A DNA stretch of 64,000 nucleotides. Origin: Anaerostipes butyraticus (GTDB lineage Bacteria > Bacillota > Clostridia > Lachnospirales > Lachnospiraceae). The notes under the pieces were generated by a model, which was not told the DNA's origin, ran no database searches, and saw nothing but the letters and a program-made list of their open reading frames with translations. This document shows, one piece after another, positions 1 to 64,000 of the stretch (its first letter is position 1; each line of letters starts with the position of its first letter). The stretch spans positions 1-64,000 of the forward strand of contig NZ_BLYI01000024.1 in NCBI RefSeq assembly GCF_016586355.1. Reading direction: 5' to 3'. The translations under genes and the position numbers were made by a program.

Positions 1-481
1 AGAGGAGGCAGTGGATATGGGGATTCCATTTGAGATCCCGGCCAAAAGTGTGGAGGACCATGATATATCCGGGAGTGAAATTTTTGGTCTGATTGAGCTT
101 GAAAAACATACGGGAGATGACACTGGAAACAGAATGGAAGAGACAGTTCAGGAGAGAGCGGTCCTGGAGGAAAAAGGCACGGAGATCTTCATCAATGGTA
201 AAGACGCAATGACGATGGTGGACATTGATGAGCTTAAAAAGCATAGAGGTGGAGCGTTCCATGGCGTATTTATTTCCGCAGGTAGGACAGAAACGGCTGC
301 GACAACGGAAAGGGACAAATTTCAACTTGCCGCAGTGGGGACAGCCGTACATGGCACCGCCAAAGGAAGGATCGCCGCAGTTTAACATCTTGTCGATATT
401 ATCCATCTCAGTCTTTCTGGGATGGAGGGTATATTTGATTTCTTCATAATGGTGTGTAAAGATTTTTTGTAAGATATTCAT
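1..481 (-). CDS. IS91-family transposase, 5' part only
   Basis: The reverse strand is open from an ATG at 481 to the window edge, 160 codons without a stop, so the 3' part lies outside. The product starts MNILQKIFTHHYEEIKY. It has a Cys cluster typical of the IS91 zinc-binding domain (CGDPSFGGAMYGCPHCGK near residues 35-52, then RCRSRFCPTCG near 60-70). It continues into the start of the HUH/Y2 rolling-circle transposase domain, ending with HTFGRDLKWNPHIHCLL, where the HxH pair is the expected metal-binding motif. IS91 elements move by rolling-circle transposition. I see no clear ribosome site before the ATG, so expression is uncertain. The frames open on the opposite strand here are shadows. 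Confidence 0.85.
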   Translation of the reverse strand, partial: MNILQKIFTHHYEEIKYTLHPRKTEMDNIDKMLNCGDPSFGGAMYGCPHCGKLKFVPFRCRSRFCPTCGNKYAMERSTSMLFKLINVHHRHCVFTIDEDLRAFFLQDRSLLNCLFHSVSSVISRMFFKLNQTKNFTPGYIMVLHTFGRDLKWNPHIHCLL

Positions 482-516
482 AAGACTATTATGCAGGAAA
501 GAGTAAGAAAAGAAAA

Positions 517-574
517 CCCCTAACCCCTCATGATTGAGGGGCAGGGGGAGCTGAATAGGCGAAGCCTATTTTTT
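517..574. other. Two tandem hairpins beside the transposase start; possible IS end or terminator
   Basis: The first hairpin has arms CCCCT (517-521) and CCCCTCA (524-530) pairing with TGAGGGG (535-541) and AGGGG (543-547) around a TGAT loop. The second is AATAGGC (554-560), GAA loop, GCCTATT (564-570), followed by a T run. On the plus strand the second has the form of an intrinsic terminator. Being between the transposase start and the XRE operon, the pair could also be the terminal (terIS-like) structure of the IS91 element. The element boundary must lie between 482 and about 604. Confidence 0.55.
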
Positions 575-603
575 ATTTCATATGTAAACTGTAGTAGAAA
601 AAC

Positions 604-644
604 TTGTCTAATCTTTTGTCTAATATTGAAATTATTATTAAAAT
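604..644 (+). promoter_or_regulatory. Promoter-like motif of the XRE/FHA locus (copy 1)
   Basis: Two TTGTC boxes 12 nt apart (604-608 and 616-620) lead into AATATTGAAAT. TTGTCT at 616-621 with TAAAAT at 639-644 gives a sigma-A type promoter with a 17-bp spacer. Positions 604-638 match 16557-16591 at 29 of 35 bases. The shared part may include an operator for the XRE regulators encoded just downstream (inference). Confidence 0.55.
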
Positions 645-686
645 TTAAGAAAATTTATACAAAAGAAAGGGGATGTAAAAGAGAGG

Positions 687-2180
687 ATGACAGGTTTAGC
701 AGAAAAATTGAAGCAGTATATGAAGAAAAATAATATCACAGTGTTTGACGTATCACAGGCTACGAACATCAGTGTGATGGAACTCTATAAAATCTGCCAG
801 GGTGAATGCTTTCCGGAGAACAGGGAAATCGTGGAGATCATAGCAAACGCTTTGGGAATGTCGCCGTTTGATAAGAAACAGCTGATGGAGAGTTATGACA
901 TCGGTTTCGATGGAGAAGCTAATTATTATGAAAAGAAATGTATCATCGATTTTTTGCAGCGGCTTGTTTTACGGGATCAGGATTCTATGTCACGGGGTGT
1001 GAAAGATGATTTAGAGGGGGAATCAGCCACAGAGTCAAAAGAGGTCATATATGGAAGGCAGAATATTGATAAATTCATACAGATTCTGCTGGAAAAACAA
1101 AAGAAAGAAGAAACAGAGATCTATCTGCTCTGCCAGCCGGAGTACGAATACCCATATCAGATTCTGTCTCTTTACAGCGATACGCTGAATTTGAAAATTT
1201 CTCATATTATATGTCTGCAGGGCGGACAGAGTTATGAGGCAAAAAAATACAATCTGGATTGTCTGCTCAAAATGCAGCCTTTGATCATGAGCAGTTCAGA
1301 TTATCAGGTTTACTATTATTATGATAAACAGGAATCCCATTTTCATAATCTGAATGTGTTCCCGTATATGGTAATGATCGGAGATCATATCCTTCAGATG
1401 TCAGAAAATTATCAGTGTGCCGTCCATGACTGGGGGAGCGAGGCCCGGGAGTTTTTTATGAATATTATCCGCGGCTATATGAAAGAAGTAACGCCGATGT
1501 TTGTGATGAAACCGGGGATTAATGATATCATTAATACATACAGCAAAGCAATTGACGAAAAAATCTGCGGAGTGGTGCCGGTTAAGAAGCATTTGATCTT
1601 TTCATCGATGCTGGGATCTGTGGCGACTCCTTTTGACGTATCCATGGATTATTTTAATGTGGAAGGAGAAATGGGCAAGCTGTCAAGAGCATTTCTTCGA
1701 AGAAATAAGGAACTGGAAAATGAAATGCTTCGGACAACTACGGAATACAAAGGATTTTTCAAAGAATCCTGGGTACGGGAATACATGGAAACCGGTTATC
1801 TGGCAGATCCATATTATAAATACTGCAATAAAATTCCTCTGGAATCCCGTCTGAAGGTTATCGAGACAGCAATCCAGCAGATTCAAGAAGGAAAGATCAT
1901 GCACTATATGCTGAAACCAGATGCTCTTGTGATGCCGGATGATCTGTACATCAGCTGTTTTGATAATGTTCAGGTGTCTCTGCTTTTTCGGAAGAATAAT
2001 CATGAGTGGTGTTTCTTTGTATTATATGAGAGAAGTGTAACCGATGCATTCTTTCATTTTATAGATGCCCTGGATCATTCTTCCATGGTATATGAGACGG
2101 AAGAAACACTGTGGAGACTGCAGGAAATAGTAAAAGAATATAAAAGCGCTGACAGTAAAAAAGAGGATGAAGAGAGATGA
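687..2180 (+). CDS. XRE-family regulator with large C-terminal domain (paralog 1)
   Basis: This is a 497-aa protein. Residues about 5-60 form an XRE helix-turn-helix (FDVSQATNISVMELYKICQG). The remainder is unrecognised but clearly shared with the next gene: both have a YYYYDxxxSHFxNLN segment followed by GDxxxQ near residues 210-240, and a YGRQN/YGKKN segment just after the HTH linker. The start is ATG 687 after GAAAGGGG. It is the first gene of the FHA locus and overlaps the second regulator by ATGA, so the two are translationally coupled. Role inferred: transcriptional control of this locus, with the long domain sensing an unknown signal. Confidence 0.8.
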   Translation: MTGLAEKLKQYMKKNNITVFDVSQATNISVMELYKICQGECFPENREIVEIIANALGMSPFDKKQLMESYDIGFDGEANYYEKKCIIDFLQRLVLRDQDSMSRGVKDDLEGESATESKEVIYGRQNIDKFIQILLEKQKKEETEIYLLCQPEYEYPYQILSLYSDTLNLKISHIICLQGGQSYEAKKYNLDCLLKMQPLIMSSSDYQVYYYYDKQESHFHNLNVFPYMVMIGDHILQMSENYQCAVHDWGSEAREFFMNIIRGYMKEVTPMFVMKPGINDIINTYSKAIDEKICGVVPVKKHLIFSSMLGSVATPFDVSMDYFNVEGEMGKLSRAFLRRNKELENEMLRTTTEYKGFFKESWVREYMETGYLADPYYKYCNKIPLESRLKVIETAIQQIQEGKIMHYMLKPDALVMPDDLYISCFDNVQVSLLFRKNNHEWCFFVLYERSVTDAFFHFIDALDHSSMVYETEETLWRLQEIVKEYKSADSKKEDEER

Positions 2181-3430
2181 GTATTTTTTCAGATAAATTA
2201 AAAGAATATATGAAACAGAAAAACGAGAAAGTATATAGTCTGTCTCAAATGTGCGATATTTCCAGAGCAAATATGTATAAGATCGTACAGGGAACCAGAC
2301 ATCCGGCAAACGTGGAGATGGTATACCGCATCGCTGATGCCCTGGGACTTTCGCCTTATGAAAAGAGAGGACTGATTGAATCTTATCAGATTACAATGAT
2401 CGGAAAAGATATTTATGAGGAGCGCAGCTATATTGTTCATCTGATCAGCAGTCTGAAAAAACATAGAAATCTTCCGGTGGAATGGGGACAGTCAAAGGAA
2501 AATCCGGAAACACAGGGGAAAAAGAAATTTTTGTATGGAAAAAAGAATGTCAATGGAGAAATACGAAAGATCATAAAGCGGGAAGCTCAGAAAGAATCCG
2601 GGAAAATATGTGTGATCGGACAGCCGGATTATGCGTTTATCCAGCAGATGCTGATTTCCTATTGCGAGAATAAGAATGTGGAGATCCAGCATATCATTTG
2701 CATGGAGAGCAGAGAAAATGGAGAGAGAAACACCTATAATCTGAGTAATTTTACCCACATTTCACCATTTCTTATATCGGAATGTAAGTACAAGGCCTAT
2801 TATTACTATGATAATGTCCAGTCTCATTTTTATAATTTGAATCTTCTTCCCTGTGTGATCGTGGCAGGAGACGAAGTGATTCAGGGAACGTCTGACTATG
2901 AGTATGCAATTTATGACTGCAGCAGGGAGAGAGTAAACGTATTTCACAAAATGTTCCAGGATTTTCTAAAAAGGACAAGTAAGATTTTTCGAATCAGTCA
3001 GAACCTGGAAGAAGCAGGCCGGTGGATCAGCATGCATAAAATTGACGCAGTGCTCAGCTGCGATTATGCCGGATATCTGTTTATGGAAAAATGGAAAGGA
3101 AAGACTGCAAAAAATTTAAAAATTTTCATTTCTGAGGAAGAGACAAAAGACGCGTCTTTTAATAAATGGAAGATTGAAGAAGAGAAAAGGGACTCATGGA
3201 GGGATTCCCTGCTGGAGAAGAAAGGAAAGAGCTGCAAGATTCATTCTGAATTATTTCCTGTTCCGGAAAATTTTCTTATGCTGACGGAAACCGGCGGAAA
3301 TATACTGCTTATTTTTGAAAAAGAAAATCAGAACTGGGGGGTTCTGGAGATTTATGAGACGAGTATAAAAAAATCCATGTATCAATTTTTAGAAAATCTG
3401 GATAAAAGTTTGCTTGCAGAACACTTGTGA
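2177..3430 (+). CDS. XRE-family regulator with large C-terminal domain (paralog 2)
   Basis: This is a 417-aa paralog of the preceding gene. It has an N-terminal HTH (YSLSQMCDISRANMYKIVQG, about 20-40), the conserved linker ending GLSPYEKRGLIESY, and the shared YYYYDNVQSHFYNLN block near residue 210. The C-terminal third differs and is shorter. The start codon overlaps the stop of paralog 1 (ATGA, 2177-2180). Tandem, coupled paralogs suggest heteromer formation or mutual control (inference). No known ligand-binding family was recognised in the C-terminal part. Confidence 0.8.
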   Translation: MSIFSDKLKEYMKQKNEKVYSLSQMCDISRANMYKIVQGTRHPANVEMVYRIADALGLSPYEKRGLIESYQITMIGKDIYEERSYIVHLISSLKKHRNLPVEWGQSKENPETQGKKKFLYGKKNVNGEIRKIIKREAQKESGKICVIGQPDYAFIQQMLISYCENKNVEIQHIICMESRENGERNTYNLSNFTHISPFLISECKYKAYYYYDNVQSHFYNLNLLPCVIVAGDEVIQGTSDYEYAIYDCSRERVNVFHKMFQDFLKRTSKIFRISQNLEEAGRWISMHKIDAVLSCDYAGYLFMEKWKGKTAKNLKIFISEEETKDASFNKWKIEEEKRDSWRDSLLEKKGKSCKIHSELFPVPENFLMLTETGGNILLIFEKENQNWGVLEIYETSIKKSMYQFLENLDKSLLAEHL

Positions 3431-3468
3431 TTTAGAATAGAGAAAAGGGATAAAAAAGGAGGAAATGG

Positions 3469-3879
3469 ATGGCGCTGGTTGAATGTGAACGAGGCCACGT
3501 GTATGATGATGAAAAATTTCCTGTATGCCCTTACTGTATGAATTCACGAAAACAAAAGGGCATTTACATATCAGTGGCAAAGAAAGAAAAAAAGCGAAGA
3601 TTCTATATCGCAGGATGGCTGGTAGCGACAGAAGGCAGAGAGAAAGGAAAGGATTTTCAGATCTATGCCGGAAAGAACAAGATTAACCGGGAAATATGTA
3701 TCATATATGATCCGAAAGGAAACCGGTTTTATCTGGCGCCGGAGGCAGGGGAGATTGTTTGCCTAAATGGGGAGCTGCAGATGGATGCAGCGGAGATCCG
3801 GACAGGGGATCAGATTTCCTGTGGGGAGAATGAATATGAGTTTGTAGCTTTTTGCAGAGGGAATCGAGTATGGAAATGA
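3469..3879 (+). CDS. Zinc-ribbon protein with degenerate FHA-like domain
   Basis: This is a 136-aa protein. The N-terminal motif CxxGHxYDxxKFxxCPxC (residues 6-23) is shared with the gene at 7650, so both probably bind zinc with the same fold. The segment from about 43 (AGWLVATEGREKGKDFQIYAGKN) parallels the FHA start of the 7650 product (VGWLVCIKGEMYGQSFPLHAGKN), but the usual GR, SxxH and NG phosphothreonine-binding residues are missing or changed. It may be a scaffold that no longer binds phosphopeptide. ATG 3469 follows AAAGGAGG; an earlier ATG at 3465 is out of frame. Its end overlaps the next gene. Confidence 0.7.
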   Translation: MALVECERGHVYDDEKFPVCPYCMNSRKQKGIYISVAKKEKKRRFYIAGWLVATEGREKGKDFQIYAGKNKINREICIIYDPKGNRFYLAPEAGEIVCLNGELQMDAAEIRTGDQISCGENEYEFVAFCRGNRVWK

Positions 3880-5597
3880 GATGGAGAAACAGGCTGGCGG
3901 TATGTTTCCTGATACTGGCAGTGGGAATTTTCATGGTGCCTGTTTATGGAGCGGATATAGTAGTAATTGAACAGGCAAAAGTGAATATGCCGAAAATCCG
4001 TTTATATGTGCATGATACGGAAAATAAAATGTTATCAAAAGATGATGTGGAAGCCTATCTGGGACAGGAACTTCTTGAGACTGAAAAAGTAAGCCGGTTT
4101 GATAAAGACCGGGAGGGGAGCCGGTACGTTTTTCTGATGGATATATCCTCATCGGTTCCTTCCGGCACTTTTGAGCAGATGAAAAAGGAACTAAAATCTT
4201 TTCAGAGGAAAATGGGAAAGGGAGACCGATGGACGCTGATGACATTTGGAGAGAAAGTGACAACTGTGTTTCAGGATCAGAAGGCATCGGATCAGGTTTC
4301 AGATAAGATTGACCGCCTGAAAGGGAAGGATGACAGAACCTTGTTATTTGAAGCGCTGAAACAGGCGGCGCAGGATATCGATGCAGATTCCGGGCAGAGA
4401 AATATTTTTGTTGTGCTGACAGATGGAGAAGATTTTTCCGGAGGAGAGGCAAGCAAAGCGGAAGCGCTGGATGTGCTGGAGAAAAAATCAGTTTCTTTGT
4501 ATGCACAGGGAATTGAAAACGGTGACGCTAAAAACAGGGCTAATCGAAAAGCGCTGGGAGAATTTGCCAGGGAGACAGGAGGGGAATACAGAGATTTTCC
4601 TTCGCTGGAGGATCTGAAAGATTACCTGGATGAATTCCAGATCGTGGAGCTTGCAGGAAGCAGCAATAAGATCACGTTTCAGAAAGAAACTCTGTCTGTG
4701 AACTTTAAACAGGAAAAGAAGCAGGTACAGAAAGAAGTGTATCTGACCCGGTATCAGAAAGCCGGAGAGAAAGCGAAAATTTCAAAAGCGGAAAAGACCG
4801 GAGACAAAGAGATCCGGATATATTATAATCAGAGTATGACGGGAGCGGATGAGCCGGATCATTTTCGGATTTTATATCAGGGAAAACATCCGGCAGAAGT
4901 TCTGAAAGCAAAATATGCGGAAAAAGATGGAGATTACTATTCCACACTGCAGATGAAGGACAGCATCTATCAGGGAGAGTATACGATAGACTGCAGTGAT
5001 GTTGTCAGTGATTCCATGGAAAAGACGGAACCGGAAGAATTAACAGTCAGACTGAAAGGGAAAAATTATGTTGTCCATCATTACGGACCGATATTTCTTC
5101 TGGCAGCGGTTCTGACTGGAGGCGGTGTTTTCGCAGTCTTCCGGACTCGAAAGAAGAAAAGAGAAGAACCGGAGACGGCAGAAGAAAAACCGCGGGAACC
5201 GGAGAATCTGGAAGCAGTACAGGAAGAAACAACAAAGCCGGGAGGAAACAAGGTTGCGGTCAGGGAACATCTGGAAGCAGGACATCATCCGGAAATTATG
5301 CTCAAAGTGTACGCGGATGACAGGATCGCGGCCAGAATATCGGCAGAAATTGACAGCAGTCTGATGGTTGGACGCAACCAGAATTCGGATCTCTATTTTG
5401 ATGATCCGACCATGTCACGACAGCAGTTTGTGCTGTTTGAGAAAGGGGAAGAGATATGGATCCGGAACCTGTCAAAAACCAATCCGACACAATGCAATGG
5501 CAGAATCATAGAAGGGGAGATACCTCTCAGAAATGGTGATGTCCTCTGTGCAGGAAGCACCATAATAAAATGTGAAATGAAGGAGAGAACAGTATGA
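3870..5597 (+). CDS. VWA domain protein with signal peptide, TM segment and cytoplasmic FHA domain
   Basis: This is a 575-aa protein from ATG 3870, chosen over an upstream in-frame TTG because AGAGGG precedes it at good distance. Residues 1-28 are a signal/anchor (LAVCFLILAVGIFMVPVYGA). A von Willebrand A domain covers about 86-265 with an intact MIDAS start, DISSS at 91-95, and VLTDGEDFSG later. A TM helix (FLLAAVLTGGGVFAVF, about 410-428) is followed by a basic stop-transfer stretch and an acidic linker. The C-terminal 100 residues are an FHA domain (MVGRNQNSDLYFDD, MSRQQF, CNGR). Topology: VWA outside, FHA inside, which would link an extracellular contact to the kinase encoded next. Confidence 0.85.
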   Translation: MEMRWRNRLAVCFLILAVGIFMVPVYGADIVVIEQAKVNMPKIRLYVHDTENKMLSKDDVEAYLGQELLETEKVSRFDKDREGSRYVFLMDISSSVPSGTFEQMKKELKSFQRKMGKGDRWTLMTFGEKVTTVFQDQKASDQVSDKIDRLKGKDDRTLLFEALKQAAQDIDADSGQRNIFVVLTDGEDFSGGEASKAEALDVLEKKSVSLYAQGIENGDAKNRANRKALGEFARETGGEYRDFPSLEDLKDYLDEFQIVELAGSSNKITFQKETLSVNFKQEKKQVQKEVYLTRYQKAGEKAKISKAEKTGDKEIRIYYNQSMTGADEPDHFRILYQGKHPAEVLKAKYAEKDGDYYSTLQMKDSIYQGEYTIDCSDVVSDSMEKTEPEELTVRLKGKNYVVHHYGPIFLLAAVLTGGGVFAVFRTRKKKREEPETAEEKPREPENLEAVQEETTKPGGNKVAVREHLEAGHHPEIMLKVYADDRIAARISAEIDSSLMVGRNQNSDLYFDDPTMSRQQFVLFEKGEEIWIRNLSKTNPTQCNGRIIEGEIPLRNGDVLCAGSTIIKCEMKERTV

Positions 5598-6820
5598 GTG
5601 CCAGTGAAATTAATGCACTTCCAAACGGAATAAAACTCCAGAATCGTTATGTGCTTGAGAGAAAGCTGGGCGCCGGAGGATTCGGGATTACATATCAGGC
5701 ATATGATATTCTGAATAAAATCGAATGCGCGATCAAAGAATATGCGCCAAGGGGACTGGTCGTCAGAGATACGGACGGCATTGCGATCCGAACAACAGAC
5801 AGCCGGTACGAAAAAGACTTTCGCATCGGCAAAATGGGATTTCTGGAAGAGGCGAAAATGCTTCAGAGGTTAAACTACATACCGGAAGTAGTGTGTATCA
5901 CAGATTACTTTTTTGGAAACGGAACAGTTTACTTTGTTATGGAATACCTGGACGGTCAGGATCTTTCCCACAGAGTCCGGCAGATGGGAGGCAGGATTCC
6001 GGTGGATGAGGCCAACCGGATTATTTATAAGATCGGGGATGCGCTTTCCATTGTTCACAAAGAGGCTCATATTTTCCATCGGGATATCAGCCCCGGCAAT
6101 ATCATTTTATTAAAAGACGGGAAAATCAAGCTGATTGATTTTGGAAATGCCAAAAGTATGGGAGATGAACATGTCAATGACGGGCCGATCGTATATAAAC
6201 CGGGATTTTCGCCGCCGGAACAGTACAGCAGGACAGGGAGACAGGGCGCGTTTACGGATGTTTACGCTCTTGCCAGTACGTATTATTACATTGTGTCCGG
6301 AAGGAGAATTCCTGACGCGATGGACCGGATGGCAGGAGAAACTTATGTAAAATTAAAAAATCTGAATCTTGGCGTTAATACGAAGATTTCCAATGTGATC
6401 GATATGGCGCTGGAACTGGATGAAGGGAAACGTCTGAGGACAGTCAGGGAACTGATTTCTGCCTTTTACGAAAAAGAAATCACGGTTGCCAAGAACAAAT
6501 ATCCTTATCTGGAAGTGATGCAGGGAGAAAACAAAGGCGAGATCTGGCGAATTCCTCCGAATTATAAAGTAAAGCTTGGCAGGTCTTCCAGGGAATCCAA
6601 CATTGTGGCAGATCATGCTCCGGCAATCAGCAAGCTGCACTGTGAGATTTACTATGACGGAGTGCAGAATCAGTTTCGTATCGTAGATTACTCTACAAAT
6701 GGAACCTTTTTAAATGGAATCAGAATTGGAAGAAATCAGATGCAGATTGCCTACCCGGGACAGATGTTTCAGATGGGAAAGAATATCTGCACCATTAAAG
6801 TGGGGGTAATATATGAGTAA
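5594..6820 (+). CDS. Serine/threonine protein kinase with C-terminal FHA domain
   Basis: This is a 408-aa Hanks-type kinase. It shows a glycine loop (LGAGGFGITY, 25-34), the ATP lysine in CAIKEY (K48), a catalytic loop HRDISPGNI near 161, and DFGNAKS near 182 followed by PPEQYS and FTDVYAL. There is no TM helix or PASTA repeat, unlike the usual Firmicute PrkC. Residues about 308-405 form an FHA domain (KLGRSSRESN, ISKLHCEI, TNGTFLNG) with all the expected phosphothreonine-binding positions. It overlaps the previous gene by ATGA and the phosphatase by 8 nt. Probable role: phosphorylating threonines that recruit the FHA proteins of this locus. Confidence 0.92.
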   Translation: MSASEINALPNGIKLQNRYVLERKLGAGGFGITYQAYDILNKIECAIKEYAPRGLVVRDTDGIAIRTTDSRYEKDFRIGKMGFLEEAKMLQRLNYIPEVVCITDYFFGNGTVYFVMEYLDGQDLSHRVRQMGGRIPVDEANRIIYKIGDALSIVHKEAHIFHRDISPGNIILLKDGKIKLIDFGNAKSMGDEHVNDGPIVYKPGFSPPEQYSRTGRQGAFTDVYALASTYYYIVSGRRIPDAMDRMAGETYVKLKNLNLGVNTKISNVIDMALELDEGKRLRTVRELISAFYEKEITVAKNKYPYLEVMQGENKGEIWRIPPNYKVKLGRSSRESNIVADHAPAISKLHCEIYYDGVQNQFRIVDYSTNGTFLNGIRIGRNQMQIAYPGQMFQMGKNICTIKVGVIYE

Positions 6821-7628
6821 GTATATGAATCAGGGCGACATTCCTACGGTACAGATTTATAATTCAGATGTAAAAGAATATAAGATCCGGACCTCACTGG
6901 ACAGCATTCTGGGGACCAGGAAAAATCAGCAGGATTCTGCGTTTGTTCAGTCGGAGAAAAACCTCACGGTGGGAATTGTATGTGACGGCATGGGTGGATT
7001 AAACGCCGGCGAGGTTGCCAGCCAGATGGCGGTGACACAGTTTATCGAAGATTTTTACCGGGCAGAGGTAAAGGATATTCCGCTGTTTATGGAGCAGGAA
7101 ATCGTGAAGATCGACCAGAATGTATTTGACGCCCGGGATGAACATCATGAAAAACTGGGCGCGGGTACGACATTGGTAGCAGTGATCATTTACAAAGATC
7201 AGATGTACTGCGCGTCCGTAGGCGACAGCAGGATTTATCTGATCCGCAATTCGAAGATCCATGCGCTGAACCGGCTGCATAATTACCGGGAACAGCTGGA
7301 CCGGATGCTGCGTCAGGATATGATCACAGAAGCGGAATACAAAAAGGAAGAACCTAAGGCGGAAGCGCTGACCAGCTTTGTAGGGATGGGAAATCTTCTG
7401 ATCCTGGATGTAACGAAGCAGCCGATGCAGCTGAAAGATGGGGATGTGATTCTTTTGTGCAGCGATGGGCTGTATAAGACACTGAGCGAAGAACAGATGC
7501 GGGCTGTTGTGGAAAATCACAATATTCCGTGGAATTTAAAAGCCAGGGCCCTGACCAGAAAGGCAGAGGAAGAAACCATATCAAAGCAGGATAACACAAC
7601 CGTTGTGTTGATCAAATATAATGAATGA
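6813..7628 (+). CDS. PP2C-family serine/threonine phosphatase
   Basis: This is a 271-aa soluble phosphatase. PPM-type metal-binding motifs are visible in order: RKNQQDS, VCDGMGGLNAG, GTTLVAVI, SVGDSRIYLI, LLCSDGLYKTL and KQDNTTVVLI. The asparates expected to hold the two metal ions are present. It probably reverses the neighbouring kinase. The start overlaps the kinase end by 8 nt, which implies balanced co-translation. No extra sensory domain is seen, so specificity must come from partners. Confidence 0.92.
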   Translation: MSKYMNQGDIPTVQIYNSDVKEYKIRTSLDSILGTRKNQQDSAFVQSEKNLTVGIVCDGMGGLNAGEVASQMAVTQFIEDFYRAEVKDIPLFMEQEIVKIDQNVFDARDEHHEKLGAGTTLVAVIIYKDQMYCASVGDSRIYLIRNSKIHALNRLHNYREQLDRMLRQDMITEAEYKKEEPKAEALTSFVGMGNLLILDVTKQPMQLKDGDVILLCSDGLYKTLSEEQMRAVVENHNIPWNLKARALTRKAEEETISKQDNTTVVLIKYNE

Positions 7629-7649
7629 TGAGATTTGGAGGATGAGAAG

Positions 7650-8393
7650 ATGAAATTAAAGAGATGTGAAAACGGACATTTTTACGATCAGGACAAATTT
7701 GCTGCCTGCCCTCACTGCGCAGCCATTGAGGAAGAGATGGATAACGAGACACAGACTTTAGACGAGCAGACCATGTCTATCTATGAAAATCCGCCGGAAG
7801 ACATGGGAAGCGCCCGGACAGATGACGAGGAGTCTGTGACTATCCCTGCAGACTCTGCAGATGTTCACAGAGTGGAAATTCCGGAACCTGAACCGTATCG
7901 GACGGAAACGCAGATGACAGAGCCGGAGACAAGAGGAACTGTTCAGGAAAGAGCGTTCAGAAACATTCAGCCGGAACCGGATTATGATGATGATCCGGTT
8001 ACCGTGGGACTTTTTGGAGATCCTCATGAACCTCGTCCTGTTGTAGGCTGGCTGGTGTGCATCAAAGGCGAAATGTACGGACAGTCCTTCCCTCTCCATG
8101 CCGGAAAGAATTTCGTTGGCCGCGGCGCGAACATGGATGTAGTCATCCGGGGAGACCGGAGTGTGTCCAGAGACAAGCATGCCATCATTATTTATGAACC
8201 ACGCAGGAGAGAATTTATTGCTCAGGCAGGGGAGTCCAGAGAATTATTTTATCTTAACGATGAAGTTGTACTCAGCATGGACAAATTAAAGAATCATGAT
8301 GTGCTGACCATTGGAAGAACAGACCTTATGTTTGTTCCGCTCTGCGGAGAAGATTTCAGCTGGGAAGACATTGGGAAGAAGGGAGAAGAATGA
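7650..8393 (+). CDS. Zinc-ribbon and FHA domain protein
   Basis: This is a 247-aa protein. ATG 7650 is preferred over the in-frame TTG at 7635 because GGAGG (7637-7641) lies 8 nt before it. The N-terminus carries the CxxGHxYDxxKFxxCPxC motif shared with the 3469 gene. It is followed by an acidic, Thr/Ser-rich linker (about 30-125) with several TxT and TxxE sites that could be kinase targets. The FHA domain occupies about 130-235 (FVGRGANMDV, VSRDKHAIII, LNDEV). A phospho-acceptor linker plus FHA in one protein suggests switchable self-association or docking (inference). Confidence 0.85.
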   Translation: MKLKRCENGHFYDQDKFAACPHCAAIEEEMDNETQTLDEQTMSIYENPPEDMGSARTDDEESVTIPADSADVHRVEIPEPEPYRTETQMTEPETRGTVQERAFRNIQPEPDYDDDPVTVGLFGDPHEPRPVVGWLVCIKGEMYGQSFPLHAGKNFVGRGANMDVVIRGDRSVSRDKHAIIIYEPRRREFIAQAGESRELFYLNDEVVLSMDKLKNHDVLTIGRTDLMFVPLCGEDFSWEDIGKKGEE

Positions 8394-9370
8394 AGCACTT
8401 TGATCTGAACAAAAAACAACAGAAAGTGATGCTGATCATTGTTTTTGCCCTGGGATGTCTGACACTGCTGCTTCCATATATGGATCTGACAGGAAGCGAA
8501 TTTCAGAAGGTTATGACTGGCGGAAGCGGCAGCATAGGAAAAGCATTGTCTGCGGTCATGCCCCAGCTTGGAAATATAGAGATTCCGGAAACCATCATCC
8601 GAATGGCCGGATGGGAGCAGATAAAAATGGTAATCCAGACTTCCTTTGCGATGAAATGGCTGATTCTGATTCTGCTGCTGGTTCCGGTTATTTTGAATAT
8701 CGCTGGAATCGTTTTGACGGCAGCAGAAAAAATCGGATATGAGAAACTGATTTTCATTCCGGCGGTCAATATTATTTTATACCTGATCTTGTTTTATGAA
8801 ATGCCGGAAGTCATCACCAGCATTGTTCAGAATACAGTAGCCGATGAACTGAGCAGTTCCGGCATCATAGGAGGCAGCATCCTTTCCTCAGCAGCAGACT
8901 CTGAAATATTCAGCACATTTCTCCGGAATATTGTCGGACAGCTCAGAGTGCCTCTGGCAGGATACGGACTCTGGGCCGCAGTCGGATGTCAGGCGGTCAT
9001 TGTTATCATCATCGTGCTTGGAATCGTCCGCAGGAAAACAATGATGGAAGGAAGTGTCGAGGCGGGAGAGCTTCTTGGAATCAAAGGAAGCGTCATGGAT
9101 ATGGAATTTCCAATGGAAGGAGAAGAAGTCATCGTCATTGGAAGAAATCCGGCGTCCTGCCATATCATATTGGAGGAAGAAGAAATCAGCAAGGTACACT
9201 GTAAAGTATCATTTGATGAGAAAATATGTCAGTATCGACTTATCGACTGTTCCAGCAGCGGATGTTTTCTTGCAGGCGGAACCAGACTGCCGCTGGGAGA
9301 AGAAGTTATTATCAAACCGGGCACCGAGGTATATCTTGGAGGCAGGGAAGTTGCCTTCCGGTTAAAGTAG
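8390..9370 (+). CDS. Multi-pass membrane protein with C-terminal FHA domain
   Basis: This is a 326-aa protein. Hydrophobic helices lie near residues 14-30, 85-112, 120-140 and 190-210, with a probable outside loop between the third and fourth. The cytoplasmic C-terminus (about 230-326) is an FHA domain: VIGRNPASCHIILEE, ISKVHCKVSF, SSGCFLAGG. The position normally occupied by NG is replaced by AG. The N-terminal membrane part was not recognised. It overlaps the preceding gene by ATGA and is 15 nt from the FHA-ABC transporter, suggesting a membrane partner of that transporter. Confidence 0.8.
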   Translation: MKHFDLNKKQQKVMLIIVFALGCLTLLLPYMDLTGSEFQKVMTGGSGSIGKALSAVMPQLGNIEIPETIIRMAGWEQIKMVIQTSFAMKWLILILLLVPVILNIAGIVLTAAEKIGYEKLIFIPAVNIILYLILFYEMPEVITSIVQNTVADELSSSGIIGGSILSSAADSEIFSTFLRNIVGQLRVPLAGYGLWAAVGCQAVIVIIIVLGIVRRKTMMEGSVEAGELLGIKGSVMDMEFPMEGEEVIVIGRNPASCHIILEEEEISKVHCKVSFDEKICQYRLIDCSSSGCFLAGGTRLPLGEEVIIKPGTEVYLGGREVAFRLK

Positions 9371-9385
9371 GGAGAGAACAAAAGA

Positions 9386-11677
9386 GTGAAACGTCTTACG
9401 ATTATTTTGGGCAGTGGAGCTGTCCAGAATTTTGATCTGGAAAAGTGCCAGAAAAATAGAATATACATAGGAAGGTCCAGAGAAAAGAATGATATCTGTC
9501 TGGCGTCAAACATTATTTCATCCAGTCATGGCGTTTTTTTAAAAACCGCCGATGGAATCAGCTACACGGATTTAAACAGCAGAAACGGGACTTACGTAGA
9601 AAGCAGGAAAGGAAGAGCGCTGTTGAAAAATACAAAACAGGCAGTGGCTCTGTATTCCGGGGATATGATTCGGATTCTCAGCAGAAAACATCCGGAAAGT
9701 TCCGTTTTGATCATCTATGAGGATGAACAGCAGGAAAAAATCTGGGATAAATATTTTCTTGGGAAGAAAGAAATAAAGATCGGACGGGGAAGCGGCTGTG
9801 ATATTATTTTTCCGGAACCATATGTGTCAAGAAACCAGTGCGGCATCGTTCCGTCAGATGACGGCTATGAACTGCTGAATTACAGCAGAAACGGAACGCT
9901 TGTCAACGGAAAGCTGATTCATGATAAACATGTTCTGAGAGAGCAGGATGTCATCCAGATTTATCAAAACATTCTGATCTATACCGATGGGAAATTATTT
10001 TATAAAATAGAGGCTGACGGTATCCAGGTGGAACTGCAGCATATTGATAAATTTGTCGGAAGAGAGAAAAAGCAGATATTGAGAGACGTCAGCTGCCAGA
10101 TCGGAAGCAACGAATTTATCGCGATCATCGGCGGATCCGGAGCGGGAAAGACAACTCTGATGAATGTCATGAACGGTTTTGACGATGATTTCCAGGGAAA
10201 GGTTTATTATAATGGAATTGATCTGAAGAAAAATAAAGAATGGCTGAAAAATGTCATGGGATATGTGCCGCAGGAGGACATCATCTATGAAAATCTGACC
10301 CTGTACAAGATGCTGTATTACACGGCAAAAATAAAATTCCCGAAGGATATGACCAGCGGGGAAATCCGTCAGAAAGTTCTGGAAGCGATCAGAGTAGTCG
10401 AATTGGATGACCACAAGGACACTCTGGTGCGGAAATTATCCGGCGGACAGAAAAAAAGGGCCAGCATAGCGGTGGAGCTCCTGGGAGAACCGAAGATTTT
10501 CTTCCTGGATGAACCGACTTCAGGACTGGATCCGGGAACCGAGCAGAATCTGATGCACTCTCTGCGCAGTCTGGCCAAGAACCAGAAGACAACGGTCATT
10601 ATGGTCACTCATACGACCCAGAACATCCATCTGTGCGACAAGATTATTTTCATGGGAAACGGCGGAAGGCTCTGCTTTTATGGAAGTCCGGATCAGGCGA
10701 AGATGTTTTTCGATACAGACGATTTCACGGACGCTTATATAAAAACCTCAAAAGATGCAGAATTCTGGAAAGAACAATACGATGGAAGTTTTGTTCATCA
10801 GGATTCTTATCCGGAAGAAAATGAAGAGAATGATAAATTTAAAAAGGAGAAAGCGCTGCTGGGGCGGCAGTTTGCCAGCCTTTTGGGGCGGTCATTTGAA
10901 TCTCTCTGGAATGAGAAAAATAAACTGATCCTTCTGCTTCTGCAGCCGGCGCTGATCTCACTGCTGATTAAAATCGTTTCAGATGAAGATGTGTTTAAAC
11001 TGTATGAATCTACCAGGAATATTCTCTTTGCTCTGACCTGCGCCGGAATCTGGATCGGATTGTTTAATTCCATCCAGGAAATATGCCGGGAAAGAAAGAT
11101 TGTGAAAAGAGAATATATGTCGGGGCTGAATCTGGGACTTTACATTATTGCAAAGTTCTGTGTGCAGATTGTGATCTCACTGCTGCAGGCAGCATTGATT
11201 TCGGGAATCTTTTTTACGGCAATCGGAACACCAGATCAGGATCTGGGATTTTTCAAAAATGCTCCGGCTATGTTCCTGACAACATGGATTACGATCATAA
11301 CGGCAGCGGCGCTGGGATTTTTAGTATCTGCCAGTGTAAAAAGCGGCGACAAGGCCATGGTGATCGCGCCGTTTCTTCTGATTCTGCAGCTGCTGTTTTC
11401 CGGCGTTATATTTGAGCTGGAGGGGATCGGCAAACGGATTGCTGACATTACTATCAGCAAATGGTCCATTGGAGCCTATGGAACCATAGCCAATCTGAAC
11501 TCTCTGGATCTTAAGATGCAGAAAGACTTTCCAATGATTGAGCACGAAACGGAAGCACTCTATAAGTTTGCGGAAAATAATCTTATGCAGAAATGGGCAG
11601 TGCTTGCGGTCATGCTGCTGGTCTGTCTGATTGCCAGCGGAGTGATTTTAAGGAGAGTTGCGAAAGATAAGAGGTAA
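9386..11677 (+). CDS. ABC transporter with two N-terminal FHA domains (Rv1747-like layout)
   Basis: This is a 763-aa protein with GTG start at 9386 after GGGAGAG. FHA1 (about 25-100: IYIGRSREKNDICLA, SSSHGVF, RNGTYVE) and FHA2 (about 128-205: IKIGRGSGCDIIF, VSRNQCG, RNGTLVNG) both keep core binding residues. The ATPase domain has Walker A GGSGAGKTT near 248, signature LSGGQKKR near 350 and Walker B FFLDEPTSGLD near 372. The C-terminal part (about 510-763) is a six-helix ABC-2/ABCG-type membrane domain. The order FHA-FHA-NBD-TMD is that of mycobacterial Rv1747, which is controlled by kinase phosphorylation. The exported substrate is unknown. Confidence 0.9.
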   Translation: MKRLTIILGSGAVQNFDLEKCQKNRIYIGRSREKNDICLASNIISSSHGVFLKTADGISYTDLNSRNGTYVESRKGRALLKNTKQAVALYSGDMIRILSRKHPESSVLIIYEDEQQEKIWDKYFLGKKEIKIGRGSGCDIIFPEPYVSRNQCGIVPSDDGYELLNYSRNGTLVNGKLIHDKHVLREQDVIQIYQNILIYTDGKLFYKIEADGIQVELQHIDKFVGREKKQILRDVSCQIGSNEFIAIIGGSGAGKTTLMNVMNGFDDDFQGKVYYNGIDLKKNKEWLKNVMGYVPQEDIIYENLTLYKMLYYTAKIKFPKDMTSGEIRQKVLEAIRVVELDDHKDTLVRKLSGGQKKRASIAVELLGEPKIFFLDEPTSGLDPGTEQNLMHSLRSLAKNQKTTVIMVTHTTQNIHLCDKIIFMGNGGRLCFYGSPDQAKMFFDTDDFTDAYIKTSKDAEFWKEQYDGSFVHQDSYPEENEENDKFKKEKALLGRQFASLLGRSFESLWNEKNKLILLLLQPALISLLIKIVSDEDVFKLYESTRNILFALTCAGIWIGLFNSIQEICRERKIVKREYMSGLNLGLYIIAKFCVQIVISLLQAALISGIFFTAIGTPDQDLGFFKNAPAMFLTTWITIITAAALGFLVSASVKSGDKAMVIAPFLLILQLLFSGVIFELEGIGKRIADITISKWSIGAYGTIANLNSLDLKMQKDFPMIEHETEALYKFAENNLMQKWAVLAVMLLVCLIASGVILRRVAKDKR

Positions 11678-11697
11678 TGGAGCAGGGAGGAAAATAT

Positions 11698-12534
11698 ATG
11701 GAAAATTTGAGAGAAAACAGAGGGGTGATTAAATTTTGGATCTTTACCATTCTGACTGTCGGAATTTATGGGATCTATTTCTGGTGGCATGTATGCAAAG
11801 ATCTGAATACTGCATGTGGATATACAGAGGAAACAGACAGCGACAGAACACCGAATTATATTGTGGTCTGTCTGCTGGGCCTTATTACCATTGGCATTTA
11901 TATCATTTACTTGAAATACAAACAGGGAAACCGGATGCGCAGTGCCGGGTACAAGTATAATCTTATGATATCAGAAGGCGGATGGTCCTACATCCTGTGG
12001 CCGTTTTTCCCGATTGCGGGAGTCTTGATCGCGGATCATCTCTTTTTTGCCAATTTAAATAAAATCTGCGGGGCATATAACCGGGCAGCGGCAAAACAGG
12101 GAGCCGGATATCAGGAACATGCAGGACAGGATACCGCGCAGGCTCCGGAGGAGGATACAATGGCGCTGACAGAAATGCAGGAAGGTTCGTCTACGCTTAT
12201 GCCTCCTGTGATCGACACAGGAATGGAAAGTACGATTTTCTGTAAAAAGGGCGAATATGCCGGAACAGAGATCACAGTCAAAGACGGTGAGGAAATCATT
12301 CTGGGCCGGGACGGAAGCCAGAGCCATTTGGTGCTGCTGAATAAAAAAATCAGCCGGAAACACTGCGGCATTATCTTTCAGGGGATTTCTGATAACTACG
12401 TAGTGACGGATTATTCATCCACCGGCGTTTATTTCGCAGATGGCAGCCGGTTTCCAAAAGGAGAGCCTGTGATTTGTGAGAGAGGAACGCTGCTGAGTTT
12501 GAGCAGCGGGGAAAATCAGTTTATACTGCAGTGA
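11698..12534 (+). CDS. DUF4234-like membrane protein with C-terminal FHA domain
   Basis: This is a 278-aa protein. ATG 11698 is chosen because GGGAGG is 7 nt upstream; an earlier ATG at 11677 overlaps the previous stop. The N-terminus (IKFWIFTILTVGIYGIYFWW, then a second helix LLGLITIGIYIIYLKYKQGNR) resembles the DUF4234 membrane family, with a third helix near 98-118. A linker rich in Thr/Glu follows. The FHA domain covers about 180-278 (IILGRDGSQSH, ISRKHCGIIF), with the NG position replaced by STGVYFADG. Likely a membrane-located phosphothreonine reader within the same module. Confidence 0.8.
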   Translation: MENLRENRGVIKFWIFTILTVGIYGIYFWWHVCKDLNTACGYTEETDSDRTPNYIVVCLLGLITIGIYIIYLKYKQGNRMRSAGYKYNLMISEGGWSYILWPFFPIAGVLIADHLFFANLNKICGAYNRAAAKQGAGYQEHAGQDTAQAPEEDTMALTEMQEGSSTLMPPVIDTGMESTIFCKKGEYAGTEITVKDGEEIILGRDGSQSHLVLLNKKISRKHCGIIFQGISDNYVVTDYSSTGVYFADGSRFPKGEPVICERGTLLSLSSGENQFILQ

Positions 12535-12568
12535 TGAGCGCAAAGACAGATGATAGAGGAGGACAGCC

Positions 12569-14179
12569 ATGATTCAATGTGAGGTATGCGGGAAGCAGCT
12601 GCCGGACGATGCCGCGTTCTGCCCCAGGTGCGGAACGATCGTAAAAAGCCGGCTGGAAGCGGAGAAGCAGGCAAAGAAAAAGAACAAAACCAAATATCTG
12701 GTACTGGGTGTCATAGCAACGGTTTTTGCATTTGCGGCCGGATTGATTGTGTGGAATCTGTTTCTTTCATCGCGGGTCTATGACCAGCGGATTGAAATTG
12801 CCGAAGAATACAGCAGGGACAAGGATTATGACAAAGCGCTGGTAGCCTATGCGGCCGCCTGTGATCAGGATCCGGAAAATGAAGAAGCCTATGTGGGCAT
12901 GTGCAATGTTTATATGATGCAGGATGAGGACGCCAAGGCTGCCGCAATCCTTCAGATTGGGGAAGCGAAGGTAAACAGTGCGGATCAGATTCAGGATAAA
13001 AAGCAGGAACTTTCTGAGATGAACGGCTCAGAGATTTTTGACGAGCAGGCAGCAGTGCCGGAATATACGGAGACACAGGGCAGAGATATTGCACGGAACA
13101 AAGACCAGGCAAAAAAACAGATCACAGATCTGACGGATGAGATCCTTTATGGTATTTCCGGACAGGGTAATATGAAATCGGTCCTTTTCGGCGACAATAT
13201 TATTTACGCTGAAAATACACAGATCTGTCAGATGGATCAGAATGGAAATTATAAGGAAAAAATCGTGGAACTTCCACTGGCGTCAGCGACTTATGGAAAG
13301 TCAGATGAGGTTACAAAGATTATAACAGACGGAGTCACCGTTTTCGTATTAACAGGAGGCAGTCAGTCAGAAATCTACGCGGTTGATGTAGACAGCAAAA
13401 GTTATGACCAGCTGCTGGATGTTCCGGAAACTACGGAAAATATCTGGTTTTATCACAATAAAGTATATTATCAGTATGAAAATTCTGCGGGGACAGTGAT
13501 CATAGGAACGATGAATAAGGATGGAACCGGGAAGAATGAACGGCTTGAGGCAGACCATGCCCAGTCCGTTACAGTAAACCGGGATTACATATATTATGTG
13601 ATGGATAACAGCGGAGGAGCTCCAAGTCTGTGGAGAGAAGATCTGGAAACACAGCAGACGAAAAATATGTTTCAGTTTCCTTCCGCCTCCTCCGGAGAGG
13701 TTGCGAAAGCAGAAATCATAGGAGAGCAGTGCTTTTATGTTCTGGAAGCAGGCGGAGATCCGGAGATTTACTGTTATAATATGGATACAAAGGAAAACAA
13801 AAAGATTGCGGACGGTCAGCTTCAAAATCTTTATGACGGAGATGTTTATTATTCCAGGGGGGATGAGGACAGCGGATTTACTTTCTACAAAACAGCTCAG
13901 GATGGTGAGGACAAGACAGAACTCGGAACGGCGCATGGAAAGACCATAGGAATCGATCTTCTGAAAGACAGAATGCTGATGCGGGAGTATTTTGAAGAAT
14001 ATGATTCCAGTCAGGAAAACATGGCGTACGGAGATCTGTTGTTCTTATTGAATCTTGAAGAGAAAACAGACAATCAGAAAGTAATTAACAGCAGTGAGAG
14101 CAGCTTTAAAAACGAACTGAGACGTAAACTTCAGGGAATCACTGATGACAGCGGTTTTCAGCAAACATCATGGACGTAA
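12569..14179 (+). CDS. Zinc-ribbon, single-TM protein with TPR and DUF5050-like repeats (paralog 1)
   Basis: This is a 536-aa protein. It starts with a zinc ribbon (CEVCGKQLPDDAAFCPRCG, 4-22), a basic stretch and one TM helix (about 45-66), so the remainder is probably outside. Residues about 75-135 form TPR-like helices (KDYDKALVAYAAACDQDPEN). The rest is a chain of beta segments of the type YAVDVDSKSY, WFYHNKVYYQYEN and YIYYVMDNSG, as in DUF5050 propeller-like proteins. It is paralogous to the next gene (same TM-TPR-repeat order). No catalytic motif is seen; it is likely a structural or sensor subunit. Confidence 0.75.
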   Translation: MIQCEVCGKQLPDDAAFCPRCGTIVKSRLEAEKQAKKKNKTKYLVLGVIATVFAFAAGLIVWNLFLSSRVYDQRIEIAEEYSRDKDYDKALVAYAAACDQDPENEEAYVGMCNVYMMQDEDAKAAAILQIGEAKVNSADQIQDKKQELSEMNGSEIFDEQAAVPEYTETQGRDIARNKDQAKKQITDLTDEILYGISGQGNMKSVLFGDNIIYAENTQICQMDQNGNYKEKIVELPLASATYGKSDEVTKIITDGVTVFVLTGGSQSEIYAVDVDSKSYDQLLDVPETTENIWFYHNKVYYQYENSAGTVIIGTMNKDGTGKNERLEADHAQSVTVNRDYIYYVMDNSGGAPSLWREDLETQQTKNMFQFPSASSGEVAKAEIIGEQCFYVLEAGGDPEIYCYNMDTKENKKIADGQLQNLYDGDVYYSRGDEDSGFTFYKTAQDGEDKTELGTAHGKTIGIDLLKDRMLMREYFEEYDSSQENMAYGDLLFLLNLEEKTDNQKVINSSESSFKNELRRKLQGITDDSGFQQTSWT

Positions 14180-14191
14180 AGGGGATTTAGC

Positions 14192-16180
14192 ATGAGGAAC
14201 AAAAAGTATACAATCATTGGAATTGCAGTGGCACTCTGGATCTGTATTGTTGGTTTTATCGGTTTTCGGGTTTACAGAAGCAGCCAGCAGTACAGCGACT
14301 GGATTCAGCAGGCAGCCGCTTATGAGCAGGAAGGAAAATATGAAGAGGCTCTGATCTCTTATGCCATGGCTTCCGGCATTAAGCCAAAAAAAGCAGAGCC
14401 TTATATTAAGATGGCGGAAATTTATGAAGATCAGGGGGATTATGATGATGCCGCTTCGATTCTGAGGATAGGAAGTGAAAATATAGGATCTTCCTTCCTA
14501 AGAAAAAGTGAGTCAAATCAGCTGGCATCTGCGGAATCGGATTTTTATGGAAGAAATGAAGATAACAATCCGGATCCTACGAAAACGCCGGACATATATC
14601 AAAAGACTCAGGAGACAGCTGAGAATAACAAGGGAGATACCAAAAATGATTTGCTTGATGAAATCATGACAGAAGAGCAGGGAGGCACCGGAAATACATT
14701 TTCTGCCATGAGCAACGGCGAGATTTATTATACGGGACAGGACGGCATTTACACCGTGCAGCCGGATGGAAGTGATAATAAATCTGTCAAAGAAATCGAT
14801 CCTTCTGCGGCAAGGATTTCTGATTTCCAGATCAGCAATCGGATGGCTTATTATCTGGAAGCAAAAGATACCAGTCAGGACGGAGTCTATGATTATTCTC
14901 TTTGTACGATGAATCTGGATACTGGCGAGGAAGATGTCCTTTATGAAATGGATGCGCTGTCTGATGCCAGCATGAAAATGGATGAAGATACGATTTATGT
15001 AGCTTCCAGAGAAAGCTCCAGCACGGATATGACGGCCGGGCTGACTGATCCTGAAGTTAAAATTGAGACCTTATCATGGAATGAAGAAGACCAGCAGTAT
15101 GATGATCCGGCAGCTGCGGCCAGTTACGAAGGAACCAGCACGGGCATCTATGTCCAGAATAAGAAAATCTATTATTCCCAGGCCAGTGAATCCGGCGATG
15201 AAATGTTGGAAGATCTCTGTCAGTATGATATGGAGAGCAAAGATACAAAGAGCCTGAGCAAAGGCATTCCATCCGTACATTCCATTATGGGAAACGACAA
15301 ATATATTTATTATTATGCAGGCGCGGAAGAGTCCAAAACATATGCCTATAACCTGGATACAGAAGAAACTGAGACCGTGGCAGACGAAGCGCTGAACAAC
15401 GTCTGCGGAACCAGTCTCTATTTGTCTGCCAATGACGACAGTCAGACGGAAGTCAAGTTATACTGCCAGAACGAGGACGACAGTAAGAAAGATACCTTGA
15501 CTACCATAGAAAATGATGGTCAGTATTCCGTCGATGTAGTTGGAGATAAAATGCTGATTTGCATTGACCATGCGTCTGAAGAATCACAAAGCGTATATCT
15601 GGCTGATCTGGACGGAAACAATATGAAAGAAATCAACCAGATTGAGAAAAAGACGGACAGCGCCGGCGCTGCGACGGCTGCAGAGAGCACAACGGAAACA
15701 ACAGAAGCCGCAGACACCGAAAGCAGCAGTTCGGGAAGCGGCATGAAGGCTGCTTATCAGAAGGTTCTGGATGATACATATTCAAAATATAAGAATCAGG
15801 GCGGTAAATATCTGGAATACCATGTATACGATGCAGATCAGGATGGAACCGAAGAACTGATTGTACGAAATGGAACCTGTGAGGCCGACTATATGTGGAA
15901 GATTTATACATATGATGGCGGAAGAGCGGTTCTGCTGGATACATTTGCCGGAGGGCATACAAGTCTTTATGTGTGCAGCAGCGGCGGCTTTTACTGCATG
16001 CAGGTACATATGGGAAATGAAGCAGTGTATAAATATACACTTTCCAATGGAAATCTGTCCAGCCAGAAAACCTATGAGGCCAATTTTGGAGAAGATGAGA
16101 GCAAATACAAAGAACCGGGAGACGGTAAAATGCCTCAGGCATATATAACGGATAGTTCTCTGCTGGATTCTCTGAAATAG
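14192..16180 (+). CDS. Single-TM protein with TPR, beta-repeat region and calcium-like loop (paralog 2)
   Basis: This is a 662-aa protein lacking the zinc ribbon of its paralog. A TM helix spans about 6-24, TPR-like helices about 35-100 (GKYEEALISYAMASGIKPKK), then beta-strand repeats to about 470 (IYYTGQDGIYTVQPDGSD, KYIYYYAGAEESKTYAYN). A Thr/Ser/Glu-rich linker (about 485-515) leads to a C-terminal domain with YDADQDGTEELIV, an EF-hand-like calcium loop common in Firmicute surface proteins. It lies 12 nt from the previous gene. Probable outward-facing, membrane-tethered component; function unknown. Confidence 0.75.
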   Translation: MRNKKYTIIGIAVALWICIVGFIGFRVYRSSQQYSDWIQQAAAYEQEGKYEEALISYAMASGIKPKKAEPYIKMAEIYEDQGDYDDAASILRIGSENIGSSFLRKSESNQLASAESDFYGRNEDNNPDPTKTPDIYQKTQETAENNKGDTKNDLLDEIMTEEQGGTGNTFSAMSNGEIYYTGQDGIYTVQPDGSDNKSVKEIDPSAARISDFQISNRMAYYLEAKDTSQDGVYDYSLCTMNLDTGEEDVLYEMDALSDASMKMDEDTIYVASRESSSTDMTAGLTDPEVKIETLSWNEEDQQYDDPAAAASYEGTSTGIYVQNKKIYYSQASESGDEMLEDLCQYDMESKDTKSLSKGIPSVHSIMGNDKYIYYYAGAEESKTYAYNLDTEETETVADEALNNVCGTSLYLSANDDSQTEVKLYCQNEDDSKKDTLTTIENDGQYSVDVVGDKMLICIDHASEESQSVYLADLDGNNMKEINQIEKKTDSAGAATAAESTTETTEAADTESSSSGSGMKAAYQKVLDDTYSKYKNQGGKYLEYHVYDADQDGTEELIVRNGTCEADYMWKIYTYDGGRAVLLDTFAGGHTSLYVCSSGGFYCMQVHMGNEAVYKYTLSNGNLSSQKTYEANFGEDESKYKEPGDGKMPQAYITDSSLLDSLK

Positions 16181-16221
16181 TCCGGGATGAAATCGTTTAT
16201 TAAAAAGAGGAGGTTAGTAAA

Positions 16222-16551
16222 ATGATCAGAAAAAGTATGAAAAAAGCTGTATTAGGAATTGTATGCGCGGTATTTCTTATGATGAGCGCCGGATGTTCTG
16301 CGGTAAGTTCGATTACAGGAGGCGGATACACGTCAGATGAGCCATGCGCATGGTGCGGAGAGACTCCGACCAAGGAATTCAAGACGTCAGGAGGCGATCC
16401 ATGCTATATCTGTGAAGAACATACACATGAATGCGGCGTCTGCGGAAAGAATTTTGATAAGGAACTGAATCATTATACCAACCTGATGGGCATTGAAACG
16501 TTTGTATGTGATGACTGTTATCAGGATGTCCAGGATATGAATCAAAATTAA
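16222..16551 (+). CDS. Small Cys-rich lipoprotein
   Basis: This is a 109-aa protein with AGGAGG 9 nt before ATG 16222. A signal peptide ends in the lipobox MSAGC (Cys at about 25), so it should be lipid-anchored outside the membrane. The mature part has four CxxC pairs (CAWC, CYIC, CGVC, CDDC) and an HTH pair of histidines, arranged as a double zinc-ribbon or treble-clef. Zinc ribbons are usual in cytosolic proteins and unusual in an exported lipoprotein. It is the last gene before the break in the locus. Confidence 0.75.
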   Translation: MIRKSMKKAVLGIVCAVFLMMSAGCSAVSSITGGGYTSDEPCAWCGETPTKEFKTSGGDPCYICEEHTHECGVCGKNFDKELNHYTNLMGIETFVCDDCYQDVQDMNQN

Positions 16552-16556
16552 AAAGA

Positions 16557-16597
16557 TTGTCGATTTTTTTGTCCAATATTGAAATGATGATAGTAAA
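16557..16597 (+). promoter_or_regulatory. Promoter-like motif of the XRE/FHA locus (copy 2)
   Basis: This is a second copy of the 604-638 motif (29 of 35 bases identical), with TTGTC boxes at 16557 and 16569 and AATATTGAAAT at 16575-16585. The likely -10 is weaker here (TAGTAA near 16591). It sits in the 388-base gap between the lipoprotein gene and the zinc-ribbon gene at 16940. Apart from this motif and the hairpin at 16781, I see no gene in that gap. Confidence 0.45.
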
Positions 16598-16780
16598 TAG
16601 TAAAATTAAAATGTCAAAGAAAATTTGATGCAGGCTAATGCAGTCGTCTGTGTGTGTTTTGCGAATTCATGTTTATTTATTACAGTTTCAATGGATTGGA
16701 TAAGGGATAATCGAGAGTATAGAAATATTGAGGAAGAGTATTGAAAGGGGATATCAGCAGAACATATCAGACGGAGTGGG

Positions 16781-16829
16781 AAAAGAACCGGTGGCGGATG
16801 GATGAAAATCCACGGACACCGGTTCTTTT
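16781..16829. terminator. Strong hairpin with symmetric A/T flanks
   Basis: Arms AAAAGAACCGGTG (16781-16793) and CACCGGTTCTTTT (16817-16829) are perfect over 13 bp, with a small inner stem TGGAT-GAAA-ATCCA. The A and T ends allow termination on either strand. It may end the FHA operon, or sit in the leader of the 16940 gene if transcription starts at the motif at 16557. Confidence 0.7.
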
Positions 16830-16939
16830 CTTGGCATAGGAATAAATGATCGGAGCAATATGCAAAAATACTGATTTTCTTGGCTGAGCCTGAATGAAAT
16901 ATTCTATAGCGTATTCTCACAGGAAGGGGAGAGGAAAAT

Positions 16940-17827
16940 ATGATATGTCCAGAGTGCAGAGCAAAGAATCCGGATGATGCGAGATTTTGTGGAAATTGTG
17001 GTTATAATTTCCAGAATCAGATGGTAGAGACAGAGCAGGAAAAGAAGAAAAAAGAGAGGAAAAAAATAATATTATATATTTTAGTGGGGATTGTATTTGC
17101 CATTACCGCTGCTGCTGCTCTGCTGATTGTTTTAGATGATACGGGAAGCGGGGCAAATGATGTCAGTGATATTGCATTGCCAAAGGAAAAAAGTTCTTCT
17201 GCCGGCAGTACCGAGACTTCTGCCGACAGCACAGAAACTTCAGCTGCGTCATCTGAGGAAAAAGCAGACAGTGATCTTCCGGAGATTGTGTCAAATGCAA
17301 AAGTAGATTATAATAAAATTATATCATTGCATGATTATAAGACGTTTTATGCAGACGGATATTCGTTTGGATTTCCGCTGCTGTTATATGAACGGGTTGA
17401 GGAATTTGGAGATAACGGATATCGTTTCAGCAGCAGCTCGGATCCATATTCCTGGCTGGAATTTCAGCAGGAAAAGCGAACGGATCAGAGTTCCATAGAG
17501 GAGACCGCAAAAGAAAGAAGCAGAGAACTGAAAAGTCAGATGACCGGAATAGAGGAAATACTGGATAAACCGGAAAAAGGAGTCTGTATCTTCGCCGGAA
17601 GCCGCTATAATGATGAAAATCAGAAATTGTATCATCTGCTCCGGGTGGAGGATGACTGCGTTTATAATATGACGGTGGGATATCCAGACACAGATGATAA
17701 AGAACTGGATGGCAAAAGAAATTATTATATTGACTGTCTTTATCGCATGTGCAGTTTCAGTGGAGGAACTTATAAGCCAAGGACCTATGACCAGTTTTTA
17801 AGTAATGATATGGGAACTAAAAAATAA
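16940..17827 (+). CDS. Zinc-ribbon, single-TM protein with extracytoplasmic domain
   Basis: This is a 295-aa protein with zinc ribbon CPECRAKNPDDARFCGNCG (3-21), a basic segment, a TM helix (about 41-64), a Ser/Thr/Glu-rich spacer (about 75-115) and a C-terminal domain (about 125-295) that was not recognised. It follows AGGGGAGAGG. The architecture repeats that of the 12569 product, with a different outer domain, so it probably belongs to the same membrane assembly. Confidence 0.75.
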   Translation: MICPECRAKNPDDARFCGNCGYNFQNQMVETEQEKKKKERKKIILYILVGIVFAITAAAALLIVLDDTGSGANDVSDIALPKEKSSSAGSTETSADSTETSAASSEEKADSDLPEIVSNAKVDYNKIISLHDYKTFYADGYSFGFPLLLYERVEEFGDNGYRFSSSSDPYSWLEFQQEKRTDQSSIEETAKERSRELKSQMTGIEEILDKPEKGVCIFAGSRYNDENQKLYHLLRVEDDCVYNMTVGYPDTDDKELDGKRNYYIDCLYRMCSFSGGTYKPRTYDQFLSNDMGTKK

Positions 17828-17851
17828 AAAAGGGAAAGAGAGGATAATATT

Positions 17852-18745
17852 ATGCCAAAATTTTGTACCAAATGCGGGAGCGCACTGATCAACGGCAAAT
17901 GTCCGAATTGTGACAGCGGCCAGCCAATGGGGCAGCAGGATCATAAGCCGAACGATTCGTTAAATCAGCAGGAGCATGAACCGCACACAGCCAGCACAGA
18001 ACACTATAAAGAACAAGGAAAGGCCTTCTTCCAGAATCTTTTGATGATCATTAAAAATCCAGTGGATGGGCTGCTGGTGGCTGCGGAAGATAAAAACAGC
18101 AAAATAGGACTGATTTTTATGGGGATTGAAGCAGTTCTTGCAGGGTTATTTGTTTTCATTTTCTTTAGCAAAATTCAGGGAATGATAGAAACTCTGAGCA
18201 GTTTGAGCAGTTCAGATGTATCAGGAAATCTTATAAGTTTTTCCTTCCTGATTGTTGGATGTCTGTTAAATATGGGAGAAAATATGGAGACATTTGGAAA
18301 TATGTTTACCAATACCAGCGAACTGACAAAACCATTTATGGGAGGATATCTCATAAGAGAAGCGATTGTAGTCTTTCTTACATCTCTGATCGTGTCCGGG
18401 CTGGTGTATGTTTTGATGAGATACATGGCTCATGCGGAAATGAACTGGTTCCAGTCCTGTCAGCTGGTCGGACTGAGGAGTCTGGGAGCCGCTATGGGAT
18501 GGCTGATTGCGATTATCGCTGTTCTTCTCGGACTTTATAACATAGCAGTGATTGCGATTATGCTGGGAATGATTCTAAGTATGATTTATCTTGGAGTTGC
18601 CATGGCAGTATATCCGGGTACAAAGAGAAATCTGATACCATATATTCTTCTGATTCTGGCGGTTGTTATGATTCTTATAGTATATGTGGTAATGAAAGGA
18701 AATTTAGAAACATTAGTTGGAAATAATATTTTTAGAGGCTTATAA
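17852..18745 (+). CDS. Zinc-ribbon multi-pass membrane protein, Yip1-like
   Basis: This is a 297-aa protein. A short zinc ribbon (CTKCGSALINGKCPNC, 5-20) and a polar linker precede five or so membrane helices (about 87-108, 125-140, 165-190, 210-250, 265-285). The layout matches bacterial Yip1-domain proteins with N-terminal zinc ribbons. It is 24 nt after the 16940 gene and so co-transcribed. It is the last gene of the accessory locus. Confidence 0.7.
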   Translation: MPKFCTKCGSALINGKCPNCDSGQPMGQQDHKPNDSLNQQEHEPHTASTEHYKEQGKAFFQNLLMIIKNPVDGLLVAAEDKNSKIGLIFMGIEAVLAGLFVFIFFSKIQGMIETLSSLSSSDVSGNLISFSFLIVGCLLNMGENMETFGNMFTNTSELTKPFMGGYLIREAIVVFLTSLIVSGLVYVLMRYMAHAEMNWFQSCQLVGLRSLGAAMGWLIAIIAVLLGLYNIAVIAIMLGMILSMIYLGVAMAVYPGTKRNLIPYILLILAVVMILIVYVVMKGNLETLVGNNIFRGL

Positions 18746-18770
18746 AATATTATAAAGATTACATTTTGTA

Positions 18771-18798
18771 TTCACAAATCGAAATAATGTGCTATAAT
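18771..18798 (+). promoter_or_regulatory. Promoter of the mu-crystallin/PII/permease operon
   Basis: TTCACA (18771-18776), 16-bp spacer, perfect TATAAT (18793-18798). The expected start of transcription is near 18805, about 16 nt before a terminator hairpin. Confidence 0.7.
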
Positions 18799-18820
18799 AC
18801 ACTAAAATAATAAATCAGCC

Positions 18821-18861
18821 AAAGGTGTCTGTATTTTATACAGGCACCTTTTCTGTTTTTT
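18821..18861 (+). terminator. Leader terminator (possible attenuator)
   Basis: Stem AAAGGTGTCTGTA (18821-18833) pairs with TACAGGCACCTTT (18839-18851) across a TTTTA loop, with one G-T pair, followed by TTTTCTGTTTTTT. It lies between the promoter at 18771 and the ribosome site at about 18880, with too little room for another promoter behind it. Read-through must therefore be regulated or partial. Confidence 0.65.
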
Positions 18862-18891
18862 AACATCAATGGCAGACAGGAGGAAGAAAAA

Positions 18892-20022
18892 ATGGACTGC
18901 AAAGTTAGCTTTTTGTATCTAAGTGAGCCGGATATGATCAAGGCAGGAGTTACGGACATGCAGAAATGCATCGAGACGATGGAGGATATGCTGGTAACAC
19001 TGAAAAAAGGTGATTATATCATGGCAGGACAAAATCACAATTCACACGGAGCCCAGCTGTCATTCCCAGATCATCCGAAGTTTCCGGGAATGCCGAAGAA
19101 TGCGGATGACAGGCGGTTTATGGCAATGCCGGCATATCTGGGAGGAAAAACTCAGATGGCAGGCATGAAATGGTATGGATCCAATGTGGAGAATAAGAAG
19201 AAGGGACTGCCAAGATCGATCCTGATGATGATGCTGAATGATAAAGATACGGGAGCGCCGCTGGCGATGATGTCGGCTAACCTTATCAGCAGCTACCGTA
19301 CAGGAGCAATCCCTGGCGTCGGGGCAAAGCACCTGGCAAAAAAGAATGCGTCATCCGTAGGCATTATAGGACCTGGCGTTATGGGCAAGACTTCTTTGAA
19401 AGCATTCGTCTGTGCCTGCCCTGGATTGGATACAGTATATGTAAAAGGAAGAGGAAAAAAGTCACTGGATTCATTTCTTCAGTTTGTAAAAGACGAATGT
19501 CCGGGCATAAAGAACACGATTGTTTGTGAAACGACAGAAGAAGCAGTAAAAAACAGTGATATTGTATGTGTCACTGCAACGGCTCCGGTAAAAGAGAAAG
19601 ATTTTCTGTATATAGACGAGGCGTGGATCAAGAAAGGCGCCCTGATCTGTCTGCCGTCTGCAGCAAGGTTTGATGATGATTTTCTGATTCACCGATGCCG
19701 GAAGGTTGTAGATCATTATCAGCTGTATGAAGCGTGGGCGGAAGAATTTCCTTATCCAAGTTTTGAACTGGTACAGATCATTGGATCCAAATTTACGGAT
19801 CTGATCCATGAAGGAAAACTTTCACAAAATGATATTATCGATCTTGCGGATATTATAGCCGGAGATGTCCCGGGAAGAGAAAATGAGGATGAGATTATTA
19901 TTTACTCTGTTGGCGGCATGCCGGTAGAGGATATTGCCTGGGGAAGTGTTATTTACAAAAACGCATGTGAGAAAAAAATAGGAACAGAACTGCCGCTGTG
20001 GGAACAGCCTGCAATGGTTTAG
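18892..20022 (+). CDS. Ornithine cyclodeaminase/mu-crystallin family protein
   Basis: This is a 376-aa protein. The family fold is seen in the N-terminal half (FLYLSEPDMIKAGV, GGKTQMAGMKWYGSN) and in the Rossmann segment VGIIGPGVMGKTSL near 157-170, with ANLISSYRTGAIPG just before it. The family contains ornithine cyclodeaminase, alanine dehydrogenase and ketimine reductases, all NAD(P)-dependent; some members carry the database label tyramine oxidase subunit B, which does not describe a reaction. The likely substrate is an amino acid or cyclic imine. Clearly paralogous to the gene at 35644. First gene of an operon with a PII protein and an amino acid permease, start set by AGGAGG. Confidence 0.85.
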   Translation: MDCKVSFLYLSEPDMIKAGVTDMQKCIETMEDMLVTLKKGDYIMAGQNHNSHGAQLSFPDHPKFPGMPKNADDRRFMAMPAYLGGKTQMAGMKWYGSNVENKKKGLPRSILMMMLNDKDTGAPLAMMSANLISSYRTGAIPGVGAKHLAKKNASSVGIIGPGVMGKTSLKAFVCACPGLDTVYVKGRGKKSLDSFLQFVKDECPGIKNTIVCETTEEAVKNSDIVCVTATAPVKEKDFLYIDEAWIKKGALICLPSAARFDDDFLIHRCRKVVDHYQLYEAWAEEFPYPSFELVQIIGSKFTDLIHEGKLSQNDIIDLADIIAGDVPGRENEDEIIIYSVGGMPVEDIAWGSVIYKNACEKKIGTELPLWEQPAMV

Positions 20023-20044
20023 AAAAGATATGGAGGTTAAGATC

Positions 20045-20389
20045 ATGAATTTATCAAAAATTGAAATTATCACTGGAATGTCAAAACTGCCAAATTTAAA
20101 ACGAGTGCTGACTAAAGCAGGAGTCCGGGGAATGACAGTGATCCAGGTCCTGGGATGCGGAATCGAAAAGGGTACGAGAGAATATGAGATTGACGAATAC
20201 GAAGAGATGGAGCTTCTGCCAAAACAGCAGATCAATATCGTGGTAGAAACGGCCAAAGTACCGGAGATCATAGAGATTGTGAAACAGGAGTTATATACCG
20301 GACATATTGGAGACGGCAAGATTTTTGTTTATGGAATTGATAATGTGATTCGGGTACGCACCGGAGATGAGGGCATGGATGCCTTATAG
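20045..20389 (+). CDS. PII-family nitrogen regulator with atypical T-loop
   Basis: This is a 114-aa protein. ATG 20045 lies 8 nt after GGAGG (20032-20036); the ATG at 20030 overlaps that site and is rejected. The C-terminal signature is intact (TGHIGDGKIFVYGIDN, RVRTG), as is the LLPK before the second half. By eye the T-loop is the normal length, but the tyrosine uridylylated in GlnB is replaced by Glu (EYEIDEYEEMELLPK). PII proteins bind ATP/ADP and 2-oxoglutarate and dock on transporters or enzymes. Here the partner is probably the downstream permease, not AmtB. Confidence 0.9.
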   Translation: MNLSKIEIITGMSKLPNLKRVLTKAGVRGMTVIQVLGCGIEKGTREYEIDEYEEMELLPKQQINIVVETAKVPEIIEIVKQELYTGHIGDGKIFVYGIDNVIRVRTGDEGMDAL

Positions 20390-20406
20390 AGCAGGGAGGG
20401 AACGAT

Positions 20407-21810
20407 ATGGAAGAAAAGAAGCTTGGACTAAAAAGCGTAATTTCTGTTTCGGTTGGTCTGGTCATAGCAACCAGCTGTCTTGTTTCCCTGGGACAGGGAG
20501 CAGGAACCATCGGCGTCATTTTTATTGCTGCGATGGTCATGGCCTGCCTTTTAAATATGACGACCATAGCGTCATTGTCAGAGCTTAACGCCCTGATGCC
20601 GAATACCACCGGAGGTCTTGCCCAGTATACGCTGGCCAGCATGGGACCATTTCCTACGCTGATCTCTATGGTAGGAGGGTATCTGCTGTGCAATGTATTG
20701 TCGTCCGGAGTGGAAGCATCCATTTTCGCTTATGCGATGGAGCAGACCTTCCATCTTCCGATTCCGAGACTGGTATATACCATTGTTATGTCTGTCATCC
20801 TGATGATCGCAAATCTGAAGGGTGTGGATATGTTTGCGAAAATACAGGACTGGGTGGCATATCTTCTGGTAGGCTCCATGGCGCTGATGGGGCTGATCGG
20901 AGCTTTGGGACTTGGAACCGGCCAGGAAGTACATCAGCCTTATGTTATGGCATCTGATTTTTCATCCGTCATTTCCATGACGGCAGTGGCCTTCTGGCTG
21001 TTTATCGGAGCAGAATACGCGATACCGATTTCAAAAGAGGTGAAAAACGCAAAGAGAAATGTTCCCCTGGGAATGATGCTGGGTCTGGTAATCATCTGCA
21101 TTGTACAGTCCATTCTTGTTTTGGGATTTCATAATTATACAGACTGGGGAGAGCTGGCGGATTCTGCGGCGCCTCACCTGCTGTACGGGGTGAATCTTCT
21201 GGGACAGCCGGGCATGATCTGGATGGCGTTTGTTGCGGCTCTTGCGGTCATCAGTTCTCAGAATTCAGGAATTCAGGGACTCTCAAGCATCTGTCAGGGA
21301 ATGGCAAAGATGAATATGATGCCGCAGTGTTTTGCCAGGACAAATAAAAATGGAGTTCCGTACATAGGAGTCTGGTTTGTGAGCATTGCGATCATGATCT
21401 TTGCGGTTGCCAGCAATGGTTCGGCGGATGCCATCAGTTTTATGATTCTGGTAGGCTCTGTTTTCTGGATGATTTCCTATATTCTGGCACATATTGATGT
21501 GATCATTTTAAGGAGAAGGCTGCCTAAGGCGCCGCGTTCTTTCAAAAGCCCGGGAGGAATCATCCTGCAGATCATCGGAATCATCGGAACAGTATATATG
21601 GTGCTGAATATTTCCACGGATCCGGCAGAGCGGCATGCAATCTGGATCCTGACAGCTGCAGTGTTTGCGGTTCTGGCAGTATATGCATTCTTCTGGATCA
21701 GATATAAAATGAAAATTCCGGTTTTCAAAAGTGTTCCTCTGGAAAAAGTAATGGCGATGGAAAACAGCATGTATTACCTGATAAGACGCAGGCGCGGCTT
21801 GTGTAAATAG
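20407..21810 (+). CDS. APC-superfamily amino acid permease
   Basis: This is a 467-aa protein with about 12 TM helices. The start region LKSVISVSVGLVIATSCLVSLGQGAG matches the first unwound helix of APC transporters. WLFIGAEYAIPISKEVKNAKRNVP is the conserved loop after helix 6. It is 17 nt after the PII gene. Probable substrate: the amino acid handled by the mu-crystallin family enzyme upstream, though specificity cannot be read from the sequence. Confidence 0.88.
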   Translation: MEEKKLGLKSVISVSVGLVIATSCLVSLGQGAGTIGVIFIAAMVMACLLNMTTIASLSELNALMPNTTGGLAQYTLASMGPFPTLISMVGGYLLCNVLSSGVEASIFAYAMEQTFHLPIPRLVYTIVMSVILMIANLKGVDMFAKIQDWVAYLLVGSMALMGLIGALGLGTGQEVHQPYVMASDFSSVISMTAVAFWLFIGAEYAIPISKEVKNAKRNVPLGMMLGLVIICIVQSILVLGFHNYTDWGELADSAAPHLLYGVNLLGQPGMIWMAFVAALAVISSQNSGIQGLSSICQGMAKMNMMPQCFARTNKNGVPYIGVWFVSIAIMIFAVASNGSADAISFMILVGSVFWMISYILAHIDVIILRRRLPKAPRSFKSPGGIILQIIGIIGTVYMVLNISTDPAERHAIWILTAAVFAVLAVYAFFWIRYKMKIPVFKSVPLEKVMAMENSMYYLIRRRRGLCK

Positions 21811-21839
21811 TTTCTTTTTTGGTTTGCATGATATAATTC

Positions 21840-21879
21840 TTGACATCCTGTGCCGGTTATTATAGTCTGTATATAACAG
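21840..21879 (+). promoter_or_regulatory. Promoter and possible GntR operator
   Basis: TTGACA (21840-21845) with TATAGT (21861-21866, 15-bp spacer) or TAGTCT at 17 bp. The near-palindrome CTGTATATAACAG (21867-21879) overlaps the start region and could bind the GntR protein encoded downstream. A leader of about 90 nt follows. Confidence 0.45.
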
Positions 21880-21969
21880 TTTGGAATGTTTCAAGCTGTG
21901 ATATGGACGTACGGCTGTTTTGCTGTGCGGAAAGTAACTACATAAGCAAAAAGAAAGAAGGGACTGCAT

Positions 21970-22359
21970 ATGATATTGGAGATTGATTTCAATAGTGACG
22001 AGGCAATCTATGTGCAGCTTCGAAATCAAATCGTGCTGGGAATTGCGTGCGCAGAATTTACAGATGGACAGTCTCTGCCATCTGTACGCCAGCTGGCACA
22101 GGTTCTGGGCGTCAACATGCATACAGTGAATAAGGCATATTCGATTCTGAGAGAAGAAGGATATCTGAAACTCGACAGAAGAAAGGGCGCTGTGATCAGC
22201 GTCGAGACGGAAGAGAAGCAAAAGGAACTGGAAAGTATGGAGCAGGAGCTGCAGCTTCTGATTGCCCAGGCAATCTGCAAGGGAATTTCAAAAGAAGAGA
22301 TGTGTGATTTGGTTGAATGCATATATCAGAAACTAGATAAAAACCAGGAGGAATTATGA
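21970..22359 (+). CDS. GntR-family regulator, YtrA type
   Basis: This is a 129-aa protein with only the winged-helix domain (AIYVQLRNQIVLGIACAEF, LPSVRQLAQVLGVNMHTVNKAYSIL) and a short helical tail of the YtrA class. It overlaps the ClpC-like gene by ATGA and so is translationally coupled to it. YtrA regulators usually repress their own operon. In most Firmicutes clpC is controlled by CtsR with mcsA and mcsB, and none of these is present here. Confidence 0.88.
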   Translation: MILEIDFNSDEAIYVQLRNQIVLGIACAEFTDGQSLPSVRQLAQVLGVNMHTVNKAYSILREEGYLKLDRRKGAVISVETEEKQKELESMEQELQLLIAQAICKGISKEEMCDLVECIYQKLDKNQEEL

Positions 22360-24818
22360 ACCGATTACCATTTACAAAATTAGCGGCAAAGGCTCTGGAA
22401 GAAGGAAAAGACATCGCCGGATATCTTGGATTCAGAGATGTAAGCAGTGTTTTTCTGATGCTGGGATTATATGGGACCAGAGGATCCATGGCCAGAGAAG
22501 TGCTGAAGATGCATGGCCTGACCCGTGAGATGATGGAGAATAATATTCAGGAGAAAGCGAAAGTTCCGAGGGATGGAAGGAAGAGGCTTGCTTATACGCC
22601 GAAATCCCGGGAGATTTTGGAACTGGCAGGGGAACTTGCCATAAAATACGGCAGCGATGCCATCGGAACGGAACATATTCTGATGGCGATCATTCGTGAC
22701 GGGGACAATGAGGCGGCAGGTGTTCTGAAGAAAAATAAACTGGCAGTGGATGGTATCTTTACGGATATTCTTGTGACTTCCGGAATGGATTACAAGACGG
22801 CAAAGGCGGAGTACACACAGGTCATTCATTCTGAGATGCTGGAAGCGGAAGGAAGCGGAGATTCCCTGCTGCTTCAGTACAGCACGGATCTTACCGAAAA
22901 GGCGGCAGAAAAAGAACTGGATCCGATGATCGGCCGGGAGGAAGAGATGGAGCGTCTCATGCAGGTTCTCTGCAGAAGAACCAAGAATAATCCCTGTCTG
23001 GTCGGCGATCCGGGAGTGGGAAAGACTGCGATTGTAGAAGGACTGGCACAGAAGATCGTGGATGGAACTGTTCCGGCAGTCTTAAAAGGAAAGCGCCTGC
23101 TGTCTCTGGATCTGACCAGGGTGATTGCGGGAACCAAGTACCGGGGTGAATTTGAAGAACGAATGAAAAGGATCGTGACAGAGGCAACGGAAGATCCGGC
23201 GGTCATTTTATTTATTGATGAGATTCATACGATGATCGGAGCCGGCGGGTCAGAAGGAGCCATGGATGCGTCTAATATTTTAAAACCGGCGCTGGCGAGA
23301 GGTGATTTTCAGCTGATCGGGGCGACAACAAGTGAAGAATATACAAAATATTTTGAAAAAGACGCTGCTTTGGTGCGCCGTTTCCAGCCGGTGCGGATTG
23401 AGGAGCCAACCCTTTCAGAATCAGTAACCATCCTGAAGGGATTAAAGCATCGTTTTGAGGATTATCATAAAGTACTGATTGCGGATGAAGTGCTGGAATC
23501 CATCGTAACATTGTCTGACCGGTATATCAGTGACCGGTTTCTTCCGGATAAGGCAATCGATCTGCTGGATGAGGCATGCGCCAAGAAAAGAATGAGTCTT
23601 TTAAAGGTTCCGGATCGCTTCCAGGAAGAAAAGAAACAGATCGATCACCTGGTAGATGAGATTGAAAAGTATATTTCTGAAGGTGATATGAACAGCGCAA
23701 GAGAAAAGAAAGAAGAAAAGCAGAAGCTGGAGAAAGCGCTTGCCCGGAAGCAAAACAGGATCCAGAAGAAGCAGAATGAGATTCCGCAGCTGACAGAAGA
23801 AGACGCGGCTCAGGTGGTTTCTTTGTGGACAAAGATTCCGGTCAGTCAGCTGACCAAGGGAGATATGGATCGCCTGCGCAATCTGGAGAAAGAACTGCAC
23901 AAGCGGGTGATCGGACAGGATAAAGCAGTAGAGGCCGTGGCAAAGGCCGTGAAGAGAAGCAGAGTCGGCTTAAAGAATCCAAAACGTCCGATTGGCTCCT
24001 TCTTGTTCCTCGGTCCGACCGGTGTCGGTAAAACAGAATTGTCCAAGGCTCTGGCACAGGCAATGTTCGGAAGGGAAGAAGATCTGATCCGGGTGGATAT
24101 GTCAGAATATATGGAGAAACACAGCGTGTCAAAGATCATAGGATCACCTCCTGGATATGTAGGATTTGGAGAAGGCGGACAGTTAAGTGAACAGATCCGC
24201 CGCCATCCATATTCTGTCGTTCTGTTTGATGAGATTGAAAAAGCGCACCCGGATGTATTTAATATCCTCCTTCAGGTGCTGGATGACGGACATATCACGG
24301 ATTCGAATGGAAGACTGGTTGATTTTAAAAATACAGTGATCATTATGACGTCCAATGCAGGCGCCAGCCGTATCATTGCTCCGAAGCGTCTTGGATTTGC
24401 GGCGGAGGCAGACAAAGAAAAAGATCACGAGCTTATGACAAAAGGAGTTATGGAAGAGGTAAGACAGATTTTCCGTCCGGAATTCCTGAATCGAATCGAT
24501 GAGACCATTGTTTTTGCCGTCCTGACGCAGAAAGAAGTGCGGCAGATCGCCAAATTAATGATAGAGGAGATTGCGGGACGGCTGAAAGAAAGTCATCATA
24601 TTTCTCTGAAAGTTACGGCAGGAGCCTATGACTGGCTGGCAGAAAAGGGATACGATGAACATTATGGAGCGAGACCGTTAAGAAGAGTGATCCAAAATGA
24701 AATCGAAGATGTAATGGCAGACTGGATCCTTGATGGGAAACTGCATGACGGTGACTGCCTGACTGTAGGAAAGAAAGATAAAAAATTGACATTTTCCATA
24801 AAGGAAACTAGTAAATAA
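22356..24818 (+). CDS. clpC: ClpC-type AAA+ unfoldase
   Basis: This is an 820-aa protein of normal ClpC length. A Clp N-domain occupies about 1-145, the first AAA+ domain has Walker A GDPGVGKT near 216, a UVR-like coiled segment lies near 430-465 and the second AAA+ domain has GPTGVGKT near 553. The LGF tripeptide in APKRLGFAAE fits the ClpP-docking loop. The first half of the N-domain is less conserved than usual. It may be a second ClpC copy or a specialised one, given its GntR partner and the absence of ctsR-mcsAB. Confidence 0.88.
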   Translation: MNRLPFTKLAAKALEEGKDIAGYLGFRDVSSVFLMLGLYGTRGSMAREVLKMHGLTREMMENNIQEKAKVPRDGRKRLAYTPKSREILELAGELAIKYGSDAIGTEHILMAIIRDGDNEAAGVLKKNKLAVDGIFTDILVTSGMDYKTAKAEYTQVIHSEMLEAEGSGDSLLLQYSTDLTEKAAEKELDPMIGREEEMERLMQVLCRRTKNNPCLVGDPGVGKTAIVEGLAQKIVDGTVPAVLKGKRLLSLDLTRVIAGTKYRGEFEERMKRIVTEATEDPAVILFIDEIHTMIGAGGSEGAMDASNILKPALARGDFQLIGATTSEEYTKYFEKDAALVRRFQPVRIEEPTLSESVTILKGLKHRFEDYHKVLIADEVLESIVTLSDRYISDRFLPDKAIDLLDEACAKKRMSLLKVPDRFQEEKKQIDHLVDEIEKYISEGDMNSAREKKEEKQKLEKALARKQNRIQKKQNEIPQLTEEDAAQVVSLWTKIPVSQLTKGDMDRLRNLEKELHKRVIGQDKAVEAVAKAVKRSRVGLKNPKRPIGSFLFLGPTGVGKTELSKALAQAMFGREEDLIRVDMSEYMEKHSVSKIIGSPPGYVGFGEGGQLSEQIRRHPYSVVLFDEIEKAHPDVFNILLQVLDDGHITDSNGRLVDFKNTVIIMTSNAGASRIIAPKRLGFAAEADKEKDHELMTKGVMEEVRQIFRPEFLNRIDETIVFAVLTQKEVRQIAKLMIEEIAGRLKESHHISLKVTAGAYDWLAEKGYDEHYGARPLRRVIQNEIEDVMADWILDGKLHDGDCLTVGKKDKKLTFSIKETSK

Positions 24819-24891
24819 CTAGGAAATATTATATAATAAAACGTACACATGGTGAAAAGTTTAACCACATAATTTATAGGAGGATAAGACA

Positions 24892-25305
24892 ATGGCAGTG
24901 GTAACTGAATTATTTCGCAGCGAAGAAAACGGAACTCTTTGCTTCGGTGATTACACGTTAGAGACGAAAGCAAAGAAAGGAGACATCGAATTCGAAGGTG
25001 ATATCTACAAGATCAAGACCTTTAAGACCATGACAAAGCTGGATAAGAATGGTCAGCTGATCTTTGAATCTGTGCCGGGTTCCAGTGTTCACAATTTTGC
25101 GGCAACAGCAGACGGAGTGGCGTTTGATATCGAGTCTAACGGAGATGTTCAGGTAACGTTGGAAGTAGAACCACAGCAGGAGTATAAAGTATACATTGAC
25201 AATACCAACATTGGAAGCATGAAGGCAAATCTTGCGGGAAAACTTACGTTAAGCGTTGAATTAAACGGAGGAATTCCTGCATCTGTCAGAGTAAAAAAGC
25301 AGTAA
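24892..25305 (+). CDS. Conserved small beta-rich protein of unknown function
   Basis: This is a 137-aa acidic protein with a good ribosome site (AGGAGG, 24881 region). It has no signal peptide or TM. The sequence is almost all predicted beta strand, ending with a run of alternating hydrophobic residues (VYIDNTNIGSMKANLAGKLTLSVEL). I do not recognise a named family. A TATAAT at 24832-24837 could serve as its -10 but the -35 is poor. Highly biased codon use suggests good expression. Confidence 0.7.
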   Translation: MAVVTELFRSEENGTLCFGDYTLETKAKKGDIEFEGDIYKIKTFKTMTKLDKNGQLIFESVPGSSVHNFAATADGVAFDIESNGDVQVTLEVEPQQEYKVYIDNTNIGSMKANLAGKLTLSVELNGGIPASVRVKKQ

Positions 25306-25352
25306 TCCGGATGACAGATACAGGAGAATAGCAACAGAAAGAAGGAGAATTT

Positions 25353-26711
25353 ATGGCAAAACAGAAGACCGTTTATTTTTGCAGTGAATGTGGTCATGAA
25401 TCCTCCAAATGGATGGGGCAGTGCCCGGCCTGCAAACAATGGAATACGTTTGTGGAGGAGAAAGCTGCACCGGCAACCCGCAAAGGAGGGGCGAAGGCTG
25501 GAAAGACTTCTGCCTCTCCTATGAATATATCCCAGATTACCATACAGGAAGAGGAACGGATTTCTACCGGTATCCGCGAACTGGACCGTGTTCTGGGAGG
25601 AGGAATCGTCACAGGATCTCTGTCGCTGGTTGGCGGTGATCCGGGAATCGGGAAATCTACACTGCTTCTGCAGGTGTGCCGCAATATGGCCAATGCAGGC
25701 AGGAAGGTTTTATATATTTCAGGAGAAGAATCAATGCAGCAGATCAAGATGCGTGCCGAAAGGATCGGAACTTTCGAGCAGGAGATGCTGTTGTTTTGCG
25801 AGACAGATCTGGAAGAGATCTCCAATGTGATTCTTAAGACAAAACCTGAATTTGTAGTGCTGGATTCCATTCAGACTATGTACAGTGAAGAGCTGACGTC
25901 AGCCGCCGGAAGTGTATCCCAGGTCCGCGAGGTGACATCCCGGATGATGCGCATTGCCAAAGAGAACGATATTGCGATTTTTATTGTAGGACATGTAACG
26001 AAGGAGGGCGTTGTCGCAGGACCAAGAACTCTGGAACATATGGTGGATACAGTGTTGTATTTTGAAGGAGAACGGGAAGCAGCTTATCGGATTCTGAGAG
26101 GAGTCAAGAACCGTTTTGGCTCTACCAATGAGATTGGTGTATTTGAGATGTGCGGGAATGGTCTGATGGAAGTGGAGAATCCTTCCAAGACTATGCTCAG
26201 CGGAAGACCGCTGGACGCGTCTGGATCAGTGGTTGTATGTTCCATGGAAGGGACAAGACCGATTCTGATTGAAATTCAGGCGCTGGTTTCTCCTACAAGT
26301 TTTCAGATGCCAAGAAGAACTGCGGTTGGGATTGACTATAACCGGGTGAATCTTTTGATGGCTGTTCTGGAAAAAAGAGTCGGTTATCAGCTGGGCGGAT
26401 GTGATGCTTATGTCAATCTGGCCGGAGGCATGCGGCTGGGAGAGCCGGCCATCGATCTGGGAATCATTATGGCCATAGCGTCCAGTTATAAAAATACGGC
26501 GCTGCCGGAAGATACGATTATTTTTGGAGAAGTAGGGCTGGTAGGAGAAGTCCGGGCAGTCTCAGGAGGAGAGGCCAGGATCAAGGAAGCGCAGAAGCTT
26601 GGATTTAAGCGCTGTATCCTTCCGCAGGCGAATGTGGAAGCACTGAAGAGCCGGCCTCGGATCCAGCTGATGGGAGTTTCAAATATCAGAGAGGCTCTTG
26701 ATTATATTTAA
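25353..26711 (+). CDS. radA: DNA repair ATPase RadA
   Basis: This is a 452-aa RecA-like branch-migration protein. It has an N-terminal C4 zinc finger (CSECGHESSKWMGQCPAC), Walker A GDPGIGKST near 95, the RadA-specific KNRFG motif and a Lon-protease-like C-terminal domain (GGMRLGEPAIDLGI). It works in recombination intermediate processing with RecA. It is 47 nt after the small gene and may share its transcript. Confidence 0.96.
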   Translation: MAKQKTVYFCSECGHESSKWMGQCPACKQWNTFVEEKAAPATRKGGAKAGKTSASPMNISQITIQEEERISTGIRELDRVLGGGIVTGSLSLVGGDPGIGKSTLLLQVCRNMANAGRKVLYISGEESMQQIKMRAERIGTFEQEMLLFCETDLEEISNVILKTKPEFVVLDSIQTMYSEELTSAAGSVSQVREVTSRMMRIAKENDIAIFIVGHVTKEGVVAGPRTLEHMVDTVLYFEGEREAAYRILRGVKNRFGSTNEIGVFEMCGNGLMEVENPSKTMLSGRPLDASGSVVVCSMEGTRPILIEIQALVSPTSFQMPRRTAVGIDYNRVNLLMAVLEKRVGYQLGGCDAYVNLAGGMRLGEPAIDLGIIMAIASSYKNTALPEDTIIFGEVGLVGEVRAVSGGEARIKEAQKLGFKRCILPQANVEALKSRPRIQLMGVSNIREALDYI

Positions 26712-26803
26712 AAAGAAAACAGGATACCCGCCTTTTCAGCAGAAAGCCAGTTGAAAGGAGCAGAATTTAAAACAGATAAAATATATGGAGGACAGAAACA
26801 GAT

Positions 26804-28462
26804 ATGGAAGAAACCATTTCAAAAAATTTTATTGAACAGATTATCGAAAAGGATATCGAGGAAGGACGTTGTAAAAAAGTAGTCACACGTTTCCCTCCGG
26901 AGCCGAATGGCTATCTTCATATTGGACATGCAAAATCTATTTTATTAAATTATGGTTTGGCAAAAGAATACGGAGGAGAATTCCATTTCCGTTTTGATGA
27001 CACCAACCCGACGAAAGAAAAAGAAGAATATGTGGAATCAATCAAAGAAGATGTGGAATGGCTGGGAGCCAAATACGATGGGCCAATCTATTTTGCGTCT
27101 GATTATTTTGATAAAATGTATGAATGCGCTGAACTTTTGATTAAGAAAGGAAAGGCGTATGTATGTGATCTGACGCCGGATGAAATTCGTGAATACAGAG
27201 GAACTCTGACGGAACCGGGAAAGAACAGCCCATATCGTGACCGCACACCGGAAGAGAATCTTCAGCTGTTCCGGGATATGAAAGCAGGAAAATATCCGGA
27301 TGGAAGCAAAGTGCTGCGGGCGAAGATCGATATGACATCCGGAAATATGAATATGAGGGATCCGATTCTTTATCGCATCGCAAGGATGGAACATCATAAT
27401 ACAGGAAATAAATGGTGCATTTATCCAATGTATGACTTTGCTCATCCGCTGGAAGATGCGTTTGAGGGAGTGACTCATTCTATCTGTACTCTGGAATTTG
27501 AGGATCACAGACCTTTATATGACTGGGTTGTCAGGGAATGTGAATTTGAAAATCCTCCAAAACAGATTGAGTTTGCAAAATTATATCTGACCAATGTAGT
27601 AACAGGAAAGCGTTACATTAAGAAATTAGTCGATGATGGAATCGTTGACGGATGGGATGATCCTCGTCTTGTATCTTTGTCTGCTCTGAGAAGAAGAGGC
27701 TATACACCGGAATCTATCCGAAAATTTATGGAACTGGTTGGAGTGGCAAAGAGCCATAGTTCTGTGGATTATGCTATGCTTGAGTACTGTATCCGTGATG
27801 ATCTTAAGCTGAAACGTCCAAGAATGGCAGCAGTTTTAGATCCGATCAAACTGGTGATCACAAACTATCCGGAAGATCAGACAGAGTATGTGGATGTGCC
27901 GAATAATCAGGAAAACGAAGAGATGGGGATGAGGAAAGTTCCTTTCTGCAAAGAACTCTATATTGAAAGAGAAGATTTCAAGATTGAACGTCCAAAGAAA
28001 TACCGTCGTCTGTATATTGGAAATGAAGTGCGTCTTATGAATGCATATTTTGTAACCTGTACCGGATATGACGCTGATGAGGATGGAAATGTGACAACTG
28101 TGTACTGTACTTACGATCCGGAATCCCGTGGAGGAAACAGTCCGGATGGAAGAAAAGTAAGAGGAACCATTCACTGGATCGCCGCTCCATTTGCAAAACA
28201 GGCAGAGGTACGCCTCTATGAAAATATTGTGGATGAGGAAAAAGGTGTGTACAATGAAGACGGAAGTATTAACCTGAATCCGAATTCACTGACAGTGATC
28301 AAAAATGCTTATGTAGAGCCGACCCTGGAAGAATACAAACCAGGAGACAGCTTCCAGTTTATGAGAACCGGATATTTCTGCATGGATACAAAAGATTCAA
28401 CAAAAGAACATATGGTATTCAACAGGATCGTAAGCCTGAAAAGTTCATACAAACCAAACTAA
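26804..28462 (+). CDS. glnS: Glutaminyl-tRNA synthetase
   Basis: This is a 552-aa class I synthetase. [18 protein letters not shown] carries the HIGH motif, and [29 protein letters not shown] and [16 protein letters not shown] are GlnRS signatures. The second motif is diverged (VTGKR in place of VMSKR). The C-terminal anticodon-binding barrel is present to the end; there is no YqeY fusion. Many Firmicutes instead make Gln-tRNA by GatCAB, so a GlnRS here is a clade-specific trait. GGAGG precedes ATG 26804. Confidence 0.95.
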
Positions 28463-28470
28463 GGGACTTT

Positions 28471-28556
28471 GCTCCTCCTGCCTGCCGGAACGCTTCCCAC
28501 GCTGGCTTTGCCAGCCTGGTCCAGAAGTATCCGGCGCTGCAGGAGGAGCTTCGTTT
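28471..28556 (+). terminator. Long hairpin terminator after glnS
   Basis: GCTCCTCCTGC (28471-28481) pairs perfectly with GCAGGAGGAGC (28539-28549). An inner CCGGA/TCCGG stem and a CTGGC/GCCAG apical stem make a long rod, followed by TTCGTTTTT. The T run makes it a terminator for glnS. Its unusual size suggests it could be a degenerate repeat. Confidence 0.75.
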
Positions 28557-28654
28557 TTGTGTGGAGAAAGTTAGAATTCCAAAGGAAAGGACCTTCCAGG
28601 GGATAAAAGTTTGTCACAGGAGGACAGAAGTTTGAGAAAAGGAGATGGAAGCAG

Positions 28655-28698
28655 AAGGTTCTGCGCTTTACCCGGATAGAAGTAAAGTGCAGAACCTT
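28655..28698. terminator. Convergent terminator hairpin
   Basis: AAGGTTCTGCGCTTTAC (28655-28671) pairs with GTAAAGTGCAGAACCTT (28682-28698) with one mismatch. It lies just downstream of the reverse-strand MATE gene. Neither side has a long T run, so its strength is uncertain. Confidence 0.55.
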
Positions 28699-28725
28699 GT
28701 TGTATGTTATCCAGCACATAAAAAG

Positions 28726-30042
28726 CTATGCTTTCTTTCGTTTTTTTGATGCCTGATAGAACAGGATTCCTATTATGACAACGATAAATTCCGTGGCTGG
28801 GAAGGAACACCATATGCCATGGATTTTTCCCGCAGCTGACAGAAGAAACGCCATTGGAATGATGATAAGAAAGCCTCGCAGGATTGAGATGATATGAGCC
28901 GGCCGCGGATATTCCGTAGATGTAAAATACATGGAGATAATAACATTAAATCCTGCAAATGGACATGCAATGAAATAGAGACGCAGTCCGTTAGAGGCAA
29001 TTTCCTGCAGCAGGGCATTGTGTTCACTGTTAAAAATACTTGTGATCTGCTCTGCTCCTAAAAATACAAAGACATAAATTGCAGCCGATATGATCAGCAT
29101 AGAGGTCATGGCATACCGGAGAATCTGTTTTGCCGTATGATAATTCCCTGTGCCGTAGCTTCGGCTGGTAATCGGCTGAATTCCCTGGGCTATTCCTGTA
29201 TAGATTGAGATAATGACCAGGGAAAGATTTGCGATTACGCCATATGCGGCAACTCCGACATTTCCTTCCAGCGTCAGGATAATCGAGTTAAATACGATCA
29301 TAACGATTCCGGAAGATACTTCTGTGACCAGAGAAGGGATTCCGCTGGATAAAATTTGTATTATCCTGATTCTATCAGGTCTGCACTTTGTAAAGTGAAA
29401 CTGATTTTTCCTCCGGATAAAATGTGGAGATAAAATCAGCATACTGACAATCGGAGCAAGTCCTGTGGCGAATACCGCGCCAAAGATGCCCATCTGACAT
29501 GGAAAAATAAAAAACCAGTCCAGTACAATATTTGACAGGCTTCCGCAGATCATGGCAGCCATGGAAAGCTGGGGAGCGCCATCGTTTCGTACGAAACACA
29601 GGAGAACATTATTCATCAGGAAGGCAGGCGCAAACAGCATGATAACCCGAAGATAAGTCTCAGACATAGCGAAAACATCCCGATCAGAAGTGAAAAGGCC
29701 GATAACGGGGCCTGCAAGAAAAATCCCAATCAGAATAAACACCACAGAAAAACAGGCGGCCAGAAAAACTGCATTGGTAAAAGTACGATTTGCCTGTTGA
29801 TGGGCGCCCTGACTCTTTTGAATGGAGTATTTGGTACCGCCGCCCATTCCAATCATAAGACCGCTTCCATGGATAAAGCTGTAAAATGGAATTGCCAGGT
29901 TTAAAGCTGTCAGACCATTGGTTCCTAATCCTTTGGATACAAAAAAGGTATCTGCCAGAATGTAGCAGGATAATCCCAGCATTCCCAGAACATTAAAAGA
30001 AGCATATTTAAAAAAGTCTTTCAGACAATTGGATGATTCCAC
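28726..30042 (-). CDS. MATE-family multidrug/metabolite exporter
   Basis: This is a 438-aa protein with about 12 TM helices. MATE signatures include ADTFFVSKGLGTNGLTALNLA near the start and GVAAYGVIANLSLVI in the second half. GTG start at 30042 with AGGAGG 8 nt upstream. It is 12 nt downstream of the NimA-like gene, forming a two-gene reverse operon. The charge at conserved membrane positions does not allow substrate prediction; Na+- or H+-driven export of cationic compounds is the family norm. Confidence 0.9.
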   Translation of the reverse strand: MESSNCLKDFFKYASFNVLGMLGLSCYILADTFFVSKGLGTNGLTALNLAIPFYSFIHGSGLMIGMGGGTKYSIQKSQGAHQQANRTFTNAVFLAACFSVVFILIGIFLAGPVIGLFTSDRDVFAMSETYLRVIMLFAPAFLMNNVLLCFVRNDGAPQLSMAAMICGSLSNIVLDWFFIFPCQMGIFGAVFATGLAPIVSMLILSPHFIRRKNQFHFTKCRPDRIRIIQILSSGIPSLVTEVSSGIVMIVFNSIILTLEGNVGVAAYGVIANLSLVIISIYTGIAQGIQPITSRSYGTGNYHTAKQILRYAMTSMLIISAAIYVFVFLGAEQITSIFNSEHNALLQEIASNGLRLYFIACPFAGFNVIISMYFTSTEYPRPAHIISILRGFLIIIPMAFLLSAAGKIHGIWCSFPATEFIVVIIGILFYQASKKRKKA

Positions 30043-30054
30043 TGATAAAACCTC

Positions 30055-30537
30055 CTATGGCACCAGTTCAATGGCCTGTTTTCCGGAAACATGTTCCAGA
30101 GACATCTCCAGCATGCAAAGAGAGTTCCATTCCCGCTCAATCATATTCTGGCGATTGTCAGCACTGTCTTCTGGTGCGTATTTGACTGACAGGATTTCGA
30201 CAGCTTCTCTTTTTTCCTGTTCATCTTCCAGGATTCTGACAGTTCCAAAAACAATCACACTTCGAAAATAGGTTGTATATTTTTCCGGGACGACCTGATC
30301 CTGGTCAATCACGCAGAAAGATGCTTTGGGACTGCGGATTATGGCATCAATCTTATGTCCGGCCGCTGCACTGTGAAAAATCAGACGGGAGCCGTCATAT
30401 ACATAACTGATCGGAACCCCGTAAGGATATCCATCGTCACCGCAGAGAGAAAGAACTCCGCAGCTGCCTTTTGTCAAAATGTCTTCACACTCTTTCATTG
30501 ATAATTTTTGTTTTTTTCTGCGCATTTCACGAAACAT
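30055..30537 (-). CDS. NimA-like FMN-binding flavin protein (pyridoxamine-phosphate-oxidase fold)
   Basis: This is a 160-aa protein. It has the split-barrel flavin fold: GVLSLCGDDGYPYGVPISYVYDGSRLIFHSAAAGHK at the N-terminal half and FRSVIVFGTVRILED next, as in 5-nitroimidazole reductase NimA. Proteins of this family reduce nitro or quinone groups, or only bind flavin. The start has AGAAGGAGG. It is the first gene of the operon with the MATE exporter, a pairing that suggests detoxification, behind a structured leader at 30565-30638. Confidence 0.85.
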   Translation of the reverse strand: MFREMRRKKQKLSMKECEDILTKGSCGVLSLCGDDGYPYGVPISYVYDGSRLIFHSAAAGHKIDAIIRSPKASFCVIDQDQVVPEKYTTYFRSVIVFGTVRILEDEQEKREAVEILSVKYAPEDSADNRQNMIEREWNSLCMLEMSLEHVSGKQAIELVP

Positions 30538-30564
30538 AAATTTCCTCCTTCTGATTGCCTGCCT

Positions 30565-30638
30565 GGGTAAAAAAAATGCACTGATCTTCGTATCTTCAAA
30601 GGCCTATTGATACGAAATCAATGCAAAGCATCTTACCC
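30565..30638 (-). promoter_or_regulatory. Structured leader with terminator (possible attenuator)
   Basis: On the reverse strand, TGCATTGATTTCGTATC (30625-30609) pairs with GATACGAAGATCAGTGCA (30594-30577), with one bulge and one wobble, and is followed by eight T. An outer pairing of GGGTAA (30638-30633) with TTACCC (30570-30565) spans the T run. It lies between a promoter at 30701 and the NimA start codon at 30537, so it probably controls entry into the nimA-MATE operon. Confidence 0.6.
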
Positions 30639-30672
30639 GGCGGCAAATATTGTTGTTTTATTTTATTCTTAT

Positions 30673-30701
30673 ATTTAACACAAGAATCAGATAATTGTCA
30701 A
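30673..30701 (-). promoter_or_regulatory. Promoter of the nimA-like/MATE operon
   Basis: On the reverse strand, TTGACA (30701-30696) and TTAAAT (30678-30673) with a 17-bp spacer. It begins just after the VanZ-like gene's stop codon. Confidence 0.6.
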
Positions 30702-30704
30702 GGA

Positions 30705-31337
30705 TTAACTGACAAAGGTAAAGAAAAATGCCAGGAAAAAAAGAATGACCGGAAAATGGATCAAAGGATCCGGGGATTGAGAAAGCAGGTATTTTTTTTG
30801 GAAGAAGAATCCGGACAGCAGCCGGTAACAAAGACATCCAAGAATGGCTCCAAGTCCATTGGCGATGATGTCATTGATATCAGTGGCACGATATAATGTA
30901 AAAAGCTGTGACAGTTCAATGATCAAAGATAAGCCGATGCCGGTCAAAACGGTACGGGAAAGGCGGGCATAAGATCTGCTGATCATTGGGCAGAGAAATC
31001 CAAAAGGGATAAATAAAAAGATATTGAGAAAAAAACTAAATCCCAGATCCGCTCCGAAAGGAATCAGCTGGAGAGAAGGATGAAAAATGCTTTCTCCCAA
31101 ATCTGTCATCCAGATCCAGTCTCTCAGCATTGGGACGCCTGTAACATGCTTTAACATAATGCACATATAGTAATATAAAAGGACAGAACCGGCGAGGATT
31201 CGGATATTTGGGGACTGGTGATGTCTGCGGAAAAGGAAAAGACAGAGCAGGATCACGCATAAAAGGCCCAAAAAGAAGAGAGGTCTGAGTATAAGAAGAT
31301 CCTGGAGAGATTTCAGAAAACTTAGTTGATATTCCAA
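30705..31337 (-). CDS. VanZ-family membrane protein
   Basis: This is a 210-aa protein with about five TM helices and the VanZ pattern: NIFLFIPFGFLCP, LTGIGLSLIIELSQLFTLYRATDINDIIANGLGAILG. The TTG start at 31337 is supported by AGGAG 10 nt before; no ATG fits. VanZ gives teicoplanin resistance in the vanA cluster, but most VanZ-like genes stand alone with no proven role in glycopeptide resistance. No van genes are nearby. Confidence 0.85.
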   Translation of the reverse strand: MEYQLSFLKSLQDLLILRPLFFLGLLCVILLCLFLFRRHHQSPNIRILAGSVLLYYYMCIMLKHVTGVPMLRDWIWMTDLGESIFHPSLQLIPFGADLGFSFFLNIFLFIPFGFLCPMISRSYARLSRTVLTGIGLSLIIELSQLFTLYRATDINDIIANGLGAILGCLCYRLLSGFFFQKKYLLSQSPDPLIHFPVILFFLAFFFTFVS

Positions 31338-31443
31338 TGTATGGTACTCCTTTCCATAGAAAATAAAAGCTGTTTACAGAAGATATTTTTCGTATTATAG
31401 CAAATGAAACAGAGGATTTTAATGACATAAATCTTAAGAATTT

Positions 31444-31471
31444 TTGACAAAGATTTAGAAGATTGTATTTT
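31444..31471 (+). promoter_or_regulatory. Promoter of the 2H-phosphoesterase-like gene
   Basis: TTGACA (31444-31449), 16-bp spacer, TATTTT (31466-31471). The -10 is a weak match. Confidence 0.45.
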
Positions 31472-31544
31472 GCAATGAGGTTTTATATAATTGAAATTAA
31501 TAGTATTCAAAGTCAAAAAAACGGAACGGAAGGAGGAAGTTATT

Positions 31545-32243
31545 TTGGAAAATTTAATAGGGTATCGTCAGAGAACCAGAGGCTTTATGATGGACAGTCT
31601 GCCTTTGGCCGGCGGATTTGAGACAAATCCTGAATTGCGGGAAAAAGTCGATGATCAGGGGCATCTGCGCCCTTTTCGAGGGGATACGGTTGTATTTCAG
31701 GCAGATGATATCCTGAAAAGACGAGCGGAGGATCTTCAGAAGATTCTTTATGAGAACTGTGGTGATATGCTGGCGGAGCCGCTGAAACCGGATAATTTCC
31801 ATATGACGCTGCATGATCTGAGCAGCAATGGGACCGGAGATGCATTTGAACAAAAAATGGAGCAGAATCGGCAGGAGGCGGCTAAGATTTTGAATCTTGT
31901 GAGGATGGAGAGTTCTGAAAGCATCCATGTAAACACAGTGGGTGTGTTTAACATGGTAAGCACGAGTGTCGTGCTGGGACTGGAGCCTGCAGATGAATCG
32001 GCCTGTACCAGACTGATGGAATTGTACGAGCGGCTGCAGATGGTGGTACCGCTGAATTATCCGCTGACGCTGCATATTACCCTTGGATATTATCGTCCAG
32101 GATGTTATACGTCTGAACAGAGGCAGCGGCTGGGAGGCACATTTGTCAGACTAAACCGGGAGATGGGGCAGAAATTCTGTCTGAGAGAAAAGAATCTTCG
32201 ATATGAGCGGTTCGAAGATATGAATCACTATATTTCTCTGTAG
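31545..32243 (+). CDS. 2H-phosphoesterase-like protein
   Basis: This is a 232-aa protein from TTG 31545, which has AGGAGG at 31531-31536; the in-frame ATG at 31491 has no ribosome site. Two His motifs, FHMTLHDL and LHITLGYY, about 95 residues apart, match the HxT/S pair of 2H phosphoesterases, which act on cyclic nucleotides or 2',5' RNA ends. The segment LRPFRGDTVVFQ before the first motif is also typical. Single gene; the natural substrate cannot be inferred. Confidence 0.7.
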   Translation: MENLIGYRQRTRGFMMDSLPLAGGFETNPELREKVDDQGHLRPFRGDTVVFQADDILKRRAEDLQKILYENCGDMLAEPLKPDNFHMTLHDLSSNGTGDAFEQKMEQNRQEAAKILNLVRMESSESIHVNTVGVFNMVSTSVVLGLEPADESACTRLMELYERLQMVVPLNYPLTLHITLGYYRPGCYTSEQRQRLGGTFVRLNREMGQKFCLREKNLRYERFEDMNHYISL

Positions 32244-32415
32244 CAGCAAAAGAGGGAAAAATCAAAAGCAGAAAAAACAGGATGAAGCGCCTGAATTCCG
32301 GGGACCGGCAGCGGTTCCCGGAATTTATATGTTTCTGGCTGAATTATTTCTGAATCTTATCGAGAAAAAATCCCAGTCACTGGACAAAGTTTACAATTTT
32401 TTTATAAAAAAAGGG

Positions 32416-32443
32416 TTGCATTTTTTTCTTCCAGTGATATACT
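32416..32443 (+). promoter_or_regulatory. groESL promoter
   Basis: TTGCAT (32416-32421), 16-bp spacer, TATACT (32438-32443), directly before the CIRCE operator. Confidence 0.75.
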
Positions 32444-32456
32444 AAGAAACATAGAG

Positions 32457-32483
32457 TTAGCACTCGATTAGAGTGAGTGCTAA
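32457..32483 (+). promoter_or_regulatory. CIRCE operator (HrcA binding site)
   Basis: TTAGCACTC (32457-32465), 9-nt spacer, GAGTGCTAA (32475-32483): a perfect match to the CIRCE consensus. HrcA, the repressor that binds it, is not encoded in this window. Heat derepression of groESL is expected. Confidence 0.97.
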
Positions 32484-32536
32484 CAATAAAAGATAAAAAA
32501 GGACAATTTTCTAAGTTTTTAGGAGGTAATATTATT

Positions 32537-32809
32537 ATGAAATTAACACCATTAGGAGACAGAGTTGTTTTAAAACAGCTGGAAGCAGAAACAACAACAA
32601 AATCTGGAATTGTTTTAACAACAGCTTCTCAGGAAAAACCACAGGAAGCAGAAGTCATCGCTGTAGGTCCTGGAACTGAGGATGTAAAAATGGAAGTTTC
32701 TGTAGGACAGAAGGTTATCTATTCTAAATATGCCGGAACAGAAGTAAAATTAGAAGATGAAGAATATATCATCGTAAAACAGAATGACATCTTGGCTGTA
32801 GTGGAATAA
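32537..32809 (+). CDS. groES: Co-chaperonin GroES
   Basis: This is a 90-aa protein from ATG 32537 (MKLTPLGDRVVLK) with AGGAGGT ending 8 nt upstream. The mobile loop (EAETTTKSGIVLTTASQEKPQ) and the YSKYAGTEVKLEDEEYIIVK segment are canonical. It caps GroEL during protein folding. It is under CIRCE control and followed by groEL after 23 nt. Confidence 0.98.
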   Translation: MKLTPLGDRVVLKQLEAETTTKSGIVLTTASQEKPQEAEVIAVGPGTEDVKMEVSVGQKVIYSKYAGTEVKLEDEEYIIVKQNDILAVVE

Positions 32810-32826
32810 TTGAGTTGGAGGTATAG

Positions 32827-34458
<1,632 letters not shown>

Positions 34459-34521
34459 TAACTGCGTTATTAAAGCCTGAGCGAAGGCAATTACCTAAGA
34501 ACTTAATACCTTGATAATTTT

Positions 34522-34550
34522 ACAGGAGTCAGTTTCTGGCTCCTGTTTTT
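34522..34550 (+). terminator. groESL terminator
   Basis: ACAGGAG (34522-34528) and CTCCTGT (34539-34545) with inner CAG/CTG pairing, followed by TTTTT. Confidence 0.8.
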
Positions 34551-34586
34551 ATTATTTCACAGGAAATTGTTTCCCTGTGAAATAAT
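34551..34586 (-). terminator. A/T-rich hairpin downstream of merR
   Basis: ATTATTTCACAGG (34551-34563) pairs with CCTGTGAAATAAT (34574-34586) around a short AT-rich centre. It lies between the groESL terminator and the 3' end of the reverse-strand MerR gene, so it likely stops that transcript. Confidence 0.55.
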
Positions 34587-34624
34587 AACGCTGTGCTGCA
34601 AAGAAACTTTTCTGGTATGTGACG

Positions 34625-35449
34625 TCAGTGAGTCTTCACTGGTATCTGGACTTCGATCACGTGTTCACTCTGGATGCTGGTTTCATATTCATTAATATGA
34701 CATAATTCAATGGGGTCAGAAATTACATCCAGATGGTGTTTCCCGGCATAGTGCAGCATTTTCTGCACCCATTTTTTTGTGTTGTCATAATTGCCGGGAT
34801 AGATAACGGACAGGTACTGGCCGGCAGGCAGAGTATAATTGCTGTCATAAATTGGCTCCGGAGAATAAAAGAAAACATTTTTTGTCCTCAGCTGGCTGGA
34901 ATCCGGATTGCTGTTTTTGATATCCAGAGTGTAGCAGTCACAGGCGCCGATGGTTTGTATCTTATCCGGATGAGACCTCATATACTCAGCGACCGCATAG
35001 TCTACGTACTGATCCGGCAGGTTTTTGTCGCTTATCATAATGCAGAGGCGGGCCGGCAGATCCTTCAGACGAATCTGGCCCATAAACTTCCGGTCTTTCA
35101 CCGCAGACTGAATGGAAGTAATCCGGGCCTGGATGCTGTTTTTAGTCTGGAGAAGATGCTGAATCTGATCTTCGGTTTCCTGCAGCTTTTCTTCCAGTAA
35201 AGATAAAGAATTTTCCACTGTGCGGTTATCATCAAACTCCTTGATTTGTTCCACTGAAAGATTCAGATCAAGAAGCTCCCGGATCATGGCAAGTTTACGG
35301 ATATCTTCCAGCGTATAAAGACGATAATTATTTTTAGGATCCCGTTTGGGCTTCAGGATTCCCATTTTTTCATAATAGCGGATGGAATCAACTCCAATAT
35401 GATAAAGTCTTGAAAGATCTCCGATTTTAAAATACTGTTTTTTGTTCAT
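34625..35449 (-). CDS. MerR-family regulator with effector domain
   Basis: This is a 274-aa protein. The winged-helix motif FKIGDLSRLYHIGVDSIRYY begins near residue 7, followed by the long dimer coiled coil (about 80-120). The C-terminal half (about 130-274) resembles effector-binding domains of BltR/GyrI type. It is divergent from the gene at 35644, with about 195 bp between starts, so it is a candidate regulator of the opine-oxidase-like operon. The start has GGGAG. Confidence 0.85.
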   Translation of the reverse strand: MNKKQYFKIGDLSRLYHIGVDSIRYYEKMGILKPKRDPKNNYRLYTLEDIRKLAMIRELLDLNLSVEQIKEFDDNRTVENSLSLLEEKLQETEDQIQHLLQTKNSIQARITSIQSAVKDRKFMGQIRLKDLPARLCIMISDKNLPDQYVDYAVAEYMRSHPDKIQTIGACDCYTLDIKNSNPDSSQLRTKNVFFYSPEPIYDSNYTLPAGQYLSVIYPGNYDNTKKWVQKMLHYAGKHHLDVISDPIELCHINEYETSIQSEHVIEVQIPVKTH

Positions 35450-35505
35450 AGGTAAGTCTCCCTTTTGTATGTAATTATCTTCAGCATATCATAAAATCAG
35501 AAAAA

Positions 35506-35534
35506 TTGAAAAAAGTTATTGACTCTGGTATAAT
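35506..35534 (+). promoter_or_regulatory. Promoter of the opine-oxidase-like operon
   Basis: TTGAAA (35506-35511), 17-bp spacer, perfect TATAAT (35529-35534). A second overlapping option is TTGACT (35519-35524) with TATATA (35542-35547), also at 17 bp. Both lie before the leader terminator at 35573. Confidence 0.7.
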
Positions 35535-35572
35535 ACTAGACTATATAATTCGATTATCGAGAAAAACAGCGC

Positions 35573-35623
35573 AAAGGAGCACTGAAGTTGTGAGAATACA
35601 GCTTCCGTGCTCCTTTTTCTTTT
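35573..35623 (+). terminator. Leader terminator (possible attenuator)
   Basis: AAAGGAGCACTGAAG (35573-35587) pairs with CTTCCGTGCTCCTTT (35602-35616), one mismatch, then TTTCTTTT. It sits between the promoter and the start at 35644, the same layout as at 18821. The two leaders share a similar CAGC(G)CAAAGG stretch at the stem base. Confidence 0.65.
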
Positions 35624-35643
35624 ACGAACAGGAGGAATGGCAG

Positions 35644-36792
35644 ATGTCAGATGGAAGAATCGATTTTTTATATTTAAATGAAAAAGACATGATCGAAGCC
35701 GGTGTCTTGGATGCAGGAAGATGTGTCGATGTAATGGAAGAAGTCATTTCGTTGATGGGAAAAGGAGACTATCTGATGGGAGGTCCTGATCACAATGCTC
35801 ACGGGCTGATGCTGGAATTTCCCAAGAAATCAAAGATCCAGGGATTCCCGCTGGAAGATTCCAGAGACCGCCGCTTTATTGCCATGCCGGCATATCTTGG
35901 CGGAAGGTTTCATGTTGCGGGGCAGAAATGGTACGGATCCAATGGAAGAAACCGTGCAAAAGGATTTCCAAGGTCCATTTTGATGGCGACATTAAATGAT
36001 GTGGAAACCGGCGCACCTCTTTGTTATATGTCAGCGAATCTGTTAAGCTCCATCAGAACCGGAGCAATGCCGGGACTGGTGGCAAAATATTTTGCGAAGG
36101 ATAAGGTTGGCACCATCGGGATCATCGGACCAGGAGTGATTAACCGTTCTTCCATGAGAGCTTTTATGGCGAAATTTCCAGACATTCATACGGTAAAAAT
36201 GGTGGGAAGCACACCGGAATCAAAGACGGCACAGAAAATGAAATCTTTTATTGAAGAACATTTTCCACAGGTTAGTGATATCAGAATCTGCGCAAATGTT
36301 CAGGAAGCGGTAAAAGATGCAGATATTGTCTGTGAGGCGGCGTCTGTAACATACCCGTACTGGCCGGAATTAAAATATGAATGGCTGAAACCGGGAGCCG
36401 TTGTTATTTCAACCAATGGATTGAATATCTCATGGGAAGATGAATTAAAATTCAGCAAAGTCGTAGATAACTGGGGTATGTATGAGGAATATGCTCAGGA
36501 AGACGGCGATGAGTTTCATCCGGACGGCACAAGAAAGAACGCAGGAACCATTGGAGAAGATTTTGTTTATATGGTGAAAGACGGTTTGATTCAGAGAGAC
36601 GATGTGAAGAATCTGGCGGATGTGGTCAATGGAAATGTCACGGCACGAGAAAATAAAGATGAAATTTTCCTGGTTTCCATTGAAGGAATGCCAATCCAGG
36701 ATGTGGCATGGGCCTATGAATGCTATCATGCAGCCCTGAAGAAAGGAATCGGCACCATGCTGAATTTATGGGAAAAACCGTACGCATTATAG
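35644..36792 (+). CDS. Ornithine cyclodeaminase/mu-crystallin family protein (paralog 2)
   Basis: This is a 382-aa protein from ATG 35644 after AGGAGG; an earlier in-frame start at 35506 would run through the promoter and terminator. It is colinear with the 18892 product along its whole length (FLYLNEKDMIEAGV, RRFIAMPAYLGG, KWYGSN, Rossmann VGTIGIIGPGVINRSSM near 154-170). Expected to act as an NAD(P)-linked imine or amino acid oxidoreductase or a cyclodeaminase. It heads an operon of flavin/iron-sulfur dehydrogenase subunits; in Agrobacterium opine clusters an ornithine cyclodeaminase accompanies opine oxidase genes too. Confidence 0.85.
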   Translation: MSDGRIDFLYLNEKDMIEAGVLDAGRCVDVMEEVISLMGKGDYLMGGPDHNAHGLMLEFPKKSKIQGFPLEDSRDRRFIAMPAYLGGRFHVAGQKWYGSNGRNRAKGFPRSILMATLNDVETGAPLCYMSANLLSSIRTGAMPGLVAKYFAKDKVGTIGIIGPGVINRSSMRAFMAKFPDIHTVKMVGSTPESKTAQKMKSFIEEHFPQVSDIRICANVQEAVKDADIVCEAASVTYPYWPELKYEWLKPGAVVISTNGLNISWEDELKFSKVVDNWGMYEEYAQEDGDEFHPDGTRKNAGTIGEDFVYMVKDGLIQRDDVKNLADVVNGNVTARENKDEIFLVSIEGMPIQDVAWAYECYHAALKKGIGTMLNLWEKPYAL

Positions 36793-36814
36793 AGGAAGAA
36801 GAGGAGGAATTCAT

Positions 36815-37156
36815 ATGGGAAGAATTAAGGAACATCCGATTTTAGGAGAGGCTCCGGAAAAAAAGAAAGTAACGTTCCGTTTTGACGGAAAAACAATGGA
36901 AGGATATGAAGGAGAGCCGATTGCCGCGGCTTTGAAAGCGGAAGGTGTTATGGTCCACAGATATACGAAAAAAAGACATGAGCCAAGAGGAATATTCTGC
37001 GCCATAGGCAGATGTACGGACTGTGTTATGATCGTTGATGGAAAACCAAATGTCAGAACCTGTATTACTCCTTTGAAAGAAGGGATGACAGTGCAGACCC
37101 AGTACGGAGTACAGGCAAAGGAAAATGGAAAGGAGGGATTTGATGAAACGATATGA
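36815..37156 (+). CDS. Small [2Fe-2S] subunit of opine-oxidase/HcnA type
   Basis: This is a 113-aa protein. A ferredoxin-like fold with VTFRFDGKTMEGYEGEPIAAAL followed by FCAIGRCTDCVMIVDGKP and TCITPL, giving four cysteines for one [2Fe-2S] cluster. It matches the HcnA/OoxA-type small subunit of multi-subunit amino acid dehydrogenases. It overlaps the next gene by 14 nt. Electrons would flow from the flavin subunit to this protein. Confidence 0.85.
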   Translation: MGRIKEHPILGEAPEKKKVTFRFDGKTMEGYEGEPIAAALKAEGVMVHRYTKKRHEPRGIFCAIGRCTDCVMIVDGKPNVRTCITPLKEGMTVQTQYGVQAKENGKEGFDETI

Positions 37157-38711
37157 TTTGATTGTAATAGGAGCAGGACCGGCAGGTTTATCCGCGGCCA
37201 TTGAAGCAGCGAAATGCGGAATGAAGCCGGTTGTATTTGATGAAAACGCAAGGCCGGGAGGACAGCTGTTTAAACAGATTCATAAATTTTTTGGTTCCAA
37301 AGAACATAAGGCTAAGATTCGAGGATTTAAAATAGGTGAGGATCTGTTAAAGGAAGCAGAAGAATATGGTGTCGAGGTAGTGCTCAATGCCACAGTAATC
37401 GGTCTGTATCCGGAAAAGGAAATTACCGTAAGGATTGGAGATATCGTGAAGCATTTTAAGGGAGATTATATCCTGATCGCTACCGGAGCCAGTGAAAATA
37501 TGGTGACATTTAAAGGATGGACCAAGCCGGGAGTCATAGGAGCAGGAGCCGCTCAGACGATGATGAATCTTCACCATGTTATGCCGGGAGAGCGGGTGCT
37601 GATGCTTGGAACCGGAAATGTAGGTCTGGTGGTCAGTTATCAGCTTCTGCAGGCAGGATGTGAGGTGGCGGCGCTGGTAGACGCGGCTCCGAGAATTGGA
37701 GGATATGGCGTTCATGCGGCAAAAGTTGCAAGATGCGGAGTTCCTTTTTATCTGTCCCATACGATCGTAGAGGCGGAAGGGGAAGAAGCAGTATCCGGAG
37801 TTACCATTGCCCAGGTGGATGAGAAATTTCAGTTTATTCCGGGAACAGAAAAACATTTTGATGTGGACACTATCTGCGTGGCAGTTGGATTATCCCCGAT
37901 GTCACAGCTTCTAAAACAGGCAGGGTGCCAGATGGCAGATCTGCCGGGAGGATATGTTCCGGTCTGTGATGAATTTGGCAAGACTTCCATTGATGGAATC
38001 TATGCGGCGGGCGATGTTTCAGGAATTGAAGAGGCAAGTTCCGCCATGATTGAAGGAAGAATCTCAGGAGTAGTGATCGCGGCAGATGCAGGGTATCTCT
38101 CTGAAGATGAAAAACAGCAGAAATGTGATGAGCTGGAAAAAGCATTGGGCGGTCTGCGCCAGGGAATGTTTGCTCCAAAAAACAGAGGAAAAAAATTAGA
38201 GACAACAGAAGAGGGAATCCGGCTTTCTGAAAGTCTTCTGACAAAAGGATATATTGCAGACGATGAGATTTCCAGATATCCAGGATTTGTTAAAAAAGCA
38301 GGTGTTCATCCTGTTATGGAGTGTACACAGAATATTCCATGCAACCCATGTCAGGATGCCTGTCCGAAAGGATGTATTTCCATCGGTGAGAATATTACAT
38401 CACTTCCGGTCGTAGTGGCAGACAAGGAGTGTATTGGATGCGGTATGTGTGTTGCGTCATGTTCCGGACAGGCGATTTTCCTGGTAGATGAGACATATGA
38501 AGAAGGATACGCAAGTATTACAATGCCGTATGAATTTCTGCCGCTTCCGGAAAAAGGCGATGTCGGAACAGCGCTGGATCGCAGCGGAAAAGAGATATGT
38601 CAGGCACAGGTCGTTGATGTGCGCAGCACGAAAGCTTTTGATCATACGAATCTTTTAACGATCAAAGTTCCGAAAGATATGGCAGACAAGGCGAGATTTT
38701 ACAGAAGATAG
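37143..38711 (+). CDS. FAD/NAD-linked dehydrogenase subunit with ferredoxin domain (HcnB-like)
   Basis: This is a 522-aa protein from ATG 37143 (AAGGAGG at 37130). An N-terminal FAD-binding Rossmann motif (LIVIGAGPAGLSAAIEA), a second dinucleotide motif (RVLMLGTGNVGLVV) and GIYAAGDVSGIEEASSAMIEG are typical of the HcnB/opine oxidase A subunit. Beyond about 400 it carries two cysteine groups (CTQNIPCNPCQDACPKGC and CIGCGMCVASC) expected to hold two [4Fe-4S] clusters, a fusion not found in Agrobacterium OoxA. This suits ferredoxin-type electron transfer in an anaerobe. Confidence 0.85.
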   Translation: MKRYDLIVIGAGPAGLSAAIEAAKCGMKPVVFDENARPGGQLFKQIHKFFGSKEHKAKIRGFKIGEDLLKEAEEYGVEVVLNATVIGLYPEKEITVRIGDIVKHFKGDYILIATGASENMVTFKGWTKPGVIGAGAAQTMMNLHHVMPGERVLMLGTGNVGLVVSYQLLQAGCEVAALVDAAPRIGGYGVHAAKVARCGVPFYLSHTIVEAEGEEAVSGVTIAQVDEKFQFIPGTEKHFDVDTICVAVGLSPMSQLLKQAGCQMADLPGGYVPVCDEFGKTSIDGIYAAGDVSGIEEASSAMIEGRISGVVIAADAGYLSEDEKQQKCDELEKALGGLRQGMFAPKNRGKKLETTEEGIRLSESLLTKGYIADDEISRYPGFVKKAGVHPVMECTQNIPCNPCQDACPKGCISIGENITSLPVVVADKECIGCGMCVASCSGQAIFLVDETYEEGYASITMPYEFLPLPEKGDVGTALDRSGKEICQAQVVDVRSTKAFDHTNLLTIKVPKDMADKARFYRR

Positions 38712-38723
38712 GAGGGGATGGAG

Positions 38724-39050
38724 ATGATCAGTGTAGATGACAGATTGAAAGAAATCGGAGAATTTATTCCTCAGCCGGATGATGATATGCTGGTATGCCG
38801 GTGTGAGGAAGTCAGCAAAGGAGAAATCCGGAAAGCAGTTCATGCGGGAATGTTTACGATAGAAGAAATCAGGCGTTTCCTGCGGTGCGGCATGGGGCTG
38901 TGCCAGGGACAGACCTGCAGCAGACTGGTAAAAAGCATTGTGGCAAGAGAACTGAAAGTATCCCCGGCGGAGCTTGAGCCGGCAGTGTCCAGGGCTCCGA
39001 TGCGTCCAATGGAAATGGAAGTGCTGGGAAGAGATGGAGGTGACCGGTAA
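38724..39050 (+). CDS. BFD-like [2Fe-2S] protein
   Basis: This is a 108-aa protein. ATG 38724 is preferred over ATG 38718, which sits directly on the AGGAGG. The cysteine pattern CRCEEVSKGEIRKAV ... CGMGLCQGQTC is the bacterioferritin-associated ferredoxin type. In opine oxidases this domain is fused to the C-terminus of the A subunit; here it is a separate gene. It is one nt from the next start. Confidence 0.85.
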   Translation: MISVDDRLKEIGEFIPQPDDDMLVCRCEEVSKGEIRKAVHAGMFTIEEIRRFLRCGMGLCQGQTCSRLVKSIVARELKVSPAELEPAVSRAPMRPMEMEVLGRDGGDR

Positions 39051-39051
39051 T

Positions 39052-40188
39052 ATGAAAAAGACAGCAGAAGTCATTATCATAGGAGGCGGCGTCAACGGAT
39101 GTGCCGCTGCCTATTATCTGGCAAAAAGAGGAGTAAAAGATGTCATTGTGCTGGAAGCCTCAGAAAGCATTGGACATGGAGGATCCAGCCGGAATGGAGG
39201 CGGCGTAAGACAATCTGGAAGGGATCCGCGAGAACTGCCATATGCAATGTATGCAGTACAGAATATGTGGCCGACATTATCTGAAGAATTAGGAGTAGAT
39301 GTTGAATATAAACAGGCAGGAAACCTGCGGCTCGGAAAAACACAGGCGCATATGGAAAAATTAGCCCGACTGGCTGAAAATGCCAGAAAGGCAGGGGTTG
39401 ATGTCCGGATGATCGATGGGAAAGAGGTAAAAGAAATTTGTCCGTACTTATCCGATGATATCATCGGAGCCAGCTGGTGTCCGACCGATGGACATGCCAA
39501 TCCGATGCTGACGACGCTTGCTTACTTTAAAAGAGCCGTGGAACTTGGTGTTTCTTTTGTAAAAAAAGCGCCGGTAAAAGCCATCAAAAAGGTAAAAGGA
39601 CGGGCAAGAAAAGTAATCACCGTGGATGGAACTGTATTTGAAGGAGAAACGATCATTCTTGCAGCAGGATATGAAAGCCGGGAGATTGCAAGAACGGTTG
39701 GAATTGATATTCCAATGACGCGGTATTTTGAAGAAGCTCTGGTAACAGAAATGCAGCCGCCGATGTTTGAACAGATGCTGGGAACGGCGGATGCCGATTT
39801 TTACGGACATCAGACTGTCCATGGATCTTTTGTATTCGGTTCAGAATCTGGTCTGGAAGAAGCGGCGGATATGGAACCGGCGGATTTAAGGACTTCCGCT
39901 TTGACCATGTCTGCAGGATGCCGTGCGATCATAGGGTATATTCCGGCCCTGAAAGATGCCAAGATCGTAAGAAGCTGGGGCGGATGGCTGGATATGTGTA
40001 TTGATGAAGTGCCGGTCATCAGTCCGGTGGAAGAAGTACCGGGCCTGATCCTTGCCTGTGCGTTCACAGGCCATGGATTTGGAACGGCTCCTTCTGTAGG
40101 ACTGATGTTATCTCAGATGGTGGTAGGAGAAGAAACAGTGGTAGATATTCATTCGCTGCGGTACGACCGGTTTAAGGCAGACCGATAA
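39052..40188 (+). CDS. FAD-dependent oxidoreductase of DAO family (HcnC/opine oxidase B-like)
   Basis: This is a 378-aa protein from ATG 39052, GGAGGTG upstream. The FAD-binding start is AEVIIIGGGVNGCAAAYYLAKRG, with the DAO signature SSRNGGGVRQSG near 48-60 and a C-terminal HGFGTAPSVG motif. Substrate-oxidising subunits of this type remove hydrogen from secondary amines such as sarcosine, proline, hydroxyproline or opines. Together with the three genes before it this gives a complete catalytic assembly. Confidence 0.88.
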   Translation: MKKTAEVIIIGGGVNGCAAAYYLAKRGVKDVIVLEASESIGHGGSSRNGGGVRQSGRDPRELPYAMYAVQNMWPTLSEELGVDVEYKQAGNLRLGKTQAHMEKLARLAENARKAGVDVRMIDGKEVKEICPYLSDDIIGASWCPTDGHANPMLTTLAYFKRAVELGVSFVKKAPVKAIKKVKGRARKVITVDGTVFEGETIILAAGYESREIARTVGIDIPMTRYFEEALVTEMQPPMFEQMLGTADADFYGHQTVHGSFVFGSESGLEEAADMEPADLRTSALTMSAGCRAIIGYIPALKDAKIVRSWGGWLDMCIDEVPVISPVEEVPGLILACAFTGHGFGTAPSVGLMLSQMVVGEETVVDIHSLRYDRFKADR

Positions 40189-40219
40189 GACTGCAGGGAT
40201 CAACACAGGGAGGCAGCAT

Positions 40220-41728
40220 ATGGGAAACAGCAGTAACATAGTAAAAAGAATCATATATTACATGAATCCGAAACGCATTGACTCGAAGATGGTAAAACTA
40301 TGGATTTTTTATCTCCTGATGAGTGTGATATTTTTCGTGTTGCCAAAGAATATGATCGAAGGTCATATTCTGATTCTGGCACCGATCGTAGTCCTTTTTG
40401 TCTATGCCCTGACAACGAAAGATGTTATGAGCAGTCTGATTCTGGGAACCTTTTCCGCTTATATTTTATGGCATAAGCTGGGATGCGTGGGCGGTTTTTT
40501 TGACGACCTGATGACGGTACTTTCCGATGAAGAAAATATTGAAATGTATATGTCCTTTTTCCTGTGCGGAGGGATTATCATTGCCATGAAACGCAGCGGA
40601 AGTACGAAGGCGTTTGCTGATTTTGTCGTATCCAGGTTTGGAAAGAATGAGAAGATTCTTCTGACGGCATCCGGAATTTACGCAGGAGCGACATCCATTG
40701 ACGATTATGTATCCGCGCTGACTGCCGGAGCATCTTTTACACCTTTGATAGAAGCGGTAAAGAAACCGAAACTGGCTCTTGCTTATGTTGTAAGGACACT
40801 GAGCATTAATGTGTCAGAGATGCTGCCTTTTGGGGCATGGGGATATTTTGTAATTTATCAGATTGCAGATGCGGCCAATGTATCAGGCCGTGCTGAGGCA
40901 ACACATATTTTCATGCAGACAATTCCATATATGTTTTACTGTATGGTTGCCTGCATTATCGCTTTATTGTTTGCTTTGGGAATTTTTCCTAAAATCGGAC
41001 CGATGAAAAAGGCGTATCAGATGATAGAAGAAGAAGGCATCCAGATGGGAGAAGCCCAGACGCAGGATGAGGAAGAAGATTTTGATGGAAACAATCCAAG
41101 GACCAAAAATGTAAGTGCCTTAAATCTGATTCTTCCGATCATAGTGATCGTAGCGGCGCTGATCGCAACCGGATTAAACTGTTATCTGGCATTTGGAATT
41201 GCGGCAGTCTTTACCGGAGTGCTGTATGTGCTCCAGGGGCTGATGACGGTGAAGGATTATGTACAGTGCACCGTTGATGGATTTATCGACATGATGGATA
41301 TGGTTATGATCCTGATGCTTGGATATGCCATGCAGGAAGTACTGTATGCCATGGGAATGGAAACTTTTGTAGAAAGCGTCTGCAGGGCGATTCCGATTCC
41401 AAGCCTGCTCCCATTTCTGATTTTTGTGTTCTTCTGCTGCGAAGAATATTTGTACAGTCTGAACTATACCCTGTTTCAGATTGCGATACCGGTTCTGCTG
41501 GTAGTTCTTTCCAACATACCGGGAGTCAATGTGCCGCTTTGCCTGGGAGCTTTGATTTCCGCCAGCCTGTTTGGAGCTAACGCCTGTGTAGTATCTGATC
41601 TGGGGGTTGTATCCGCACGGTCCTGCGGTGTAAAGATTTATGAACAGTATATCACATGTCAGCCATATTTTATCCTGTCTGCGGTGATTGCAGGAGTCAT
41701 GTACCTGGCAGCAGGATTTCTATTATAA
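40220..41728 (+). CDS. NhaC-type carrier (Na+/H+ antiporter-like)
   Basis: This is a 502-aa protein with about 11-12 TM helices. FLCGGIIIAMKRSGSTKAFADF, SGIYAGATSIDDYVSALTAGASFTPL and the C-terminal GVNVPLCLGALISASLFGANACVVSDL segment fit the NhaC family. In catabolic operons such proteins often move organic substrates or exchange product for precursor. It lies between the dehydrogenase subunits and an alcohol dehydrogenase, so substrate uptake is plausible. Confidence 0.82.
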   Translation: MGNSSNIVKRIIYYMNPKRIDSKMVKLWIFYLLMSVIFFVLPKNMIEGHILILAPIVVLFVYALTTKDVMSSLILGTFSAYILWHKLGCVGGFFDDLMTVLSDEENIEMYMSFFLCGGIIIAMKRSGSTKAFADFVVSRFGKNEKILLTASGIYAGATSIDDYVSALTAGASFTPLIEAVKKPKLALAYVVRTLSINVSEMLPFGAWGYFVIYQIADAANVSGRAEATHIFMQTIPYMFYCMVACIIALLFALGIFPKIGPMKKAYQMIEEEGIQMGEAQTQDEEEDFDGNNPRTKNVSALNLILPIIVIVAALIATGLNCYLAFGIAAVFTGVLYVLQGLMTVKDYVQCTVDGFIDMMDMVMILMLGYAMQEVLYAMGMETFVESVCRAIPIPSLLPFLIFVFFCCEEYLYSLNYTLFQIAIPVLLVVLSNIPGVNVPLCLGALISASLFGANACVVSDLGVVSARSCGVKIYEQYITCQPYFILSAVIAGVMYLAAGFLL

Positions 41729-41742
41729 GGAGATGACAAAAT

Positions 41743-42897
41743 ATGATAAAAGATTTTGAATTTTATATGCCGACGAAAATCATTTTTGGAAAAGGAAAGA
41801 TAACATTGGCGGCAGAAGAGATCAGGAAACTGGGGAAGAGACCGCTGTTTGTGACGGATCAGCCGCTTATTGATACCGGTCTTCTGGAACCTGTTTTCCG
41901 GAAGTTACGGGAGGAAGAGATTGATTATGTAATGTGGACAGACATCGTTCCGAATCCCAGAGATAAAGATATAGAAAAAGGGGCGGCCTTTGCCGCAAAA
42001 CAGAAAATTGACTGTATGATCGCTGCCGGAGGAGGATCTGTGATCGATACGGCGAAAGCCATGGGAGCGATTCTGGAAAATGGAGGAACGTGCGAAGACT
42101 GGAGAGAAGGAAATTTAAAGCATAAGATCACACCGTTAGTCTGCATTCCAACGACCTGCGGGACAGGAAGTGAAGTGACTCATGAGGCCATTGTAAACAA
42201 CACCAGCACCCTGGAAAAAGACTGTATCTGGGGCGAGCAGGTCAGTGTAACAACAGCGATTCTGGATCCGGATGTTCTGAAAAACCTTCCAAAGAAGCTT
42301 CTGGCATCCACAGGGATGGATGCGCTGACCCATGCTCTGGAGGCCTACGTATGCAGGGCTTCCAACCCCGTGACAGATGCCCTTGCTCTTGCAGCCATCC
42401 GAATGATCGGAGAGAGCCTTGAGAAGGCTGTAAAGGAAGACAGCGAAGAGGCATACGGACAGATGCTGGCCGCCAGCTGTATGGCGGGAGCAGCTTTTGG
42501 CAACTCTGATGTGGCCGCCGTCCATTCGATTTCAGAAGCCCTGGGAGGATATTATGATATTCCGCATGGTGTGGCCAATGCCATGGCTCTGGCGGAAGTC
42601 AGCCGTAGAAGTGTTCCCGGAGCGCCGGAGAAATACGCGGAAGCAGCCAGAGCTCTTGGTTTGAAGACCCGGGGGAAAACGGCGGAGGAGGCCGCTTATC
42701 TGGGAATTGATTATATGGAGGAACTGGCAGAAAAAATGGGCATTCCGAAGTTTTCGGAAATGGAACAGGTAAATCCAGAGGATTTCCGCAGACTGGCAAA
42801 AACAGCGGCCAATGCGGAAGAAACACAGGATAATCCGGTGGTCTTTTCAGAGGATGATTTTGTCTCTATTTTTGAAAAGCTGTACCGGAAATCCTAG
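41743..42897 (+). CDS. Iron-containing alcohol dehydrogenase
   Basis: This is a 384-aa protein of type III Fe-dependent alcohol dehydrogenase. It shows the NAD motif AAGGGSVIDTAKAMG near 92-106, and metal ligands within GMDALTHALEAYV, VHSISEALGGYYDIPHGVANA. It is 14 nt from the transporter gene. It may reduce the aldehyde released in the opine-like breakdown. It is distinct from the FucO-type enzyme at 61804. Confidence 0.9.
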   Translation: MIKDFEFYMPTKIIFGKGKITLAAEEIRKLGKRPLFVTDQPLIDTGLLEPVFRKLREEEIDYVMWTDIVPNPRDKDIEKGAAFAAKQKIDCMIAAGGGSVIDTAKAMGAILENGGTCEDWREGNLKHKITPLVCIPTTCGTGSEVTHEAIVNNTSTLEKDCIWGEQVSVTTAILDPDVLKNLPKKLLASTGMDALTHALEAYVCRASNPVTDALALAAIRMIGESLEKAVKEDSEEAYGQMLAASCMAGAAFGNSDVAAVHSISEALGGYYDIPHGVANAMALAEVSRRSVPGAPEKYAEAARALGLKTRGKTAEEAAYLGIDYMEELAEKMGIPKFSEMEQVNPEDFRRLAKTAANAEETQDNPVVFSEDDFVSIFEKLYRKS

Positions 42898-42957
42898 TTT
42901 CCAAAATTCATTTTTATACATTTGAAGAGGGAATTTATTTCCCTGATGAACCAGAGG

Positions 42958-42983
42958 GAGAACGGCGGAAAGCCGTTCTCTTT
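42958..42983 (+). terminator. Terminator of the opine-oxidase-like operon
   Basis: GAGAACGGC (42958-42966), GGAAA loop, GCCGTTCTC (42972-42980), TTTCTCTGTTT. Confidence 0.8.
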
Positions 42984-42988
42984 CTCTG

Positions 42989-43017
42989 TTTACTCGGCAA
43001 AAAAATAATGCTAAAAT
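42989..43017 (+). promoter_or_regulatory. Promoter before the ankyrin gene
   Basis: TTTACT (42989-42994), 17-bp spacer, TAAAAT (43012-43017). Confidence 0.55.
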
Positions 43018-43047
43018 GAGGACAAGGGAAACAAGGAGGTAGGATTA

Positions 43048-43867
43048 ATGTCAGCAGCAGGCGGGATTGTTGTAATTTTTGGAATTGTAGTACTATGTGG
43101 TTTTTGCGGAATGATCGGATTTCTTTTTCTGACCGCCGGATTGGTGGGAGCGGCATTCCGGAAAGATATCATCTTTAAAGTCATGATCGGCGTCAGTGTT
43201 TTATTCCTTATGGTGCCGGTTGTTTTCGGTATGCTGACAGCAGGGAAGTTTTTATGAAGATCTTCAGTATGAAAGGCAGATCAATCAGGAAGAAAAGGAG
43301 TATAAAGAGGAATATCCGGTCAGCTGGAAATTTGAATACGAATGTGAATATGGAGAGAACCATGAGAAGCTGAAAGAACTGATCGAGGAATATCCGGACG
43401 ATATCAATCAGGTCAATGGGGATGGATATACGATTTTCGATGAACTGATCGTTTATGACTGCTATGATTCGGAAAACCTTAAGCTTCTGCTGAATGCGGG
43501 CGCAAAGCGGTCAGAGATGTCTCTTGAGACCGACGGGGGCACTCTGTTTTTAGTGACGCTGGCCGAGTTTACAGAGGAAAGTGATAAAGAAGATATCAGG
43601 GAACAATGCCAGTGCATTCAGATTTTACTGGATCACGGAGAAGATATCAATCAGAGAGAGGCGCTTTTCCAGCATGCAACGCCTTTGATGGCGGCAAGCG
43701 GATATTTTGATAAAGAAGATGAATACGATGTAAGAGAAGAAGATCCCTGGACCCCGTCAAAGAAAGTGATACAATATTTACTGGATGCGGGAGCCGATCC
43801 GAAGATAAAAGATGATATGGGGAAAACCGCAGAAGATTATTATAAATTCAGAAGTCAGCCAAATTAA
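43048..43867 (+). pseudogene. Membrane/ankyrin-repeat protein, frameshifted
   Basis: ATG 43048 follows AAGGAGG and encodes two hydrophobic helices (GGIVVIFGIVVLCGFCGMIGF, then VMIGVSVLFLMVPVVFGML), stopping at TGA 43255-43257. The +1 frame then stays open from 43238 to 43867 with an acidic, ankyrin-like product (IEEYPDDINQVNGDG, LKLLLNAGAK, VIQYLLDAGADPKIKDDMGKTAEDYY) and has no start codon before 43517. One T fewer in the TTTTT run at 43249-43253 would join the two into a single protein of about 270 aa. Likely a disrupted gene; a slippage-expressed or phase-variable form is possible. Confidence 0.75.
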
Positions 43868-43890
43868 CAGATATGCCGCGGGCAGAAGAA

Positions 43891-43912
43891 GAATGCCGGC
43901 GGTATTCTTTTT
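43891..43912 (+). terminator. Terminator before sbcD
   Basis: GAATGCC (43891-43897), GGC loop, GGTATTC (43901-43907), TTTTT. It ends the ankyrin gene transcript. Confidence 0.65.
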
Positions 43913-43968
43913 CCCTGCCAAAAGGAAAAATGCGGCGGACGGATAATCAGGAAAAAGGAGTTTAAGCA

Positions 43969-45105
43969 ATGAAGATTTTACATTTGGCAGATCTGCATCT
44001 TGGAAAAAGGGTCAATGAGTTTTCCATGCTGGAGGATCAGCGTTATATTTTAAATCAGATACTGGATATTGTGGAAGAGGAAGCCGTGGAAGTCGTCATG
44101 ATATGCGGAGATGTATATGACAAAGGAATTCCGCCGGTTGATGCCATAGAGCTTCTGGATGATTTTCTCTGGAAACTGGCTGAAAAAGACTGCAGAACGC
44201 TTATGATCAGTGGGAATCATGATTCCGGAGACCGGCTTGGATTTGGAAAACATCTGTTTCAGAACTCCAATCTGTTTATTGTATCGCAGTTTAGCGGAGA
44301 AATTGAAAAAATCACCATACCATGCGGGAATCTTCCGGTGAATTTTTATATGCTTCCGTTTGTAAAACCAGTCATTGTCAATCAGAGTCTTGGAATACAC
44401 ACGCAGTCTTATCAGGAATGTCTGCGTTATCTGATCGAGCATACAAAGATTGATCCGGAAGAAATGAATCTTCTGATGGCGCACCAGTTCGTTACGGCAG
44501 GAAAAGAAAATCCGGAATTATCTGATTCAGAGACCAGCAGTCTGGGAGGAATCGACAATGTAGATTACAGGATCTTTGATCCATTTGATTATGTGGCGCT
44601 GGGACATATCCATAAGCCCCAGGCTATGGGAAGGCCTCAGGTCCGTTACAGCGGTTCTATTTTAAAATATTCTTTCTCGGAAATCCGGAAAGAAAAGGAA
44701 GTGGTCCTGCTCCATATAGAAGAAAATAAAAAGATGGAAATGTCATTTCGAAAACTGAAACCTCTGCGGGACATGAGAGAAATCAAAGGAACGATCCGGC
44801 AGCTGATGGAGGGAGAGATCAGGCTGGGAAATCAGGAAGATTATATGCAGGTGACACTGACAGATGAAGAAGAGATCCTGGACGCAATTGGAAAGGTAAG
44901 AACTGTTTTTCCAAATGTGATGAAGATTTGTCTGGAAAACCGCCGTTATGCCAGGCAGCAGCAGATCCGTGCAGAAGAGCAGGACATTCTTCATCAGGAT
45001 CTGCTGCAGCTGTTTGCGGAGTTTTATAAAATGCAGAATAATATAGAATTGGAAGAGGAAGAAGCAGAAAAGATAAAAACAATATTCGAGGAGGTGAGAC
45101 AATGA
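43969..45105 (+). CDS. sbcD: Exonuclease SbcD (Mre11-like)
   Basis: This is a 378-aa protein. Metallophosphoesterase motifs appear in order: HLADLHLGKR, CGDVYDKGIPP, ISGNHDSGDR, ALGHIHKPQ. With SbcC it forms the nuclease that cuts hairpins and double-strand ends. AAAGGAG precedes ATG 43969; the stop overlaps the SbcC start (ATGA, 45102). Confidence 0.96.
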   Translation: MKILHLADLHLGKRVNEFSMLEDQRYILNQILDIVEEEAVEVVMICGDVYDKGIPPVDAIELLDDFLWKLAEKDCRTLMISGNHDSGDRLGFGKHLFQNSNLFIVSQFSGEIEKITIPCGNLPVNFYMLPFVKPVIVNQSLGIHTQSYQECLRYLIEHTKIDPEEMNLLMAHQFVTAGKENPELSDSETSSLGGIDNVDYRIFDPFDYVALGHIHKPQAMGRPQVRYSGSILKYSFSEIRKEKEVVLLHIEENKKMEMSFRKLKPLRDMREIKGTIRQLMEGEIRLGNQEDYMQVTLTDEEEILDAIGKVRTVFPNVMKICLENRRYARQQQIRAEEQDILHQDLLQLFAEFYKMQNNIELEEEEAEKIKTIFEEVRQ

Positions 45106-48100
45106 GACCGCTGAAACTTATGCTGTCCGCATTTGGTCCGTTTGCCGGTCAGATTGAAATTGATTTTTCAAAATTTGATCAGGGAATTTTTCTGATTTCC
45201 GGAGAAACCGGAGCAGGAAAGACAACGATTTTTGATGGGATTTGTTTTGCTCTGTATGGAGAAGCCAGCGGAGAAAGCCGCCGGACTGATATGATGCGGA
45301 GTGATTTTGCCAGGGAATCCACTGCCACAAAAGTGGTTTTTTCTTTCCGGCATAAAGAGAAAAACTATAAGATTGAAAGAAATCCTTCTTATATGCGAAA
45401 AAGCAAAAGAGGAAGCGGAATGACCCGGCAGTCAGCCGATGCAGTTTTGTATCAGGAAGGAACAGTTCTGGCTTCTGGCAGCAAGGAGGTTACAAAGAAA
45501 ACGGAAGAGATTTTGGGGGTCAGCAGAAATCAGTATAAACAGATTGCCATGATTGCCCAGGGGGAATTTCTGAGACTCCTTTATGCTTCAAGCAAGGAAA
45601 GAGAAGCAATCTTTCGAAAGATTTTTGGAACCGAAAACTTATTTTATGTTCAGGAAAAACTAAAAGAAAAATATCATGAATACGGACGAAGATACCGTCA
45701 GATTGAAGAGACGATTTTTATGCTGGAGGAACAGGCGGCGATCGGACCTGAGGAAGAAGAATATGAAGCCTGTGAAACATATGTAAGAGAACCCTATCAT
45801 AAAAAGGATTTTATCCGGAATCTGAAAAAATATCTGGATCGAAAACAAAAGATTCTTCAGGAGATTTTAAGTACAGAAGAGAAAATCCACGCTGAACTGG
45901 AAAAAGAAAAGACAGCCAGGGAGCAGGCCAGAAACATTCACCAGAAGTTTCTTCAGAAAGAGGAAATAGAAGCAGAATGGAACAGGCTTTTAAAACAAGA
46001 GCCGGAAATGAAGAAGCTGGAAGAAAAAGTTCAGACAGCAGAGAAAATCCTTCAGAGACTGGTTCCGATTGAAGAGCAGAGAGACAGAGCGGGCCGGCAG
46101 ATTTCCAGAAACAGGGAGCGGATCAGGGAACTGACGGAAAAGAAAGAGAAGGCGGAAATTCAGCTGGAAAAAAGGAAAAAAGAAGCAGAAATCTGCCGGG
46201 AACAAGAACCGGAACTTGCATTGATCCGCCAAAAGCTTGAGATTCTGAAACAGCAGCAGAATGATTACAAAGAACTGGAAAATTTAAGGAAAGAAACGGA
46301 AGAGATCAGAAAAGAACAGGAACAGGCGGAACAAAAAAAGAAAATACTTCAGGAAGAACAGAAAACGGTATCCGGCAGAAGACAGGAAGCGGAAGAATTC
46401 CTGGAAAAGCACAAAAAGGTCCATCAGGAATTGAAAGAGAAGAGTGAACTTCAGATCAGACTGGAACAGGAAGTCAGCAGATGGAAGAAGATAAAGGAAA
46501 AAGCAGAAAAATGGGACAAACAGGAAGAAGAATATCAGCAGTTTTTGATCCGGTTTGAAAAAATCCGAAAAGAGAGGGATGATCTGAAACAGGAATATGC
46601 GGAACTTTCCAGCAGGTATGACGCAAATCTGGCAGGAATTCTGGCGCAGAAACTGGAAGAGGGAATGCCGTGTCCGGTCTGCGGCGCTGTCCATCATCCG
46701 GCAAAGGCAGAAATCCTTTTTGAGCAGATTACACAGGAGATGCTGGACGAAAAGGAAAAAGGACTCCAGAAAAAAGAGGAAGAGTATCAGAAGATTTTTG
46801 ATAAGACGAGAGAAAGAAAGATCAGAAAAGAAGAATTAGAAAAGGAAATCAGGAAAGAAAGCGGATTTTCCATGGAAGCGTATGCTGAAATCGGAGGTAT
46901 GCTGAAAAAATGGGAAGAAAAATGTTTGGCCAATGAGACAGATGTGGCAGCTTTGACTCTTACGGCGAAACGCCGGGATAAAGAGAATGAAGAAAAAGAA
47001 AAAGCGCAGCGCCGGCTGGAAGAAATTCAGAAGCAGAATACAATTCTGACCAGAGAAGCTGGGGAGACAGAGATCAGGCTCCAGGTCCGGAAGACAAAAT
47101 ACAGTCAGATCCGCAGCCGGCTGGAATATCCTTCTTACGAAGAAGCAAAGCAGGAAACAGAAAGACTCAGACGATCAGAAAATCAGATTCAGGAAGCAGT
47201 CAGAAAGAGCAGGGAAAGAGAAGAAGAAGCGGCCCGCGCTCAGATCGCAGCGGAAAAAGCCCTGGAGGAAGCGGCTGAAACTCAAAGCAGACAGAAAACA
47301 GATTATAAGGAATTGGAAGAGCGTCTGAAAAAAGAGAAAAAGAATCTGAATCTGAAAGAGGAAGATGAAGTGCGCATGACGCGCGGTCAGACAGAGGGAT
47401 TCAGAAAGCAGCTGGAAGATTACAGGGTTAGTCTTCAGGTAAAAGAAGCACAGAAAAACAGACTGGCAAAAGAACTGTCAGGCAAAAGAAAAGAAGAGAT
47501 TTCTCTGTATGATGAGCGGATCATCAAAATGGAGGCAGAAGAAAAGAAGACAAAAGAGGAACAAAAAGCTCTGGACCGGGAGATTTCAGTCCATCAGAAA
47601 TTTTATGATGAAATTTGCGCAAAACTAAAAGAAAGTGCTGTGATGGAGAAGAAATATACCACCTGGAAAAAACTTTCCGATACTGCCAATGGCGAGATCG
47701 CAGGAAAAGAAAAAATTACCTTCGAACGGTTTGTTCAATCCGTGTATTTTCGCTATGTCCTTGACGCGGCAAATCAGAGAATGCTTCGAATGAGTGACCA
47801 GAGATATCTGCTGATGAGAAAGGAAGAGGCGGATCATAAAAATGTACAGACTGGACTGGATCTGGAAGTGATGGATCAGTGGACGGGAAAGACCAGAAAC
47901 ATTCAATCACTGTCCGGCGGAGAGTCGTTTAAGGCAGCCTTATCTCTGGCATTGGGTCTTAGTGATGTGATACAGAATCAAAAAGGCGGTATCCAGATTG
48001 ATACGGTCTTCATCGATGAAGGGTTTGGAACCCTTGACAGTGAATCTCTTGCCAAAGCAATGGAAATCATGCAGCATTTGTCGATGGAAGGAAATAAACT

Positions 48101-48203
48101 GGTAGGGATCATCTCACACGTGGATGAACTGAAAGATCAGATCGATCAGAAAATTCAGGTAACCCGCCGCAAAGATGGAAGCCAGGTAAATGTAATATAT
48201 TAA
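45102..48203 (+). CDS. sbcC: Exonuclease subunit SbcC (Rad50-like)
   Basis: This is a 1033-aa SMC-like ATPase. The N-terminal Walker A is GETGAGKTTIFDGI near 34-47. Two long coiled-coil arms (about 180-520 and 545-870) flank a zinc hook CPVC near 524. The C-terminal half has LSGGESFKAALSLALGL and IDEGFGTLDSESL. It works with SbcD on DNA ends. The high Lys/Glu/Gln content is the coiled coil, not foreign sequence. Confidence 0.96.
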   Translation: MRPLKLMLSAFGPFAGQIEIDFSKFDQGIFLISGETGAGKTTIFDGICFALYGEASGESRRTDMMRSDFARESTATKVVFSFRHKEKNYKIERNPSYMRKSKRGSGMTRQSADAVLYQEGTVLASGSKEVTKKTEEILGVSRNQYKQIAMIAQGEFLRLLYASSKEREAIFRKIFGTENLFYVQEKLKEKYHEYGRRYRQIEETIFMLEEQAAIGPEEEEYEACETYVREPYHKKDFIRNLKKYLDRKQKILQEILSTEEKIHAELEKEKTAREQARNIHQKFLQKEEIEAEWNRLLKQEPEMKKLEEKVQTAEKILQRLVPIEEQRDRAGRQISRNRERIRELTEKKEKAEIQLEKRKKEAEICREQEPELALIRQKLEILKQQQNDYKELENLRKETEEIRKEQEQAEQKKKILQEEQKTVSGRRQEAEEFLEKHKKVHQELKEKSELQIRLEQEVSRWKKIKEKAEKWDKQEEEYQQFLIRFEKIRKERDDLKQEYAELSSRYDANLAGILAQKLEEGMPCPVCGAVHHPAKAEILFEQITQEMLDEKEKGLQKKEEEYQKIFDKTRERKIRKEELEKEIRKESGFSMEAYAEIGGMLKKWEEKCLANETDVAALTLTAKRRDKENEEKEKAQRRLEEIQKQNTILTREAGETEIRLQVRKTKYSQIRSRLEYPSYEEAKQETERLRRSENQIQEAVRKSREREEEAARAQIAAEKALEEAAETQSRQKTDYKELEERLKKEKKNLNLKEEDEVRMTRGQTEGFRKQLEDYRVSLQVKEAQKNRLAKELSGKRKEEISLYDERIIKMEAEEKKTKEEQKALDREISVHQKFYDEICAKLKESAVMEKKYTTWKKLSDTANGEIAGKEKITFERFVQSVYFRYVLDAANQRMLRMSDQRYLLMRKEEADHKNVQTGLDLEVMDQWTGKTRNIQSLSGGESFKAALSLALGLSDVIQNQKGGIQIDTVFIDEGFGTLDSESLAKAMEIMQHLSMEGNKLVGIISHVDELKDQIDQKIQVTRRKDGSQVNVIY

Positions 48204-48245
48204 GATCGGCAGGAATCCTTTTTTGCATGAAAAAGAAAAAAGTAC

Positions 48246-48274
48246 TTTCATAATAGGTTGTGACAAGGTATAAT
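48246..48274 (+). promoter_or_regulatory. Promoter of the nfn operon
   Basis: TTTCAT (48246-48251), 17-bp spacer, perfect TATAAT (48269-48274). Confidence 0.55.
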
Positions 48275-48308
48275 AAACAAAGATACAATTTAGAAAGAGG
48301 TGTAAGTG

Positions 48309-49130
48309 GTGTATAAAATCGTAAAAAAGACCAAGCTGAACAGCTTAGTTGAGATGATGGAGATTCATGCTCCATACGTAGCGAGAAAATGCGAACCAGG
48401 ACAGTTTATTATCATAAGAGTAGACGAAGACGGAGAAAGAGTTCCTTTGACGATCGCTGATTATGACAGGGAAAAAGAAACTGTCACGATCATTTACCAG
48501 ATCTTCGGATATAGTACAGAATTGCTCAGCAAAAAAGAAGAAGGAGATTATGTACAGGATTTCGTTGGACCGTTAGGACAGCCTTCTCCGTTACATAAAT
48601 GCGACCGCGTGATCGGAGTAGCCGGAGGTGTCGGAGCGGCTCCTCTGTATCCTCAGCTGCGCAAATTATCCAGGATGGGAGTTCCTGTCGATGTGATCAT
48701 TGGAGGAAAGAGCGCGGAATTCGTTATCCTGAAAGAACTATTCGAAGAATTCTGTGACAATGTTTATATCGCTACCGATGACGGAAGTCTCGGAACCAAA
48801 GGATTTGTTACCAATGTTCTGGAAGAAAGAATCAATTCCGGAACAAAATATGATGAAGTGATCGCCATCGGACCGCTTATCATGATGAAGAATGTGGTGA
48901 AGATCACAAAAGAATATAATATCCCAACCACCGTATCTCTGAACCCGATCATGATCGATGGAACAGGAATGTGCGGCGGATGCCGTGTCACAGTCGGCGG
49001 AGAAACAAAATTCGCCTGCGTTGACGGACCTGATTTTGACGGATTTAAGGTTGATTTTGATGAGTGCATGCAGCGTCAGGGCATGTTCAGAGAAGAAGAG
49101 CATCAGTGCAAGATCGGAAGGGGGATGTAA
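48309..49130 (+). CDS. nfnA: NADH-dependent ferredoxin:NADP oxidoreductase, small subunit (NfnA-like)
   Basis: This is a 273-aa protein. Two GTG codons (48306, 48309) are possible; the second is better spaced from AGAGG. It has an FNR-type FAD domain (PLTIADYDREKETVTIIY), an NAD-binding GVAGGVGAAPLYPQL motif and a C-terminal MCGGCRV plus FACVDGPDFDGF motif for a [2Fe-2S] cluster. With the next gene it forms the flavin-based transhydrogenase that links NADH, NADPH and ferredoxin. Some annotations call it a sulfide dehydrogenase subunit. Confidence 0.85.
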   Translation: MYKIVKKTKLNSLVEMMEIHAPYVARKCEPGQFIIIRVDEDGERVPLTIADYDREKETVTIIYQIFGYSTELLSKKEEGDYVQDFVGPLGQPSPLHKCDRVIGVAGGVGAAPLYPQLRKLSRMGVPVDVIIGGKSAEFVILKELFEEFCDNVYIATDDGSLGTKGFVTNVLEERINSGTKYDEVIAIGPLIMMKNVVKITKEYNIPTTVSLNPIMIDGTGMCGGCRVTVGGETKFACVDGPDFDGFKVDFDECMQRQGMFREEEHQCKIGRGM

Positions 49131-49133
49131 GTC

Positions 49134-50525
49134 ATGGCGAATATGAGTCTTAAGAAAGTGGCAATGCCGGAGCAGGATCCGAACGTCAGAAATAAAAACT
49201 TTGATGAGGTTGCCCTTGGATATACAAAAGAGATGGCAATGGAAGAAGCAACCCGCTGTTTAAACTGCAAGAACAAACCTTGTGTCAGCGGATGCCCTGT
49301 CAATGTGCCGATTCCGGAATTTATCCAGAAAGTGGCGGCAGGAGATTTTGAAGGCGCGTATGAAGTCATTACAAGTGAGAATGCGCTTCCTGCGATCTGC
49401 GGACGTGTCTGTCCTCAGGAGAACCAGTGTGAAGGAAAATGTGTCCGCGGCATTAAAGGCGAGCCGGTGGGAATCGGAAGAATGGAACGTTTTGTCGCAG
49501 ACTGGCATATGGCCAATGCAAAACCTGCAGAAGTTAAGATTGAGAAGAACGGGAAAAAGGTCGCTGTTGTAGGATGCGGACCGGCAGGTATCACATGCGC
49601 CGGAGAACTGATCAAGAAGGGATATGACGTAACAGTCTTTGAAGCTCTTCATAAGCCAGGCGGAGTATTAAGCTATGGAATTCCTGAATTCCGTCTGCCG
49701 AAAGATCTTGTGGCAAAAGAGATTGAGACTGTGGAAAAACTCGGTGTGGATATTGAGACAAATGTTATCGTCGGACGTTCTGTGACCATCGATGAACTGA
49801 TGGAAAATGGATATGAAGCTGTCTTCGTAGGAAGCGGAGCAGGACTTCCAAGATTTCTGAATATTCCTGGCGAGAACCACCTTGGCGTATATTCTGCCAA
49901 TGAGTTCCTGACCAGAGTGAACCTGATGAAAGGCTACAAATTCCCAGAGTGCCCGACACCGGTTAAAGTCGGAAATAAAGTTGCTGTTGTCGGAGCAGGA
50001 AACGTTGCGATGGATGCCGCAAGAACAGCAAAACGTCTTGGAGCAGAAGAAGTATACATTGTGTATCGAAGAAGTGAAGAAGAGGCGCCGGCACGTCTGG
50101 AAGAACTGCATCATGCAAAAGAAGAAGGAATTATTTTTAAATTCTTAAATAATCCGGTTGCGATCAAGGCAGATGAAAACGGATGGGTCAGCCAGATGGA
50201 AATCGTGAAACAGGAACTGGGAGAACCGGATGAATCCGGAAGAAGATCTCCGCATCCGATCGAAGGATCTAATTATGATCTCGATGTGGATACTGTTATC
50301 ATTGCCATCGGACAGAGCCCGAATCCGCTGATCCGTAAGACAACACCGGGACTGGAAACTCAGAAATGGGGAGGAATCATTGTCGATGAAGAGACGATGA
50401 AGACAAGCAAAGACGGTGTTTATGCCGGCGGAGATACGGTAACAGGAGCTGCCACCGTTATTCTTGCCATGGGAGCAGGAAAGAAATCTGCAGCCGCTAT
50501 CGATAAACAGTTACAAGGTGAATAG
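49134..50525 (+). CDS. nfnB: NADPH-dependent glutamate-synthase-like flavoprotein (NfnB-like large subunit)
   Basis: This is a 463-aa protein. Two cysteine groups near the N-terminus (CLNCKNKPCVSGCPVNVP and CGRVCPQENQCEGKC) bind [4Fe-4S] clusters, followed by FAD (VAVVGCGPAGITCAGEL) and NADPH (VAVVGAGNVAMDAARTA) motifs and a GVYAGGDTVTGAATVI end. It is close to GltD/GltA, but its pairing with an NfnA-like gene 3 nt upstream favours the transhydrogenase role in an anaerobe. Confidence 0.9.
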   Translation: MANMSLKKVAMPEQDPNVRNKNFDEVALGYTKEMAMEEATRCLNCKNKPCVSGCPVNVPIPEFIQKVAAGDFEGAYEVITSENALPAICGRVCPQENQCEGKCVRGIKGEPVGIGRMERFVADWHMANAKPAEVKIEKNGKKVAVVGCGPAGITCAGELIKKGYDVTVFEALHKPGGVLSYGIPEFRLPKDLVAKEIETVEKLGVDIETNVIVGRSVTIDELMENGYEAVFVGSGAGLPRFLNIPGENHLGVYSANEFLTRVNLMKGYKFPECPTPVKVGNKVAVVGAGNVAMDAARTAKRLGAEEVYIVYRRSEEEAPARLEELHHAKEEGIIFKFLNNPVAIKADENGWVSQMEIVKQELGEPDESGRRSPHPIEGSNYDLDVDTVIIAIGQSPNPLIRKTTPGLETQKWGGIIVDEETMKTSKDGVYAGGDTVTGAATVILAMGAGKKSAAAIDKQLQGE

Positions 50526-50535
50526 GAGGATTTCC

Positions 50536-50904
50536 ATGAGCAAGGTAATATTTCAAACAGAGGTCATTGATCTGGGAGAACAGGTGGATGCGTTTTTTGA
50601 AGAAGGAATGTTTGTGCTGTTCGGAGAGAATGTACCGGATACGTTAAAAGATTTCTGCTATTTCATTAATACAAAAGATGTAGATGGAACAATCAGGCAG
50701 GGAGACCGCCTGGTGATCGATGGAAGTGAATTTTTAATTACTGCAGTAGGAGATATTGCCCAGTCCAATCTGGAAGCTTTGGGACATTTAACGGTAGTAT
50801 TCAGCGGAGCAAAAGAAGCAGGACTTCCGGGAAGCATCTGCGTAGAAGCAAAGCCAATGCCAAAACTGGTAGAGGGAAGCAAAATTTCCATTGTGGAAGG
50901 CTGA
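50536..50904 (+). CDS. PTS glucitol/sorbitol-type IIA domain protein
   Basis: This is a 122-aa protein. The family pattern is visible in VLFGENVPDTLKDFCYF, GDRLVIDGSEFLITAVGDIAQSNL and LGHLTVVFSG, with the histidine in GHL as a candidate phospho-site. No sorbitol IIB/IIC or dehydrogenase gene is nearby. It is 10 nt from nfnB, so it is part of the nfn operon. It may be a regulatory relic rather than a transport subunit. Confidence 0.8.
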   Translation: MSKVIFQTEVIDLGEQVDAFFEEGMFVLFGENVPDTLKDFCYFINTKDVDGTIRQGDRLVIDGSEFLITAVGDIAQSNLEALGHLTVVFSGAKEAGLPGSICVEAKPMPKLVEGSKISIVEG

Positions 50905-50925
50905 CAAATGAAAGATAACAAAAAA

Positions 50926-50958
50926 GGGGTTATTGCAGCTGCAATAATTCCTTTTTTT
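50926..50958 (+). terminator. Terminator of the nfn operon
   Basis: GGGGTTATTGCA pairs with TGCAATAATTCC around the GC centre, followed by seven T. The arms form an almost complete palindrome. Confidence 0.8.
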
Positions 50959-50979
50959 CAAAGGAACAAAAAGAGCATC

Positions 50980-51008
50980 TTGACACAGAGGAAAAATTTT
51001 GTTAGCAT
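50980..51008 (+). promoter_or_regulatory. guaB promoter
   Basis: Perfect TTGACA (50980-50985), 17-bp spacer, TAGCAT (51003-51008). Confidence 0.65.
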
Positions 51009-51014
51009 GTTTAA

Positions 51015-52508
<1,494 letters not shown>

Positions 52509-52542
52509 ATCTTACAAAAATATTAAATCTAAAGGCCCTAAC

Positions 52543-52571
52543 TTTACTTTTAAGCAGGGGAAAGTTATAAT
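52543..52571 (+). promoter_or_regulatory. Possible promoter of the phospholipid operon
   Basis: TTTACT (52543-52548), 17-bp spacer, TATAAT (52566-52571). It lies just before the hairpin at 52573, so if it is used its transcripts begin inside that hairpin. Confidence 0.4.
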
Positions 52572-52572
52572 A

Positions 52573-52610
52573 AATAAGAATCATGTCAGTAGTATGACAT
52601 GATTCTTATT
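52573..52610 (+). terminator. guaB terminator
   Basis: AATAAGAATCATGTCA (52573-52588) and TGACATGATTCTTATT (52595-52610) are perfect 16-bp arms with a GTAGTA loop. The T run is weak, but the arms end in A/T pairs. Confidence 0.75.
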
Positions 52611-52662
52611 CGCATTTAGGGAGAAATTTTCTCAAAAAAGCTTAAGGGAGGGTAAGACTGAT

Positions 52663-53388
52663 ATGAATCATAAAGACTATGTTCTAAAGGTAGTGCCAAA
52701 ATATGCAGTTCTTCCTTTGATTTCTGCTTTTGTTCTTAATATGGCAGTCTACGCAGGGACGATGGCGCTCTGCGGAGGATTCTACCATCATGACTTTACA
52801 ACGGCGTTCGACCGTGCAGTTCCGCTGATACCGGAATTTACCAGTATCTATCTGATCTGTTACATTTTCTGGGTTGCCAATTACATAATGATCGCAAGGA
52901 TAGGAAAAGAACATATGTACCGTTTCCTGACAGGGGATTACCTCTCCAGGATCATCTGCGGCCTGTTCTTTGTATTTCTGCCGACCACACTGGTCCGCCC
53001 GGAAATCACAGGAAACGGATTCTGGGATCAGGCTCTGAAACTGGTCTATTCAGTGGATCAGTCGGCAAACCTGTTTCCGTCTATTCACTGCCTGGTAAGC
53101 TGGTTTTGTTATGTGGGAATCCGGAATCAGAAAGGGATTCCAAAATGGTATCAGAGATTTTCTCTGATCTTTGCGGTTCTTGTCTGTATTTCCACACAGG
53201 TTACAAAGCAGCATTACATTATTGATGTATTTGGCGGTATCCTGCTGGCTGAGATATGTTTTCAGCTTGGACAGAGAACAGAGTGGTATCAAATGGTAGA
53301 GAAATTTTTTGAAAAGATCCAGCATCTGTTTTCGGCAAAGGGACACAGAAAAACGGGAACTGGAAAATTATCAGAAGCAAAGGATTAG
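52663..53388 (+). CDS. PAP2-family phosphatase, membrane
   Basis: This is a 241-aa protein with about five to six TM helices. The PAP2 motifs are RPEITG, FPSIHCLVSW and STQVTKQHYIIDVFGG, supplying the two histidines and aspartate. The family hydrolyses or transfers lipid phosphates. It lies upstream of pssA and psd with a flippase-like gene between, so a lipid role is likely. AGGGAGGG precedes the start. Confidence 0.85.
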   Translation: MNHKDYVLKVVPKYAVLPLISAFVLNMAVYAGTMALCGGFYHHDFTTAFDRAVPLIPEFTSIYLICYIFWVANYIMIARIGKEHMYRFLTGDYLSRIICGLFFVFLPTTLVRPEITGNGFWDQALKLVYSVDQSANLFPSIHCLVSWFCYVGIRNQKGIPKWYQRFSLIFAVLVCISTQVTKQHYIIDVFGGILLAEICFQLGQRTEWYQMVEKFFEKIQHLFSAKGHRKTGTGKLSEAKD

Positions 53389-53394
53389 GATGTT

Positions 53395-54420
53395 ATGAAA
53401 AGCAGGAAAAGCATGATCGGCAATGCGGTATTTTTTCTGGCTTTATTTGGGCTGACCGCATATGCTGTCCTAAAAGGAAAAGAAATATCTCAGCTGATTC
53501 GTGTGATGCATTCCGTACGTCCGGTATACTACGCTGCAGGGTTTATTTTCATTAATCTGTTTGTGTGGTGCGAGTCTTATATTATCTATCGGATGCTTCG
53601 GGTTCTCCAGTACCAGCAGGTGCCAAAAAGAAACTGTATCAAGTATTCTTATGTAGGATTCTTTTTCAGCTGTATCACGCCGTCTGCATCAGGCGGCCAG
53701 CCGGCGCAGCTGTATTACATGAATCGGGACAAAGTGGATGTGTCAGTAGGGGCGGTCATTTTATTGATTGTAACGATTCTTTACAAGTTTGTTCTTGTGT
53801 TTTTGGGAACTTTGATTTTTATATTCCGGCATTCTCTGATCTCAGAGTATATTCAGGGAGCGGCGTTTTTCTTCTATCTTGGAATGGCGCTGAACGTAAT
53901 CTGTGTAATCGTCATGTTTTTGCTGGTATTTCAGCAGACGCTTGCCAGCAGAATGATAATTGGCCTGGTAAAAGGGCTGGAAAAAATTCATGTTCTGAGG
54001 AGAAAGGAAGAGAGGATACGGAAACTGGAGGACTCCATGATGGAGTATCACAAAGCGGCAGCGGTGATACAGGAACATAAAAAACTGATCGCCGGCATGT
54101 TTGGGGTAACTCTGGTGCAGAGGCTCATCCATTTTTCCATTACATATCTGATTTACCGGGGGCTGGGACTTTCAGCGCTTGGGATTGTGGATGTTGTAGC
54201 TCTTCAGTGTGTGATTTCCATTGCGGTTGATATGCTGCCTCTGCCGGGGGGAATGGGAATCAGTGAAGGTCTGTTTCTAAGCATTTTCCGGAAAATTTTT
54301 ACCGGCGGACTGCTGTATCCGGCAATGCTTTTAAGCCGTGGAATCAGCTATTATGCGCTGCTTCTGATCAGCGCGGTTATGACCTGTGTAGCTCAAGTAA
54401 CGATAAAACGGAAGGAATAA
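53395..54420 (+). CDS. Flippase-like membrane protein (LPG synthase TM-domain family)
   Basis: This is a 341-aa protein with about eight TM helices. TPSASGGQPAQLYYMNRDK near 100 and LPLPGGMGISEGLFLSIFRK near 280 are signatures of the family that includes the flippase half of MprF and of AglD. There is no aminoacyl transferase domain, so it should move a lipid or glycolipid rather than lysylate it. Six nt from the PAP2 gene. Confidence 0.85.
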   Translation: MKSRKSMIGNAVFFLALFGLTAYAVLKGKEISQLIRVMHSVRPVYYAAGFIFINLFVWCESYIIYRMLRVLQYQQVPKRNCIKYSYVGFFFSCITPSASGGQPAQLYYMNRDKVDVSVGAVILLIVTILYKFVLVFLGTLIFIFRHSLISEYIQGAAFFFYLGMALNVICVIVMFLLVFQQTLASRMIIGLVKGLEKIHVLRRKEERIRKLEDSMMEYHKAAAVIQEHKKLIAGMFGVTLVQRLIHFSITYLIYRGLGLSALGIVDVVALQCVISIAVDMLPLPGGMGISEGLFLSIFRKIFTGGLLYPAMLLSRGISYYALLLISAVMTCVAQVTIKRKE

Positions 54421-54433
54421 AGAGGACTTTGGT

Positions 54434-55045
54434 ATGATAGGATTTTATAATGTATCAGTAATTTTAACGTATTTAGGGGTTGTCAGTGCTGTATGGGGCA
54501 TGACGGCGGCCTTTCATGGAAACTTTAAGGTAGCGATGTTTTGTCTGATGCTGTCAGGACTGACAGACATGTATGACGGAACCATCGCAAAAAGAGTTAA
54601 GAGAAGTGATGATGCGAAGAAGTTTGGAATCGAGATTGATTCTCTGTGCGATCTGGTATGTTTCGGAGCATTTCCGGTAGTGATCGGATTTTCTCTCGGG
54701 ATGGACCACTGGTATGCCAGGATCGCGTATATGCTTTATATCCTGGGCGCTGTCATACGACTGGCATATTTTAATGTAACAGAAGAACAGCGTCAGGCCT
54801 CTACGGCGGCAAGACGGAAACATTATCAGGGACTGCCGGTAACATCGGTGGCATTGATTCTTCCGATTGTTTATCAGATCCGGAGATTTTATCCGGAACA
54901 GTTTCCGTATATTTATGTTTTGACGATTTTTATCATAGCTCTTTTGTTTGTGATTGATTTTAAAGTGTTTAAACCAGGGAAAAAATGCATGCTTGGTTTT
55001 GTCGTCATTGGAGCAGTTGTTGCCATTAAAATGTTTTGTTTATAA
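54434..55045 (+). CDS. pssA: CDP-diacylglycerol-serine O-phosphatidyltransferase
   Basis: This is a 203-aa membrane enzyme. The CDP-alcohol phosphatidyltransferase motif is seen as DGTIAKR, then GIEIDSLCD. It makes phosphatidylserine, which the next gene's product decarboxylates, completing the route to phosphatidylethanolamine. Confidence 0.92.
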   Translation: MIGFYNVSVILTYLGVVSAVWGMTAAFHGNFKVAMFCLMLSGLTDMYDGTIAKRVKRSDDAKKFGIEIDSLCDLVCFGAFPVVIGFSLGMDHWYARIAYMLYILGAVIRLAYFNVTEEQRQASTAARRKHYQGLPVTSVALILPIVYQIRRFYPEQFPYIYVLTIFIIALLFVIDFKVFKPGKKCMLGFVVIGAVVAIKMFCL

Positions 55046-55059
55046 TGCAGGAGATTGAT

Positions 55060-55947
55060 ATGAAAGATACACAGAGAGTCATAAAGACACCAGAGCAGAA
55101 AACGGATGGAGAGGCTGCTCAGGATCGTCTTTTGCATCTGCTGTATTGTACTGCGGCCGGGCGTCTGGGGCTTAAAGTCCTTACGAGACCCTGGATTTCA
55201 AAATTAGGGGGAGCTTTTATGAGTTCTCCTTTTTCGGTTGGTATGATCAGCAGGTTCATTCGGGAAAATCAAATTGATATGAGTCAGTATGAGCCGGTAT
55301 GTTATCGGTCTTATAATGAGTTCTTTACCCGCAGGATCCGGCCCGGCATGCGGCCGCTTCCGGAAGATCCGAATATTTTGTTCAGTCCATGTGACTGCAA
55401 GGCCAGTGTTTATCTTCTGGATAAAGAAGGGACTTTTGTCGTGAAAGATACGGAATACACAGCGGCGTCTCTTTTAAGGAGTCAGAAAATCGCAGGACAT
55501 TTTCGAAACGGATACGCGGTGGTTCTTCGCCTGACAGTAGATGATTATCATCGTTACTGTTATATTGATGACGGGATAAAAAGCGATAACTTTTTTATCC
55601 CCGGTATTTATCATACGGTGAATCCCATTGCCAATGATTATGTAAAAATTTATAAAGAAAATGCCAGAGAATTTACCATGATGAAAACGAAACATTTTGG
55701 AAATGTTGTCCAGGTGGAAGTAGGGGCGCTGATGGTCGGGCGGATTAAAAATCATCAGGAAGCAGGAAGCATGAAGCGGGGCGGAGAAAAGGGATATTTT
55801 GAATTCGGAGGCTCTACGATTGTTTTGCTGCTCCAGCAGGATCGTGTCAGCATAAGAGAAGATCTGATAGAAGAAACAGAAAATCAGCGTGAGATAAAGA
55901 TTCTTCAGGGGGAAATGCTGGGAAGAGCTGTTTTGGCAGAGAGCTGA
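55060..55947 (+). CDS. psd: Phosphatidylserine decarboxylase
   Basis: This is a 295-aa pyruvoyl enzyme from ATG 55060 (AGGAG at 55049); ATG 55045 is a possible alternative start. The FGGST motif near the C-terminus marks the self-cleavage serine. VDDYHRYCYIDDG and IFIPGIYHTVNPIA-type segments contain the conserved His residues. It converts phosphatidylserine to phosphatidylethanolamine. Followed by dinB after 25 nt, probably on the same transcript. Confidence 0.93.
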   Translation: MKDTQRVIKTPEQKTDGEAAQDRLLHLLYCTAAGRLGLKVLTRPWISKLGGAFMSSPFSVGMISRFIRENQIDMSQYEPVCYRSYNEFFTRRIRPGMRPLPEDPNILFSPCDCKASVYLLDKEGTFVVKDTEYTAASLLRSQKIAGHFRNGYAVVLRLTVDDYHRYCYIDDGIKSDNFFIPGIYHTVNPIANDYVKIYKENAREFTMMKTKHFGNVVQVEVGALMVGRIKNHQEAGSMKRGGEKGYFEFGGSTIVLLLQQDRVSIREDLIEETENQREIKILQGEMLGRAVLAES

Positions 55948-55972
55948 TATCATCAGGAAAAGGAGAAAATTT

Positions 55973-57199
55973 ATGGATCACAGAGTCATATTCCATATTG
56001 ATGTAAATTCCGCTTTTTTAAGCTGGGAGGCAGTATACCGTCTGAAACAGTCGCCGGATGCGCAGGATCTGCGGAATATACCGGCAGTCATCGGCGGAGA
56101 TGAGAGCAGAAGGCATGGGATTGTTCTGGCAGCTTCTCTTCCGGCGAAGAAGTATGGAATCCGTACCGCAGAGACGATCAGAGAAGCCTTGACAAAATGT
56201 CCGGAGCTGACCTTATGCCGTCCCAGGTATTCCATGTATCAGGAATATTCCAGGGCATTTGTAGAGGAAGCTCTGAAGTTTTCACCGGTCCTGGAGCAGT
56301 ACAGCATCGATGAGGTGTTTCTGGATATGACAGAAACCATTCATTCCTATGGCAGTCCTTATGAAGCTGCTGTCCTGCTGAAGGATAGAATCAGAGACCG
56401 GCTTGGGTTTACGGTAAATATTGGAGTTGCGCCGAATAAGCTCCTGGCTAAGATGGCATCGGATTTTGAAAAACCTGATAAAGTACATACTCTGTTTCCG
56501 GAAGAAATACCGGAGAAAATGTGGCCGCTTCCGGTGAAAGATCTGTTTCTCGTTGGAAAAGCGACACAGAAGAAGCTCAGCCTTCTGGGAATTCGAACCA
56601 TTGGGGAGCTGGCACAGATGGACCTTAAGATGCTGAAGGCACATGTAGGAAATAAACATGGACAGACTCTGTATCATTATGCCAGAGGAATCGATCTGTC
56701 ACCGGTAGATTCCGAAGAATCATTGAATAAAGGATATGGCAACAGCATTACGCTGGCGAAAGATATTGATTCTCTGGAAGAAGCAGATCATGTGCTGATT
56801 TCCTTATCAGAAATGGTTGCCTCCAGACTGCGGAAAAATCACGTAAGATGTTCCTGTATCTGTGTAGAGATCAAAGGAACGGATTTCAGGAGAAGTACGC
56901 ATCAGCGAAAGCTGAGAACGCCGACCGATATTACTGACGAGATTTCCAGAACCGCAAGGGAGCTTTACCGGGAAAACTATGCGGACAGACCGGTCCGTCT
57001 GATCGGAGTCCGGGCAACTGATATTACCAGGGAAGAATTTGCGCAGCTGGATCTTTTTGAACAGGAAAAAAAGGAAAAGCTCAGGAAACTGGATGCTTCT
57101 ATTGATAAAATCCGTAAAAAATTCGGAAAGGATTCTATTCAGAGAGCCAGTTTTTTAAAGGGAGACATTGATCATATGACAGGCGGTCACCGGGAATAA
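55973..57199 (+). CDS. dinB: DNA polymerase IV
   Basis: This is a 408-aa Y-family polymerase. Catalytic motifs are HIDVNSAFLSWEAV (with the first aspartate) and YSIDEVFLDMT near 105. GVAPNKLLAKMASDFEKPDK and the little-finger domain follow. QLDLF near 360 is a clamp-binding motif. Expected role: error-prone bypass. The gene sits in a lipid operon, so it may not be under classical SOS control; no LexA box was noticed. Confidence 0.95.
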   Translation: MDHRVIFHIDVNSAFLSWEAVYRLKQSPDAQDLRNIPAVIGGDESRRHGIVLAASLPAKKYGIRTAETIREALTKCPELTLCRPRYSMYQEYSRAFVEEALKFSPVLEQYSIDEVFLDMTETIHSYGSPYEAAVLLKDRIRDRLGFTVNIGVAPNKLLAKMASDFEKPDKVHTLFPEEIPEKMWPLPVKDLFLVGKATQKKLSLLGIRTIGELAQMDLKMLKAHVGNKHGQTLYHYARGIDLSPVDSEESLNKGYGNSITLAKDIDSLEEADHVLISLSEMVASRLRKNHVRCSCICVEIKGTDFRRSTHQRKLRTPTDITDEISRTARELYRENYADRPVRLIGVRATDITREEFAQLDLFEQEKKEKLRKLDASIDKIRKKFGKDSIQRASFLKGDIDHMTGGHRE

Positions 57200-57211
57200 A
57201 TAGGAATGAAA

Positions 57212-57240
57212 TCATTTGTTAATAAAAAATTAACAAATGA
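57212..57240. promoter_or_regulatory. Perfect A/T-rich inverted repeat upstream of the C39-like gene
   Basis: TCATTTGTTAAT (57212-57223), AAAAA, ATTAACAAATGA (57229-57240) give 12-bp perfect arms. It ends 5 bp before the -35 box. It could be the dinB terminator or an operator for a dimeric regulator. Confidence 0.6.
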
Positions 57241-57245
57241 AACAC

Positions 57246-57274
57246 TTGATTAACATAATAAAACTTGGTATAAT
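57246..57274 (+). promoter_or_regulatory. Promoter of the C39-like peptidase gene
   Basis: TTGATT (57246-57251), 17-bp spacer, perfect TATAAT (57269-57274). Confidence 0.7.
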
Positions 57275-57321
57275 CTCGATTAAAAGAGAATTGTCGAAAA
57301 CGGACTTTACCGGAGGGTATT

Positions 57322-58035
57322 ATGAGAATCATAAAAAGAACCGGCAGATATCTTGCCGCAATTTGTTTCAGCATACTGATGACAGCACAGCCGACAGCAG
57401 CGAAAGCAGATAATACACCAAAGACAAAGGAATTGAATGTGGTATATTACAATCAGGCAGATTATCCAGGAGAGAAGATAGGGGGCAGCACGATTCAGGC
57501 AGCCGGATGCGGACCGACATGTGTCGCAGTCTGTTACAGTTCTCTGACTGGAAAGAAAGCTGATGTACCGAAAATGTGTGATCAGGCATATGAGAACGGA
57601 TGGTATTTTACAGGACAAGGATGTACTCATAATGTAATTCCGGGACTTTGTGATATGTATGGTCTGGACTGCACCGGATTAGGAATGGATATCCAGTCCA
57701 TTAAGAAAGCTCTGCGTGCGGGACATCCTGTCATTGCTTTGATGGGCCCGGGAGATTTTACTGACAACGGACATTTTATTGTTCTGACGAAGATGGTCGG
57801 AGAGGACAAGGTTCAGGTGGCAGACGTAGGAAGCCGGGCAAATACCGCGAAGACATGGTCTCTGAAAGAAGTGGTCAGCCAGGGAAAACAGGGAGCAAAA
57901 GTAGGCGGTCCATTCTGGGAGATCAGCAAAAGAGAGAAGAAAACAGAGAAAGTCAATTATAAAGAAAAAGTACAGCAGGAGCAGGAACAGCTGAATGCGG
58001 TACCGGCTGCGATTGAAAATATCATACAGGAATAA
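57322..58035 (+). CDS. Secreted C39-like cysteine peptidase family protein
   Basis: This is a 237-aa protein. A signal peptide (residues 1-29, ending AKA-D) is followed by a papain-like fold: Cys in GCGPTCVAVCY near 69, His in NGHFIVLTK near 156 and a downstream Asp in VADVGSRA. The family includes bacteriocin-processing peptidases and many uncharacterised secreted hydrolases. No ABC exporter or bacteriocin gene is adjacent. The C-terminal tail is a charged coil. Confidence 0.85.
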   Translation: MRIIKRTGRYLAAICFSILMTAQPTAAKADNTPKTKELNVVYYNQADYPGEKIGGSTIQAAGCGPTCVAVCYSSLTGKKADVPKMCDQAYENGWYFTGQGCTHNVIPGLCDMYGLDCTGLGMDIQSIKKALRAGHPVIALMGPGDFTDNGHFIVLTKMVGEDKVQVADVGSRANTAKTWSLKEVVSQGKQGAKVGGPFWEISKREKKTEKVNYKEKVQQEQEQLNAVPAAIENIIQE

Positions 58036-58042
58036 GTGGCAG

Positions 58043-58092
58043 AAAGCCGCATCCTTTGAATGTCTTTTGGGACATCAGAGGATGCGGCTTTT
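58043..58092 (+). terminator. Terminator of the C39-like gene
   Basis: AAAGCCGCATCC (58043-58054) pairs with GGATGCGGCTTT (58080-58091), with an inner GATGTC-type stem and a T end. The following 300 bases up to ppdK contain only the ppdK promoter and a short hairpin (ACATAT/ATATGT at 58353-58373); a reverse open frame at 58093-58341 has no convincing start. Confidence 0.75.
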
Positions 58093-58313
58093 CTAATCTT
58101 CGTAAGGGCAGTGGAATCGTTCTTCGTCTTTTTGCGATGACAACAGACTAGAATCCACCGGATACATGACAGTGCTTCCGTTGGGGCATTGCGGGTCTCC
58201 CTCTTTTTGTATTCTTTTTATAGAAAAGGGAAAAATATACAGACATACATATGCAGTATCTATAATGATATGATAAAAGAATAAAAAATATTGGTAAAAA
58301 CATATAAAAACAT

Positions 58314-58342
58314 TTCCCAAAATATAAATTTTGTGATACAAT
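58314..58342 (+). promoter_or_regulatory. ppdK promoter
   Basis: TTCCCA (58314-58319), 17-bp spacer, TACAAT (58337-58342). The leader holds a short hairpin just before AGGAGG. Confidence 0.5.
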
Positions 58343-58390
58343 TAGTCCAATGACATATGATTTGACAATATGTATTTAGGAGGTATAAAC

Positions 58391-61015
58391 ATGTCAACAA
58401 AATGGGTTTACAAATTTAGCGAAGGAAACGCTGATATGCGTAATCTTCTTGGCGGAAAAGGTGCCAATCTGGCTGAGATGACCGGATTGAACCTGCCAAT
58501 CCCTCAGGGCTTTACTGTAACCACAGAGGCCTGCACAAATTACTACGAGTGCGGAGAAAAAATCAGTGATGAGGTTGCAGAGCAGGTATATGCAGCAATG
58601 GCAGACCTGGAAAAGATTCAGGGCAAGAAATTCGGAGATCTGGAAGATCCTCTTTTAGTATCCGTTCGTTCCGGAGCCCGTGTATCCATGCCGGGTATGA
58701 TGGATACGATCCTGAACTTAGGTCTGAATGACGAAGCAGTGGAAGGATTTGCAAAGAAGACAGGAAATCCTCGTTTCGCATATGATTCTTATCGCCGTTT
58801 TATCCAGATGTTCGCTGATGTCGTAAAAGAAGTGGACAAAGATAAGTTCGAAGAAGTACTGGATCAGATGAAAGCTGAAAAAGGCGTAGAATATGATACA
58901 GATCTGGACGCAGATGATATGAAGGAAGTCATCAAGAGATACAAAGCAATCTACAAGACAGCTTTGGGAGAAGATTTCCCTCAGGATCCGAAAGATCAGT
59001 TATTCGAAGCAATCAAAGCTGTATTCCGTTCCTGGGATAATCCTCGTGCGATCTATTACCGCCGAATGAACGATATTCCTGGAGACTGGGGAACCGCTGT
59101 TAACGTACAGACCATGGTATTCGGTAACATGGGAGATACATCAGGAACAGGTGTTGCGTTTACAAGAAACCCATCTACAGGTGAGAAACAGATTTATGGT
59201 GAATACCTGATCAATGCTCAGGGTGAAGACGTTGTTGCCGGCGTTCGTACACCGCAGCCGATCACCAAATTGAAAGAAGACCTGCCGGAGTGCTATGAAC
59301 AGTTTATGAACATTGCTCATACACTGGAAGAGCATTACCGTGATATGCAGGATATGGAATTTACAATCCAGGAAGGTAAATTATACTTCCTTCAGACAAG
59401 AAATGGTAAGAGAACAGCAGCAGCTGCTCTGCGCATTGCCTGTGAATTAGTAGATGAAGGAAAGATTACAAAAGAAGAAGCTGTATCCAGAGTAGAAGCG
59501 AAATCACTGGATCAGTTGCTGCATCCAAACTTCGATCAGGAAGCTTTAAAAGCAGCAGTGCCGATCGGACAGGCTCTTCCAGCATCTCCTGGAGCTGCAG
59601 CTGGTAAAGTTTACTTTGATGCAGAGACAGCTAAGATCCATCATGAAGCAGGATTAAAAGTTATCCTTGTTCGTCTGGAGACATCTCCGGAAGACATCGA
59701 AGGTATGCATGCGGCTGAAGGTATCCTGACAGCCCGCGGAGGAATGACATCTCATGCAGCCGTAGTTGCCCGTGGTATGGGAACAGCCTGCGTAGCAGGA
59801 TGCGGAGAGATCGAATTTGCAGAAGATGGAAAATCCTTCACATTAGGCGGAAAGACAGTCCATGAAGGAGATTACATTTCTCTGGATGGTTCTACAGGTA
59901 AGATTTACCTTGGTGAAGTTCGTACCGTGCCTGCAAGCATCAGCGGTAACTTTGACCGTCTTATGAAATGGGCAGATGAGATCCGTACATTACAGGTAAG
60001 AACAAATGCAGATACACCTGCAGATGCTTTAAACGCAGTAAAATTCGGTGCAGAAGGTATCGGACTCTGCCGTACAGAGCATATGTTCTTCGATGCAGAG
60101 AGAATTCCAAAGATTCGCCGTATGATCCTCTCTACAACGAAGGAAGCAAGAGAAGTCGCATTAAATCAGCTGATTCCTTATCAGAAGAAAGACTTCAAAG
60201 AATTATACGAGGTAATGGAAGGAAGACCGGTCACAATCCGTTTCTTAGATCCGCCTCTTCATGAGTTCCTTCCTAACACAATGGAAGAGATCACAGCTCT
60301 CGCACAGGATATGGGAGTTACAGTAGAAGAGATCAACATGAGACGTGCAGCTCTTCATGAGTTCAACCCAATGATGGGTCATCGTGGATGCCGTCTGGCA
60401 GTTACTTACCCAGAGATTGCCAAGATGCAGACAAGAGCCGTTATGGAAGCTGCCATCGAAGTAAAACAGGAAAAAGGATATGACATCGTTCCTGAAATCA
60501 TGATCCCATTGGTAGGAGAAAAGAAAGAGCTTGCATTCGTTAAGAATGTAGTCGTTGAGACAGCTGAAAAAGTAAAAGCATACTATGAGTCTGACATTCA
60601 GTACAAAGTTGGTACTATGATCGAGATTCCTCGTGCTGCACTTCTTGCTGACGAGATCGCAGAAGAAGCAGAATTCTTCTCCTTCGGAACAAACGACTTA
60701 ACACAGATGACATTCGGATTCTCCCGTGATGATGCTGGTAAGTTCTTAGATGCATACTATGACAACAAGATTTACGAGTCTGACCCATTCGCAAAACTGG
60801 ATCAGAAAGGTGTAGGTCAGTTAGTTGAAATGGCAGCTAAGAAAGGAAAAGCAACTCGTCCGGATATCCATCTTGGAATCTGTGGAGAGCATGGTGGAGA
60901 TCCATCAACGATCGATTTCTGCTACAGAGCCGGACTGGATTATGTATCCTGCTCACCATTCCGTGTACCAATCGCAAGACTGGCAGCTGCACAGGCAGTT
61001 ATCAATAATAAATAA
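58391..61015 (+). CDS. ppdK: Pyruvate, phosphate dikinase
   Basis: This is an 874-aa protein, the usual family length, from ATG 58391 after AGGAGGT. The ATP-grasp N-terminal part holds GGKGANLAEM; the central His domain has GGMTSHAAVVARGMG near 450 with the phosphorylated histidine; the C-terminal PEP domain ends with LGICGEHGGDP carrying the catalytic cysteine. It interconverts pyruvate and phosphoenolpyruvate using ATP and phosphate, the common glycolytic enzyme in clostridia. Codon bias indicates high expression. Single-gene unit with its own promoter and terminator. Confidence 0.98.
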   Translation: MSTKWVYKFSEGNADMRNLLGGKGANLAEMTGLNLPIPQGFTVTTEACTNYYECGEKISDEVAEQVYAAMADLEKIQGKKFGDLEDPLLVSVRSGARVSMPGMMDTILNLGLNDEAVEGFAKKTGNPRFAYDSYRRFIQMFADVVKEVDKDKFEEVLDQMKAEKGVEYDTDLDADDMKEVIKRYKAIYKTALGEDFPQDPKDQLFEAIKAVFRSWDNPRAIYYRRMNDIPGDWGTAVNVQTMVFGNMGDTSGTGVAFTRNPSTGEKQIYGEYLINAQGEDVVAGVRTPQPITKLKEDLPECYEQFMNIAHTLEEHYRDMQDMEFTIQEGKLYFLQTRNGKRTAAAALRIACELVDEGKITKEEAVSRVEAKSLDQLLHPNFDQEALKAAVPIGQALPASPGAAAGKVYFDAETAKIHHEAGLKVILVRLETSPEDIEGMHAAEGILTARGGMTSHAAVVARGMGTACVAGCGEIEFAEDGKSFTLGGKTVHEGDYISLDGSTGKIYLGEVRTVPASISGNFDRLMKWADEIRTLQVRTNADTPADALNAVKFGAEGIGLCRTEHMFFDAERIPKIRRMILSTTKEAREVALNQLIPYQKKDFKELYEVMEGRPVTIRFLDPPLHEFLPNTMEEITALAQDMGVTVEEINMRRAALHEFNPMMGHRGCRLAVTYPEIAKMQTRAVMEAAIEVKQEKGYDIVPEIMIPLVGEKKELAFVKNVVVETAEKVKAYYESDIQYKVGTMIEIPRAALLADEIAEEAEFFSFGTNDLTQMTFGFSRDDAGKFLDAYYDNKIYESDPFAKLDQKGVGQLVEMAAKKGKATRPDIHLGICGEHGGDPSTIDFCYRAGLDYVSCSPFRVPIARLAAAQAVINNK

Positions 61016-61047
61016 TACAATCGATCGCAAAAGCGTTGATTGTATCT

Positions 61048-61089
61048 GGACGGCACATCATCTGTGTGGATGAGTGCCGTCCGTTTTTT
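61048..61089 (+). terminator. ppdK terminator
   Basis: GGACGGCAC (61048-61056) and GTGCCGTCC (61074-61082), inner CATC/GATG pairing, then GTTTTTT. Confidence 0.85.
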
Positions 61090-61114
61090 CTATCAGATCA
61101 CAGGAGGAATGCCC

Positions 61115-61684
61115 ATGGCGGATATGCGGAGAACGAAAGAGAGGATGAAATACCGGCTGGCAGAAGCGATGAAAGAATGTATGAGACATTCGCCGGTGGA
61201 AAAGATCACAGTAAAAGAGATTACGGAAACATGCGGAACGACAAGACAAACTTTTTACCGGAATTTTCAGGATAAATATGATCTGGTAAACTGGTATTTT
61301 GACAAGATCCTTCTGGAATCTTTTGAGCATATGGGAGAGGGAAAGACAGTCCGGGAAGGACTGGTCAATAAATTTCATTACATTGAAAAGGAAAAGCTGT
61401 TTTTTAAGGCTGCTTTTAAAAATGATGATCAGAATAATCTCAGGGATCACGATTTCCATCTGATTCTTAAGTTTTACACGGAAAGGATAGAGCAAAAGTC
61501 CGGACGGACCATGTCAGTGCATTTAAGATTTCTTCTGGAAATGTACTGCCAGGGCTCTGTTTATATGACAGTACAGTGGGTGTTCGGAAGGATAGAAGGA
61601 ACGCCGGAACAGCTGGCGGAATCTCTGATCGCTGCTATGCCGGAAGAACTGGCAGGCGTGTTTAAGGAACTGGAACTTTTGTAA
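61115..61684 (+). CDS. TetR-family regulator (DhaS-like)
   Basis: This is a 189-aa protein from ATG 61115 (AGGAGG at 61102). The HTH is ITVKEITETCGTTRQTFYRNF near 28-48. The C-terminal part resembles the DhaS-type all-alpha domain. It is transcribed in the same direction as the FucO-type gene 119 nt downstream and could control it. No lactate or dihydroxyacetone kinase gene is nearby. Confidence 0.85.
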   Translation: MADMRRTKERMKYRLAEAMKECMRHSPVEKITVKEITETCGTTRQTFYRNFQDKYDLVNWYFDKILLESFEHMGEGKTVREGLVNKFHYIEKEKLFFKAAFKNDDQNNLRDHDFHLILKFYTERIEQKSGRTMSVHLRFLLEMYCQGSVYMTVQWVFGRIEGTPEQLAESLIAAMPEELAGVFKELELL

Positions 61685-61703
61685 ATGTGACAGATTGCTC
61701 CTT

Positions 61704-61733
61704 TTGTAACTTTTTATTTTCATCGGATATTGT
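61704..61733 (+). promoter_or_regulatory. Possible fucO promoter
   Basis: TTGTAA (61704-61709), 18-bp spacer, TATTGT (61728-61733). A short hairpin GCCGG/CCGGC (61752-61767) follows in the leader. Weak match overall. Confidence 0.35.
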
Positions 61734-61803
61734 TAAAATATAAACAGAGTAAGCCGGAGAGAACCGGCGGACAAAAATAAAAAAGAAAAGGAGATTGATG
61801 ATT

Positions 61804-62949
61804 ATGGCAGACAGAATTATGCTCAATGAAACATCCTATCACGGAGCAGGAGCAATCCAGGAGATTGCGGCAGAAGCAAAGGCAAGAGCGTATAAAAAGG
61901 CGTTTGTATGTTCTGATCCGGATCTGATCAAATTTGGTGTCACAGGAAAGGTAACGGATGTGCTGGATAATGCGGGACTTGCCTATGAAATTTACTCTGA
62001 CATCAAAGCAAATCCGACGATTGAAAATGTACAGCATGGTGTACAGGCATTTAAAGATGCCGAGGCAGACTATATCATCGCTATCGGCGGCGGTTCTTCC
62101 ATGGACACGGCAAAAGCCATCGGTATTATCATTGCCAATCCGGAATTTGAAGACGTAAGAAGCCTGGAAGGAACAGCGCCTACCAAGAATCCATGTGTTC
62201 CGATCATCGCAGTTCCGACAACAGCAGGAACCGCTGCGGAAGTAACAATCAACTATGTCATCACAGATGTTGAGAAGAAGAGAAAATTTGTATGTGTTGA
62301 CTCTCATGATATGCCGGTCATTGCGGTTGTTGATCCGGATATGATGGCATCTATGCCAAAAGGACTGACAGCTTCCACTGGTATGGACGCTCTGACTCAT
62401 GCCATTGAAGGATATACAACAAAGGCAGCATGGGAGATGACAGATATGTTCCATCTGAAAGCCATTGAAATCATTTCCAGATCTTTGCGCAGTGCTGTGG
62501 CCAATGAAAAAGAAGGACGTGAAGGTATGGCTCTGGGACAGTATATTGCCGGAATGGGATTCTCCAATGTAGGATTAGGAATTGCCCACTCTATGGCTCA
62601 TACACTTGGGGCTGTCTATGATACACCGCATGGTGTTGCCTGCGCAATGATGCTTCCGATCGTCATGGAATATAACGCTGACAGCACAGGAGAAAAATAT
62701 CGTGAGATCGCAAGAGCGATGGGAGTCAAAGGCGTTGACGATATGTCTCAGGAAGAATATCGTAAAGCTGCCATTGACGCAGTACGTCAGCTGTCTGAGG
62801 ATGTAGGAATCCCTGCAAAACTGGATGCCATTAAAGAAGAAGATCTTGATTTCCTTGCAGAATCAGCCCATGAGGACGCATGTGCTCCGGGTAATCCAAA
62901 AGATGCAGGCGTAGAAGATCTGAAAGAGCTGTTCAGAAAGATTATGTAA
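61804..62949 (+). CDS. fucO: Lactaldehyde reductase/1,2-propanediol oxidoreductase
   Basis: This is a 381-aa iron alcohol dehydrogenase. ATG 61804 (MADRIMLNETSYHG) aligns with the start of E. coli FucO (MANRMILNETAWFG). Nearly identical stretches include IAIGGGSS, TTAGTAAEVTINYVITD, RKFVCVD and MGFSNVGLGIAHSMAHTLG with metal-binding histidines. It reduces lactaldehyde from fucose or rhamnose to 1,2-propanediol. No fucose catabolism genes are adjacent. The ribosome site is AAAGGAG. Confidence 0.93.
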   Translation: MADRIMLNETSYHGAGAIQEIAAEAKARAYKKAFVCSDPDLIKFGVTGKVTDVLDNAGLAYEIYSDIKANPTIENVQHGVQAFKDAEADYIIAIGGGSSMDTAKAIGIIIANPEFEDVRSLEGTAPTKNPCVPIIAVPTTAGTAAEVTINYVITDVEKKRKFVCVDSHDMPVIAVVDPDMMASMPKGLTASTGMDALTHAIEGYTTKAAWEMTDMFHLKAIEIISRSLRSAVANEKEGREGMALGQYIAGMGFSNVGLGIAHSMAHTLGAVYDTPHGVACAMMLPIVMEYNADSTGEKYREIARAMGVKGVDDMSQEEYRKAAIDAVRQLSEDVGIPAKLDAIKEEDLDFLAESAHEDACAPGNPKDAGVEDLKELFRKIM

Positions 62950-62984
62950 TTTGTAAAATAACAGATAAGAATCAAAAAATCAGG

Positions 62985-63020
62985 CCGCTGTTCTGTTTTC
63001 TGCAGGACAGCGGTATTTTA
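62985..63020 (+). terminator. fucO terminator
   Basis: CCGCTGTTCTG (62985-62995) and CAGGACAGCGG (63003-63013), one G-T pair, then TATTTTA. Confidence 0.7.
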
Positions 63021-63088
63021 TGGTTTGCGGAAAATCAGGACCGGAAATGAGATAAGAAAAAGCAGAGGAAGATTTTATCATGTTTCAG

Positions 63089-63118
63089 TTGACGGTTCTG
63101 TACAATTTATGCTATACC
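63089..63118 (+). promoter_or_regulatory. Promoter of the licT-like gene
   Basis: TTGACG (63089-63094), 18-bp spacer, TATACC (63113-63118). Confidence 0.55.
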
Positions 63119-63131
63119 AGTAGAAAAAAAG

Positions 63132-63222
63132 GGATAGTGATTGTGCAGACAAGCTAAACCTATATGCAGAAATTGATTTGGAAGACATCTTTCAGGTTTT
63201 TTTGTGCATATAGGTTTTTTTT
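63132..63222 (+). promoter_or_regulatory. Ribonucleic antiterminator (RAT) overlapping a terminator
   Basis: GGATAGTGATTGTGCAG begins at 63132 and runs to CAAGCTAAACCTATA (to about 63164), matching the LicT/BglG-type RAT consensus. Its 3' part is the left arm of a terminator: AAACCTATATGCA (63156-63168) pairs perfectly with TGCATATAGGTTT (63205-63217), followed by T to 63222. Binding of the antiterminator protein to the RAT would prevent termination. This is a classical sugar-PTS operon control element. Confidence 0.9.
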
Positions 63223-63268
63223 ATGCCCGAAACAGAGCACATCAATCCGTACAGGAGGAAAAGTATTG

Positions 63269-64000
63269 ATGAGGATTTTTAAAGTACTGAATAACAATGT
63301 GGCAGTCATTTTAAATGAAGAAGGACAGTAACAGATTGTTATGGGACGGGGAATCTGTTTTAAGAAAAAGGCAGGAGAGGAAATCCCGGATGAGATGATT
63401 GATAAGGAATTTCATCTTTCCACACCGGAAGCTCATAACAAATTCAGAGAACTGATCCAGGACATTCCAATGGAACATATTTCTCTGGGAGAAGAAATCA
63501 TAGCTGAAGCAAAGAAGCGTCTGGGGCGCAGGCTGAATGATATGATCTATATTTCTCTGATTGACCACGTCCATACATCAATCCTTCGCTTTCTGGATGG
63601 CATCACGGTGAAAAATGTCCTGCTGTGGGATATTCAGAGGTTTTACCGGGATGAATACCAGATTGGATTGTGGGCACTGGATCTGATCGAAAAACAGTGC
63701 AAAGTGCGGCTTCCGGAGGATGAAGCCGGATTTATTGCGCTTCATCTGGCAAATGCCCAGATGGATGAGGAAGTCATGCATGATATGTACGAAATTACAA
63801 AGATCATGCAGGAACTGATCAACATCGTAAAATACTATTTCCACATTGATTTTGATGAGGATGATGTGTATTACTACAGATTTATTACACATCTGAAATT
63901 CTTTGCAAAGCGTCTGCTGGATCATAAATTTTACGAGGAGGATGACAGTGACGACCTCTGGAATGTGATTCGGAAGAAATATCCGGAATCATACCGCTGT
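63269..64000 (+). pseudogene. licT: LicT/BglG-family antiterminator with in-frame stop, 3' end outside window
   Basis: The frame from ATG 63269 (AGGAGG at 63252) reads MRIFKVLNNNVAVILNEEGQ and then TAA (63329-63331) at codon 21, where family members usually carry Glu or a similar residue (GAA to TAA is one substitution). After the stop it continues open to the window end with typical RNA-binding residues (VMGRGICFKKK), PRD1 (LIDHVHTSI, ALHLANAQMDEE) and the start of PRD2 (FITHLKFFAKRL). Restart at ATG 63341 would lose the first strands of the RNA-binding domain, including the conserved Asn near residue 10. Likely inactive, or a sequencing error. Confidence 0.85.

Follow-up and report, generated by a model that had tools for sequence, protein, structure and literature searches.

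Which process is served by a row of genes that brings together protein phosphorylation, phosphothreonine-binding domains and export, and does it belong to a system that already has a name? The window analysed here, a stretch of 64,000 nucleotides of Anaerostipes butyraticus, contains 15 co-oriented genes at 687-18745 (ORF calls and Pfam) that encode a Ser/Thr kinase, a PP2C phosphatase, a VWA-TM-FHA protein, an FHA-FHA-ABC exporter and eight FHA domains over seven genes; all features given below lie on the + strand. An earlier note on this DNA had listed the same inventory, which Pfam and motif searches confirm, with the eighth FHA domain being degenerate. On balance, we lean towards reading the locus as a cell-envelope signalling cassette, complete in itself, that works through phosphothreonine and in which the signal would pass from kinase to adaptor to membrane FHA proteins including the exporter.

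From 687 to 16551 the genes follow one another closely, with successive intergenic gaps of -4, 38, -28, -4, -8, 6, -4, 15, -1, 34, 12 and 41 bp. A gap of 388 bp then separates the last two genes (16940-18745), which are probably a second block; the earlier description of one continuous set holds up to 16551 and not beyond. Pfam supports the kinase, PP2C, VWA, DUF4234, ABC_tran and ABC2_membrane, TPR, DUF5050 and zinc-ribbon assignments and places seven FHA domains of six locus genes above its cut-off. The eighth, in a zinc-ribbon protein encoded 5' of the VWA gene (3469..3879; alignment, profile match), was detected by the family profile alone, and its phospho-binding loop is missing in the alignment. 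Genome-wide, seven of the eight Pfam FHA matches at E <= 0.01 fall within the locus, and the region holding the other one resembles, we presume, a Tad-pilus region.

The VWA-TM-FHA protein (3852..5597; Pfam VWA and FHA, DxSxS motif present) is predicted to comprise a signal sequence, an extracellular VWA domain, a TM segment and a cytosolic FHA domain. Among distinct VWA-FHA proteins, a hydrophobic segment separates the two domains in 74/74 and another precedes VWA in 55/74. The adjoining Ser/Thr kinase (5594..6820; Pkinase and C-terminal FHA) has the catalytic motifs GxGxFG, HRDxxxxN and DFG and no hydrophobic segment, and is followed by the PP2C phosphatase (6813..7628; Pfam PP2C, metal-site motifs, with DGMGG, GDSR and LCSDG present; Stp1-like below the NCBIfam cut-off). 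Two membrane proteins carry C-terminal FHA domains, a multi-TM protein with 5 hydrophobic segments (8390..9370) and a DUF4234 TM protein with a Thr161 motif at 12157-12159 (11677..12534). The phospho-site residues R/S/N are retained in 69/71/64 of 74 VWA-class, 59/55/53 of 59 STPK-FHA and 130/139/101 of 151 TM-FHA proteins; the third residue is not Asn in the window's two TM-FHA proteins (alignment).

Between these two lies the exporter (9386..11677), an ABCG-like fused half transporter (Pfam ABC_tran and ABC2_membrane; Walker A, LSGGQ and Walker B present; TIGR00955-like below cut-off). R/S/N are intact in both of its FHA domains, and its homologs keep them in 37/37/38 (FHA1) and 38/38/36 (FHA2) of 38. 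Rv1747 has the domain order FHA-FHA-ABC, and the likeness pointed out earlier is borne out by Pfam, which finds the Rv1747-type architecture FHA-FHA-ABC-ABC2 in a single chain. Further downstream, a zinc-ribbon-TM-TPR-DUF5050 protein (12569..14179; Pfam), with profile relatives near an ABC gene in four loci (L031, L032, L033 and L035), is followed by its TM-TPR paralog (14192..16180; alignment, TPR models below cut-off) and a putative lipoprotein (16222..16551), whose lipobox MSAGC was recognized by eye and which has a 114-aa ORF at the same place in the related locus L136. The second block encodes a zinc-ribbon-TM protein (16940..17827; Zn_Ribbon_1), with a profile relative upstream of the XRE1 gene in L136, and a zinc-ribbon protein with about six TM segments (17852..18745; hydrophobic segments, zinc-ribbon match below cut-off).

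The row opens with two paralogous XRE-type regulators (687..2180 and 2177..3430; both HTH_26). Homologs of the first adjoin related loci; its C-terminal domain gives a weak PLD/TrmB-like fold match (model mean pLDDT 77.7), and the best Foldseek matches are polyphosphate kinase, PLD3 and TrmBL2, with low TM scores. A 25-bp element (TTTTGTCYAATATTGAAATKATKAT) lies 48 bp upstream of the first XRE gene (614..638), overlapping the direct repeat TTGTCTAAT, and again at 16567..16591, 15 bp past the lipoprotein gene and 348 bp upstream of the gene at 16940. The 3.17-Mb genome has no further copy at <=3 mismatches (reversed control: 0), although the pattern was derived from these same two sites and rarity is its sole test. 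A similar site precedes the XRE1 homolog at L136:2976.

Scanning named genomes with the zinc-ribbon-FHA protein as bait yielded 249 relatives, and we analysed 77 of the best 80 neighbourhoods (33 of them shorter than 18 kb), whose counts are not independent because the sequences are related and all were baited with the adaptor. VWA-FHA was found in 55, STPK-FHA in 53, the exporter in 24 and PP2C, the most constant member besides the bait, in 73. The order VWA, STPK-FHA, PP2C recurs in 40 of the 77, and 619 of 625 domain-bearing ORFs share one strand. Where the exporter is present, VWA (21/24), PP2C (23/24) and the kinase (24/24) accompany it, with an uninterrupted order of VWA, STPK-FHA, PP2C, FHA gene(s) and exporter in 13 of the 24; this kept order argues against chance grouping. 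The gene set is looser when searched from the exporter: the 12 loci found that way have the kinase in 10, PP2C in 3, VWA in 2 and a motif-bearing soluble FHA protein in 3. The earlier idea of a conserved unit, with the exporter and VWA-TM-FHA genes together, stands for the adaptor-baited neighbourhoods and holds only in part for these 12 loci. Outputs vary among relatives and include the exporter, trypsin, subtilisin and PrsW, and an EssC-like T7SS cluster is adjacent in five genomes. The window contains no receptor kinase; those of relatives have PASTA, RCC1 or F5/8-type ectodomains. Variable outputs and these ectodomains are new relative to the earlier note, as is the threonine motif described next.

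The bait itself, a zinc-ribbon-FHA protein (7635..8393), looks like a GarA/OdhI-type phospho-adaptor (alignments, structure model, GarA/OdhI relatives). Its zinc ribbon and FHA domain are modelled confidently (FHA pLDDT about 95-98), while the linker has low confidence. Two threonines are candidate phosphosites: Thr46 (codon 7770..7772; LDEQTMSIY, motif scan) and Thr123 (codon 8001..8003; DDDPVTVGLF, conservation and motif scan), the latter located in the low-confidence linker 15 residues N-terminal of the FHA core and at least 90% conserved across 30 aligned sequences, the window's own included. A conserved candidate phospho-Thr in a seemingly flexible segment preceding the FHA domain is also what marks GarA/OdhI. 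The conserved acidic-T-[VI] motif of the disordered linker, counted per threonine, gives 200 sites in 116 of 142 adaptors (6.37 per 1000 aa vs 0.65 in 813 other ORFs), and controls are flat (Ser form 0.60, reversed 0.41 per 1000 aa). Likewise, 128 adaptor linkers contain 351 T[VIM] vs 127 +/- 10 when shuffled, and 124 S[VIM] vs 136 +/- 9. The motif is missing from six kinase-less clusters; 5 of 11 loci without a kinase in the DNA examined nevertheless have a motif-bearing adaptor, which is missing in 9 of 91 kinase-bearing loci. In the adaptor's own FHA domain, R is kept in 135/142 and S in 121/142, but the third position is Glu in 82/142 and Asn in 12/142; mostly devoid of the usual Asn, the adaptor is not a plain GarA. 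Its nearest solved relatives include GarA/OdhI both by profile and by fold, with 6i2p_E top by E-value among many closely scoring FHA folds; the profile matches GarA at E 3.5e-5, and a chlamydial FHA (3gqs) scores above GarA.

For phosphorylation, binding partners, gating, cargo and signal, we infer the following scheme. The soluble kinase-FHA protein (in relatives also membrane receptor kinases) would phosphorylate threonines of the adaptor's disordered linker, and these would be read by cytosolic FHA domains, above all those of the VWA-TM-FHA protein and the exporter, in which the phospho-binding triad is complete. Without the triad Asn, the two TM-FHA proteins may be weaker partners. The membrane FHA proteins would thereby be gathered and gated, and PP2C would reset the switch. 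The ABCG-like exporter would probably provide the main output here, by exporting a compound that is lipid-like or belongs to the envelope; in relatives the output would instead be trypsin, subtilisin, PrsW or a T7SS.

The locus might also represent the half of a type VII secretion system that handles phospho-regulation, with a secretion core that was lost or never present here. Kinase, vWA and PPM genes are reported for T7SSc, and kinase, PPM and FHA genes for T7SSe and T7SSj, in the available part of PMC11217815, where Garrett, Higginson and Palmer (2024) raise phospho-regulation. Among the five genomes with an adjoining EssC-like gene, Pfam WXG100 genes follow it in three (L172/L235, L177/L236 and L194/L237), and two (L238 and L239) have EssC over cut-off together with small proteins bearing a W-x-G pattern; the earlier statement that the locus matches no nameable system is thus not upheld. 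EssC is also commoner in kinase-positive Lachnospiraceae (13/28 vs 80/369; Fisher p 0.005), but the excess is not significant in VWA-positive (5/11, p 0.14) or exporter-positive genomes (4/13 vs 67/286, p 0.52), and EssC exceeds the cut-off in 10/40 genomes that carry a relative of the exporter, kinase or adaptor vs 86/397 in the family. Of 50 named adaptor-carrying genomes, 14 have WXG100 above its cut-off, and an EssC-like gene lies in the DNA examined for 3 of the 77 neighbourhoods. The earlier note saw no T6SS or T7SS core gene in the locus, and the genome of the window itself has neither EssC nor WXG100 over cut-off: its best EssC match scores 112.3 bits (profile 469-661, 802-aa frame; cut-off 778.4; none at 1e-100), and its single WXG100 match 23.4 bits inside a 1490-aa frame (cut-off 27.3). 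By these tests the locus is not a named secretion system, and we regard such a T7SS origin as quite improbable.

An Rv1747/PknF-type unit, with the exporter as its purpose, the kinase acting directly on it and the other FHA proteins as local scaffolds, would fit the exporter's architecture, its company in the exporter-bearing neighbourhoods and the kinase in most exporter-found loci; Rv1747 and pknF form an operon, and loss implicates a cell-wall component (PMC3908365, part seen). We consider it unlikely, given that the adaptor motif in the exporter class barely exceeds background (1.17 vs 0.65 per 1000 aa), that its K/R-T form occurs in 0/38 exporter proteins and that the exporter is not seen in 53 of the 77 neighbourhoods; the exporter is a frequent output, not the centre of the gene set. 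We give similarly little weight to envelope remodelling or adhesion through VWA and TPR-propeller ectodomains, with the exporter merely supplying material. VWA does outnumber the exporter among the neighbourhoods, and relatives carry PASTA with PG_binding and CHAP genes (L037), a CHAP gene (L141), an M15 peptidase (L119) or a PASTA receptor kinase (L137), but Pfam found no cell-wall enzyme among the window's own locus genes.

If the signalling-cassette reading is correct, Thr46 and Thr123 are named candidate phosphosites that would allow a simple in vitro test of Ser/Thr-kinase gating of envelope machines. Control of secretion by kinase, phosphatase and FHA modules is already known; our literature search turned up no description of a cassette that stands on its own, has a phospho-adaptor dedicated to it and outputs that vary, and is shared across Clostridia. 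More tentatively, and with slightly less than even confidence, we suggest a class-wide, hitherto unnamed signalling chassis, in which Hanks kinases (receptor and soluble) would write on a multi-threonine zinc-ribbon-FHA adaptor, to be read by membrane machines that carry an FHA tag and can replace one another, namely the ABC exporter, the T7SS ATPase, surface proteases and the VWA anchor. Such a chassis would give bacteria an equivalent of the pathways built from receptor kinases and adaptors, with outputs that can be plugged in.

Several known systems share parts of this design. In Sulfolobus, ArnA-ArnB pairs a zinc-finger and FHA protein with a vWA protein, plus kinases and a phosphatase, and the locus has zinc-ribbon-FHA and vWA genes close together; ArnA-ArnB is archaeal and controls the archaellum, and its vWA protein bears phosphosites and has vWA, beta-sandwich and helix-bundle domains, with no FHA described in the available text (PMC6509490), whereas the locus vWA would be extracellular. 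Adjoining zinc-ribbon kinase, PP2C and vWA genes form triads that are actinobacterial, linked to GAP1-N2 GTPase systems and equipped with a standalone vWA, with no FHA network or exporter described in the accessible portion of PMC7159879. The T7SSc, T7SSe and T7SSj clusters are similar in joining kinase and PPM phosphatase with vWA (T7SSc) or FHA (T7SSe, T7SSj), but have a TsxC ATPase and a TsxA WXG100 protein; compared by description, the three domain types kinase, PPM and vWA of T7SSc occur in the locus, with a kinase lacking TM and a membrane-bound, FHA-bearing vWA, unlike TscD and the predicted soluble TscE. The part of PMC11217815 at hand describes no zinc-ribbon-FHA adaptor and does not contain the term 'ABC transporter'. 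Rv1747-PknF of Mycobacterium tuberculosis shares an ABC exporter with two FHA domains and a kinase adjoining it (in the window, in the same row with three genes between), but is a two-gene operon for which the portions seen of PMC3908365 and PMC5549992 describe no VWA, PP2C or adaptor set; a phosphothreonine partner, a universal stress protein, binds FHA I of Rv1747 (PMC5549992, in part). GarA/OdhI, finally, are small FHA proteins with a phosphorylatable Thr preceding the FHA domain on which a Ser/Thr kinase acts (PMC8546545, in part). GarA regulates metabolism in Actinobacteria, and its motif in that source is ETTS; the locus adaptor differs in its D-[DE]-x-[KR]-T-[VI] motif, its extra zinc ribbon and an FHA Asn that is mostly Glu. 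If our reading is right, Rv1747-like exporters, kinase-bearing T7SS variants and GarA-like adaptors would be joined in one scheme.

The locus (687-18745) comprises 15 genes, all on the + strand, on contig C24 of a 3.17-Mb genome, with the window sitting at the contig start. Two paired XRE regulators (687-3430), the first giving weak PLD/TrmB-like fold matches for its modelled C-terminal domain, are followed by genes for a zinc ribbon with a degenerate FHA domain, a VWA-TM-FHA protein, a soluble Ser/Thr kinase with an FHA domain (kinase-FHA or STPK-FHA; 5594-6820), a PP2C phosphatase (6813-7628), a zinc-ribbon-FHA protein (the adaptor; 7635-8393), a multi-TM-FHA protein, an FHA-FHA-ABC-ABC2 exporter (9386-11677), a DUF4234-FHA protein, two TM-TPR proteins (DUF5050 on the first), a putative lipoprotein and a pair of zinc-ribbon membrane proteins. 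The genes for kinase, phosphatase, exporter and VWA protein all contain the respective sequence motifs. The description of the locus content in the earlier note stands, including its count of about eight FHA domains in seven genes, although only seven of these domains reach the Pfam cut-off. Its picture of one continuous set of overlapping genes holds up to 16551, where genes overlap or lie at most 41 bp apart, but not for the final two genes, which follow a 388-bp gap. One more FHA gene in the same genome (C23:58014) lies in a region that we take to resemble a Tad pilus locus, presumably followed by a rhomboid-like gene.

A 25-bp element with two copies in the whole genome (614-638 and 16567-16591) lies 48 bp upstream of the first gene and 348 bp upstream of the final two genes. 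Homologs of the XRE pair share the neighbourhood in several relatives (L103, L136, L160, L187, L188, L212 and L214), and a similar site was found upstream of the XRE1 homolog in L136; this locus-specific element is a possible XRE operator. Scanning the locus for promoters and terminators gained little. At the contig end lies an IS91-type transposase fragment (Zn_Tnp_IS91, Y2_Tnp; 2-481, minus strand), as would fit a locus that is mobile or accessory.

Within the family, we detected the exporter in 13 of 299 genomes (E ≤ 1e-100), the kinase-FHA protein in 28 of 397 (1e-55) and the VWA protein in 11 of 397 (1e-25), while a class-wide search of 391 genomes recovered the zinc-ribbon-FHA protein in 31 (1e-12; own genome counted in every search). 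The distribution is patchy, since the one same-genus genome drawn yielded no exporter, kinase-FHA or VWA protein at these limits. Scanning named genomes with two peptide patterns gave 249 relatives of the adaptor, of which the best 80 were kept; the closest among these, from Candidatus Anaerostipes avistercoris (L136), preserves the order from XRE1 through the second TPR gene. Removing L189, L200 and L212, which share contigs with L162, L165 and L167, left 77 neighbourhoods, including the possibly near-identical pairs L139/L140 and L141/L142 and some that come from one genome. Domain labels came from profiles that started from window sequences and were extended with those of the loci, Pfam having been run on selected proteins alone; ORFs below 80 or 100 aa were left out. 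On this basis, PP2C genes occur in 73/77 neighbourhoods, TM-FHA in 59/77, VWA-FHA in 55/77, STPK-FHA in 53/77, membrane receptor kinases in 50/77 and the FHA2-ABC exporter in 24/77, with the bait itself recovered in 76/77 by a stricter pattern. Among the 44 neighbourhoods longer than 18 kb, 38 contain the VWA gene, 33 STPK-FHA and 19 the exporter.

These neighbourhoods reject or at least weaken the idea that the genes are scattered without conserved order: VWA, STPK-FHA and PP2C follow one another directly in 40/77, and 619 of 625 domain-bearing ORFs lie on the same strand. The 24 exporter neighbourhoods found via the adaptor contain VWA in 21 and PP2C in 23, and in 13 of them VWA, kinase-FHA, PP2C, at least one FHA gene and the exporter form a run unbroken by any other domain gene. 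From the exporter side the order is looser, with a kinase in 10/12 exporter-baited loci, PP2C in 3/12, VWA in 2/12 and relatives of the TPR-propeller proteins in 4/12 (counted in fetched DNA, some contigs being short). The window locus thus resembles two recurrent groups joined together, one being adaptor-VWA-kinase-PP2C and the other exporter-kinase, the latter sometimes with TPR-propeller proteins. An exporter-centred arrangement is likewise weakened as a general rule, and the exporter-led reading of the earlier note is only partly right, given the exporter's presence in 24 of 77 neighbourhoods.

In 128 distinct adaptors (zinc-ribbon-FHA proteins), the linker that joins the zinc ribbon to the FHA domain has a median length of 79 residues. 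These 128 linkers contain 351 T[VIM] pairs versus 127 ± 10 in shuffled sequences, 163 [DE]..T[VIM] versus 19 ± 4 and 122 [KR]T[VIM] versus 9 ± 3, whereas S[VIM] pairs number 124 versus 136 ± 9. A strict motif (acid at -3 or -4, V/I/M at +1 and L/I/Y/F/M at +3, counted per threonine) reaches a density of 6.37 per 1000 residues among adaptors (116 of 142 carry it), compared to 3.16 in other soluble FHA proteins (18/37) and a background of 0.65 in 813 unassigned ORFs, spurious ones among them. Serine and reversed forms of the motif in the adaptors gave 0.60 and 0.41 per 1000 residues, respectively. The broader proposal of a threonine motif shared by every cluster protein failed, as densities were only 0.33-1.18 per 1000 residues for exporters, VWA proteins, kinases, TM-FHA proteins and PP2C phosphatases. 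The final T[VIMLAF] site lies 15 residues upstream of the FHA core in 65/122 adaptors; in the window adaptor, a motif scan places the final site at Thr123, which is at least 90% conserved in an alignment of 30 adaptors, and a second at Thr46. In the structure model of this protein, zinc ribbon and FHA domain are confident and the linker is of low confidence. The top Foldseek match was a chain from a PknB-GarA complex entry, closely followed by numerous further FHA domains, and a profile search of solved structures returned first a chlamydial FHA domain, then GarA and OdhI. Motif-bearing adaptors occur in 82/91 loci with a kinase versus 5/11 without (Fisher p = 0.001; eight same-contig repeats removed), although six of the kinase-less loci are kin.

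Those six clusters (L120, L123, L126, L130, L131 and L133; e.g. L131:5221-17921) form a conserved subgroup with no kinase within the fetched DNA, and their adaptors are short and motif-free. They share PP2C-type genes (profile-based), the short zinc-ribbon-FHA gene and a TM-FHA gene, together with a DnaJ-like gene in 5/6 (by eye), ~141-aa proteins that are paired in 4/6 and a ~725-aa protein; proteins of 430, 232, 875 and 259 aa are also found in four of six. The L131 proteins that were tested have no Pfam or PHROGs match except for a weak TPR and an unknown PHROG on the PP2C-type protein of 623 aa. An RHS-like ORF lies upstream of the L131 cluster (by eye).

FHA phospho-binding triads (R/S/N) differ between protein classes. 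The adaptor FHA retains Arg and Ser, with Asn mostly replaced by Glu, whereas the FHA domains of exporter, kinase and VWA proteins mostly retain the full triad. TM-FHA proteins are mixed (R, S and N in 130, 139 and 101 of 151), and Asn is absent from both such proteins of the window. Because of this difference, we read the sequences as pointing to a division of labour in which the adaptor would carry the phosphothreonine and the exporter and VWA protein would be its clearest readers.

Relatives offer candidate inputs and outputs. Receptor-kinase ectodomains there comprise four PASTA domains (L137), RCC1 repeats (L154, L159) and F5/8-type domains (L119, L150), and L137 has a receptor kinase with a solute-binding-like domain (match below cut-off). 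Proteins that combine an FHA domain with a protease also occur: trypsin-like peptidases in L119 and L168, PrsW in L112 and subtilisin together with VWA in L199. In L037 there are, in addition, PASTA + PG-binding proteins and CHAP proteins. The L199 protein (13237-17130; 1297 aa, subtilisin + Ig-like + VWA + FHA) adjoins the cluster, and L209 has a VWA-FHA ORF of similar size. Most likely, the kinase would be activated, in relatives by receptor kinases, and would then phosphorylate the adaptor linker at the conserved motif. The linker phosphothreonines could dock on the exporter and the VWA-TM-FHA protein through their FHA domains, perhaps also on the TM-FHA proteins, which would change the assembly or activity of these membrane proteins until PP2C undoes the phosphorylation. 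By analogy with ABCG-like exporters and Rv1747, our guess for the cargo is an envelope or lipid compound. The adaptor renders this proposed phospho-control of membrane machines testable.

Could the locus belong to a type VII secretion system (T7SS) with its core elsewhere? In its own genome, the best EssC match scores 112 bits versus a cut-off of 778, and the single WXG100 match, within a 1490-aa frame, 23.4 versus 27.3. These sub-cut-off scores argue against that explanation; for EssC and WXG100, the claim that no T7SS core gene is present holds, and by the tests made the locus is not a known secretion system. In relatives, clusters adjoin EssC-like ATPase and WXG100-type genes in L172/L235, L177/L236, L194/L237, L238 and L239. 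In L172, L177 and L194, a cluster including the exporter continues into an FHA-bearing EssC-like ATPase, with WXG100 genes downstream on the same contig and YukD also on that of L172; in L238 and L239, two further genomes, a kinase/FHA/PP2C cluster adjoins EssC over cut-off and small W-x-G-pattern proteins. EssC exceeds its cut-off in 86/397 family genomes and in 10/40 genomes that encode an exporter, kinase or adaptor related to that of the locus. It is in excess in kinase-positive genomes (13/28 vs 80/369, p = 0.005), but not in VWA-positive (5/11, p = 0.14) or exporter-positive ones (4/13 vs 67/286, p = 0.52). For the exporter comparison, the 299 searched genomes were taken, from their numbering, to be G000-G298. 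Such a cassette can thus partner a T7SS, but usually no T7SS lies nearby.

In conclusion, the locus is real and conserved, and kinase-phosphatase-FHA control of membrane machines is itself of a known kind. Open-licence literature, at the level of titles and abstract openings, yielded no description of this gene combination. The earlier view that it matches no nameable system is only partly right, in view of T7SSc/e/j, which, in the excerpted text of PMC11217815, similarly cluster kinase, PPM, vWA or FHA genes and, unlike the locus, include an EssC-type ATPase and WXG100 proteins. The same excerpt names DUF6382-FHA proteins as components of T7SSe/f/j. Triads of zinc-ribbon kinase, PP2C and vWA are on record, according to an excerpt of PMC7159879, and in ArnA-ArnB a vWA protein is the partner of a zinc-finger-FHA protein (excerpt of PMC6509490). 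As far as the excerpts of the respective sources go, the locus has its exporter design in common with Rv1747-PknF (PMC3908365, PMC5549992), and its zinc-ribbon-FHA protein shares the adaptor design of GarA/OdhI (PMC8546545).
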